A DNA stretch of 64,000 nucleotides from Symbiodinium natans (lineage: Eukaryota; Sar; Dinophyceae; Suessiales; Symbiodiniaceae). The first letter of the stretch is position 1, and each line of letters starts with the position of its first letter. The position numbers and the translations under genes are program-made. This document shows, piece by piece, positions 1-64,000 of the stretch. The stretch lies in assembly GCA_905221605.1 (NCBI GenBank), contig CAJNDS010000269.1, forward strand, positions 10,001-74,000. The letters run 5' to 3'. The notes under the pieces are model-generated. The model had not been told where the DNA came from. It saw only the letters and a list, made by a program, of their open reading frames with translations, and ran no database searches.

Positions 1-65
1 CTTGCGCAGGGGCCATGCTAAGCTTCTCTGTATCGTTCCAATTGTATCGGATGATCCCCGACGGG
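1..65 (-). ncRNA. U6 snRNA-like copy, truncated by window edge
   Basis: On the minus strand positions 65 to 1 read a 5' stem-loop like that of dinoflagellate U6, then ATTGGAACGATACAGAGAAG, then CTTAGCATGGCCCCTGCGCA. The ACAGAGA box, which pairs with the 5' splice site in the spliceosome, and the AGC catalytic triad are intact. The 3' end lies beyond position 1. Upstream it abuts TTTAGGG-type repeats with no visible promoter, so it may be a retrocopy. The U6 identity is firm; function is unknown. Confidence 0.75.
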
Positions 66-475
66 TTTAGGGTTTATAGGGTCTAGAGGGTCTAGAGGGT
101 TTAGGGTTTATAGGGTTTATAGGGTTTATAGGGTTTATAGGGTTGATAGGGTTTATAGGGTTTATAGGGTTTATAGGGTTTATAGGGTTTATAGGGTTTA
201 TAGGGCTTATAGGGTTTATAGGGTTTATAGGGTTTATAGGGTTTATAGGGTTTATAGGGTTTATAGGGCTTATAGGGTTTAGGGTTTATAGGGTTTATAG
301 GGTTTAGGGTTTATAGGGTTTATAGGGTTTATAGGGTTTATAGGGTTTATAGGGTTTATAGGGTTTATAGGGTTTATAGGGTTTATAGGGTTTATAGAGT
401 TTATAGGGTTTATAGGGTTTATAGGGTTCAGGGTTTAGGGATTTTTTTGCGGTTTAGGGTTTAGGGTTTAGAGGG
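62..475. repeat. Variant telomeric-type array (TTTATAGGG units)
   Basis: About 40 tandem units, mainly GGGTTTATA with interspersed GGGTTTA and a few GGGCTTATA. The 9-bp unit is a homogenised variant of the TTTAGGG repeat. A similar but shorter variant array is at 15325-15415. Confidence 0.9.
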
Positions 476-1009
476 CAGGGCCCCGGAGTAGGACCAGCAA
501 CAAAGGGGGGGGGGGTTAGGGTTTAAGGGTTAAGGGTTAAGGGCTTAGGGCTTAGGGCTCAGGGTTTAGGGTTTAGGGTTTAAGAGGCGGAGACTCCGTG
601 GATCGTCAAGTTATGCTACTCGAAGGCATGGTTCCTGTTTATTGTAATCTGGGACCAGGTCTCATTCAGAGATCTCTCCCGTTTCTTCACACGGGATTCT
701 CGTTCGGGATGCAGAACTGTTCAGGTGAACTCAGATTGTTGGAATGTCCTGGTTAACCCTTCTGGCTCAGAACACCATCGCGCCTACCGTCTCCCATGGT
801 CCCAGGAAGCAAGATCTCGCTCCGTCCGGGCCCTCCTCCTGCACCTCCCTGCAAAGCGACCTGTTTCTTGGGAGGATGCCAAAGAGTGGCAAAGCGAGAA
901 ACTTTGTGTACCCTAAACCCTGAACACTCAACCCCAAACCCCCAACCCCAAGACCCTTCACAGCCCTAAACCCTTCAAACAAGGACGGCGCCCTGAAACC
1001 CCAAACCGC
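476..1009. other. Spacer with degenerate telomeric repeats
   Basis: Contains a G9 run near 507, TTTAGGG remnants at 515-585 and CCCTAAA remnants at 913-990. The unique stretch 590-905 shows no convincing exon on either strand. Confidence 0.5.
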
Positions 1010-1447
1010 TCAGAGCCCTGGACTGGTTGAGGCCAGTGGCTCAAGCAGCTCCAGGCCATCTTGCATCACTTCCTTCACCCACGCCAGCTCCACTCCCCCT
1101 GCGTCAGAGAGCTTCTCGGCGTACATAGGGTCCTGGCTGGCTTATGGCGGCAAATTTCTTGTGCAAAATAGGGGTGCCCCGAATATCCCCCCAAATACTA
1201 GGATTCTTCTAGGAACCCCCCAAAAAAGGATACCTTCTTTACCCCTGTTTTCGGAAACCCCTTAAGTGGATCCGAGGTCTCCTTCCAGTGGCTTGGGTCC
1301 AGAGGCGCCAGGCGGTTTAGGACAGCCACGTGCCCCGCAATCAGTGCCATGAGATGACCTTCGCCTTACTGTTGCTTAGTAGGGAACGAGGGAATGAGGT
1401 ACCCCACACAATCCCTTAAAGGGTATATATGTATATATATATATACA

Positions 1448-1480
<33 letters not shown>

Positions 1481-3247
1481 TGTTTTTTTTCTTGCTTTTT
1501 TTTTTGGGGGGGGGGGTGGGGAGCGGAGGGAAACATGGTGCCTCGTTTTTCTCATTCCCTACTAAACCAACAGTAAGTCGCGGGAGCTGAGCCAGTTTGG
1601 CAGGCCATCTGTGCAGAGCGTGTTTCTGTCCGCTGGCAAGTCCTTAGTTGCTGAGTTCATAAGACCCCAAAAAATGACACTTTGAGTTCTATCGGGGACT
1701 ATAGTATCCCAAAAAGTGTAAAGTGTGCTCACTCAGCTACTAAGAGTCTGGACCTGCTTTGGCCGAAAGTGCTGGGGAGTGGTTGGCACCACTGGACCGA
1801 TTGAGGGCGCTGTCATCCGGATCTTCGTCCTCGTCATCCAACTGCCTCGCGGCGTCCGCACTACACCCTGGACCCTAAACCCTAAACCCTAAACCCTAAC
1901 CCCAAACCCTAAACCCTGAACTCTAAACCCCAAACCCTAAACCCTGCCTCGCGGCGCCCGCGCGCCCGGCGTATCCTCTCGCCCTTTCCGGAGGCGCTGC
2001 GAGCATCCGCCCGAGGATCCTCCGAGCTTCCTTGAAGAGGTCCTTCCCTTCCGACAGGCCTAGGGTTTGGGGTTTGGGGTTTGGGGTTTGGGGTTTGGGG
2101 TTTAGGGTTTAGGGTTTAGGGTTTAGGGTTTAGGGTTTAGGGTTTGCCTCGGCTGGCCCTCAGAAACCTCCGTAAACAAATCTCTCCGAAGGTATGGATC
2201 CTCTTCAACCCAAGTAGGGAGAACAGCTTCCCAAATACATGATCCCCTTAGACCCAAGTAGGGAAAACAACCAACATGTCCCAAGGGCCCACCTGAAGCA
2301 GGGTTTACATTTCTTGTACTCCCAAAAGGACACCAAATATATATATATGCACTCACCAATATTAAAATTCAAAAAGGAACCTTGTGTACACTCACCCATA
2401 ACAGAAATATAAACCCTGTTTCACCTAGAGGCGGCCATCTTGAAGGCACACGTCGATTGCCAGGGCCAAAGTGCAGACTGGCATCTCACAGTTCCGGTGC
2501 TGAAGCCACCCGATGGCCTGCAGCACCAGATCCTTGCTGAGTTCACAAGCCCCCAAAAAAAAGTGGACACTAGTAGCATAGTAGTATAGTAGTATAGTAG
2601 TATAGCAGTATAGTAGTATAGTAGTATAGTAGTATAGTATTAGAGTATTATAGCATTATAGTATTATAGCATTATAGTACTATAGTATTATAGTATTATA
2701 GTATTATAGTATTATAGTATTATAGTAATATAGTATTATCGTATTATAGTACTATCGTATTATAGTACTATAGTATTATAGCACTATAGCCCCCCAAAAA
2801 AGAGAGGACACTTTCAGTTCGGTCGGGGATTGTAGTACTCTCGTATCCCAAAGAAGTGTACAGCGTACTCCTTCCGCCACTAAGGATCCGTTAAGCCACG
2901 GCGGTGGAAGATGGAGACCATGGAGCAGCAGGCGCGGCCAATATCCATGTCTGCCCCAGCCTGTTTAGGGTTCAGGGTTTGGGGTTTCGGGCCCTAAGCC
3001 CTAAACCCCGAACGCTAAACCCTAAACCCTAAACCCTAAACCCTAAACCCTAAACCCTAAACCCTAAACCCTAAACCCTAAACCCTAAACCCTAAACCCT
3101 AAACCCTAAACCCTAAACCCTAAACCCCAGCCTGGCAGAGGCTCTCCATCCAGCCAAGGGCCAAAAACATGCGCGAGGCGGCCTGGCTCCTCTTTGCTGC
3201 GACCGGGAGCTCTTGGGAACTGCTTGAACTGGGAGCTTCGGAGTGGG
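1010..3247 (-). CDS. 3' part of a multi-exon gene, family not recognised
   Basis: Solved exons (minus strand, gene order right to left) are about 3247-3132, 2960-2889, 2532-2440, 2181-2148, 2059-1948, 1845-1749, 1642-1582, 1364-1273 and 1132-1010, ending in TGA at 1012-1010. All eight junctions conserve codon phase exactly, giving about 266 codons. The product has helical, Leu/Ala-rich stretches (for example DLVLQAIGWLQHRN), an acidic linker (LDDEDEDPDD) and a helix REGHLMALIAGHVAVLNRL that resembles an ankyrin or ARM-type repeat. I cannot assign a family. Every intron is either a telomeric array or a small inverted-repeat element. The 5' end is not found; exon-like islands continue to about 7.3 kb and may belong to it. 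Junctions are inferred from frame, not transcripts. Confidence 0.7.
1133..1272 (-). mobile_element. Introner-like element, family B (GA-AG intron)
   Basis: A 140-bp intron with minus-strand 5' end GATCCACTTAAGGGG and 3' end CCAG. It carries family B inverted repeats: GTTTTCGGAAACCCC near 1246-1260 and GGGGTGCCCC near 1170. The exon pieces TCG|GATCC and CAG|GACCC show a short target duplication (GAYCC). Other family B copies: 4300-4427, 15431-15535, 18436-18532, 19632-19723, 25344-25445, 34357-34425, 62380-62597. Confidence 0.7.
1365..1581 (-). mobile_element. Introner-like element, family A (GC-AG intron)
   Basis: A 217-bp intron with long inverted repeats: CTTACTGTTG.TTAGTAGGGA on the left and TCCCTACTAAACCAACAGTAAG on the right. 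GCGA is duplicated at both ends, supplying the GC 5' site and flanking the AG 3' site. The loop between the repeats holds TA dinucleotides and a G run. Related copies: 6305-6394, 11969-12058, 20896-21081, 62639-62920. Confidence 0.75.
1643..1748 (-). mobile_element. Introner-like element, family J (GA-AG intron)
   Basis: A 106-bp intron. The left end CTTAGTTGCTGAGTTCATAA is mirrored by CACTCAGCTACTAAG at the right end. GAC is present at both exon edges. The internal pieces AAGTGTAAAGTGTG and ATGACACTTT form further pairing. The second copy is the 2533-2888 intron. Confidence 0.7.
1842..1961 (-). repeat. Telomeric-array intron with an 18-bp flanking duplication
   Basis: A CCCTAAA-type array (1860-1943) sits between two copies of the same exon sequence, 1842-1859 and 1944-1961, identical at 17 of 18 positions. 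Splicing at GC (minus 1947) and AG (1847-1846) removes 102 bp and restores one copy in frame. Confidence 0.75.
2060..2147 (-). repeat. Telomeric-array intron (GC-AG)
   Basis: A TTTGGGG/TTTAGGG array of 88 bp between the solved exons 2148-2181 and 1948-2059. The minus-strand ends are GCAAACCC and CCCTAG, with AGGC shared at both edges. Codon phase is kept. Confidence 0.6.
2182..2439 (-). mobile_element. Compound intron: family K plus family I elements
   Basis: A 258-bp intron between exons 2440-2532 and 2148-2181. It holds an inverted-repeat element at about 2299-2425 (CAGGGTTTACATTTCTT versus AGAAATATAAACCCTG) next to a family I introner (about 2200-2297; GTGGGCCCTTGGGACATG on the minus strand). 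One insertion probably landed beside or in the other. Confidence 0.55.
2533..2888 (-). mobile_element. Introner-like element, family J, with microsatellite core (GA-AG)
   Basis: A 356-bp intron bounded by the same ends as the 1643-1748 intron (CTTGCTGAGTTCACAAGCCC left, CACTAAGGATC right), with GATC duplicated at the two edges. The interior 2573-2790 is an expanded TAG/ATT-type repeat (TAGTAGTATAG, ATAGTATT) that explains the extra length. Confidence 0.7.
2954..3134 (-). repeat. Telomeric-array intron with a 10-bp flanking duplication
   Basis: CCCCAGCCTG occurs at 2954-2963 and again at 3125-3134, on either side of an array of about 20 CCCTAAA units. A GC-AG intron 2961-3131 (171 bp) removes the array and one copy and joins CAG|GCT in phase 0. 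Confidence 0.75.
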
Positions 3248-3439
3248 GCAGTAGGGTTTGGGGGGTTTAGGGTTTAGGGTTTAGGGTTTAGGGTTTAGGG
3301 TTTAGGGTTTAGGGTTTAGGGTTTAGGGTTTAGGGTTTAGGGTTTAGGGTTTAGGGCCTGCCTTTCAAAAAGGAAATTATTTGACATAGAGCCATCTCAA
3401 TGAGGATCCCAAAAAATGAGATGTAGTCATCAGCAACTT

Positions 3440-4790
3440 GTCTCAAGAGCCGTCGAGGTTCACCCCCTCAGCAGATGCTGCTGCCAGGCCCACCCCCAGT
3501 TTGGAGACCAGCCGAAGACAGCGATGCGAGTCTGGCATTTGGCCCCGAGCCACCATGTCTCCTGTGTATAGGGTTTAGGGTGTTTAGGGATCATTAGGCT
3601 TAGTTAAGGATATTTAAGGGGGGGGGACCTAGGGCGGGGGTAGTTTCGAGGGGGGTAGTAGGGGAACCCATGAGTGTAGCTGTTGGGAATTTCACCCTAA
3701 ACCCTAAACCCTAGACCCTAAACCTTGGAAGCTCAAACTAAGGTCTTACACGGCAGCCCAGTCTCGTATGACAACAGCTGCCGGCACGCCCGAGAGCTCA
3801 CACGGGAATGCTGCAGAGGTCATTGGCATTGGATTGGACTAGGCTTGAAACCCTAAACCCTAAACCCTAAACCCTAAACCCTGGGGCACCTCGACGTGCT
3901 GCTTGAGCCAAACATCTCAGCTCTCTCTCGCTTTCGTGGCAACTGTCTGAGAACGCCTCGTCAGCCTTCTCGGCAGCCCAGTAACATCCAGCAACCATAC
4001 AAAATGAGGGTTCCCTTCTTTGGGGTTGATTTTTTTTTATCAAGGAACCTACCACAAAAGGTTACTTTATCAAGGAACCTAGAACCACAAAAGAGGGGTA
4101 AAGGGCACCTCTGGGCTACGGAGCTTTCCTGCTGCACACTTTGGTGATTGGATGCACAGACCCGGCTTTGACATCGTCTCGGCTGACTCCCAGAAGCTGC
4201 ACATAAGCCGGCCGTTTTTCCTCAAACCACGTTTAGTGGGCGTCAGGTCGGCATCGCCTTGTCGCGCAATAAGGACGACGTGCTTCATGATGACACAGAA
4301 ATAGGGGTTTACGATGATTGGGGTACCGTATTGGGGGTCCTCTTTACAAAGGGATCCTACTATCTGGGCCCAGAATCTGGGACTCTATACTAGGGGTCCC
4401 TTGTTTTCGTAAACTCCCAAATTTCTAGGGGTTAGGGTTTAGGGTTTAGGGTTTAGGGTTTAGGGTTTAGGGTTTAGGGTCTAGCTAGTTAGTCTAAGAA
4501 CCGCCTCTCGTGGATATCGCACGTGGTGCCGATGAAGTTCATGGCCCTACCGGCGCCAGCACGTAATACGCACACGCTTGGCCCGACTTGGCCCCTGAGT
4601 CTGACCCCAAAAAAACCGTAAACCCTAAACCCTAAACCCTAAACCCTCGAAACCCTAAACCCTGACATAAATAAGCCTTTGCTTTGCAAAGTGTCCTTGC
4701 ATGCCCGGAACTGCGTTGGGCCCGCAGCTTCTTCGAAGCAGCTGCCCAGTGGCAGCCCGCACTCGGGCCGCGAAAAACCCTGTTATTCTG
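3440..4790 (-). CDS. Exon-like islands between telomeric arrays
   Basis: Minus-strand stretches with good coding character lie at about 3440-3545, 3730-3835, 3893-3995 (contains EKADEAFSDSCHESERELR), 4140-4280, 4500-4590 and 4680-4790. Each is flanked by TTTAGGG or CCCTAAA arrays or by elements. They probably extend the gene ending at 1010, but joins were not solved. Family unknown. Confidence 0.35.
3590..3690. mobile_element. Partial family N element
   Basis: Matches the right half of the 7801-7966 element: GGTAGTAGGGGAACCCATGA here against GGTAGTAGAGGAACCCATGA there, preceded by a related GGGGGGGACCTAGGG stretch. Confidence 0.45.
4300..4427. mobile_element. Family B inverted-repeat element
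   Basis: Starts GGGGTTTACGATGATTGGGG and ends GTTTTCGTAAACTCCCAAAT. The inside has the usual GGGATCCTACTATCTGGG block seen also at 34400 and 62540. Confidence 0.6.
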
Positions 4791-4954
4791 AGGCTTGTGC
4801 CAAGTGCGTCAGCAGTCGCTGTCTAAGAGCAGGCACATATCTTCTCCAAGTAGGTCAATGGCCCATGCTTATCTTGCTGATATCTTGCTTCCTTGACGTG
4901 AAAGCAATGGAGGAACCGTCAGATTTGGCATCGTCACCTCAGGACTGGAGCGTT

Positions 4955-5600
4955 TCCTATATATGTATACACACATATAAATACATATATATATATATAT
5001 GTGGGTGTGTGTGTGAATGTATATGTGTATCTACATCTCTGCACATGTATATATATAGAAATATATACGCATATATATATATATATATGTAGGTAGGTAT
5101 GTAGGTATGTATGTGTGTATGTATGTGTGCATGTATGCATGCATGCATGCATGCATGTTTGTATGTATGTATGTATGTATATATGTATGTATGTGTGTGT
5201 ATGTGTGTATGTGTGTATATGTGTATGTGTGACGTGTGTGTGTGTGTATGTGTGTATGTGTGTATGTGTGTATGTGTGCGTGTGTATGTGTGTATGTGTG
5301 TATAGGTGTGTATGTGTGTATGTGTGTGTATGTGTGTATGTGTGTGTATGTGTGTGTATGTGTGTATGTGTGTGTGTGTATGTGTGTATGTGTGTATGTG
5401 TGTATGTGTGTATGTGTGTATGTGTGTATGTGTGTATGTGTGTATGTGTGTATACATACATATGTGCATATATAGATATACATATGTGTATATGAACATA
5501 TCTACATATTGTCATATATACATATGTATATCCATGAATGTATACATGTACACATATGAACATAAAGGTATGTGTATATATATATAGAGAGAGAGATATG
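4955..5600. repeat. Long TATG/GT/TA microsatellite
   Basis: About 640 bp of TATATATG, TGTGTATG and ATGT repeats. It produces long spurious open frames (Thr/His on one strand, Val/Cys on the other) that are not genes. Confidence 0.95.
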
Positions 5601-5618
5601 TATCATGTAAACCCTAAA

Positions 5619-5800
5619 CCCGCCGGCTTGCAGTTCATGTCCCGGATGCTGCTAAGCGACGTTCTTGGACTTCTTCCGCATGACAATCTCGGATGAAGAC
5701 AAGAGAGCCATAAGGGGATCCAGCTGTCAAAGAGAGTGTCCAACTCACTGAAGCGCGACGATGTATCCGTGCACTGCTCCAAACTGAGTGATTCTGTGCA
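5619..5800 (-). CDS. Exon-like island
   Basis: Open minus-strand stretch including SSRFSELDTLFDSWIPLWL, between the microsatellite and a CCCTAAA tract. It shows coding-type composition, but no family is recognised and the ends are unsolved. Confidence 0.35.
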
Positions 5801-6304
5801 GGGGCTCACATTTTACCAGGTGCGACCCGAACTACACCCTAAACCCGAAACCCTAAACCATAAACCCGAAACCCTTATTCTCGAGGCGAGGGGCCGGCAG
5901 ATCGGGCTCTCCTGCAGCATTCAAGGTGATCGGCCTTGCTGGTGGCAGCCTCGTCTCCCAGGCTTCGCATGGGGGTGACGGGTTCGGGGTTTAGGGTTTA
6001 GGGTTTAGGGTTTAGGGTTTAGGGTTTAGGGTTTAGGGTTTAGGGTTTGGGGTTTGGGGTTTAGGGTTTAGGGTTTAGGGTTTAGGGTTTATGCAAGCGG
6101 TCCCATGGACAATCCAGAAGCAAAACACTTGTGGATTACTACAACGGAGGAATAGACCTCATGAGCTTAATGTGGTCGTCTGTGCAACCTCCAAAGACTA
6201 TCGAAAGACATCAACGGAACAGGCCTCGCCACAGCAGCCGTAGGGCTAAGGGTTTAGGGCGACAAACCCTATCACTGAAATAGAAATTCTTCTAAACACT
6301 GGCT

Positions 6305-6394
6305 GGTTCTTAGTAGGGAATCAGGGAATGAGGTACCCAATATACTCCCTTCAGGAGGGCCCTAACTCCCTCATTTCCTTCTGACAAAGAACCA
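6305..6394. mobile_element. Family A inverted-repeat element, short form
   Basis: GGTTCTTAGTAGGGAATCAG on the left and CTCATTTCCTTCTGACAAAG on the right. About 90 bp, the shortest family A copy here. Confidence 0.55.
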
Positions 6395-6700
6395 GGAGGA
6401 AAAGATCACACCACCCTAAACCCTAAACCCTAAACCCTGAACCCTTAGCCCTTAACTCAAAACCTTAAACCCTAAACCCTAAGCCCTAAACACTCAACAG
6501 AGCAGGACCGCGCCCAGTACTCCCACCCGGCTGTAACCCTTCGGGCAACTTGGGCGACGACTTCAACAGTGACTCCTTGAGCTGTGCTACCGTTTCTGTA
6601 GCCTTGTCCTGTCAGAAATTCGGGCTTGGGATGGCTTTGGGGTTTAAGTTTGGGGTTTAGGGTTTCGGACTTAGTGTTTAGGGCTGGGGTGTAGGTTTTT

Positions 6701-6800
6701 CTTTTGCCACTTCTCGATTTGTGCACGTCATCCTTGCGCAGGGGCCATGTTCGTCTTCTCTGTATCGTTCCAACTTCATCGGAGGATTCCCTTCGGGTTT
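6701..6800 (-). pseudogene. U6 snRNA retrocopy
   Basis: Nearly full-length U6 on the minus strand: degenerate 5' stem-loop, GGAACGATACAGAGAAG, then ATGGCCCCTGCGCAAGGATGA and a 3' end CACAAATCGAGAAGTGGC. The region that should read GATTAGC reads GACGAAC, so the catalytic AGC triad is lost. The 3' end runs into A-rich AAAAGAAAAA rather than the T run that ends RNA polymerase III transcripts. This points to a poly(A)-tailed retrocopy. Confidence 0.75.
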
Positions 6801-6963
6801 AGTGTTCAGGGTTTTTGCCTCCCCAACTTCAGACACCCAAGCATCACTACGCAGGGCCAAACCGACGTCACCGGTGCACTGAAAACTCTCCAGAGGGTTT
6901 GGGGTTTAGGGTTTGGGGTTTAGGGGGCTCAGGGTTTGGGGTTTAGGGTTTGGGGTTTAGGGT

Positions 6964-7275
6964 CAGGAAGGCTGCGTGAAGCTTCATGCGACTCCTTGTT
7001 TTTGGCATCCTTGCCACCATCGCTCAGCCGTGCACTGCTTAGCCTCCGCGCACCCCGGGCTTAGGGAGTAGGGTTTAGGGTTTAGGGTTTAGGGTTTAGA
7101 ATTGGATATCGGGTTAGGGATTAGGGTTTAGGGTTTAGAATTGAGGCATATCGGGTTTCGGGCTTATAAGGTTTAGGGTAAAAGGGTTTAGGGCACAGGG
7201 TTTGCGAGAAGGATTGCAGCTCAGCCAATGCAGCCGTGGCGCTCTTCCCTTGGCCCCATGCGCGCTGGCATGGTG
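6964..7275 (-). CDS. Two exon-like islands
   Basis: Minus strand 6964-7055 reads a polar stretch with LSDGGKDAKNKESHEASRS. Minus strand about 7203-7275 reads GQGKSATAALAELQSF. Both lie between telomeric tracts. Family unknown; likely the same gene as the islands to the left. Confidence 0.35.
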
Positions 7276-7297
7276 GCCTTACGCTTGCATGACAGGG

Positions 7298-7408
7298 GAC
7301 TGTATTAGGGGGGGCCCTTGGGGAGAAGGACCCTCTGAATAAGGTCCCTGTTTAAGAGGGCCAGAAGAGGGTTCAGAAGGGTTCCCTTTTCAGGGTCCCC
7401 CCTTATCC
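7298..7408. mobile_element. Inverted-repeat element, family M
   Basis: Left end ATTAGGGGGGGCCCTTGGGG, right end CAGGGTCCCCCCTTATCCTA, with internal symmetrical AAGGACCCTC and GAGGGTTC pieces. Confidence 0.5.
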
Positions 7409-7800
7409 TACCATGACACATCACTGCAGAAAGTTTGGTGAGACAAGCTGTCAGGAAGGCATGCCGCTGTGCTGAGCCCTCGAAGCCACTCGACCATGGC
7501 CCGTGTTACTCAGTCTGTCAGAAAGGCAAGGCCGGATGCTTGCAAGAAGCGAGCTTCCGATTCCGGCGCTGGACCTGCACGGGCGATGGTGTGCCCGACA
7601 TCTTCTCGGCACTGCATACTGCCCAAGGGGCATCTCAGCCCATGCCCCTGCGCCTTCGGAGGAGGCGCCTCTTCTAGGGTGTCGACCTCGACCACCTCGA
7701 TCTGGGCCTGCTCGGTTTCGTTGCTCTCGACTTCCGTTGGGGCTGGAAGCCTCGGTGCGCAGCTCCCTCCAAACGAATCCCAGCCAGCAGAGTGGGCGTG
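7409..7800. other. Unassigned, open in several frames
   Basis: GC-rich stretch with overlapping open frames on both strands and no recognisable protein. It could hold an exon, but I cannot choose a frame. Confidence 0.3.
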
Positions 7801-7966
7801 TCATGAATTCCTCATGGGTTCCCCTACGACCCTCTCTAAACTACCCCGCCAGGTTCCCCCGTTAAGTCACCTTAACTAGGCTTAATTGTCCCTAAATAGC
7901 CTTAATTATGGGGGGAACTAGGGGCGCGCAGTATTTGAGGGGGGTAGTAGAGGAACCCATGAATTC
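7801..7966. mobile_element. Inverted-repeat element, family N
   Basis: CATGAATTCCTCATGGGTTC at the left end and GAGGAACCCATGAATTCCG at the right end form the terminal repeats, with a CTTAACTAGGCTTAATT core. Confidence 0.65.
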
Positions 7967-8096
7967 CGAGGTGCTTCACAGAACGCCCGGTGTTCTCCTT
8001 GCAGCCAAAACTCTGCGGAAGCGACTGCGCAAAGGTCCATTCCACACCCTGGCGCTTCGCTGCGGCGACCGTCCTGGTGGTGTTACATGTTATTAA

Positions 8097-8400
8097 AACT
8101 TATTGCATATATCATTACTCTTGTTATAATGATGATGATGATGATCACGAAAAAAATAGCAATAACAACAGCAAAACAATAACAATAACAAAATCAATAA
8201 CAATAACAATGACAGTGGCAATGACAATAACAAAACAATAAACAATAACAATAACAATCAGACTAATAATCATATTAACAATCATATTCATAATCATATT
8301 TATGAAAAATCATATTAATAAGGAGAAGAATAACAATAATAGTACTAAAACATATAGTAAGAAAAACAATGATAATAATGTGCAAGTTTGTTTGATGGTA
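8097..8400. repeat. AT-rich AAC/AAT/GAT simple sequence
   Basis: Runs of GATGATGATGAT, AATAACAATAAC and similar. No coding signal. Confidence 0.85.
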
Positions 8401-8744
8401 CGCAAACCCGACGAGAATCCGGGGGAATGAGTAGCCCAGAAATCAGGGCAAAGTCGGGCTGAAGCTGTTCCGCCGTTCCGCGGTCGTGTCTCCGAATCTC
8501 ACAAGGCGCTGCACATTATCAAGAAAAACACATAACATAGTATATTCTACATGTATATATATATATACAAGAATATTGGATATTTGTTTTTATATTTACG
8601 TATTCATTTATTCATACTTATTATATACCTCCAAACACGAATGTGTTCAGGCATTTCCTCCCGGCGGGAAGCATGAGGAGGTGTTCGCAAGAGCCCGCAA
8701 AGGTACGCCTGCTTTCCAGCTCCATCCGTGACCAGCCAGGCACT

Positions 8745-9140
8745 AAATCCGCAGATGTTTTACGCCGGCTGCATCGAAGACTGTGCTCGAAAGAGGAAGC
8801 TTGCCCAAAAGAATGATCGGTTTGTCTCCTTCGCCAGCAGCTGTCGCGCATGCTGAAGCGCCACGTCTTTGTCCTCTTTTCTGCCTAACTCTTGATGAGT
8901 ATGATAAAGCTTCCAAATGGGTGGTTGTCAAAATGACGGTCCCTTTTTGGATCCCTATGAGAATACCGCACCTGATATTTAGGGTACCCCAAAAGGGATC
9001 ATCATTTTGACAGCCACCCAAATGAGCCTTCGGGCTTCCTCGTCAGGAACTCGCAATGGGCTGCTCACAATGCTTTGCGTACCAACCTTTAAAACGGCAC
9101 GAGTATGGCCAAACATTCTTTGGCATTTTCCATCAGCCTA
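8745..9140 (-). CDS. Two exon-like islands around a family D element
   Basis: Minus strand 8745-8915 reads AGEGDKPIILLGKLPLSS and neighbouring residues. About 9050-9140 reads PYSCRFKGWYAKHCEQ and then a stop. The family D element at 8918-9022 lies between them like an intron. Family unknown. Confidence 0.3.
8918..9022. mobile_element. Inverted-repeat element, family D
   Basis: GGTGGTTGTCAAAATGACGG at the left and CATCATTTTGACAGCCACCC at the right. Inner parts GGTCCCTTTTTGG and CCAAAAGGG also pair. A second copy is at 21620-21715. Confidence 0.65.
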
Positions 9141-10382
9141 TGTCAGGGCAATTCATGGCATTTGCTGACTTTAGCATGATTTCCCGCATGTTAGCTAAGA
9201 CTGCGTATCATGCGGCGGGCGGCATATGCTGTCTATTCCGGCCGCTTGCTAGTTTTGAGAGGTAGGGCATGCACATGGTCGCATGCTAGTTGGAGAATGA
9301 TGTGGACGAGCCGGCCAGGCCCGGGAGTTTTTTCAAAAACCGAAACCTGCAAAGACATGTTGCCGACCGCAAGAACAAAGCACATGCCCCTCCAGATGCT
9401 GGGATCCTCAAAGCGCCCGTCCTAAACTCCAATCCCTGAATCTCGCGCAGAGTTTCTGCTGCAGGGCCCTTGCTTCGGGCGCTTCTTATTGAAGTTGTGG
9501 GCGTCGGAATGGAATGAGGAGTAGGCTGAGGCAAGCCCTAAACCCTGAACCCTAAACCCTAACCCCCAAGCCCCAAACGCAAGCCGTCAGTGCTGTTCAG
9601 ACCTTCAACTAAAAGCTTCTAGCTACCCAAGTCTGACCGAGGCTCTGGACATCTTGACTTTCAGACACCCACCTGCGCCCGCCCCTCTTTAAAACCCTAA
9701 ACCCTAAACCCTAAACCCTAAACCCTAAACCCCCAATGTCGCTCTCCAGGTTTCAATGGTATGCGTGGCGGTCCTCAGCCGAGAGCCGCGGGAAGGCGTG
9801 AAGTAGGAGCCTCGGTACACGTGAGGTCAACGATTCGGCCCCTCCAGGGTTTAGGGTCTCCCCCTTCTAACCCCTTTTCAGCCCTTTTGCACCCTTTTAA
9901 ACCCCCTCAACTCCCCTTTTTCCAGAACCTAGGAAACCCTAAACCCTAAACTCTAAAGTTCAAAGCTCAGGCGCCTTGCCGGTGGTCACCCGACATCCTC
10001 AGCAATGAGCCGCAGGAATCTTTGCTTTTTCAGCTAGACCATGGCTGTTCCCCAAAGAACCGAGGCCCTAAACCCTAAACCCTAAACCCCAGACCCTAAA
10101 CTGTAACATGGCCAGAATGGCTCACTTCAAGTAAGCAAAGCTTCGTGTGGCACTTGAAGTCCACGGCTTTCAGCTGCCATGCTCTGACGGAGCCTAGGGC
10201 CGGATGAGTCGGTGTGCTAATGGAAACGAGAGAAAGTGCGGGCGCCAACAGTGACTTTTCCTTGTTTTTTTTGCCACCCGCATAGCAGACCCCAATGGGA
10301 TTAGGGTTTGGGGTTTAGGGCTTGGGGTTTAGGGTCTAGGGTTTAGGGTCTAGGGTTTAGGGTTTGGGTTTAGGGCTTAGGG
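9141..10382. other. Intergenic or intronic, telomeric remnants
   Basis: CCCTAAA tracts at 9535-9560, 9690-9730, 9930-9955 and 10063-10100, and TTTAGGG tracts at 10300-10385. An AAAAAACAAGG stretch at 10257-10270 (minus strand) follows the GCGGGTGGC tail motif. No clear gene. Confidence 0.4.
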
Positions 10383-10464
10383 TTTTCCCCCTTATACTAG
10401 CAATAGGGTGGGGTACTGCAATCCCTATGAAGGACTGCTAGTATAAGGAGGGACATCCCAAACT
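10383..10464. mobile_element. Inverted-repeat element, family C
   Basis: TTCCCCCTTATACTAGCA at the left, GGACTGCTAGTATAAGGAGG at the right. Other copies: 27232-27335, 35519-35640, 52208-52377, 53936-54038. Confidence 0.65.
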
Positions 10465-23471: not shown

Positions 23472-23747
23472 CAGCTGTGTTTTCCATGATTCGCAACTGG
23501 TGCGCCGACAAGAAGCTCAGCACTAGTTTAAGGTTTAGGGTTTACGGGGTTTGCGGCTATAACACCTGCACCTGCATTCTGACGACGAAGCCATAGAACC
23601 AAAAGCTTTGACTCACCTCAAACAATGGTGCCGCAAACCCTAAACCCTAAACCCTAAACCCTCAGGGTGACTCGTAAGGCTTCCTTTCTGAAGTCATAAG
23701 GTGCCTCTCAGAGCCTGGTAAGTTGACCCCCATCTCACAATCTACTA

Positions 23748-23902
23748 GTTGCTTAAGAACCCCCAGAACAATAACATGTTCCTCCTTATAAGGGCCTTAT
23801 AGGGATTTTTATTCTTTATTGAGGGGGGTTCTTAAGCAAAGAGTAGGGGCCTTGTAGGGAATTTTATTCTTTATTTGGGGGGTTCTTAAGCAAATAGTAG
23901 CA
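23748..23902. mobile_element. Inverted-repeat element, family E, with an internal repeat
   Basis: TTGCTTAAGAACCCCC at the left. At the right, GGGGGGTTCTTAAGCAAA occurs twice, at about 23823-23842 and 23877-23894, each preceded by the block AGGGATTTTTATTCTTTATT or a close relative. Related copy at 39965-40066. Confidence 0.65.
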
Positions 23903-24251
23903 ACAGCGGTGTACGAAGATGATTGTCCATGGTCATCCACGGGTGTGAATTAACAATACCAGCGGGATATACCTTAAGAATGAACATATCGAGTAGGTTC
24001 ACGTGCTGCCTGGCAAAAATCAAACCTTTTTCGCCGCTCACGGATGGCCAAAGTTTGGTGCAGCGTGGCCGAAGATTTCCAAAACTCCGTTGGACAGGAC
24101 TTGTATCCACCAAGCGAAGCCCAGCATTGTGAACAAACATATGACACTTGCCACCGCCAGCGTCTTGCACTAGTAGCAAGTTGAGTGACGGTGATGCACT
24201 TTGGTCATTCAGACAATGCCAAGCAGACTATGGACGCGATGGTTCGCTCCT

Positions 24252-25088
24252 TCAAAGTATTCTGCAATTCAGTGATGGCTCTATAGCTTGCAACGTGGTA
24301 CCCTCACCAAAAACCCACCACTGCTCCCCTTCTTTCTGACCCTCCTGATCAGTCAGCTCAATGACGTGAGCATTCACCAGACTCAGCCTCTTTCGGAAAC
24401 GAGGAGCATGCAGCACCATTGTATGGTACTCACCCTTCTCCCCAGTTAAGTCAATGCCCAACTTCTTGAACAGAGGAATGCTGGCTTCTGTGAGCCGATG
24501 TCCAACCCAACTTGCATCCAGCGGTGTCTTGGCGCAGGCGATAACTATCTCCATATGGGGGATCATTTGCAGGAGAAGAGCTTCTCTGTCCTGCTGCCAC
24601 AAGGGCAGCGCCACCTTCAGTTCTGGCACAAGCTCCTCGCAAACCGAGGTCATGAAGTTGCTGGTCATAGTCCCGACATAGTCGATATCTCCCGTCACAA
24701 GATGAGAGACGTTGTGTTCAGCCTGCATCTGCTTCAGTGCCGTGGCGTATGCGAGTCTGTAGTCCCCTCCTGTCTGGCTGGCATCTACTGTATACATACT
24801 CAAAGGCATGCCCAATGCAGTGGCTTGAACGTGCTGGAACTGTAGCTTGTGGGCTCTGAAGTTTGGATTCGGTGGGTGAAACACAACCAGCGCCACAATA
24901 TCGAAATCCACTTGGTGCATTGCCCAAGTGCAGTCCTTGCCACCTGTGAATGAAACGGCAGCACGCGTTTTGCCACTCATTGAAACAGCTGTATGGCTCT
25001 CGTTGCTCGACATCTCTGCGCAGCGAAACACAGGGATGGAAAGAGCGTATCTGTGTGCACATACACGATATAGGAGTGCAGGTGACAA
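24252..25088 (-). CDS. DPH6: DPH6-like N-type ATP pyrophosphatase (diphthine-ammonia ligase family)
   Basis: An intronless 278-residue frame. Near residue 48 is SFTGGKDCTWAM, the PP-loop (S-x-G-G-K-D-S type) that binds ATP in this family. Farther on are TGDIDYVGTM, the ALPLWQQDRE block and GEKGEYHTMVLHAP, the C-terminal signature of the Diphthami_syn_2 / ATP_bind_4 domain. In eukaryotes the founding member amidates diphthine on elongation factor 2 in the last step of diphthamide synthesis; cytosolic. Length fits the single-domain form (no extra C-terminal RidA-like domains). The Met at residue 26 is an alternative start. The last Ser of the PP-loop is Cys. Family is sure; one-to-one orthology with DPH6 is likely but not proven, since related paralogues carry the same domain. 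Confidence 0.8.
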   Translation of the reverse strand: MSPALLYRVCAHRYALSIPVFRCAEMSSNESHTAVSMSGKTRAAVSFTGGKDCTWAMHQVDFDIVALVVFHPPNPNFRAHKLQFQHVQATALGMPLSMYTVDASQTGGDYRLAYATALKQMQAEHNVSHLVTGDIDYVGTMTSNFMTSVCEELVPELKVALPLWQQDREALLLQMIPHMEIVIACAKTPLDASWVGHRLTEASIPLFKKLGIDLTGEKGEYHTMVLHAPRFRKRLSLVNAHVIELTDQEGQKEGEQWWVFGEGTTLQAIEPSLNCRIL

Positions 25089-25343
25089 TCAGCCTTAACA
25101 ATTTCGATCTATCCCATACGTAGACATATGTGTGCATGAAGAAAGGAACCTGACGTTTCTAAAGCCTTACGTCCCAAACCCCCAAACCCCCGAATAAGCC
25201 CCACCCTAAAGCCTAAACGGTTGAGCCAAATGCCACCGCCGAAGTATCTCTCCACCTGCATATCCAAGAGCAACCCAACTGACACAGACATGGAGAGTCT
25301 CCAACGGCAAGGGTCCCCCCTCACATGCGACATTCGGAGATGG

Positions 25344-25445
25344 GGGTTTACGAATTCAGGGGTACCTTATTGGGGTCCCGATTATAAGGGAATCCTACCA
25401 TTTGGGGGTTGATTTTAGGGGTCCCTTATGTTCATAAACCCCCAA
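25344..25445. mobile_element. Family B inverted-repeat element
   Basis: GGGGGTTTACGAATTCAGGG at the left and TTATGTTCATAAACCCCC at the right, with GGAATCCTACCATTTGGGGG inside. Confidence 0.65.
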
Positions 25446-25499
25446 ATGTGACCAAGAAGGGAAACGCAAATGGAACTGTTTGAATATCCCCAGGGCCTA

Positions 25500-25576
25500 C
25501 CCGGCGCACGAGAAGATCATTTCCAGCACCAGCAGGAGATCCTCCGCGGCCTGCATATGCAGAAAACGCGCCTTCC
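25500..25576 (-). CDS. Exon-like island
   Basis: Minus strand reads ARFLHMQAAEDLLLVLEMIF, a helical segment, then a possible GGT... splice donor. It lies between a family B element and a CCCTAAA tract. Family unknown. Confidence 0.4.
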
Positions 25577-25850
25577 TCAACCCTAAAACCCTAAACTGCA
25601 AAACCCTAAACCCTAAAACCCCAAACCCAAAAACCCTTTTGCATTCAGGTCTCTTGCCCAAAAACCCTAAACTGCAAAACCCTAAACCCTAAAACCCCAA
25701 ACCCTAAAATCCTAAATCCTAACCCTAAACCCTCGCTTCTACACAATGCTGTGGGAGTCGTGGGCATGTCTGAATCTAAGCATTTACGGTTTAGGGTTTA
25801 GGGTTTAGGGTTTAGGGCAATTGAGTAAGAACTGAAGGCGGCCGCGGAAA

Positions 25851-26210
25851 TTATTTTGGTACCGGTGGAGAAGCTTTGACTGTTCCTGTCGCACTCCCTT
25901 GTCCATCATGAGCCTCACTGCTCATGAGGCAGGGGTGGGGAAGCGGTTTCTGGCCTCCTGGATTAATCATGGCCTCCTTCCCGGCACAAGAGCCTCTCGC
26001 AGTTCTGCCGCCTTCAGGGCCCCTGATATGGGGGATCGCCTGGGGCACGGTATCGGTCGATCGGGCTCCGAAGAGCATCGGAGCCATAGTAGCGGCCATT
26101 TCCTTCAAGCTCGCCCGTGAGACCTGGGCTGCAAACAGGGCAGGAACTCTGCTTCTCCATGCTCTATCCATGTGCCGTCGATCCGAGGCTGACTACTTCA
26201 AAATGCCGAG
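25851..26210 (-). CDS. Hypothetical open frame
   Basis: A 106-residue frame (25851-26171) just downstream of the SDR exon. It does not resemble the expected reductase C-terminus, so it is either unrelated or an intron. No domain seen. Confidence 0.2.
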
Positions 26211-26289
26211 GGTTTAGGGTTTAGGGTTTAGGGTTTAGGGTTTAGGGTTTAGGGTTTAGGGTTTAGGTTTTAGGGCTTAAAGCCCGTAA

Positions 26290-27960
26290 AGCAGGCGAGC
26301 GACAGTAGATTGCTGCCTTCGTGCCTTCTTCAGGCGGCTTGGTGGCCCCCATCCCCCGTGTGATGTCCGTCAGGATATACCCCGGCGTCATGGCGTTGAT
26401 CTTGAGGTCGGGATGAAGGCGAGCCATGAGCATCGTGTAGGAGATGAGGCAAGCCTTAGACAAGCCATAGGGCTGCCTCCCCCGTGGGTTCTCGCACGCC
26501 TCCCGCATGAAGCTGTCCAGCGCCTCCCAGGTCACGCCTGGGTCTGTGAGCAGCTGCCTCTCCTCGCCGCTGCTGCGCGAGACGTAGTTGGGCCCAGACG
26601 CCGACGCCGTGTTCGCGATCCGCCCATCTTTCTGAAGCATCGGAAGAAAGGCGTCGCAGACTCTCTTTGCGCCATAGGTGTTCACGTCCAAGGTCCTTTG
26701 CATGGAATGGTCGAAGCCGACCCCGGCGTTATTGACAATGCCATACAAGCTCGACTCCGCCCCGTATCTCTGCTTGATCTCCTCGGCCGCAGCACGGACG
26801 GAGGCATCATCGGAGACGTCCAGCGGCAACATCTCGACCCGGTCCGCGCCTCAGCACCCGCAAAACGGCGCTGGGGGGGTAAATTGGGCCGCAGCCAGGG
26901 GCTGCTGGGCTCTGCTCAAGAAAGACTACATCCGTGACTCGTGAACAAGATTGAAAGCTCGCGTCCTTTTAACCCTAAACCCTAAACCCTACACCCTAAA
27001 CCCTAAACTAGGGTTTGGGGTTTAGGGTTTAGGGTTTGGGGTTTGGGGTTTAGGGTTTAGGGTTTAGGGTTTAGGACCACGTTAGGGACCCATAGAACTA
27101 CTCTCAGAGAAGTCAGCCCCAAGCTCTCACGGCTGCTTACAAAAGCACCTTCTTTCGGGCCCAAAATGCCCACAAAAAAAAGACTCATGCGGGCCCGAAA
27201 CCCGTGGGCTGCCCTTAGAACAAGAACCTTGGGATGTTCCCCCTTATGCTAGCAGTCCGTCATAGGGATTGGAGTAGGGGGGGGGTGCTATCATCCCTTT
27301 TTAGGACTGTTAGTATAAGGGGGAACATCCCCAACAAGAACCGCACCAAAAAGGAGCGACGCAGGGTAGCACTCATGTAACGCGTTTACACCATGGTCGT
27401 GGCAAGGATCATTCTGGGCTCTTGTCCAAGATCGCGCGAATCGCTTCCTCTCGGGGCCCAAAAAGAAGCTACAGAAACACAAGGGTTCCAGCAACGTGGC
27501 TTTCCAGAATCCGCCTTGCAAAATTAGGGGCCCTTATACCCCTGCAGTAGGACACTTCCGTTTTACGTGGTTCTTTTGTACCCTAAACCCTAAACCCTAA
27601 ACGCTTTTTCCTAAGCCCTAAGCCCTAAGCCCTAAGCCCTAAGCCCTAAGCCCTAAGCCCTAAGCCCTAAGCCCTAAACCCTAAACCCTAAACCCTCATC
27701 CTCCCCGCGGCCCGCGTCACGCGACCCGAGCAGGACGTGGAAGCCCTGGTCGGCCGCCAGCTGCCGGCACAAGGCCTGGCCGATGCCCTTGTTGCCACCG
27801 GTGACCTAGACTCCCCTTAGAGCCTTTAAAAAAAATAAATAATAAATAGTAATAATACTTTTAATATCCTCTTAGGTTTTTATATAAACAAAGTTTTTTT
27901 GAAAAAATGCTAATTCCCAAAGGGGGAGATGGTGACAAGCACCCGCCGCAGCCCAGCCAT
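26290..27960 (-). CDS. Carbonyl reductase-like short-chain dehydrogenase (3' end not found)
   Basis: Exon 1 27960-27937 (Met-Ala-Gly-Leu-Arg-Arg-Val-Leu), exon 2 27805 to about 27695 and a later exon 26849 to about 26290. Exon 2 gives VTGGNKGIGQAL, the NAD(P)-binding T-G-x-x-x-G-x-G motif. The large exon gives LPLDVSDDAS, VNNAGVGF, the catalytic Ser in TASASG and YGLSK (Y-x-x-x-K). Spacing and the long insert before YGLSK match the monomeric CBR1 type, an NADPH-dependent cytosolic reductase of carbonyl compounds. About 8-11 residues between exon 2 and the large exon are missing, implying one small unsolved exon in the telomeric and family C rich interval 26945-27695. The C-terminal segment after IYC is also not found, so the gene may be truncated. 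Confidence 0.7.
27232..27335. mobile_element. Inverted-repeat element, family C
   Basis: CTTGGGATGTTCCCCCTTAT at the left and GTTAGTATAAGGGGGAACAT at the right, inside the long intronic interval of the carbonyl reductase-like gene. Confidence 0.7.
27800..27936 (-). mobile_element. Introner-like element with a 6-bp target duplication (GT-AG)
   Basis: GGTGAC occurs at 27800-27805 and 27931-27936. On the minus strand the intron runs from GTCACCATCTCCCCCTTTGG to GGGGAGTCTAG (27936-27806, 131 bp). Splicing restores one GTCACC and joins Val-Leu to Val-Thr-Gly-Gly of the reductase. The ends CTCCCCCTT and AAGGGGAG form the inverted repeats. Confidence 0.75.
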
Positions 27961-28251
27961 AGCAAGAGGCCAGGGAGAGAGCAAAGGGCATCCAAGCACC
28001 AGCAAAAGGCCCAAGGAGGCTGCAAGGGAACGGCCTCTCCCTGGCGCTGCTCGCGACATGATGCCTTGGGAAAGACCTCTCTGTACTGGAGCCAGATCAG
28101 CCGCCGGCCAGCGACGATGCTCGACTTTATCTCGATGCACCAAAAGCCCAAGGTGGTTACAGGGGCATGTAGGGGCCTCTTGCGCAACTATTGTTGTATG
28201 TCTATATGTTTGTATGTGCTTTTTTTGGTACACATAATTTATGTCTACTAT

Positions 28252-28500
28252 CAACGGGGGAAGGGGGGGATGGGGGGGGGGGGGGGAGGGGGGAAGGGGG
28301 GAGGGGGGGGGAGACCGAGGGAGGGGGAGGGGGGGGGGGGGGGCAGCGGGGGGAGGGGGGGACGGAGGGGGGGGAGGGGGGAAGGGGGGGGGGGGGGGGA
28401 GAGCGGGGGAGGGGGGAGGGGGGGGAGGGGGGGGAGGGGGGGGGGGAGGGGGGGGAGGGGGGGGAGGGGGGGGGGGGGGGGGGGGGGGGAGGGGGGGTAA
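28252..28500. repeat. G-rich low-complexity tract
   Basis: About 250 bp almost entirely G with single A, rare C or T. The open frames over it (Gly/Arg) are composition artefacts. Confidence 0.95.
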
Positions 28501-29310
28501 GGGGAGTTTTTGGGTTTCAGGTTGGGGGTTTAGGGTTTCGACTCACACGCTCGCACAAGGCAGCGGCAAGGCTTCGGTTGCTTTATTTAGGGTTAGGGTT
28601 TAGGATTTAGAGTTTAGGATGCGGGGATACATCGCCGCTCTCAAAAGGCCGCGTGAGCTGGCGGATTCCAAGGGTTGCAATTTGTCTTCCTATGGGCTGA
28701 AGGTTTGGGTGTTCGGGTCTTTCTACGAATGCAAAGTCACGCAACCCAGCACCGAAGCACTAGGCTGTGTTCAAGGACTCGCTGGCCCTCTGTGGCACCA
28801 CGACTACAGTTTTGAGCCTCGAGAAGCAGGTGCTGCACAAAGTCGTGCAGCGCGCGTTTCCGGCACGTGAAGGTCACCTGAGCCAGGGCTAGCATTGCAA
28901 TAACCATGGTTCTTGCTCTTCAGGGGCCCTTTCCGGCAATCTCTTACCACCCCTTCAAGCCTCGGCTTGACCCAACTTCTGTCGGGCAACCGGCTGCAAG
29001 GCAGGGAGCGTCAGGGTTCAGAGGTTGTTTTGGCGCGCCCGCGTGGCTGCACGCACCACTCTGTGCGAAAATCAGGGTTTGTAGGGCTTAGGGCTTTGGA
29101 TCCCATGCTAAGGCCTTCAATTCTTGCAGCAGGGTGTCCGCAGGGTGTCAGTCGCAACGGCCGGCACCAAGGATCGCCGTCTCTGCCTTGGCCCACACAC
29201 CCGCGTGCGAACATCACAAGCAAGCAGCAGAAGTCAGGGAAAGAGATGCAAAGTCCAGGCAGCAAGCCCCAGGGGCAACATGACAGCGTGACCCGTGAGC
29301 CCCGGCTGTT
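28501..29310. other. No gene solved
   Basis: Telomeric remnants at 28520-28540 and 28585-28620, and open frames on both strands at 28910-29300 with no recognisable product. Confidence 0.35.
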
Positions 29311-29426
29311 TTCTCGGCTTTCAGCATCCGGCGCCAGGTGCTTTTGTACGACGCAGAGAAAATCAGCTGTGCCACCCATTCGGCCGCAACAGCCGAGCTG
29401 CGATCTGGAACCAGGATGGCCCGTAA
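29311..29426 (-). CDS. Exon-like island beside a family I introner
   Basis: Minus strand reads DRSSAVAAEWVAQLIFSASY followed by a basic helix. It begins directly after the 3' end of the family I element at 29427-29514. Family unknown. Confidence 0.4.
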
Positions 29427-29514
29427 GAAACCCTCTGAAAAAGATTCCTGAATATGATCTACCTCTTCCAAACCCAAGAAGGGAAAACATGACGTGTCCC
29501 AAGGGCCAAGGGCC
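29427..29514 (-). mobile_element. Introner-like element, family I
   Basis: Minus strand GTAGGCCCTTGGCCCTTGGG at the start and ACGGGCCATCC at the end; the middle TTTTCCCTTCTTGGGTTT matches the 56827-56928 copy. Confidence 0.7.
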
Positions 29515-29618
29515 TACCTAGTCAACACTGCTACTGCCCAGCGGCAAAGTGCCATTTGGCCGAGGTGGCTGGGCGAACTAATCATGCCAGACATGCCGTG
29601 GCGGCGTCGAAGGCAAGT

Positions 29619-30107
29619 TCACTGCACGATGCAGAGCGCACACGATCCACAGTAGAAGCCGTTGTTGCCCATCAGCAGCAATGCTTCGTCACAAGCCTCT
29701 TGCAACTCTCGATCTTTGTTCTGCTTGGCTACACGGCCAAAGAACTGCAGCGATCTTCGAAGCTTTGGCTCATCGGCTTCCCCCATGAGATCAAGAGCTG
29801 CCGTACCCATGCGGAGTTGCTGAAGGACCGCCTGCACCATCTCCATGTAGTTCTTGCGCAAGCATACCCCATCTTCATCAAAGCTCAGATATGCAGCTGC
29901 TTCCTCGTCCGTCCGGATCGCGTAAAACTTGTTGGTCGGGCTTCCGCACTCGGCTCCGTTCTGAACAAACGGCGGTGTGGGGAAGATGTACCACATCCAG
30001 TGGCTCTTCTTCTGCCCGTCGCGCAGCTCCTGTAAGGCGGTGTCAAAGTACTTCCTCTGCTGATCTGCAAACCGTCGCAAGTTGAATGGATCGTCGCTTT
30101 CCAGCAT
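29619..30107 (-). CDS. DUF1810 family protein
   Basis: A 162-residue single-exon frame. It starts MLESDDPFNLRRFADQQ and continues with LRDGQKKSHWMWYIFPT, FYAIRTDEEAAAYL and LRRSLQFFGRVA. These are the conserved blocks of DUF1810 (bacterial and protist proteins of about 140-150 residues, function unknown). The length is complete and the Met start is the natural one. The C-terminus ends in a short Cys-rich tail (YCGSCALCIVQ). No introns, unlike most neighbours, so this may be a recent retrocopy or a transferred gene. Confidence 0.8.
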   Translation of the reverse strand: MLESDDPFNLRRFADQQRKYFDTALQELRDGQKKSHWMWYIFPTPPFVQNGAECGSPTNKFYAIRTDEEAAAYLSFDEDGVCLRKNYMEMVQAVLQQLRMGTAALDLMGEADEPKLRRSLQFFGRVAKQNKDRELQEACDEALLLMGNNGFYCGSCALCIVQ

Positions 30108-30657
30108 CCCTGCAGCTCGATTCGGTATGGCTCTGGTACAACTTTCAACTGGAGTTTGGTTCTGCTCTTATTCAACGACTTCGATGTCGAACTTACTTGC
30201 ATGGAGGGAGTTGCATGACCCATCGACATACAAAGCCTCCACCTCACTTTACATGATGCAGGTCATCTTCTATGAGGCGTAACATCCATGTCCTAGGCAC
30301 TTCCCGTATACATCAAGCAACAACGTCCATGCGGAGCCTATGTTTTTGAGCCATACCCTTTTGCGCTGCGAGGCGCCCTGGGGACACAGCCGCCGCGCAC
30401 GCGCGCGCGCACACACACGCACACACACATATCGCAAACCCTAAGCCCTAAACCCTAAACCCTCAACCCTAAACCCTAAACCCTAAACGCTAAACCCTAA
30501 ACCCATTCAAGCTTTGAGGATCCAAGCCCGGTCTGAGGCCCACGCCGAGTCATCCGCGAGCCCGACGGACATGACGGACTCCCCCCATGCCTCTCTTGCA
30601 GATGCACTTTAGGGTTTAGGGTTTAGGGTTTAGGGTTCTTGGCTTCGGGGTTTTTGG
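30108..30657. other. Spacer with telomeric remnants and CG/CA repeat
   Basis: GCGCGCGCACACACAC microsatellite at 30395-30432, CCCTAAA tract 30436-30505, a short minus-strand exon-like stretch 30515-30605 (MSVGLADDSAWASDRAW) and a TTTAGGG tract at 30608-30640. Confidence 0.4.
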
Positions 30658-31789
30658 TTGACGTGTAGGGTTCAGACTGTAGACCTGCCACTAGAACTTG
30701 CTAGCCGAGATGCTGGATTGCCGGGTGAGGCAGGCATCTGCTCATGTTCGCGACATGAAACCTCCACGTACTCGTGCCATCACGCACAGGAAGCATTAAG
30801 AGGGAACCCAATATGCAAAGACACTGAGAGTGGTCATAGCCTCGCCTCGTCAAGGTCGCAGTTTAACCCTCATCCTTCATGAAGATGCGGCTTGATGATA
30901 CGAGGCCTTAAACACCAAGATTGGGAAACTAGTCTCACTTGTCCCCTAAACCCTAAACCCTAAACCCTAAACCCTAAACCCTAAATGCGCAGCACGAAAC
31001 TGTCCAAACTGCTACCCAGAAGCATCCTCATCAGGCCATGCCGCCGAAATGACAAGCGCCACCATGGCTGCAGGCGGCGCATCGAATAGCTGCCCGCATG
31101 CAGACCCTCAACCCTAAACTCTTAACCGTTTAGTTGCTTACACTTATTCTTGTCATTCTTGTTATGCTTTGTGTTATTTTGAGCGTATTGGTAGCTTGCT
31201 GATGATGACGATGATGATGATGATGGTGATGATTTTATTTGCCGCCCGCCCAGCGGACCAGCCACTCTGCAGGGAAACAAATGTCGGGACTCGAGAAGGA
31301 CTTTTTAAGTCTCTGGGCACCACGAGCAAGCCTTGTAAGGGAAAGCCCTGAACCCTAAACCCTAAACCCTTTTTTTGCGCAACGGACTTTAGAGGCTACC
31401 GGCAAACCCTAATCCCTAAACCCCAAACCCTACTGGCCCTAGTGGCCCTACTGGACGATCGGCTGCAGCACAGAAGCTAATCGTGAAGGTCGAAGCCAGG
31501 ACAAGGCACAGGAAGCACCAAGGGTTTAGGGTTTAGGGTCTAGGGAAGCACCAGGGGTTTAGGGTTTAGGGTTTAGGGTTTAGGGTTTAGGGTTTAGGGT
31601 CTCGGGAAAAGCAGAGAAGAGATGTTGCCGAGTGATGCTTGCTCTGCCTGCCTGATCTTGCTGATTCCCAAAGTCAGAGACTCCAATGCCCCCTCATTGA
31701 GGAATGCCCTAAAGTTCCTGTCGCAGGGATGCCGATCTAAGGAAGATTTCCTTAACTGTTTTTGCAACCAGGTCTTCCAGAACCTACAA

Positions 31790-32186
31790 CCCTAAAACCC
31801 AAACGCTGCAAAAAAAAACTAAGCCCTAAGCCCTAAGCCCTAAACCCTAAAACCCCTAAACCCTAAACCCTAAAACCCTAAAACCCTAAAACCCCTAAAC
31901 CCTAAACCCTAAACCCTAAAACCCTAAACCCTAAACCCTAAACCCTAAAACCCTAAACCCTAAAACCCTTAACCCTAAAACCCTAAACCCTAAACCTTAA
32001 AACCCTAAAACCCCAAAACCCTAAACCCTAAACCCTAAAACCCTAAAACCTAAAACCCTAAAACCCTAAACCCTTAAAACCCTTTTTGCCCCTAAACCCC
32101 TAAACCCCTAAACCCCTAAACCCCTAAACCCCTAAACCCCTAAACCCCTAAACCCCTAAACCCCTAAACCCCTAAACCCCTAAACC
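31790..32186. repeat. Long mixed telomeric-type array
   Basis: CCCTAAA, CCCTAAAA and, at 32088-32186, a homogeneous run of about 13 CCCCTAAA units. It immediately precedes the inverted-repeat minisatellite. Confidence 0.95.
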
Positions 32187-32917
32187 TTGGGGGTGGGCTC
32201 TACCATCATTTACTATGGGATTTGCGCTACCCACCGTGGGCCCTCCGTTACAGCTCCGTTACAGCACCTGCTACAGTTCCGTTACAGCTCCGTTGCATCT
32301 CCGCTACAGCTTCCACTAGAGCTCCATTACAGCTCCGTTGCACCTCCGTTACACCTCCATTACACCTCCATTACAGCTTCCGTTACAACTCCATTGCAGC
32401 TCCGTTACAGCTCCGATGCACCTCCGTTACAGCTCCGCTACAGCTCCGATGCACCTCCGTTACAGCTCCTTTACAGCTTCCGTTACAGCTCCGGTACAGC
32501 TCCGTCACAGCTTCCGTTACAGCTTCCGTTACAGCTCCGTTACAGCTGCAGTACAGCTCCGATGCACCTCCGCTACAGCTCCGTTACAGCTTCCGTTACA
32601 GCTCAGTTATGCAGCTCCGTTACAACTCCTTTGCACCTCCATTACAGCTCTGCTACAGCTCCCGTTACAGCTCAGTTGTACAGCTCCGTTACAGGTCCGT
32701 TATCACGCTGCTGCTTCTGCTACGGCTCCGTTACAGCATCGCTACAGCCGGTATAGCGCTCCGTTGCAGCCTTCCGATATGGCTCCGTTACAGCTCCGCG
32801 ACTAATCCGTTACAGCTCCGCTCCTTTCCGTTACAGTTTCCGTTACAAGCCCCGTTACCGGCGAGCATTTCTGTTATAGTAGAGGCCTGCAAATGATGGT
32901 AGAGCCCCGCCCCAACC
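32187..32917. mobile_element. Minisatellite bounded by about 26-bp inverted repeats
   Basis: The left end 32187-32212 contains GGGCTCTACCATCATTT; the right end 32891-32917 contains AAATGATGGTAGAGCCC, its exact complement, with more pairing outward. Between them lie about 650 bp of degenerate tandem TCCGTTACAGC (11-12 bp) units. CCCCTAAA repeats flank both sides. The long open frames here (Ser/Leu/Thr-rich) are repeat artefacts. Confidence 0.85.
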
Positions 32918-33507
32918 TAAACCCCTAAACCCCTAAACCCTAAACCCTAAACCCTAAACCCTATTCCTCAACTCAGGGCTATGGGAGTGCTGTGCGCCCG
33001 ACTCTGGATCCAGCCGGGCCCAGGCTTGCGGGGCGCCTGAGGACCGGTGGGTTTAGGGTTTAGGGTTTAGGATTTAGGGCTTAGGGTTTAGGGTTTAGGG
33101 TTTAGGGTTTAGGTTTTTTTTTTCAAGGTTCCTTAGGGTTTAGGTTCACAGGGGGTTTGGGGCGCTCCTTCCCTGTTAGTTAACTAGCCACAGCACAGCG
33201 GGGTTCAATGGTTCAGGGTTTAGACTTTCGGAGAGGGTGGAGGGTAGGGGTTAGGGTGTAAGGGTTTTGTGTTTAGGGCTGGTCCTTGGGTCTGTCCCTT
33301 TAGATCTGAGCAAGGTAGCGAACCATGCTGACTGCAAAAAATCTTCTGATTGTTGCAAAACGATGCCTTTGAAATGGATGCTAAGTGTAACATGATATTG
33401 TGCAATATGAACGGCATGACGGGATGCGAGCTTGTTGCTGGTACCCGAAGAGCCCGACAAGAAATTCAGCAATGGGCCTTCGATTGCAGACGGGGTCCTA
33501 AGTAGCA

Positions 33508-33508
<1 letters not shown>

Positions 33509-33584
<76 letters not shown>

Positions 33585-33662
33585 GGTCGTCGTCGTGGTC
33601 GTCGTGGTCGTCGTCGTCGTCGTCGTCGTCGCTGTCGCTGTTGTTGCTGTTGCTGTTGCAGT
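33509..33662. repeat. (GTC)n / (GTT GCT)n trinucleotide repeat
   Basis: About 40 GTC units then a GCTGTTGTTGCT-type extension. The poly-Arg frame over it is not supported as a gene. Confidence 0.95.
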
Positions 33663-34091
33663 AGCTTAATTGTAGCTTAGTAGTAGCTTGGTAGCAGCTT
33701 TCTAGTGGCAGTACGAGTAGGAGTCATGGTAGTCTGTAGTGGTCGTCTCACGATGTGGCAACTCCCTGCGAGCCCTACTGCAGCGCTCTTTGAAACTTCC
33801 AGCACCTCCGGAGTTCATCTCCGGGCCTTTGCCTGGACTACCTCCTACACGAGGGTAGTCCGGCCGCCTCTACGTCATAATTGCGCGTTCACCACAAGAC
33901 GAAGATCAAAGCGATGCTACAAGCTAGTTCGAAGGACTGTAATGTACAAGGCATGCACAGAAACGGTCACGAGGCTTGGCAGTCTTATGCTGCAAGTTAT
34001 GACATGTACAGAGTCGCCCTTCATGTGACAGCTGCGGAAGATTCGGGCTAGTGCAGGCCAAACCTGCTTTACAACCACTCTCAACTGCGGG

Positions 34092-34290
34092 AAATGCGGG
34101 TCCTCTTCATGGGGGTGTCAGATTCTGAATCAACCACTGACGAAGCATGGCATCGGCGAAAGCATCGCCCTCCACCGCATCAATGCCCAGCATGCTCATT
34201 TCTCGCGGATCTTTCTGCGGCATATCCGCATCCACGCGCGAATACCTTGGAGCAGCCGATATACCATCCAGAAAAACCACCTACCCACCC
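34092..34290 (-). CDS. Last exon-like island with stop codon
   Basis: Minus strand reads VDADMPQKDPREMSML, then GIDAVEGDAFADAMLRQWL and ends with a TGA near 34109. Good coding composition, family unknown. Confidence 0.4.
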
Positions 34291-34937
34291 CCTTACAGGC
34301 AGACACAACTCTACACCCAGGAGTTGGGGCAAGGTTGGTCAGGCCATTCTTATATGGGGGGTTTACGATCTTCGGGGTCCCCACCTTATTTGGGGTCCTT
34401 ATTACAAGGGGATCCTACTATTTGGGGTTTAGGGTTTAGGGTTTAGGGTTTAGGGTTTCGGGTTTCGGGTTTCGGGTTTAGGGTTTAGGGTTTAGGGTTT
34501 AGGGTTTAGGGTTTAGGGTTTAGGGTTTAGGCGAGAGGCAAATGGCGCCAGAGCGAGATGCCATCGTCGAGTCCAATCTCCGGCAAAGCTCTCAACCTTG
34601 GGGACGACATGAAATCGAAAAGGGTTTTATGGCTGATTATAAATATGCCTTAATGGGAATTTAGAGTAGTATAGGTGGTTCATATAAATATACCTTAATG
34701 GGGATTTAGAGTAGTCTAGGGCATAGGACCCCAATTTTTGGGCCCATTTGGTCCCCAAGGAACTCTTTGGACTCTTCCCGAAGCTCCCGCACGACGATGT
34801 GGCTGTCAATGCTGGCCTTTCCAGACATGTCCATGCTCACTTGTTCTTTGTTTAGGGTTTAGGGTTTAGGGTTTAGGGATGTTTAGGGTTTAGGGTTTAG
34901 GGTTTAGGGCTTAGGGAAAGCAACAGACGACGCAACA

Positions 34938-35745
34938 TCAGATCCAAGATACCATTTTCCAGACCCCTGCGTCAAGTTCTCTTTGAAGCTGATTGCGTGT
35001 CCAGCCACAGTAGCCGAAGAACCTGTGATCCAACACTTTGAACCCAAGCTTAGCCTGCTACATTACAGCAACGAACCATCTTCGTCACGGTATGTGGGGC
35101 TACGCAGCTAAAGTGTGGGCACGGGCCCGAAGACTATAGCACGAACCGACCAATCACAAACTATAGGGGTCGGAATAATTACTACTAGTGTTTCCTTGTG
35201 GTCCCTTCATAGTTCTAGGATAATGACCCAAAATTGGTAAGCTAGCTCCGCAGGAGGACAGCATGAAGTCGTCAGGCGTCGCACGGCCCTGCTTGACTAG
35301 ATCTTGCGCTTCGTCGAAGCGGATCAAGTACACACCCTTCTCAACCTCCCTGGACATCTCTGCAAACTCAGCTGACACGTGCAAGCAGAAGGTCTTGACC
35401 CGTGTATAGTGGGGTGCGCGGAGGCCCTCACAGTCGCCACCGAACCAGATGTTCCATGCGGGGCCAGGCAAGCCGAGCTGACGGGTGTTGAAACCCGAGG
35501 GGCGGTTGACGATGATGCCTCGGGATGTTCCCCCCCTATACTAAGAATCAGCCACAGGTCTTCTTATTTTGAGGGGGGGGGGGGGGTACTAGAATCCCTG
35601 TTCAGGACTCGTTGAACAAGGGGAAGATTCCGAATCATGCCTCTATCGAACTCATCGTCATGATTGAGGACGAGAATAGCGGACTTGTGGAAGTACTGCT
35701 GGTGGTCGATGAAGGTATCACCGGGCCGCGCCATCAGCACACATC
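34938..35745 (-). CDS. UPF0301 / AlgH-type (DUF179) protein, three solved exons
   Basis: Exons 35745-35641, 35518-35260 and 35022-34938, with both junctions exact in phase. Exon 1 reads GCVLMARPGDTF and SAILVLNHDD; exon 2 reads IIVNRPSG, WNIWFGGDCEGL, GVYLIRFDEAQDLV and ATPDDFML; exon 3 reads FFGYCGWTRNQLQRELDAG, a few residues and TGA. This is the order of blocks in DUF179/AlgH proteins (N-terminal G-x-L-x-A-x-P, N-R-P, the G-G block, and F-x-G-Y-x-G-W). The molecular role of the family is not well known. About 148 residues are covered; a 5' exon with the start codon must lie upstream, beyond the telomeric tract at 35755-35790. Confidence 0.75.
35023..35259 (-). other. GT-AG intron of the AlgH-type gene
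   Basis: A 237-bp intron, minus-strand ends GTCCTCCTGCGG and GGATCACAG. Joining ATGCT to GTTCTTCGG gives the conserved M-L-F-F-G-Y. No clear inverted repeats. Confidence 0.65.
35515..35643 (-). mobile_element. Introner-like element, family C, with a 7-bp target duplication (GC-AG)
   Basis: ATGCCTC occurs at 35515-35521 and 35637-35643. The intron 35640-35519 (122 bp) starts GCATGATTCGG and ends CATCCCGAG. The duplicated bases supply both the AG and the GC splice dinucleotides. The family C ends CGGGATGTTCCCCCC and GGGGAAGATTCCG are visible, with a G-run in the loop. Confidence 0.8.
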
Positions 35746-35825
35746 CTCTTAGAGTTTAGGGTTTAGGGTTTAGGGTTAGGGCTTAAGGCAGAGAGGGGGG
35801 GGGGGTGTTCAAGGGGGGTAGGTAC

Positions 35826-36026
35826 CTAGGGAAGGTTACATAGCCCCTTGAACCCCCCCCCCCTCCCCTTAAGAACCCTAGAAGTCCTTGCTGAATCACC
35901 GGAGAGGAGTAGGCAAACTCTGGAGCCGAATTGGACTCGTAACGCTCTTCCAAGAAACCGCTCCCGGCCTTTCAGGTCAACAGAGTCAATGCTGGACACT
36001 TGAATAGGGTCCCCAAAAAAAACCAC
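35826..36026 (-). CDS. Possible upstream exon
   Basis: Open minus-strand stretch (about 35890-36000) that reads SSIDSVDLKGRERFLG in one frame and EERYESNSAPEFAYSS in another. It may hold the 5' exon of the AlgH-type gene, but frame and ends are unsolved. Confidence 0.25.
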   Translation of the reverse strand: MVFFGDPIQVSSIDSVDLKGRERFLGRALRVQFGSRVCLLLSGDSARTSRVLKGRGGGFKGLCNLP

Positions 36027-36121
36027 ATAAACATAAGGATCCTACAAACAGTGGTTTTTTTCCGGAATGCCCCTGCTAGGGGCCCTTATACCCCAATAGG
36101 ATCCTTATGTTACGTGGTTTC
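36009..36121. mobile_element. Inverted-repeat element, family H
   Basis: CCACATAAACATAAGGATCC at the left, GGATCCTTATGTTACGTGG at the right. A partial relative is at 27530-27575. Confidence 0.65.
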
Positions 36122-36451
36122 GGGATGTTTCGGGCCCCTAACTCGAGCGTGCCATGAGTGAATGTGTTGAACTTCAAACACTTTTACCTGAAGGTTTGGA
36201 CTGTGCCAGTGTTGTCCATGATTAAACTCGCTTTCGCCGGAATCCACAGAGATGTTGTGGGTTTAGGGTTTAGGGTTTAGGGTTTAGGGTTTAGGGTTTA
36301 GGGTTTAGGGTTTAGGGTTTAGGGTTTAGGGTTTAGGGTTTAGGGTTTAGGGTTCAGGGCCTACAACTAAAGTAAGCACATCATCTGAGCCACAGAGCCC
36401 CCTCAAGTCCAACGTGATCCAACGCACCCATTCTCGTGCAAAACGTGGCTT

Positions 36452-37057
36452 TCAACATCTTTCAACAAACGCGGGCGCCTGGTACCCGGCAAGGCCTGAA
36501 AGGATCAGCAACCAAGCAATCTTGCGGCGGTTGTTCGCTTCAGGCACATAGGGCCGGCGGCTGTCCCGGCGCTTCCCGGCCAAGCGCCGGCCAGGCACGT
36601 AACGGGTTTGCGCAGCCAGTTCTGAAGACTGGGCCCAAGTGGCCACGCCGCTGACCATCGGCCTTTTCACCTCTGCCTGGCCTCCAACCCAGGCAGTGTA
36701 GGTGCCATTGGCCACATCACGGAGGACGAAGTCGAGCACACAAATGGCAGGAATCAGTGCGCAAGCTGCGGTACGTCGCAGGCTCGGCATTTGCACAAGA
36801 AACAGGGCTGGCTCTACAGGCATCCGAACCTTATCGGCCATCGACAAATTCTTCATCTCAACTGACGTCAAACAGAGAGAGAGGGACATACACACATACA
36901 CACACATGTCCTTATATCCTATGGTCCTGCAGTCACATTCCACCTTTTTGTGTGCTGGCTCTGCACAGTCCCCGACGCAGTGGTAGTTGAGCCCGTCGCG
37001 CCTCTGACGACGAGACAACTTCAAATCAAGTTGAACGCTGCGACTCTCCGCAACCAA
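36452..37057 (-). CDS. Hypothetical open frame, perhaps two exons
   Basis: A 201-residue minus-strand frame. The stretches VLRDVANGTYTAWVGGQAE and ADKVRMPVEPALFLVQM look coding; a TATG-type simple repeat at 36885-36910 in the middle suggests an intron. No family recognised. Confidence 0.3.
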   Translation of the reverse strand: MVAESRSVQLDLKLSRRQRRDGLNYHCVGDCAEPAHKKVECDCRTIGYKDMCVYVCMSLSLCLTSVEMKNLSMADKVRMPVEPALFLVQMPSLRRTAACALIPAICVLDFVLRDVANGTYTAWVGGQAEVKRPMVSGVATWAQSSELAAQTRYVPGRRLAGKRRDSRRPYVPEANNRRKIAWLLILSGLAGYQAPAFVERC

Positions 37058-37624
37058 GCCCAGGCCTAGGACCAGGCTTGCGACAGCCTTCTGCGAGCCC
37101 TTGCGCTCGATCTCCTAGCGTGTGGCATTGGGCGTCAGATTGGACTTTAAGATGGGGGGGGGTGAAAGCTAGACAGCTACATGACTCGCTGTCTTCGGGG
37201 TCTAGTTTAGGGTTGAAGGTGGCAATGACGGCAAGGCCAGTCGGCCTGCATGCGACTCAAAATGCTGCGAACATGTGTTTATATGCATATGTATATACAT
37301 ACGCATATACATATGTGTATATATATATACATCTTATGTGTGTGGGGGTGAGTCGGTTTTGATGGTGTAGAGCTTCGATTCTCAACCCCCCTTCCCCCTC
37401 GCAACCCCCCCGCACGCCTTTTAATTCAAGTCGCTTTGTGACCTAAGCCCTAAACCCTAAACCCTAAACCCTAAACCCAGAGATTTGCAAAAGATAAGCA
37501 CCGCATAGCTGGGAGCTTTGGCTTTTGCGACACCTTTGGTTCTTTGGCACCCTGGGACATGGCCTCAGGACATACTTTTCCCTAAACCCTAAACCCTAAA
37601 CCCTAAACCCTAAACCCTAAACCA

Positions 37625-37905
37625 ATCCCAGGTCCCTCCTGCATCCGCGTGAGCAGGCGGCGGTTCTCCTTCTCAATGCTGGAGTAGCGTTCCTGCGCAA
37701 AGGCACGGCGATTTTGGGCACGTTGGCCGAATGTCACTGTCCAGTTTAGGGTTTAGGGTTTAGGGTTTGGGGTTTGGGGTTTAGGGTTTAGGGTTAGGGT
37801 TTAGGGTTTACGGGATTCGGAGGTCCTCAGCTATCTGCTCCTTCTTCGCGTTGCGGAAGCGCGTGGGCTGCAACTTTGTCTCTTCGCCTTCATGCCCAAC
37901 CGAAA
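37625..37905 (-). CDS. CFAP97-like exon pair
   Basis: Minus strand 37905-37810 reads LQPTRFRNAKKEQIAEDL; 37745-37625 reads RAFAQERYSSIEKENRRLL and TRMQE. The second piece has the E-x-x-x-S-I-x-x-E-N-x-x-L-L-x-R-M pattern of CFAP97-type coiled coils (ciliary proteins). The intron between them is telomeric (37747-37810). Adjacent pieces near 38020-38080 and 38100-38170 may be more exons. Confidence 0.45.
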
Positions 37906-38279
37906 CCCTCAACCCTAAACCCTAAACCCTAAACCCTAAACCCTATGCCTTTCAGCATCGATGCCGATAACTGTTTCGGCCAATTCTACTAAAGGTCCTC
38001 TAACGCTGCAGCAATTGTTTTCATGTCATCGACAGTTGCAGATGTTGAAGGGCAGCTTTCGCCCCGCTCTAAGCTTGTAGGGTTTAGGGTTTAGGTTTAG
38101 GGTTTCTTCTGACCCGAGGCCCTGGCGCACAGACCACTGGTTGTTGATCAGGGAGCGCGACCTCATGCACACAGCGCCCTTCTAGCATCGGGGCTCGCAG
38201 GGACGTGGGCATCCCCGTCAAGAACTGCTGGCTAATCAGGCGCCCGCGAGAAAGGAAGCAGACACAACTGAACCGGAAA

Positions 38280-38462
38280 CGTTAAACCCTAAACCTCAAA
38301 CCCTAAACCCTAAACCCTAAATCCTAAACTCAAACCCTAAACCCTAAACCCTAAACCCTGAACCCTAAACCCTAAACCCTAAACCCTAAACCCTAAACCC
38401 TAAACCCTAAACCCTAAACCCTAAACCCTAAACCCTAAACCCTAACCCTAAACACTAAACCC
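38280..38462. repeat. Interstitial telomeric array (CCCTAAA)n
   Basis: About 25 CCCTAAA units with few changes, one of the longest in the window. Confidence 0.95.
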
Positions 38463-38635
38463 TGAGGTTCCCAGGCCTTGCGACTTTCTGCTTGTGGGCC
38501 TGAGGCATATTGCGCGTCTACTCCCAAACCCAAAAGCCAGCGGGTTAGCTCACCGATTCCCCCTATATCTGAGAGGTTTAGGGTTTAGGGTTTAACGTTT
38601 AGGGTTTAGGGTTTAGGGGTTAGGGGTTAGGCCGT

Positions 38636-38745
38636 AAGAGGAGACCCCTCATATATTCCCGACATACCCTATACAACCCAAGGGCCCATGCTTCAGAACC
38701 CTTTAAAGGAGGTAAGGGACAATGTTAGGGCCCCATGTACTCTCA
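38636..38745. mobile_element. Dispersed element, family O
   Basis: Shares CATACCCTATAC, then ATGCTTC.GAACCCTT and AGGTAAGGGAC with 40063-40165. About 100 bp; ends not defined. Confidence 0.45.
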
Positions 38746-39964
38746 CACTCGCGCACAGTCAAGGCACAGGGCCTCTCGATCTGCAGTCTTCTCAACTCTT
38801 CAAACACCCAATCGAACCCAGCATCGAACAGAAGGGTTTAGGGTTTAGGGTTTAGGGTATAGAGTTTAGGGTTTAGAGTTTAGGGTATAGAGTTTTGGTT
38901 TTAGGGTTTAGGGTTTAGCGTTTAGGGTTTAGAGTTTAGGGTTTAGGGTGTAGGGTAAGAAGCGTTTTGAAGTCATTGCAGTGCAGTGCCAAAGCATGTT
39001 GGACCCTTGGAGTACACGCGGTGCTCAGGGAAGGCTACAAGCTGGCGTGCCCTAAAACCATACGGGGGGGAGTTGATCCACAGGTCCTCCTTGGGAAACT
39101 ATTCAGGGTTCTCACGGACTTTCGATTCAAGGGTAACGTAGGGTAAACTTTGGGAGCAGGTATGTTTGATCAACTACCACAAAAACCCTAAACCCTAAAC
39201 CCTTTTTTGTTCCCAGGCTCTGAGCTGACCCTAAACCCTAAACCCTAAACCCTAAACCCTAAACCCTAAACCCTAAACCCTAAACCCTAAACCCTAAATG
39301 CATGCCGCCTCCAAGAGTCTTTGTCTGACCCAAACCTCGACCTTTTCGTTGCAGGCTGGCCTTCGACTCACGCGGCAAATTTGGGCACTTCCCAAAATAG
39401 GTTTAGGGTTTAGGAAAGGACCTCCACATGGGTTTAGGGTTTAGGGTTTCGGATTTAGGGTTTAGGGTTTAGGGACATGCATCCAAACTTGGGCATTTCC
39501 CAGAATAGGAGGTATACCCTTATGTGCCCAACATGTCTTACAGTCGACTTTCAAATCGAAAACCTCCAAATAGGTTTAGGGCTTAGGGCTTTGGGATGTG
39601 TTGGGTCTTGGGCTTTGAGGGTTTTGGCAAACCTCCCCAAATCAAAAGACTCCAACCGGCCTCTTCGCATCAATCCTGGGTCAGAGGCAGAAAGATGTTC
39701 CAACACCATTGGCCCAAGTTTTGGGCCTCTTCGCTGTCCAAAAAAAAAACAAGGTGTAGAGACCCCCCTAAACCCTAAGCCCTAAGCACTAAACCTAAAC
39801 TGCCAGGAAAAAAAACGCTACCAAACGAACCCTGTAACCCTGTAACCCTAAACCCTAAACCCCAAACCCTAAACCCTAAAACCCCTGTACAGGCTTGCGG
39901 ACGGCGGAGGAGCCTCTCAGACCCGGAAGGATGCCCCTAATCCTAATTATGTTAAAACTACCCT
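38746..39964. other. No gene recognised
   Basis: Telomeric tracts at 38835-38960, 39225-39298 and 39400-39475, and unique sequence between them without a convincing exon. Confidence 0.35.
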
Positions 39965-40066
39965 TTAATTAAGAACCCCCCCCCAAAAAAAAAAAACATG
40001 CTGATCCTCCCTACGTTGCCCTTATAAGGCAGAATCGTTTTTGGGGGGTTCTTAAGCAACTAGTAG
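39965..40066. mobile_element. Inverted-repeat element, family E
   Basis: AATTAAGAACCCCCCCCC at the left and TTTGGGGGGTTCTTAAGCAA at the right, as in 23748-23902 but with single ends. Confidence 0.6.
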
Positions 40067-40165
40067 ACCTTACATGCCACTTATATATCATATACCCTAT
40101 ACCATGCCTTCCGAACCCTTCAGAGAAGGTAAGGGACCATATTCATAAGGCCTCATGCAACGATC
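40063..40165. mobile_element. Dispersed element, family O
   Basis: Second copy of the 38636-38745 sequence (CATACCCTATAC, CCGAACCCTTCAGAGAAGG, TAAGGGACCATATT). It abuts the family E element. Confidence 0.45.
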
Positions 40166-41540
40166 CTTAGACCTAAAGTGACCTTACTCGCCTAAGCATC
40201 CTCCCAAGCGTTTTCATTATTCTGCCAGGCGTTGACCTTATTCTCCCCCGAGCGTTGACCCTATTCGCCCGTGCATAAAAAATGCACAAAACACAAACAA
40301 AACGTGTACAAAAGGGCTAAATCAACACATGTGTAAGAGGGTCTTTTGCCCCGCCAAGCAGACCAGCTGGGGGTTCAGGGCCAGGGTTTAGGGATTGGGG
40401 TTGCGCCCCCCCCTTGCCCACAGGCGCACAGACTTCTGTTTTCAGTGGGGAGTCGTTTCCGGTCCAAAACGACGGGCACCACATCTTGCAGAAAACATCC
40501 TTCTGCACAACCACACTCATGGTAGCAGGGCTACTGTGCTTGTTGTCATTGCTTGGATGGCTCCCTGTATAATTAATTGTCGACTAACTCTGTCACTTTT
40601 CGATCTATATTGTCAGGCTTTTATTCATGCAATATTCGTAAAATGTCACTTCTTTTGTTTAGAGCTCTATTCATCAAGACGTATTCTTGCGAAAGTCTGT
40701 TTACGCAAGTACTACTACTTGTCCAAGACGACATTGCAGTCGTAGAAGAACACTGCCGACATCCAGATGCGTCGCCCTAAAGAGTTGCACAATGGGACTG
40801 CTTGCTGTTTCGTACACAAAGTCAAGAATGTCAGTGTGGTATTCTTGAACCAGAGTTTTCTTTGGCGATTCAGGGCTTAGGGCTTTTTTGCCACCTGCAT
40901 AGCTGAATTGACGTCCACAGTGCGAGGTCTGGGTGACAAATGCAGGATAGGGCCCTGGAGACGGAGGCCCTGGTACCAAACCTGCATAGGGCACCCAAAA
41001 AGTGGCCATATTTGGGGGCCTCCCGAATCCCAACACCTCCGTTCCTTCTGGTCGACAACACGGCCACGAAAAAACAAAACAAAAAACTGAAAACAAAAAA
41101 AGAAAGAAAAACATCAGGCGGGCTTCTAATAACTTAGGGCATAACCGAAAATACATGTGCGCATGTATATCTGTATGTATACATGTATAAATAAATAAAT
41201 ATATATATATATACTTACTTATTTTATTTATTTATTTACATATTTATCTGTATATGTCGGGTGCAGAAGGGTAAGCCTTTGCAGCCGAGGTGCGAAGTTC
41301 CAGGCGCCATGCCTGCCCACGGGCCTCGAGGGCTCGCAGCTTGGCAGAGGGTTTAGGGTTTAGGGTTTTGGGGTTTAGGGTTTAGGGTTTAGGGTTTCGG
41401 GTTTAGGGTTTTGGGTTTGGGGTTTAGGGTGAGCTTGGGTAGGTTTGGGGTTCTGGCTTTGTAAGGGATTTATATACCTGTGAAAGGCTCACCGTGCCGT
41501 GACAGCGCCAGCTGAATGCAGAAAGCTTGCCTCGAATCGC
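40166..41540. other. No gene recognised
   Basis: Two short stretches with the GCAGGTGGCAAAAAA-type tail motif (minus strand, near 40345 and 40880), a TATG microsatellite at 41160-41250 and TTTAGGG tracts at 41345-41430. The open frames are short and not convincing. Confidence 0.35.
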
Positions 41541-41548
41541 CGCGGCCC

Positions 41549-41598
41549 GCGGCAGCTCCCGTGAAGCTGCAAGCCCAGACACGGATGGACGAGCGTAG
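41549..41598. repeat. Left half of a dispersed sequence, split by the LINE/telomeric insertion
   Basis: Matches 63693-63742 (GTGAAGCTGCAAGCC, then GACACGGATGGACGAGCGTA) up to GTAG, where the telomeric array starts. The right half is at 46398-46465. Confidence 0.75.
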
Positions 41599-42195
41599 GG
41601 TTTAGGGTTTAGGGTTTAGGGTTTAGGGTTTAGGGTTTAGGGTTTTGGGTTTAGGGTTTTGGGTTTTGGGTTTAGGGTTTAGGGCTTAGGGCTTAGGGTT
41701 TAGGGTTTAGGGTTTAGGGTTTTTTTTCGCTCCGGCATAGCGGGCCGAACCGCAAGGCAGGGTGATGTCGATGAGACGTCTGTGTCGGAAAAAGGGGGGT
41801 CCACTACCGGACCAAACCGTTCTGCATGCTATTTCCCTCCTATGAAAGCCAACATCGCTATCAAGGGTTTAGGGTTTAGGGTTTCTGCAGCACCATCTCC
41901 AAAGAGCGAATATCGGGCGCCAACGTGAAACACGAGTCTGCACCGCAAGCCCAGGACACCAAAACCCCAGCACCCCAAAAAAAAACCCAGAACCCCACAA
42001 CCCAAACCACAAAGCCCCAAAACACCAACCCCGACCCAAACAAGACCACGAACCCGAACCCCCGAGGCCGAAACCGCAAAACCCTCCCAGGCCTGCCGAT
42101 GCAAAAGGTGAGCAACTCTGAGGGCCATGCCAACATTTCAGGCTAGCCTCAGTGAAGCCTCACTCAAGCTAAGAAACCTCGAATGACAAATCACA

Positions 42196-43789
42196 TCACA
42201 CGCGCGCTCGCGCAAAGGCCTCCGGCATCAAATACAGCCAGCTGGCAGGAAGCCGGCTCCACTCGACCACTACATGCATCTCCCCGCTCCAAAGCGGTCG
42301 AAAGGCAGTGGGCCACTCCAACTCAATCTCGACATGAAAGTGCAAGAAAAGGCGGACATGCACAACTTTGAGCTCCGTTGCTACGAGATCTTTCAGCCGA
42401 CCCAAGAGCGTGCCAGCCCCAGGACAAGGCCACTCAGATTCGTGCTCCACCCAGCCGCGCACCCTGTGATGATATGCCAAGGTATAGCAGCGGCCACCAA
42501 TGCAGGCAAACACAGGCTTTGACCGTGCAGCAACCCCTAGAAGACATCTCCTACTCCACGACTGGCACTGCTCGTCCACCTGCAGAATGTTGGTCCCCGC
42601 CGCGGATCTCTCCACTGCCCAGTGCGTGAGCCAACCCTCTGCCAGGCCTCGCCAGGCAACTCGGTCTTGCGCAACCTCCTGCATGTCTAAGCCTTGAGCC
42701 GCCAACCACCGGGCATGCCGGCGCCAGGAGGAGTTGTCAGGGCCAGTTCGTGCTCGTCGCCCCCCTTCTCGCTGACAAGCCATGAAGGAATCTTCGCAAG
42801 CTACAACCATGCGCAGAAGAGGAGCATGCTGATGCCGGAGAGCATGACCAAGCCACGCCCAACCTTGTGAGAGGACGTACGCGTCGAGCAGACAACCATA
42901 CCAGGCCCTGCACCAGCACTTAGCAATATGTCTCACCTCCGTCAGCATTCGAACATCACACCACTCTTGATGGCAAGTCAAGCCTAGGATCAAAATCATC
43001 ATCGTGACCCCATGCACCCTCACTTGGCGGAGAAGGTCAGCAGAAGGGCTTACACAGCCTATCAACCAGCGCACTGTTGACATGACCAAAGCGTGGTGCA
43101 GCGCAAGCTTCTGAGGGATGCTGGAGGCAGCAGACACCAGCAGCGGCCGATTCTGCATGAAGGCAGCTGAAGTGCGCGACAGCAAAGAAGACACCAGCGG
43201 CTCATCCGTTCCCGATAGGGACAAAACTGCACCAAGAAACTTAACGTGGTCCACCTGCGGCAGGCCGCGCAGCCCCACTGGCAGGCCGCGCACGGTCGAC
43301 AAGGAGAGCAGCGCGCATTTGTGAATGTCAATGCTCAGGCCGGCGCAACGGAGAGCATCGAGAAGTTGTGGCAGCAACGTAGCAGCTTGGGAGAGCGAAC
43401 GGAAAAAGCAGAGCGCATCATCCACGAACCAGACAGCCCACAGCTTGAGATCATGCTTGCCAAACGGCGGCACATGGCCTGCAGCAACCCACTGCTCCTG
43501 CAAGTCGCGCATGATCTGGCAGACAATATGCGAAAACAGTGACGGGCTGTGAGTGGCCCCCTGAGCAGTGCCCCTGACAACAGCAGCGCAGCAAAGGTCA
43601 AGCGGTTCTTGGTGAGCAAGCTCCAGACGAAGCGTGATGATTTGTGGGTCGTTTCATGCCTGAACCTCGCCAAGAAGCGTGCCACCATCGCCAAGTCCAA
43701 CGAATCATAAGCACCAGATAGATCCAGTTTTATGACAACTTCGCTCGATTGGAAAACTGAAATCTTGGACAAGCAGGCCTTGACCGTGC
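42196..43789 (-). pseudogene. LINE reverse transcriptase, remaining part in two shifted frames
   Basis: Frame 1 (about 43789-43590) has the catalytic motif A VIKLDLSGAYDSLDLAM. A one-base shift near 43585-43595 moves to frame 2 (about 43590-42196), which has motif B GTAQGATHSPSLF, motif C WFVDDALCF with the catalytic Asp pair, motif D SIDIHKCALLS and motif E VKFLGAVLS. A C-terminal domain of about 300 residues follows, without a clear RNase H. Two frame breaks (near 43790-43815 and 43590) disable the protein. Confidence 0.75.
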
Positions 43790-45259
43790 CTATACAGACA
43801 CACCGCGCCGGCCCCCAAACAGGCAAGGCGGCGGCGGCCAATACTGCAAGAATCGAGCCATACACACTCTTCCCAGCAGCTTGGCGATCACGTCGCCCAA
43901 GACGATGGGCCGGGTCTCCCTGACCGTAGTGACCACTTTCTTCTTAGGCATGAGAACTGCAAGCCCCTCAAACAAGTCACCCTGCTCAAAGCAGTCGGGG
44001 TCGTCGAGGATGTCCTGCAGCACAGATCGAACCACATGGAGGCCTGCGTCACACCCGCAGGCCGCCTTTAAGAAGTCGGTGGAGACACCACTCATTCCCG
44101 TCGTGGTCCCAGACTTCATCTTGAAAAGATGCTCACAGACCTCTTGACCACTCAAATCGGCTTCATTCTCGACTTGATCTGCATGGGCTACCCACGGGAG
44201 TGTTTGAAACACGCTGGAATGGTCGCACTCAACAGAAGCTGCAACCCCGAGCTTGGCATGGTAGTGGGCCCGCAAAGCCCGCACAGCCTCGTCCCTGCCA
44301 CCCTGCTCGCGCACCAACGGGGCAAAGACTGCGGGCTTCTTGGCGCCCCGCAAGATGGCCCGTCTCGCACCCCAATCACCTTGAGCCGCCTTGTCTAGCA
44401 TCCGTCGCCTCCACTGACAACGATCCTGAGCGCGAGTCTGGAAGATGCGCAGACTGAGATGCTTGCGGACACATGGGTCCACCGTCATCCTCCGTGCCTG
44501 AATGAGCTGCTTAACGGCATCCGAGTCCCGGTATGATGGCGGCCGTAAGGGAACAGTGCAATCCTGTACCTCTTGAAGCGCCCAACTAGAAGCCAAGCAC
44601 CAGTTGACAGCAATGTGATCAAGGCGTCTCGTTCCCCCAATCCTCGTGGGCGCAGAGTCGTGAGAATACACTGTCAATGACAGTCGCTTCAGGCAGCAGG
44701 CCAGCATAACAGCCCGGGAAGATGCATCCCCAACCAATGGGTAATTGAGATCCCCAAGCAATAGCATGGGACATGCAGAGGTCGTGTACGGAGCCAGACA
44801 CTCTTCAAAGGATTGTAGCGCACACACGAAGTCAGCCTCAGGCTTGGCGCAATGAGGAAAGTGGGCAACAATGTAGAGCTCAAAGCGAGGGCATCCCGGT
44901 CTCAAAACCTCAAGCTGCATGTGAGAGTGGCCCAACACCAGTTTTCGGTATTTGGACTCAGCCTCCAGCACCAAACCCACTCGTCGGAAAACCCCAGGCA
45001 ACTGAGCATGCCAGCAAACTGAAAAACCGTCGTCAAGCAATGTCTCGCAGAACTGGGCATCACCACACTGCAAACAGGTCAGTTCCTGCAACGCAAGAAC
45101 ATCATAACTCAAATCGCATGCATCAAGTGATTGCATAATCTCTTGGAGATGTTTGCCTTGCACATTCCACGTTGCCATGGACAGCAGCCGCACGTGATCT
45201 TCACTGGGTTGATGTCCATCGCCCTGTATGTCCAAATTCACGCCCAAAATGGGCAGCAT
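43790..45259 (-). pseudogene. LINE APE-type endonuclease and start of reverse transcriptase
   Basis: A 489-codon frame. Endonuclease/exonuclease/phosphatase motifs: MATWNVQGKHL (Asn), DVLALQELTC (Glu), LLLGDLNYPL (Asp and Asn) and RRLDHIAVNW (Asp-His). The reverse transcriptase starts near residue 330 with SGTTTGMSGVSTDFLKAA and MPKKKVVTTVRETRPIVLGD (RT motifs 1 and 2). The frame stops at 43790 through a frameshift; RT coding continues in another frame. Confidence 0.8.
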
Positions 45260-45280
45260 GTAGTCGCCATCCTGCGAAGG

Positions 45281-46260
45281 TCAGTGAAAGTGAGCCACCC
45301 ATGCCGCCACGACATCGTCAGGCTGCTGCCCTGTGGCCTCAGCAATGGCTCGCAGATCCACCCAAACCACCCTCTCAAGCCACCGTGCGTAGGAGTGGGT
45401 TGGGCATTGGTCCAACGGGTTCTCGGCTGGGATGGATCCCATGACCCTCTTCTCCTTGATGTATGCCCTGAGACCATTCCAACTGGCGACCTCCATGGCA
45501 TCCTGTCCCAGACTCAACTTCTGGCTCAGGAAGTTGGAAGTCCTGGCAACGCACCTGCCCAGAATCCTTTGCAGAGGAGGCTTGTCAATGAGGACCCACG
45601 TAGGCTTGTCACACCCGCGGGCCTGCCATACATGCTGCTTGAGCTTGGTGAGGACCTGCTGCTGCTCATACCGCTTGTCATGGGAGAGGCTGCTGGGAAA
45701 GGCCAATTGGAGCCTAGCAGATCTGGGCCGCTTGCCGTAAACCTTGATGGCTGCCACCTGGCATCGCACTCCAGCTGCATCAATTTGCTTGTTGACGTTT
45801 TCCTGAATGTAGGAGAGAACTTCGCCTTCACACCACCCTCCCACAACCAAGTCAAATGTTGGAAGCACAGAGCCAGGGATGGCCCCAGACCCACCAGGCG
45901 AGGATGCACCGGGAGAGGATGCCCGGGGACTCTGCAGCTCACGCACCGCTCCTTGAAGCTCTGCAACCTTGGAAGCCAAACCCTCATCTGCCGGCCTAGG
46001 CTTCTGAAGTTCAACCACAGCCGCCCTCAAGTCTGAAACCTCCCTGGAGTGTCGATCTTCCAACTCAGCAACTCGGTGGGTCGTCTGACTCAGCTCCTCC
46101 CGCATGGATGTGAGAGCTTCTTCTTGACGAGCTGATTGAGTGAGAAGAGTGCGAATGTCAGCTGTGATAGGGCAGAGAGGCAGCAAGTGTCTGTTGAAGC
46201 ACAGCCTGGAATTCTGACATGGGAACCAGGGCATCCTCAACCCGTGGTTTCTTGGTTGGA
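45281..46260 (-). pseudogene. LINE ORF1-like protein, frameshifted near the start
   Basis: Minus strand. The open frame 46240-45281 (319 codons) has a coiled coil (residues about 40-110, with EELSQTTHRVAELEDRHSRE) and a Ser/Pro linker. A basic middle part (IKVYGKRPRSARLQLAF, KLKQHVWQARGCDKPTW) suggests nucleic acid binding. Coding character before 46180 continues in another frame (KKPRVEDALVPMSEFQAVL), so the N-terminus is shifted by an indel near 46175-46185. It lies just upstream of the endonuclease frame, as expected of a two-ORF LINE. Confidence 0.6.
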
Positions 46261-46397
46261 CTGGAGTCGCGTGGCACTGAGACAGCTACTTCATGGGCAG
46301 GCGTTAGGGTTTAGGGTTTAGGGTTTAGGGTTTAGGGTTTAGGGTTTAGGGTTTAGGGTTTAGGGTTTAGGGTTTAGGGTTTAGGGTTTAGGGTTTA

Positions 46398-46465
46398 GTA
46401 GTGCAAGTGCGCAACGCCTGCTTGGAAGCCCTACTATCAGAGGTGCTGCTTCTTTCTGCGCCGGA
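46398..46465. repeat. Right half of the split dispersed sequence
   Basis: GTAGTGCAAGTGCGCAACGC and about 50 further bases match 63739-63805. It starts exactly where the telomeric array ends. Confidence 0.75.
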
Positions 46466-46610
46466 TCCAAGACCCGTCCAACCAGCACTCATCCACCTCG
46501 GAAGTAGTTCACACACAGAGGGGTTATTTGGGGTTTAGGGTTTAGGGTTTAGGGTTTAGGGTTTAGGGTTTAGGGAGGGGTTATTTGGGGTTTAGGGTTT
46601 CGACTTGGTA

Positions 46611-46690
46611 CACTTCTCGATTTGTGCGGTTTAGGGTTTAGGGTTTAGGGTTTAGGATTTAGGGTTCATCGGACTTCCGCCCAAGGGTGT
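46611..46690 (-). pseudogene. U6-like sequence with its middle replaced by telomeric repeats
   Basis: 46611-46627 (CACTTCTCGATTTGTGC) equals the 3' end region of the U6 copy at 6701-6800. 46665-46685 (TTCATCGGACTTCCGCCC) resembles the sequence next to its 5' end. Between them, where the U6 core should be, is a TTTAGGG array (46628-46664). Confidence 0.6.
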
Positions 46691-46699
46691 TAGAGGGCT

Positions 46700-47360
46700 T
46701 TCAGCTTCATGCAGTGTGGCTTGAAATTTCGGGCTTCGGGTTCAGTCAAGAAAAAGGACTGTGATTGTAGCCCATCCCCCCCACTCTCCTCAGCTGGCAA
46801 TAAGGTTTGGGGGTCTATTTTCACCTAACCATAGTGAGGAACCCTAAAAACAAATGCTACGAAAAATATTCAGGTGCAGTGGAGTCCCTGAAGTTTGGCA
46901 TCTAGCCGCATACGAATAGGGTAGAGGTGAGCCTGCTTGCAAGACATGAGAGCTGCAGAAAGGAAGCCGGACACGAACAAAAACAGGATCGTGGCATAAG
47001 ACACCACCCTAGAAATTCATGCTGTACCGCGACAATCTTCGGCTTGGCCGCCACCGGCGCAGCGCTTTCGGCAGCCATTGGGGCGAACCCGCCGGGACCT
47101 GGCAAACATGTTTCAATAGGTAAGCGATCTCTTTTTCTGTGGTTTACTCAGGATCCTAGTGTTTACTATAGGGGATTTCGGATCTTTTGCGACTCTCACA
47201 ATCGCACAAAGCAGACGCGAATTCGCGACAAGCAGTGTGCTCATGATAACTACGACGCAAGGATGCCAGGCAACACTACATCCACAAATCACTTCAAATG
47301 ATCACCATTCATCCAGAGGCCCCACAGCCAGCATCCTTCAAGAACAGTCTGCAGTGAGAC
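46700..47360. other. No gene recognised
   Basis: Unique sequence with open frames on both strands; none shows a known domain. Confidence 0.3.
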
Positions 47361-47614
47361 CATGTACTCACCCGAGCAGGCGAACCCTGAGCGAATCGCC
47401 ATCGTCAAGCACTCGAACTTCTCAACCACCCAAGATTCACAGTGCCAAACTATGTATATGTATATACACACACACAGGGCCACCCCGAAGGTGCAGTGCC
47501 TGAATCCTGAGATAAGTGTGTCCATCGATCCCTGCAACCGCATGAGAGCACACGTCAGGCTAGGACAGAAGCGACACCCAAGCCACCAGTCGTAATCCAC
47601 AGCGACCCGCCGTT

Positions 47615-47953
47615 TCAACTGTCTACCACGCATGCATCGCCAGGCTGCAATCCCTTCAAGTGCATGCTCTCACTGCGGATCCTGATCACCAAAATCACGT
47701 GGCCACCCCAAGTAGTAAGTACTGGGAATTCGGCCAAGCATAGACAAGCTGCAGACTTGCAGCAAAAGCCATCGTTCAATTTGTCCGTCGAGGGCTTAGG
47801 ACTTACGGGCTCTCTCAGAATCACCAAAAACTGATTGGAGGTCTGCAGCTTTCGAATGACACTAGCTAGCTTAAAACACCTGGTGAGACAATGCATGTTC
47901 AAGCCCGGTGCACGAACTGCAACTAATTCCGGCTGAACAGCATTCACAGACAT
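47615..47953 (-). CDS. Hypothetical open frame
   Basis: A 112-residue minus-strand frame starting MSVNAVQPELVAVRAPGLN. The segment CFKLASVIRKLQTSNQFLV is helical and coding-like. It may be one or two exons; no family seen. Part of it overlaps the duplicated block 47905-48010. Confidence 0.3.
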   Translation of the reverse strand: MSVNAVQPELVAVRAPGLNMHCLTRCFKLASVIRKLQTSNQFLVILREPVSPKPSTDKLNDGFCCKSAACLCLAEFPVLTTWGGHVILVIRIRSESMHLKGLQPGDACVVDS

Positions 47954-48073
47954 GATCGATTGTGGGGAATGCCCTGAAAGTTGTCAAAGGAGGCCAGCCT
48001 CATGATTTTTCCGGCACCCCTGCCGCGCAGTATGTGGAAATGTCACGTTCTCAAAAGCGGAGTATCCCAAGCG

Positions 48074-48104
<31 letters not shown>

Positions 48105-48235
48105 CTGCTTGACCTCTTGATGAGACGATTTTCCAGTCTGGTGAAGAGACTGCAACTAACTAAATTGATCAATGTTCACGCGGGGAATGCTCGCGAACAC
48201 ACGAGGCCAGCCTCATGACATAACTTCCGGGAAAA
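47905..48235. repeat. Diverged local duplication
   Basis: 47905-48010 and 48135-48235 share, in order, ACTGCAACTAA, GGGGAATGC, GAGGCCAGCCTCATGA and TTCCGG with similar spacing. A (CA)n run at 48076-48101 lies between them. Confidence 0.5.
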
Positions 48236-48459
48236 AAATATGGAGCTGGCGCATCTTGCGGTAGCAGCCTCCATCAACTCTTAAATACGCAGGCATGCAT
48301 CTACTAGTCAGCTTCTCTGAAGCGGAACAGCAAACGCCAACAAATGCGATCTCCATACGACAATACTGCGCAAACTCAAATTCTAAAGCCGGAGCGGAAA
48401 AAAAGTGGACTGCACGAATTTCGGATGAGACGACCGTGAACAATCTTCCAAAAGGCGGT

Positions 48460-51400
48460 TCACAGTTCGAGGCAGTCTTCGACCCAGGCTTGTTCAACAA
48501 CGGCTTGTTCTGCAAAAAGGCTCATGGCATGTTGAACCAACTCCATGGCATCCTCCGGTGGCATCTGGCTCATGCGCCGAATGGCCCGCTGCAAGTCTGC
48601 TGGGGTGCAGGTGAAGGGCCCTTCTTGGCTGGTCAAGGCATTCAGCTGCTGCATCCACAAGCCGCACATACGATTTCGGGCGAGCAGGGCCGGAAGCCCC
48701 GCATGAGCCGTTGCCAAGGAGCATATGACTGCAGGGCCGGGTAGCTCATCCTGATTCAGCTGCTGTAGCCAGAAAGCCGCGAACTCCTCGTTGGCATTGT
48801 AGAGCACCAAGTGCTGGAACTGCGGCCCGGTGCGAAGTACTATGTCTCGCACCTGCTGAAAGCCAAGCAGCATGTTGGAGCCCATGTCCCGGAATGATCG
48901 TCTGAAGCTTCGAGGGCGCTTGCTGGTTCTGATATAATTGGCTCCAAAAGACCAGGTGAGCCTCAGCATCTCCACCTCGGCCTCCTCTCGAAAAAGAGGC
49001 AGGAGGAGCTTGAGGGCAAAGCGTTCGGCTGCATCCAGCAGTCTCATCGCCGCCGACTTTGCTCGCTTGGGCGGAGACACCACTGCATCCCGCAGCATCT
49101 GAGAAGCAAGGTGGGCGAAGAAGTAGATGCACGCCAGCAGCAGTACCAAAAAGAGTATGTAAGCTACCATGCGGGTGGTGAAGGAGTCAGTGTTCAAAAT
49201 GAGCATGGCAGCCACTGCGCCGAAGAGCAGAAAGCGGATGGTGGACAGCATCACATCCACGACGTCCAGGACCTGAGCCTGGTCGTTCGCGTAGGGCTTG
49301 ACCCATGCCTATGCCGAACTTGGAACCCTAGCAAAAATTAGAATTGTTGCTGATTTCTTGATGAAAGTACCCAACAATTAAAAAAACACATTTCCAAGTA
49401 TCCCGAAGATGCAGCCAGCAAAGCCTGGAGACCCGAGAGGAGGGGAAAGAGTAGTACCTTGGCTTCCGGCTCACGGACGACGGAGGTGTAGGTGACGAGC
49501 ATCATCAAGCCGACGTCCGCCCTCTTCACAAGTATGTCCCACCACCAGTACTGCGGCTCGAGGCCCTGGAAAAAGAAGCCGTAGCGCCTGTGCTTGTCCG
49601 GAGACGTGCGGTCCTCCAAGCTCAGCTTTGCGGCCAAGACGAGTGGGATGCCCACACACCACACCACGAGGCCAGAGACAGCGAGGGCGGCGGAGGGGAA
49701 GTGCTCGTCGGACCAGCAGACTACATCTGGATTGGGGAGGAGGCGGAGGCGGCTGCGGCTGACCACATCCTCCTCCCAAATGGGAACACACCAGATCATG
49801 CGCAGGAAGCTGGACAGCAGCCCAGGCCACAGTGAGACGACAGCCACCCACACGACGGGGAGGCACTGATACAGCAGCTCGCCAAAGGAAGCATTGGGCG
49901 AGAAAAGCCCAAAGTCCAAGCTGTCCATGGCCTCGTCGACATCAAGGTCCATGTCCAGCTGTGCTGCCCGACTGGCTCGCAGATCAACTGTGGACGTCCG
50001 CACCAGGCTTTCGGTTGGTTGGGACGGCGGCAGCTCCTCTTTCTGGTCCTCCCGCAGGGTCCAAAGTATTCGTATGGTACACGCCTTCCGTAAGTGCTGT
50101 GGTATGCCCAGATCTATGGTTGCGACGTGCTTCTGAGGTGAACATGCCTCTTCTGACATAAGCGGGTCTTCGCAGAAAGTAGCTATTTTGGTTTTCCATG
50201 CGTCGGCTTCCATTTTGAGAAGTTCATGCATACTCTTCCGCGAGTTTTGAAAGCCTGGCTTTGTCGCCGGTGTTTGTCTTTGAGTAGCTTGGCTGTGTCG
50301 GGCTTTCGTTTGACACTGATACTGGGTCCTTGAACCTGTCTTTTTGGCACATGTTTCATGCTCCAGGCTCGAATGTTCAAAACTGGCTCTGCTAGATGTA
50401 CCTACCTGTGTCTTGCAATAATGTGCCTATGGCTGGTTTCTGCTTGTTGGACTGTTTGGTGCATGACTTGACTATTGAAGGAGATGCCGTTGCTCTGATT
50501 GCCACTGCAGCCGTACATTATACCGAATCTCACCCTGCCAACGAATCAAAGGTCTTCGATGCGTCATCGATATCTGGGTGTTGCTTTAAAGCCCTTTGGA
50601 AATTCAAAAGTATCCCAAAGCAATACCCAGACATTCCAAACAAATGCGTGTTTCGGCAGAAGACTGCTTGTTCCAAGAAAAGTAGTGGGTTTCTTCAAGG
50701 CCGACCCAGCATTCGCACAATGTGCTTGCACGTCTTGCAAAAGTCCAGCTAACTTTTGCTTTGTAGACTCTGGGAAGAGCGAGGTGCCCATGTGGGACAG
50801 GGTGTCGTCTCTGCTAAGATGGGCCGCATGCTGCCCATACATAGACCTGGACCCTTTGGGCCTTGTCCTGAATCTCGAAGTCGTGATCAGTGATAGCATC
50901 CTCGGCGATCGAGTCCTGCGTGATTCTGGCACAACATATCCTTGCTGCCGTTTGACAAATCGGCCGCGCGCTGCGCATTGACCTAGACCCTGCGTGCCCT
51001 GTCCTGGATCTCGAAGTCGGGATCAGTGATAGGATCTTCGGCGATCGGGTCCTGCATGATTACGGCGCAAAATTGTCCTCTCTGCCGTTTCTAACGGCCA
51101 CCCACTGCCCATAGACCTAGACCCTGCCTGCCTTGTCCTGGAGTTCGAAGTCGTGATCAGTGATAGCATCCTCGATGGGGTCGTGAATGACCACTTTGTC
51201 GGTGATTGGGGGATTATTGGAGGCCAGCACTTGGTCGAGCAGGCCGGCAAAGTCAGAGGCTCCAGTGGCCAACCCCGTAGCCACAGGAAGATCCAGTTCT
51301 GTTGCCTGCAGATCGGAATGATTCAGGGGGGTAGGGTTCGATGCACACTACACCATGCTACATCTAGGATGTTTTCCGGGACAAGGACCGGGCAAAGAAA

Positions 51401-52207
51401 GATGATGACATGTTCATACATAGGGCGGCCTGGAGGTCGGCCCCGGTGGCCTTGGCGCGTAGCGCGCAGGCGCGAAGAAGCAAAGGCGGGGAGTCCACCA
51501 CCGCCCTGCGCAAGAAGGCGCCCGGCTCTGCTGCAGCAATCTCCAGCTCTGCTAGGGGGACGAAGAGTGCCCCCGAGTCCTCAAGGTCCTTCCAGGATAG
51601 GTCTACTTGGGCATGGTGCAGCTCGACTTGGATGCCCTCGAGCAACCGCTTCAGAGCCTTGGTCCGCTTCTGACGCCGACGCCCAGCCTCACTGAAGGAA
51701 AATCCTACTCGGTTTGCCACCGGGACCAGCAATCGCACGGCTGCCCATGATAGCAGGACTGAGCCCAGCATCACTAGCAAGGGCAGAGCGAGGTAGTAAA
51801 TGCCGAGGGCGATGCGTGGTGCGGCTGGGTTCTGAGAAAACTCTTGCGAGAAGCATTGGGCATCCAGGTCGACGGTGGTGAGAACAGGCGTCAACGTTAG
51901 AAACTCGAACAACCGCAGCATTGCGACAGTCACCTCCACCGGCCATGCAAACAAGCCGGCTTCCCCTTCAGGGCCATCAAGGTCCCGTATTTGCAAAGGC
52001 GACATCTGGTCCAGATCCAAGGTCGCGACGACCGAGCAGGCAGCCAACCACTGTGTAGCAATGCGGATCATTATGGCATGTAGCTTGCCACTGCCGCGGA
52101 CTGCTGCCGTGGCCGCCAAAGATGTGACGACGAAGTTTAGGACCACCTTCGTGCCGACATCGAAAAGAACTGACCAGATCAGTGGCAAGCTGGCTGGCAT
52201 GCATAAC
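48460..52207 (-). CDS. Giant gene exons 13-20: membrane domain and cytoplasmic region
   Basis: Exon 13 has several hydrophobic segments (LPLIWSVLFDVG..., YLALPLLVMLGSVLLSWAAV). Exons 14-17 encode a charged loop with a tandemly repeated acidic motif. The exon 50231-49413 continues with PVVWVAVVSLWPGLLSSFL, AVSGLVVWCVGIPLVLAA, the conserved-type block RYGFFFQGLEPQYWWWD and VLLFPLLSGLQALLA. After a GC-AG intron comes WVKPYANDQAQVLDVVDVML, a family-typical step, and two further membrane helices. A cytoplasmic tail of about 200 residues has no recognisable domain. Exon ends between 50600 and 50231 are unsolved. Confidence 0.6.
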
Positions 52208-55200
52208 CTGCAGGTTTGGGATGTTCCCCATGATCAAGATTATAGTACCCCCTGTTGTAATCCCTACTAAGGACTGTTAGTATAGAGGGGAACAAAATAG
52301 GGATGATAGTACCCCCCTCATAATCCCTATACTAAGGGCTTTTAGTATTAAAGGGGAACATCCGAACCGGTCAGAACCTGCAGGGCTCTTTCCAGTAGTT
52401 CCTCGCCCAACCAGGCGGGCACTCGCCACAAAGGAAGCCAGTGGAGCCTTCCGCACAGGCATTGTCATACCTTCATGGTGGTCATGGCATTATATAAAAA
52501 AATTGAATGTCTATTCCTTGTTGGGTTTAAGTACCCTTGAAGATGCAAGATGTTACCCAACTGATGTGACAAAGAGACTTCCCCATGCATTCCTGTGCCC
52601 CACTACCTTCTGCACACGAACCGCCTCCCAGGCAAGCGCTGACGCCATCGTCCATAACGACGTTGCACTTGATGGCGGTTGTAGGGGCCGTTTGGAAATA
52701 GCCGGGTCGTGCGACGGGAAGGCGGTGACGATCTGTCTGCTCGTAAAATCCGCCGAAGCAGCTCAGGTGAGTGAAGGAAACGCAACTGGCACAGCGTACC
52801 AACAAGCCTGCTTCATCAAGCTCTGCATAGAACCCAGCTATGCAAGAGCAGTTTGACAGGCTCGTGGATGCGCTTGGGCTGTCGGAGTTTGTAGGGCATT
52901 GAGAGGGACAGATTGGCTGATTGGCAGTTGTGGGCTTGTAGCGCCCGGCTTGGCACGGTTCACAGCTAAACCCCGAGACAGACTGCAGGCTGTAGTGCCC
53001 TTCTAAGCAGAGGCAGTCCAGCTCGTCGCTTGAGCCAGCAGATGAATTTGAGCCCACAGTGCAGCGCAGCTCCTCGCCATTGTTGCAAAAGAAACCCGGT
53101 GAGCAATCACGGCAGCCATCACCTTCCGCTGTCGTCCCCGGCCGGCACAGGCAGTCGAGCACCGAGGTAGCAGCCTCCATCGATATCTTGTCAACAGAGC
53201 ACCTGTCGCAACGGAGATTCCCCACATTCGCTTTGTACTCACCTGCTGGGCAGGCTGCGCAGCCAGCCTCTGCATCTTCGTAACCATAGCCATAACTGCA
53301 TTCGCATTCATTGGTGGCCCCCGTGGCGTTGCTGAACGTTCCCGGACCGCACTTAGAGCAAGGCACATTGCCACTGCGGTCCTTGAAATAGCCAACCGCA
53401 CAGGGAACACAATGTCCATCGTCCTGAGGGAAGGTGCCCGCCATGCAAACGCACTGGGATTGATTACCAGCTGTGGGACCCTCGGTGGTGGTCTGAGAGG
53501 CTGCGCAGGGCTGCTTGTGCGTACCACCCATGCAGAAGAATCCGAGGCCACACTGCTCACACGCCGAAGGCTGGTCAGGTCGGCTGTTGACATAGCCCGG
53601 CATGCATGTGCAGGACGTCAAGGCTGTAGCTCCTCAGGGTCAAACATGTACTGGGCCAATGAGGAAACCGTATTGTTACACACAAGTAGGTTCCTAGCAC
53701 GCTAACAATAAGTTCCTTATCAAGAACCCAGTTTACAGTTTAACCGGCGGATGTTTGAACAAAGCAGTCCTGCAGCGGGCAACTTTTTTAAAACCCGAAA
53801 CCCTAAACCCTACACCCTAATTAAACCCTAAACCCTAAACCCTAAACCCTAAACCGAGCCTGAACATCCCGAGGTTCGGTTAACATCCGCAAGATCTTTT
53901 AACACTCAAACTCCCCCTTTACCCTAAACCCTAAACTTGGGATGTTCTCCCTTACACGAACAGTCCTTAGTGTGGATTATACTAGGGAACACGATATTCT
54001 CGATTAAGGACTGTTAGTATCAGGGGGAACACCCCAACCCTAAACCCTTAAACCCTTAAACCCTTAAACCCTTAAACCCTTAAACCCTTAAACCCTTAAA
54101 CCTTTAAACCCTTAAACCCTTAAACCCTTAAACCCTTAAACCCTAAACCCTAAACCCCTAAACCCTAATGTTTTTGGCCCATTCCCAGGTCTCCTACGGC
54201 GGAGGTCGTCGATCCTGCAGGGCATATTTGGCAGGCGCCGGCATCCCAGTAGAGCCCCAGTAGGCATTTGCCTGGGTTGTTGTTGAGGAAATGTTTTACC
54301 ATAATGGGGATACATAGTAAATGATAAGGTTTCCTTGTTATAATAACTTAAACTTAAGTTCACATAATGGGGATTTTTAAAAATAATAGGGTTCCCTCAT
54401 GATAGTGGCTTAGCTCAAGTTCCTGAGCAGCAACCCAGTTGCAGTCGCTGAGCTCACTTGAGCCGGCCAGGGCCGTGCTGTCCGCCGGGCAGGGATTCAG
54501 CTGCTCACCTCCTTGGGGAGCAAATGAACCCTAAAATTGGGGTCAAAAACCCTATACTACTATAGGGTTTGGGGTTTAGGGTTTAAAGTTTAGGGTTTAG
54601 GTTTCAATTCCTATTAAGGCATATGAACCAGAAACCCTTTTAGGGTTCATTTCGTCCCCAAGGCTCCGGGACAGTAGTGATCCACCGGACAGACCTGGCA
54701 TGCCTCCGAGACCTCATACTCGCCAGGAGGGCAAACGAGGCGCAGCCGCAGCGCCGTGGCCAAAAACTCCTCTGCGGAGGCACAGGGCCTGCCAGGTTTA
54801 GGGTTTAGGGTTTAGGGTTTAAGGTTTAGGGTTTAGGGTTTAGGGTTTAGGGTTTAGGGTGCGGAGGCACAGGGCCTGCCAGCAGGGCACCAGCAAAGCT
54901 CCACCACCCGGGGTCCGATCTCGGGGTCCAAGAAGCCCAAATGCAGCTCGAACCAGCTCATGGACTCGTTGAAGGAGATGTCGGCGCTGCGCTGATGGGC
55001 AGATGCTGCTTTGGTCCTGCACTGTTCTTGTAGGAGAATGCGGTCGTCCACTGTGATGCCCACTCCACGCCATTCGGAGATGACGCACACGGAGCCCAGG
55101 TCGCACTGGGCGGACTGGTTGAGGTAGGGCCCCTCCACGATGAAGTGGCCCAGGTCAATTTGAAAGTCCACTGCATGGCTGCAGTTTGCATCGCAACCGC

Positions 55201-58200
55201 AGAAACGGTGGTGTCCTGGCTCGATGAAGAGGGGCGATGCCTCTGAGTGATTTTCTAAGTCGCCCGGGTCGTCGTGGGCCCAGTCTAGAGCCTGGGGATT
55301 GGAACAAACATGCTTTACAGTCGCCGAAGCCAATATGCTGTCATTTTGAGCAGGTGCGCACTCTTGGCCCAGATGACACCTCAGCAGCAAAGGAGGCTGC
55401 GTCTGGCTCACCACGTAACGCCAGGTTTCTCCCAAATAGGAGGAGTCGAAGCCACCAAAAGAGATGAATCCCCGAGACTCGCGGTCCCAGACGGCGGACT
55501 GGCCGGTGCGGCCTTTCGGACCTGGGACTGAGGCTTGCAGGCCCTCCTCCGTCCATTTGCCGGTCAGAAGGGTGTAGTTGAAGAGTCTGGCATCGTAGCT
55601 GAGGGCCGAGGTTGTGTTCTGGATGCCGCCGAAAAGAAGCATGCTCATTGACACGGGGTCCCAAGCGGCAGAGTGCCCGCCACGAGGATTGGGCCAGAAT
55701 CCTGAGCCTTGGACAGGAAGTGGTTCCCAGGTATTCGCCCAGGCATCATACCGGTGCAGTTCGGCCAAGTACTGCTGTCCACTCCACCCGCCAAAGACAA
55801 GCATGGACTTTGTCATTGCATCCCACACGGCGGTGTGCCTGCTTCGAGCCCCTGGCCCCTCTGCCAAGGTTGTCCATGATTCTTGGTCCAAGCTGAAGCG
55901 CTGGAGATCGTTGAGGACTGCGCTGTTCTCCCCAGCGTACACGATCATGGCGCGTGCTTCGTCATCCCAGATGGCCGAAGGGTAAGCACGGGCTGGGGGG
56001 ACTTCCGTCACAGACAACTGGGCCCAGAAGCTGGTCTCGAGATAAAAGCGCCAGATGTCCTGATAGAAGGCGCCCAGGTACTTTCCTGCGAAAACCACCA
56101 TGGATTTTGACACTGCGTCCCAAACGGCCACGTGGCCTGATCTGGTGCCGGGACCTTGGTTCTGAGCAAGGATCTGCGTCCAGGTTCTCAGATTCCAGTG
56201 GTAAATCCAAAGGTCAGCGTAGTAGAGAAAAGCACTGGAGGCATGGCCACCAAACATCACCGCGGACTGCGTCTCCTGGTCCCAGACCATGGAGTGGTCC
56301 TGCCGCTCAGCAGGGCCAGCAACTGTGTAGTCGCTCCATGCATCCATCTCACACCGGAGTCCTACAGCTTCTTGCGGGGTGCAGTCGTGCAAATGCCACC
56401 CTCGGAAACGGCACTGTCGCAGGCTTACCTCGCTGCCCAGGCACCTCACGTTGTCTACGAAGATATCGCCAGTTTCAACAGCGCTTGAAAAGGCAACACC
56501 CCCGGCCATGCCCAAATCCCGACAGGCGATACGCGCAGCGGCCTCATCGAAGCCGTCGTCGCAGACGAGGCCAAGAGAGCCATTGTGCTGGATGCGGAGA
56601 CCGCCACTGCCCGTCAAGACGAGACCTTCAAGCCCCGTGCCCGGCATCACAAGGAAGAGCTCTGTGCTTAACAGCGCTGCGCCCATCTGACCCGGTATCG
56701 AGCCGACGTTGGTCCTCGTTCCGATGCCCAACTCGCCCTGAGCGTTGGAGCCCCAGCACCGCGTGCTGTCATCGTCCAGCAGCACGCAGGTGTGGGCAAA
56801 CCCAGCACTCAAGTCCAGCACTCTGCCTAGGATGGCCCTTAAACACCTCTGAAAAACACTCCTGAACATGATCCTCGGGAAACCCAATAAGGGAAAATGA
56901 GAAATGTCCTAAGGGCCTACCTGGCTGCGGTCAGCCAGGTTGATGGAGCGCAGCGCATTGCCCATCTCCGCTGGCTCGTCGCCAAGAGCTTCGGTGCTGC
57001 CCTGGCCAAGCTGGCCGTGCACACCCCAGCCCCAGCATTTAATCGATGCGTCTTGCAGCAGAGCGCAACCGTGCTTGGTGCCAGTCACAACCCGAACGGC
57101 CATCACACCATCTCCCAGCTGTGTGAAGGGAAGGCTGTCACCCATCTCTCCTGGCTCATCACCCATGCTTTCTGTGCCGCCCTGGCCCAGCTCCCCGAGA
57201 ATGTTTGAGCCCCAACACCGCACGAAGCCATTCGCCAGCAAGGCGCAAGTGTGCGCCCACCCGGCATCAATCTGCACCGCGGGTGCCAAATCCAGGACAG
57301 GCAGGTTGTCTCCCATGCTATCAGCTTGCATGCCCATCTGTTCCGCCCCTCTCCCAATGAAAGTGAGTCCGAGGCGGTGATCGAAAACTCCCCAGCACTT
57401 CACAGTACCCTGGCGGGACAATGCACAAGTGTGCGCTTCGCCTGCCGTCAGCTGCACTGTGTCGAAGTCCGTTCCGAGGTGGATGGCAGGGAGGTCCTCC
57501 CCCATCTGGCCCGGACCCACGCCACGAAAGAGCCTAAGTTGGCCCGTTAAACCCTCTGTCGAAAAAACATCCGCGTACTGGATCCCCCTCCAATAGGAGA
57601 AAATGCACAACATCCCAAGAAGGCCTAGGATCTGATCTCCATAACCAGCAGCAAGTCCGAAACACTTCACAATCCCGCCATCAAGCAGAACGCAGGTGTG
57701 ACTGAAGCCACCGACGACCTGCTTGATCTCTGCATCGCTCCCCAGGTTCACCACAGGCAGGTTCTCTCCCATCTGGTTTGGCGATTCCCCGATGTTCCTG
57801 GTGTGGCCTTGGCCCAGTTGTCCAGCTAGATTCAATCCCCAGCACTTCAAGCCCCTTCCTTCAAGCACGGCGCAGGTATGATGGTAGCCACAGGCTATCT
57901 GCGTGACCCAGACACCCTGCCCCAGGTCCACAGGTGGCAGCCATGCGCCCATTTGCTCAGGGCCTGTGCCCACCGATTCATTGCGACCATAGCCAACAGC
58001 CCCATTGTGCCCTTGGCCCCAGCACTTCACTTCGCCAGAGGCTTTGTGGAGCGCGCAAGTGTGGTAGCCACCGGATGCGAGAGACAGGAAGCGTGAGGAG
58101 AATTCCGGCTGCCAGGCAACTAGTGCGTCTAGGGCCATGTTGGAATCGGTGTTCACGGTGTTGGACGTAATGAAGCGCAGCATCTCCGTGCCAATCGGGA

Positions 58201-61200
58201 GCGTCACCTTGGCCAGAAACCAGTCTGGACCCTGGGAGCCTGTTCGGGACCAGAGGGTCCACCAAGTGCCTCCTGCGAGGTATTGCAGCTTCAGGTCCCC
58301 AATACCACCCCCGAGCATATGGCACGCGAACTCGAGGTAGCACTCCCGGGCCAGTCTCGGGAAGCTTGGACTCTGGAAGACTGCATCACTGAGGGAATCT
58401 CGGAAGTCGGTGTAAACGTAGAAGTCCTCCCGGAAGGCCATCTCGGGGCCTGTCGTGTTGAACTGAACTCTGTCTGCCGTGGGACCGCTTTGGTGGCGCC
58501 AGCGCCAGTCACCCCTCCAGCCCGACCATCCGCAAAACAGGGGGTCCTCAAAGTCACAGCTGACATCCTCCAATCGCGCGACAGAGGATGTGGCGTTGTC
58601 CAGAAAGATATCGTCGAGTTTCACAACATCCTGCAAGGCCGTTGTTCGAGCCACGAAACGTATGCCCATAGCACCTGCAGGCACAATGGCGTAGCCCGTG
58701 CGCCACGTGACGTCGCCGCCCGCCGACTGTAGGAAAAGGCTCTGCCACCCTGCTGCGGTCTTCTTCTCCACCTCCAATGACGCCGAACCCACCAGCTGAT
58801 ACCCAAATTCCAGGGCCTTCATCTCGGTTAGCATGCCAGTATCCCAAAAAGGCACAGTCTCCCAGATGAAAGATGCTTGGGAACCATTCCCTGAAACTTC
58901 GAGCCACCAGTCCCCCTGATGTGCGTTTTCAGCTGTCACCTGACACGCGCTTTGGGCGCGCCCTTGGGTACGCCGCCATGTGGCAGCAACCCCTGCGTCA
59001 TGCCAAAAACAGTAGCCATCCCACTCGAAGTTGCAATCGAGTGAATCGGCGCGAAATGCATTTGGGAGCTCCGCTTTGATTTGGCCCAGGGCCACATCAC
59101 TCGCGATTTCGAGACCAGTGACCCCAACGAAGCGCAAGGCCTCAGCCTCCGGCGGTATCTTTACAAGCCGCCATGACCAGAAAGTGACACCTTGCTCACT
59201 CGCCCACAGCTCTGTCCACATGTTATTGCTCCAGCTTTCCAGACGCAGGCTCCCATAATTCTGGTGGTACATCACGAACACAAAATAGAGATACCTGGCT
59301 ACTGACGAGGTGCCGAAGACCGGACTCAAAAGGACGAAGTCCTCATTTGTTCTGTATGAGGACTGAATGATACTGTTCTCGTTCTCTGCTGTGAGCAGCA
59401 CGGCTGGCGTGTGTACGTACCACTCGCCATCCACACGCTGAGGCCCAATGCCGGTATAAGTCCAAAAAGACGACGAGTCTCGCAGCCACTGAGGAGATCC
59501 GCTGGAGGACCAGCCACAGAGATCATCTCTCTGGAAGGTGCACCGTACGCTCGAGAGACCTGGCACCACATCCACTGCTTGCAACGAGCGCAAGCGTACG
59601 ACATCCCCTGCAGCTACGACGGCTGACACGCGGAGGGCCACCGTGCCGGCGGGGACACGAAGAAGGGCTGGGCGCCACGTGGCATCACGGCCACCCGCCT
59701 CTGTGAACAGGCTCTGCCAGTCCGTTTCCGGCGTCCTCTGCTCCACTTTCAACGAGACCGAGCTTGAGCCGAAGAGCTGATAGTCGAAGATCAAAGCCTT
59801 CTCCGCCGTGATGTTGAACGCTGCCAGTGTCTCCAGGATGAACTGCAGGGTCTCGGACGTGTTTGCAGCTTCGAGCCACCAGTCTGCCCCATCCGATTTC
59901 ACGCGCTGCCACGTCGAACTGCCTGTGCTGAGCCACAAGCACACATCGAACTCGAAATTGCATGAGAGCTGCTTGAAGTCCACAGTCGGCACACCGGTGC
60001 CGATGGCGTCCAAGGAAATGTCGCCTGTCCAATGACCGTTCCGCTTTCCATCAGCAAGCAATCCTGTGCTTCCCACAAAGCGTAGCACTGTGGCGTTGGC
60101 TGGCACACTGACTAAAGCGACGCCCCATGATGCGGCTTGCGGCCACTGACGAGACCAAAGCTGAATCCAGCCATCTTGCCAGCTCCAACTTCCAAGCTGC
60201 AGCGAGTGGATGTCGTGGCCATGCATGTGGTAGGAGAAGTGCAGGTATCTGTCTTCGGAGGCCGAGGGTGGGAAGGAGCCTTCCAGGAGGAAGTCCTGAA
60301 AAGACTGGTTGTCAGACTCCGTGTAGATGTACCAGTTGCCCTCATACGCCGTCTCAGGGCCTGTGTCCAGCGAAGGTGTCGGTCCTGATGCTCGACGCCA
60401 GAACTGCCAGCCGCCGTTGGACCAGGAGCAGAAGTCAACTTCGAAACTGCAGGCCATCTCCGACCAACTTGTCGACGTCTCCACTGCCCGCAGAGTGCGC
60501 ACGGCCACAGTGTCTCCAGCGGTAACATTGGCTGACACTCGAAGGGCCACAGCGCTTGCGGGAATAATGAACATCGCTTCTTGCGAAAAGTTTCCAGAAT
60601 CACCAGAGTCCAGATAGAGGTTCTGCCAGCCAACAGCCGGTGCAGCCGATGTCCACTCCACCGCCACTGACGCCCGGCTTCCAGACAACCAGTAATCCAT
60701 CATAAACATCGCCTCCCTTTGGCTGTTGATCCATGAGCTCTGGAGCACGAAGTGCTCCTCGGATTCTGTTGAGTTCGTCTTTGCTACCAGCCAGGCTTCG
60801 GCATGATCCATGACGAGATGAAACGGAGTCTCCCCCAAATCGATCCAGAGGCACTTGTCGACCAGGAAGTGGCAAGAAAGCCGCTGGATGCTCACACTTG
60901 GAAGCCCGACGCCAACGGCGTCGAGGGCCACATCACCGAGGAAACCGTTGAAAGAGCTTCCTATGGCAGAGACGAAGCGCAGGGCCTCAACATCCGATGG
61001 GAGACTGACGAAGCTCAGGCCCCAATAAATGTCCTGATCCCGCCGACGCGTCCACAAAGGCGTCCAGTTTCCGGCTGCCCAGCCTTCCAAGTGTAAGCTC
61101 CCCACGCCCGCCCCGTACATGTGGTACGCAAAATGGAGTTCTCTGCTTGCTGTGGCCGGCCCGAAGACAGGACTTGCGAGGACAAAGTCCGTGTCAAAGT

Positions 61201-62696
61201 TTTGCCGGGTGGGCTGCCAAATTGGTGCGTAGATGTACCTAGTTCATGGTTGGGATGATAAAGTTAAACATTTAACTTTATATTCCTTATTGGGTTGAAG
61301 TACCCTTAAAAATGTAAAAATGGTACCCAACTATGTCAAAGGCACCACTGGCCGTCGAATGCCGAAGGCGGTCCAGTCCCAGGCCAGAGCGAGGAGGAGT
61401 CTCGTAGCCATGGCGGTCCCCCGGCCATGGACCAACCACACAGATCAGCCTCAAAACCGCAAGCGACTTGCGAGAGACCTGGCACCACATCCACTGCTTG
61501 CAGCGAGCGCACGCGTACGACGTCCCCTGCAGCTACGACAGCTGACACGCGGAGGGCCACCGTGCCGGCGGGGACACGAAGAAGGGCTGGGCGCCACGCG
61601 GCATCACGGCCACCCGACTCTGTGAACAGGCTCTGCCAGTCCGTTTCCGGCGTCCTCTGCTCCAGTTTCAATGAGACCGAGCTTGAGCCAAAGAGCTGAT
61701 AGTCGAAGATCAAAGCCTTCTCCTCCGTGATATTGAATGCTGCCAATGTCTCCAGGATGAACTGCTGGGTCTCGGACGTGTTTGCAGCTTCGAGCCACCA
61801 GTCTGCCCCATCCGATTTCACGCGCTGCCATGTCGAACTGCCTGTGCTGAGCCACAAGCACACATCGAAGTCGAAATTGCATGAGAGCTGCTTGAAGTCC
61901 ACAGTCGGCACACCGATGCCGATGGCGTCCAAGGCCATATCACTCCGCCAGATGCCAAAAAACTGGCCGAAAAAAAGATAGTGCATGTCACTGACGAACC
62001 GCAGAAGAATTGCGTTGGGCGGCACGCTGACTACGGCGATGCCCCATGAAGAGCCTTGCGGCCCCTGCCGAGACCAAAGCTGCGTCATCAGCCAGGCATT
62101 GTCCCAGCTCCAGCTTTCAAGCCGCAAAGTCTGGGTGTCGTAACCACTCATGTGGTAGGAGAAGTGCAGATACCGGGCTGCCGGCGATGCTGTGAAGATA
62201 TGGCTGGTTAGCCAAAACATCGGCTGGATGGAAGGATCAGAGTTAATCAAATCCGTCTCTGCATACACGTACCAGTGGCCATCGAATGCTGCATCTGGTC
62301 CAGTGAATGGCGTGGGAGTTGGACCTGAATATGGCAGCCAGGGATGTCTGCCCTCAGTCTGCCAAGAGCAGAGGTCCACCTGGGGGGTTTTCCGAAATTA
62401 GGGCTTAGAGTTTAGGGTTTAGGTTTTAGGGTTTAGGGTTTAGGGGTACCTTATGAGGGTGGCTTCCGAAATTAAGGTTTAGGGTTTAGGATTTAGGCTT
62501 TAGGGGTACCTTATTGGGGTCCTTTTTGTGAGGGAATCCTACTATCTGGGGGAGTAGAATCATAAACCCTAAACCCTTATTTTCGTAAACCCCCCGCTTC
62601 GAAGTCGCAGGCCAATTCCGAAAAGGTGGACGCACCACCTTACTGTTGGTTAGTAGGGAATGGGGGAATGAGGTGCCCTATATAATCCCTTAAAGG

Positions 62697-62729
<33 letters not shown>

Positions 62730-63446
62730 TAGCTATATATATATATATGCGATGCCCTATATACTCCTTCTAAGGGTATATATATATATATATATATTTT
62801 TTTATATATAAAGATATCTCCATATACATGTGTATATATGTATATATGGTACCCTATATAACCCCTTAAAGGTATGAATCAATAGGGCCCAAATTCCCTC
62901 CCTGCTAACCAACAGTAAGCCACTCTGGAGCAAGCGTGATGAGGGAGGCTTCTCACGGAGGCAAAGCTTCCAACCCGATCCCTTCCCTTGGCCATCCTAG
63001 GTGTGGATTTCAACCCGGTCCCAAAATTGTTGATAATTCGGGCGCTAAATCAAACAACAAGGGAAATTTTTAAAACCCATCCCAAATCGATACCTCGCAT
63101 CTGAATGCCACAAGATGGATCCCACCGGTACCATGCCCTCCGGCCCTTCCGTGCCGGAAAAGTCGATACCATTCACTGAAACCGTGTCCCGACCAGCTTC
63201 CGTTGAGAAAGCCAAGACCTCTAAGGACTTCCTTTCACCGGGTAAGACCTCGATGACGCAGGTGTCGTCATTGGGATACTCCTTGGGGAAGTTCGTGCTG
63301 ACGACGCATCCATCATCGTCGACACTGCAAAGCCCGGCAGTGACTTTCCATGCCCACGAGCCCTGCAACACCGCGGCCATCAACAAGCATGACAAAAATC
63401 GCGGAGCCATACTGTCGCCAAGACTAACAGCACTTGAGCCCCACAT
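48460..63446 (-). CDS. Giant receptor-like membrane protein (MAM, RCC1, SRCR, Kelch, Cys-rich repeats, multi-TM)
   Basis: One minus-strand gene of about 15 kb, roughly 4,000 codons in 20 or more exons. It starts at 63446 (or the Met at 63410, followed by the signal peptide APRFLSCLLMAAVLQGSWA) and stops at 48460. Solved exons: 63446-63099, 62996-62921, 62638-62598, 62379-61346, 61238-57633, 57533-56929, 56826-54876, 54788-54667, 54511-54443, 54271-54194, 53632-52579, 52470-52378, 52207 to about 51400, 51305-51132, 51051-50998, 50915-50862, 50767 to about 50600, one or more unsolved, about 50231-49413 and 49308-48460. Solved joins conserve phase and domain sequence. The ectodomain suggests adhesion or carbohydrate/protein recognition at the cell surface. 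I know of no described protein with this whole order, but cannot search. Confidence 0.75.
49309..49412 (-). mobile_element. Introner-like element (GC-AG), 104 bp
   Basis: Minus-strand ends GCATCTTCGGGATACTTGGAA and TTCCAAGTTCGGCATAG; ACTTGGAA/TTCCAAGT are inverted repeats and GCAT is duplicated. Removal joins LLA to AWVKPY. Confidence 0.65.
50862..51131 (-). repeat. Tandemly duplicated exon-intron modules
   Basis: Two 54-bp exons, 51051-50998 and 50915-50862, and the end of the preceding exon (51305-51132) encode near copies of the same motif (EDAITDHDFELQDK, EDPITDPDFEIQDR, EDAITDHDFEIQDK). The introns 51131-51052 (80 bp) and 50997-50916 (82 bp) both start GCA(G/C)GCAGGGTCTAGG and end in CGCAG or TGCAG. 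Confidence 0.7.
52205..52384 (-). mobile_element. Introner-like family C element with a 10-bp target duplication (GT-AG)
   Basis: AACCTGCAGG at 52205-52214 and 52375-52384. The intron 52377-52208 (170 bp) starts GTTCTGACCGG and ends AAACCTGCAG. The duplication supplies both splice sites. Inside are two partial family C units in tandem: GATGTTCCCC/GGGGAACA and, again, GTACCCCC...GGGGAACATCC. Confidence 0.8.
52378..54788 (-). CDS. Giant gene exons 8-12: ephrin-receptor-like Cys-rich repeats
   Basis: Small exons 8-10 (for example YCPG|GEQLNPCPADST, SDC|KCLLGLYWDAGACQIC) and the large exon 11 contain repeats of the form C-x-C-x-x-G-Y/F...C-x-x-C...G-x-Y/F-x...C, as in GCC2/GCC3 or ephrin-receptor-like repeats. 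Exon 12 ends the ectodomain with CAEGSTGFLCGECPPGW. In protists such repeats commonly precede a multi-pass membrane domain, as here. Junctions use GA, GC, GC, GA and GT donors, all in phase. Confidence 0.7.
52471..52578 (-). mobile_element. Introner-like element, family F (GT-AG), 108 bp
   Basis: Minus strand GTCTCTTTGTCACATCAGTT at the start, then GTTGGGTAACATC, AAGGGTACTTAAACCCAACA and an AT-rich part ending CCATGAAG. Aligns over its whole length with the intron 61239-61345. Confidence 0.7.
53633..54193 (-). other. Large intron 10 of the giant gene (GA-AG)
   Basis: A 561-bp intron with a 3' region of CCCTTAAA and CCCTAAA repeats (54035-54170), a family C element (53936-54038) and CCCTAAA tracts at 53795-53855. 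Minus-strand ends GAGACCTGGGAATGGG and CCCTGAG. Confidence 0.6.
54272..54442 (-). mobile_element. Introner-like element (GC-AG), 171 bp
   Basis: CTGGGTTGTTGTTGAGGAAA on the left, and on the opposite strand at the right end ACTGGGTTGCTGCTCAGGAA: terminal inverted repeats of about 18 bp. GCAA is duplicated. The inner ACATAATGGGGAT occurs twice (partly). Confidence 0.65.
54512..54666 (-). mobile_element. Introner-like element, family G (GA-AG), 155 bp
   Basis: Inverted repeats CTTGGGGAGCAAATGAACCC and GGGTTCATTTCGTCCCCAAG at the two ends; TTTAGGG tract in the middle. Splicing gives Y-C-P-G-G-E-Q, the expected Cys-rich repeat sequence. Confidence 0.7.
54773..54882 (-). repeat. Telomeric-array intron with a 23-bp flanking duplication
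   Basis: The 23 bp at 54773-54795 are repeated exactly at 54860-54882, with nine TTTAGGG-type units between. A GC-AG intron (54875-54789, 87 bp) inside the duplicated blocks removes the array and restores the coding sequence (AGRPCASAEEF). Confidence 0.8.
54876..57533 (-). CDS. Giant gene exons 6-7: RCC1 repeats, SRCR domain, Kelch repeats
   Basis: Repeats of the form G-x-x-H-T-C-A-L-L...C-W-G...L-G-x-G (seven over exons 5-7) are RCC1-type beta-propeller blades. Next is an SRCR domain: GGLRIQHNGSLGLVCDDGF, AARIACRDLGMAGG, DNVRCLG, RQCRFRGW, HDCTPQE and VGLRCE, with six Cys. Then come six Kelch-like repeats, each with H/P-S/T-A-x-W-D...M-x-x-F-G-G (for example GHVAVWDAVSKSMVVFAG). The exon ends in a Cys-rich part (RFCGCDANCSH, ELCWCPAGRPC). 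Confidence 0.75.
56827..56928 (-). mobile_element. Introner-like element, family I, 102 bp
   Basis: Minus strand GCAGCCAGGTAGGCCCTTAG at the start and TTTAAGGGCCATCCTAG at the end; GCAG is duplicated. A GC-AG join is the only canonical one that keeps the RCC1 frame, although CAG|GTAGGC also looks like a donor. Confidence 0.7.
57534..57632 (-). mobile_element. Introner-like element, family I, 99 bp, stop-free and in frame
   Basis: Minus strand GATCCTAGGCCTTCTTGGGA at the start and GGGCCAACTTAG at the end. It interrupts an RCC1 repeat between GYGDQ and LFRGVGPGQMG. Because its length is divisible by three and it has no stop, an ORF finder reads through it. Confidence 0.7.
57633..62638 (-). CDS. 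Giant gene exons 3-5: nine MAM-type modules and first RCC1 repeats
   Basis: Nine modules start with a C-x-F-x-x-D-x-C-x-W type motif (CDFEVDLCSW, CNFDFDVCLW, CGFEADLCGW, CHFLVDKCLW, CSFEVDFCSW, CNFEFDVCLW, CTFQRDDLCGW, CNFEWDGYCFW, CDFEDPLFCGW). The longer ones continue with F-x-Y-H-M, L-x-L-x-S-W, W and I/V-A/S-L-D-A-I, the MAM pattern; shorter ones alternate with them. MAM domains mediate adhesion or oligomerisation of metazoan receptors. The second module and the sixth are almost identical. Exon 5 ends within RCC1-type repeats (GGYHTCALH, KCWGQGHNG). Confidence 0.75.
59560..59995 (-). repeat. Near-identical internal duplication, copy 1
   Basis: This part of exon 5 matches 61475-61915 in exon 4 almost base for base, encoding the same short MAM module with about eight amino acid changes. 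Confidence 0.8.
61239..61345 (-). mobile_element. Introner-like element, family F (GT-AG), 107 bp
   Basis: Minus strand GTGCCTTTGACATAGTTGGG at the start and CCAACCATGAACTAG at the end. Removal joins DGQW to YIYAPIW in the MAM module. Same family as 52471-52578. Confidence 0.75.
61475..61915 (-). repeat. Near-identical internal duplication, copy 2
   Basis: Exon 4 counterpart of 59560-59995. Downstream sequences diverge quickly, so the unit seems to be one short MAM module plus its linker. Confidence 0.8.
62380..62597 (-). mobile_element. Introner-like element, family B with telomeric inserts (GC-AG), 218 bp
   Basis: Minus-strand start GCGGGGGGTTTACGAAAATA, end AACCCCCCAG. Telomeric tracts at 62400-62445 and 62475-62500 are embedded, and the stretch TTCCGAAATTA...GGGGTACCTTAT is repeated. 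Splicing gives C-D-F-E-V-D-L-C-S-W. Confidence 0.7.
62639..62920 (-). mobile_element. Introner-like element, family A with microsatellite core (GC-AG), 282 bp
   Basis: TTACTGTTGGTTAGTAGGGA at the left and TCCCTGCTAACCAACAGTAA at the right. The loop is filled with GTGTGT and TATATA runs and repeated CCCTATATA. GTGG is shared at both edges. Confidence 0.75.
62921..63446 (-). CDS. Giant gene exons 1-2: signal peptide and CUB-like segment
   Basis: After the signal peptide come GLCSVDDDGCVVSTNFPKEY, DTCVIEVLPGE, DTVSVNGIDFSGTEGPEG and, across a GC-AG intron (63098-62997), LWHSD joined to DGQGKGSGWKLC. The Cys spacing, the NFP-x-x-Y and the ending S-D...G-W-K-x-C are typical of CUB-like domains in protist surface proteins. 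The intron join is exact (116 codons, then phase 0). Upstream of the Met the minus strand reads CACGGGTCAAG|ATG, a possible trans-splicing acceptor. Confidence 0.65.
62997..63098 (-). other. GC-AG intron 1 of the giant gene, 102 bp
   Basis: Minus-strand start GCGAGGTATCGATTTGGG, end AAATCCACACCTAG. Clear inverted repeats were not found. Confidence 0.6.
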
Positions 63447-63607
63447 CTTGACCCGTGCAGTCGCAGGTCTTTTTTGGGATCCCCTCTATTTCTGAAACTC
63501 GCGGTGTGAGACAGGTACGCCCTCATGCTTGGATGTCCGGCTCTTCGGATACTTCATGCACAGCTCCACAGTTCGACACGGAAATGATTTGCATGCTGCA
63601 TGCCCTC

Positions 63608-63895
63608 TCACGACTGCACAGAAAAAAGAAAAAAAAAAAAAGAACCTTCACGGCGGCAACAAGCGCAGGGATGGCTGGAGGGCGCAGAGGCCGCGGCAGC
63701 CCCCGTGAAGCTGCAAGCCCCGACACGGATGGACGAGCGTAGTGCAAGTGTGCAACGCCTGTTTGGAAGCCCCACTCTCAGAGGCGCTGCTTCTTTCTGC
63801 AGAATTGAGGCGAAGGCGTGGTAGCCTCTCAGGTTCAACGTCGCAGGGCGATCCAACTTAGGGTCGGCCTGTACATTTCGTTGAAATATCGACAA
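63608..63895 (-). CDS. Hypothetical open frame over a dispersed sequence
   Basis: A 95-residue minus-strand frame from 63895. The part 63688-63815 is the intact form of the sequence split at 41598/46398. The N-terminal part (QRNVQADPKLDRPATLNLR) looks coding; the A-run at 63622-63641 at its end speaks against the last residues. Could be the first exon of an upstream gene or a repeat. Confidence 0.3.
   Translation of the reverse strand: MSIFQRNVQADPKLDRPATLNLRGYHAFASILQKEAAPLRVGLPNRRCTLALRSSIRVGACSFTGAAAASAPSSHPCACCRREGSFFFFLFSVQS
63688..63815. repeat. Intact copy of the dispersed sequence (empty site)
   Basis: Continuous match to 41549-41598 plus 46398-46465 with no insertion at GTAG (63739-63742). 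Confidence 0.75.
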
Positions 63896-64000
63896 ACTGT
63901 CTGTGACCCAAAATTAAGTGAACGTTAGCATACTTGGCTCATCGGCAAAGATGCGCCTTGACTCTTGACGCAGGTATGAGGAAACGTCCAACATCACAAA

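Follow-up and report, generated by a model that had tools for sequence, protein, structure and literature searches.

The window, a stretch of 64,000 nt from Symbiodinium natans, carries on its minus strand a gene for a conceptual conserved protein (gene 1), a gene with a CFAP97 domain, and a gene whose product has MAM, RCC1, SRCR and kelch domains (Table 1). Exon mapping by codon-usage gene finding was too weak for short exons. The predicted proteins P0074 and P0075 were the only matches to gene 1 (two among 2864 candidates). Seven introns of this gene were placed with homologs and one by eye; four of the seven contained arrays, case 1 below counted, and three were of the transposon type. A reading of 2146-2205 as coding was dropped after comparison with the homologs.

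For the CFAP97 gene, a composite query matched four proteins (the four listed among 7995 candidates), three of which have a CFAP97 domain. Guided by P0076, a predicted protein from an MMETSP transcript, we mapped 24 exon anchors from 39368 to 14369. The gene matches a 376-residue protein and spans 25 kb, with at least 24 mostly short exons. Two of its exons on the same strand are separated by a 14.6-kb gap (37059-22503), in which open frames match short-chain dehydrogenase, diphthamide synthase and DUF1810, and which may represent nested genes or a split gene. The MAM-domain gene holds an internal duplication of about 780 bp with 84% identity (59469-62172).

TTTAGGG has been described as the dinoflagellate telomere repeat. 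A hidden Markov scan of the window recovered 112 telomeric arrays, occupying 7.9 of its 64 kb. Across the assembly (759 Mb, 2543 contigs), (TTTAGGG)4 had 853,942 forward and 852,709 reverse matches, about 1.7 million exact, overlapping matches of this 28-base word, while the reversed pattern had 21 and 10. Tandem repeats are difficult to assemble, and an assembly artefact was therefore considered, to which we give next to no credit: the density of exact 28-mers was similar in the window (2.55 per kb) and in the whole assembly (2.25 per kb), the arrays in the window are degenerate, and their flanks restore conserved proteins. The 7-base unit runs through all frames and has a stop in each, so that a longer array in an exon is either spliced out or breaks the protein. 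An uneven array density along the genome was suggested by the first listed match on contig C1 of G000, at 235651, and by a sampled locus (L012, contig C380) that was array-free. Matches to U6 spliceosomal RNA adjoined telomeric arrays on the minus strand at 6696-6800 and 1-68, one of them truncated by the window end.

Table 1. Genes, introns, duplications and insertions discussed in the text, in window coordinates
Feature	Position	Strand	Remarks
Gene 1, conceptual conserved protein	1020..3560	-	62% / 53% identical to predicted proteins P0074 / P0075
Transposon-type introner, gene 1	1365..1581	-	inverted ends, 4-bp GCGA duplication, GC-AG
Transposon-type introner, gene 1	1643..1748	-	related to 2533-2888; 4-bp GACT duplication; placed by eye
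Case 1 duplication, acceptor side	1842..1859	-	18 bp, one mismatch
Case 1 candidate array intron at duplicated sites	1846..1947	-	102 bp, GC-AG; coding both sides
Case 1 duplication, donor side	1944..1961	-	18 bp, one mismatch
Gene 1 intron	2060..2432	-	array 2061-2145 at 3' end supplies CCCTAG acceptor
Transposon-type introner, gene 1	2533..2888	-	inverted ends by eye, 4-bp GATC duplication, GA-AG
Case 2 duplication, acceptor side	2954..2963	-	10 bp
Case 2 predicted array intron	2961..3131	-	171 bp, GC-AG, 96% telomeric; homologs P0074/P0075 continuous
Case 2 duplication, donor side	3125..3134	-	10 bp
Array with duplication	14045..14082		9-bp duplication CCATGCCCC overlapping its ends
CFAP97-domain gene	14369..39368	-	23 introns placed with P0076; arrays in 16/23; splice-point repeats 1-7 nt
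Array near 3' end of CFAP97 intron	15200..15257	-	10-bp duplication, 4 nt off array on one side
Insert bounded by TTTAGGG arrays on both sides	41596..46398		LINE-type element within; empty site at 63739/63740
Transposon-type introner, kelch gene	54512..54666	-	GA-AG; absent from paralogs; telomere-like stretch 54563-54604 inside
Case 3 duplication, acceptor side	54773..54795	-	23 bp, exact
Case 3 predicted array intron	54789..54875	-	87 bp, GC-AG; telomeric array and one 23-bp copy; absent from two same-genome paralogs
Case 3 duplication, donor side	54860..54882	-	23 bp, exact
Paralogous empty site for insert 41596-46398	63691..63800

Predicted array introns with duplicated splice sites

A first-pass annotation had described three arrays bordered by direct duplications, and we verified both the coordinates and the letters of all three (cases 1 to 3). 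As it had proposed, each duplication permits a GC-AG intron with both sites inside the duplicated block, and each of these minus-strand introns cuts the same register in both copies. All three lengths are multiples of three, a divisibility on which we place no weight. The further proposal that splicing removes the array together with one copy was supported by homolog-guided splicing in cases 2 and 3; in case 1 the guide favoured another pair of sites.

Case 3 lies, as had been claimed, in a well recognised gene, that of the MAM, RCC1, SRCR and kelch domains. When compared by eye, the spliced protein was gap-free at the intron site along the homologs P0001, P0002 and P0003, the last of which, from Symbiodinium microadriaticum, was the nearest of the homologs assigned to a named species (57% identity). 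Splicing guided by P0002 selected the duplicated sites with a margin of 17.5 score units. On contig C52 of the same genome we found two paralogs with 84% and 82% identity over all 92 residues searched (51 matches were listed); the open frames that contain them are 2471 and 1057 aa long. Their DNA lacks exactly the 87-bp insert, and presence and absence are thus established at the DNA level; both also lack the 155-bp transposon-type introner next to it. Between the two 23-bp copies there is no difference, and against the paralogs there are 5 and 6, so that the duplication postdates the divergence of the paralogs. In the paralogs, CCGG stands where the copies in the window have CAGG. AG|GC may thus have been there before the insertion or may have come later, a point against the explanation that we prefer below.

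The case 2 intron interrupts MESLCQA|GADMDIGR, a stretch that is uninterrupted in P0074 and P0075, the presence/absence comparison here being at the protein level only. Guided splicing selected the duplicated sites with a margin of 11.0 score units. The insert is arranged head-to-head, TTTAGGG flipping to the CCCTAAA orientation near one end. Case 1 sits in a variable linker between two conserved stretches of gene 1. Its exact direct repeat at the splice points is 13 nt long (18 nt with one mismatch), and the homolog guide favoured 1963-1868 over the duplicated sites by 2 score units. Judged from the sequence, this appears to be a real and unusual mode of intron gain, with good support at two loci and probable at the third.

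These introns were compared with all others placed with homologs, 37 in total (23 + 7 + 3 + 4), of which 23 had GC, 7 GA and 7 GT donors. In the guided splicing, a donor preceded by AG, an acceptor followed by G, and GT earn bonuses of at most 3 points, which slightly favours short repeats. Six placements had a margin of 2 or less, two each in the CFAP97, gene 1 and P0078 rows, and case 1 was among them. Arrays were present in 24 of the 37 introns by the script's count, or in 25 with case 1 at its duplicated sites. Only in the three cases did the array make up more than 70% of the intron (53-62% in four other introns), and only there did the repeat at the splice points exceed 7 nt. Array shares above 70% thus coincided with repeats of at least 10 nt in 3/3 introns and in 0/34 of the others (P = 1.3e-4, with a post hoc threshold and with case 1 at its duplicated sites).

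Arrays might instead have colonised pre-existing introns, the repeats at the splice sites reflecting chance or convergence on AG|G. Most genic arrays in the window fit such an origin, including those in the CFAP97 introns with their short repeats. For the three cases it is scarcely credible: matches of 23/23, 10/10 and 18 with one mismatch exceed those in the other 34 introns (maximum 7 nt), and exact loss from both paralogs would be needed to explain their lack of the case 3 intron. The insertion origin put forward in the first-pass annotation is therefore upheld for case 3 by two paralogs from the same genome without the exact insert; as a general rule it does not extend to the other 34 introns, with their repeats of 7 nt or less.

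A further alternative is that a short tandem duplication within the exon made the intron first and that the array arrived later. Tandem duplication of exon pieces containing AGGT is among the proposed routes of intron gain in PMC3443670, a review of such routes. In all three cases, however, the array fills the space between the copies with little or nothing else. Two separate events, equally precise three times, would be a less simple history, and we regard this alternative as improbable.

Arrays and introners elsewhere in the window and genome

The window's 112 arrays included 107 that were at least 20 bp long and clear of the ends; seven of these were dropped for tandem-repeat flanks, leaving 100. 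A flank repeat score of at least 5 was reached by 8 of these 100, where 1500 random local segments predicted 1.0. An earlier form of the test gave 9/100 against 0.73 (4000 segments), and in a control with cross-paired flanks, a score of 6 was reached by 8/112 arrays and by 0.23% of 3000 pairs. When gaps were allowed and the local controls left unmasked, the window showed no clear excess, with 11 against 7.8 at score 8 (cross-paired flanks 2.6). These controls were inflated by microsatellites, and the gapped test was replaced by the tests with tandem repeats masked.

The first-pass annotation had named a lack of excess flanking duplications as evidence against its own reading. Outside the window this is what we found: in nine other 10-kb loci (4 + 5), one of them the array-free L012, 0/138 arrays reached a score of 4 against 2.7 expected, and with L001 in place of L012 0/141 reached a score of 5 against 1.3 expected. 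The window differed from the sample at P = 0.0007, or 0.011 excluding the three reported arrays, a difference that may be partly due to ascertainment since the window was picked because the cases had been seen there. Duplications were consequently dropped as a general mark of arrays. Either most arrays insert without duplicating their target, or they are too old or have another origin. The arrays at 41348-41430 and 17535-17612, with short repeats of 7 and 9 nt, are not claimed as new introns.

A larger insertion has its own empty site in the window. Its flanks match two adjoining stretches, 41547-41595 being 96% identical to 63691-63739 and 46399-46459 being 92% identical to 63740-63800. The 4.8-kb insert between the flanks has terminal TTTAGGG arrays in the same orientation, and TAG is common to its junctions; these three shared bases may be a duplication or microhomology. 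Within it lies a LINE-type element (about 41723-46303) whose 3' end is oligo-A and whose adjacent frames encode a reverse transcriptase domain and an endonuclease-like one, the endonuclease match being barely above the cut-off. We infer that the insert began as an array insertion, which the LINE entered later. SART and TRAS are LINEs that target telomere repeats. The element in the window resembles them in lying between TTTAGGG arrays of one orientation, a likeness that does not imply membership of their clade.

The main rival to our explanation is that target-primed reverse transcription of the LINE type copied telomeric-repeat RNA into the exons, the duplication then supplying the splice sites. 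This process likewise yields target duplications of variable length, and duplications of 10-23 bp fit LINE insertions. The adjacent endonuclease-like and reverse transcriptase frames just described also speak for it, as far as the marginal endonuclease match allows. The oligo-A 3' end of that element and its position between arrays, on the other hand, suggest a user of arrays and not their maker, and the head-to-head structure of case 2 is unexpected from a single RNA copy. We consider this origin unlikely; at the level of sequence, break repair and insertion based on reverse transcription are not separated by the present data.

Transposon-type introners occur in the same genes. One end of the introner at 1365-1581 has matches at 6303, 11968, 20896 and 62638. 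For 1643-1748, guided splicing favoured 1753-1651 by 1 score unit. The telomere-like stretch 54563-54604 was rejected as an insertion relative to a copy at 34.6-34.8 kb, because on alignment it takes the place of a stretch of similar length. When the window was compared with itself after masking of arrays and tandem repeats, the nearby transposon-type introners gave matches, and none of the three case loci showed a shared flanking family. A repeat family with inverted ends, recognised by eye, was present at 34357-34420, 4298-4422, 25337-25447, 18463-18527, 15431-15531, 19618-19721 and 62506-62552. The right half of the 34-kb family copy is missing where an array begins (TTTGGGG|TTTAGGG), which would fit the capping of a broken end. 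Another element (32186-32916) has long inverted ends, again recognised by eye, and a CTCCGTTACAG tandem repeat, with CCCTAAA arrays on either side.

The three cases could accordingly be introners of this transposon type that carry telomere-like sequence by chance. Such introners adjoin arrays, one of them holds a telomere-like stretch, and the telomeric ends of case 2 are inverted (score 21.5 for inverted ends). Cases 1 and 3 are without inverted ends (scores of 3.0, computed for the alternative splice choice of case 1, and 6.5), and the duplications are not fixed at about 4 bp, making this origin very improbable. The introners in the same genes, with their duplications of about 4 bp and their inverted ends, are distinguishable from the array introns.

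Origin of the array introns

We suggest that the three arrays are probably young introns, formed by insertion of telomeric DNA into exons at staggered breaks, with AG|GC splice sites provided by the resulting duplication. In this explanation we infer two things, that the introns are spliced in this species and that break repair took place. A staggered break would open within the exon, and telomeric DNA would join it, either by telomerase addition at the exposed 3' end or by capture of a fragment. Fill-in of the staggered ends would then duplicate a coding stretch of 10 to 23 bp. Where the duplicated block holds an AG|GC that the splicing of this genome accepts, the array and one copy would be removed and the original message restored. 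Arrays in introns or repeats need no such rescue, and the arrays surviving in exons would be the spliceable ones.

At five chosen junctions the flank extended the telomeric register by 2, 3, 1, 1 and 3 nt, where 1/3 nt is expected; the case 3 junction is one G short of the register. Duplication lengths of 10, 18 and 23 bp vary in a manner unlike a transposase, and the head-to-head array of case 2 looks as if both broken ends had gained repeats. The variable duplications, the structure of case 2 and the joins in register all suit telomeric DNA joined at staggered breaks.

Introns of Daphnia pulex gained in double-strand-break repair were reportedly described by Li et al. in 2009. In PMC4202315, Daphnia neointrons have exon repeats of 4-12 bp (33 repeats of that kind), which are attributed to staggered breaks. 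The array introns share with them insertion into an exon, an exon end repeated directly on the other side of the intron and a filler unrelated to the gene, as well as intron-free copies, here the paralogs of case 3 (DNA) and the homologous proteins of case 2. They differ in that the filler is a telomeric array and the repeats reach 18-23 bp. Roy et al. (2023) are said to have treated introners, including a Symbiodinium type with 4-bp duplications and inverted ends. In PMC9860276, inverted ends and/or a short target duplication were found in 59.2% of 130 introner families, and splice sites derived partly or wholly from the duplication. The array introns are likewise exonic insertions that create an intron, with splice sites that can derive from the duplication. 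Unlike introners, the only sequence they share within the window is the host telomere repeat, their duplications are longer and variable, and cases 1 and 3 lack inverted ends.

Interstitial telomeric repeats of primates and rodents entered at breaks, with or without a target duplication or deletion (PMC2246262, in part). The inserts described here are similarly bounded by telomeric repeats and have an empty site elsewhere (case 3 and 41596-46398). The array introns differ in lying in coding exons of an array-rich genome, and intron creation is not mentioned in the available part of PMC2246262. Target duplications are absent from arrays in general in the nine sampled loci, and insertions without duplication are also known. 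None of the titles and abstract openings listed by full-text term searches of CC-licensed literature joined telomeric arrays with introners or intron gain, which is no proof of absence. The best reading of the array introns is that introns of the break-repair type with a telomeric filler, unlike the transposon-type introner, are created occasionally.

It is doubtful that telomeric insertion at breaks is a genome-wide, non-transposon source of introns, one that draws on cellular telomere maintenance and takes its splice sites from the target duplication; as a generalisation this fails on the present data. How introns originate is still debated, and clean examples of the break-repair route are few. 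A recognisable filler, an intact duplication and, for case 3, an empty site in the same genome make this route directly testable, and the abundance of the telomeric word in the assembly offers many places in which to count exonic insertions becoming introns.
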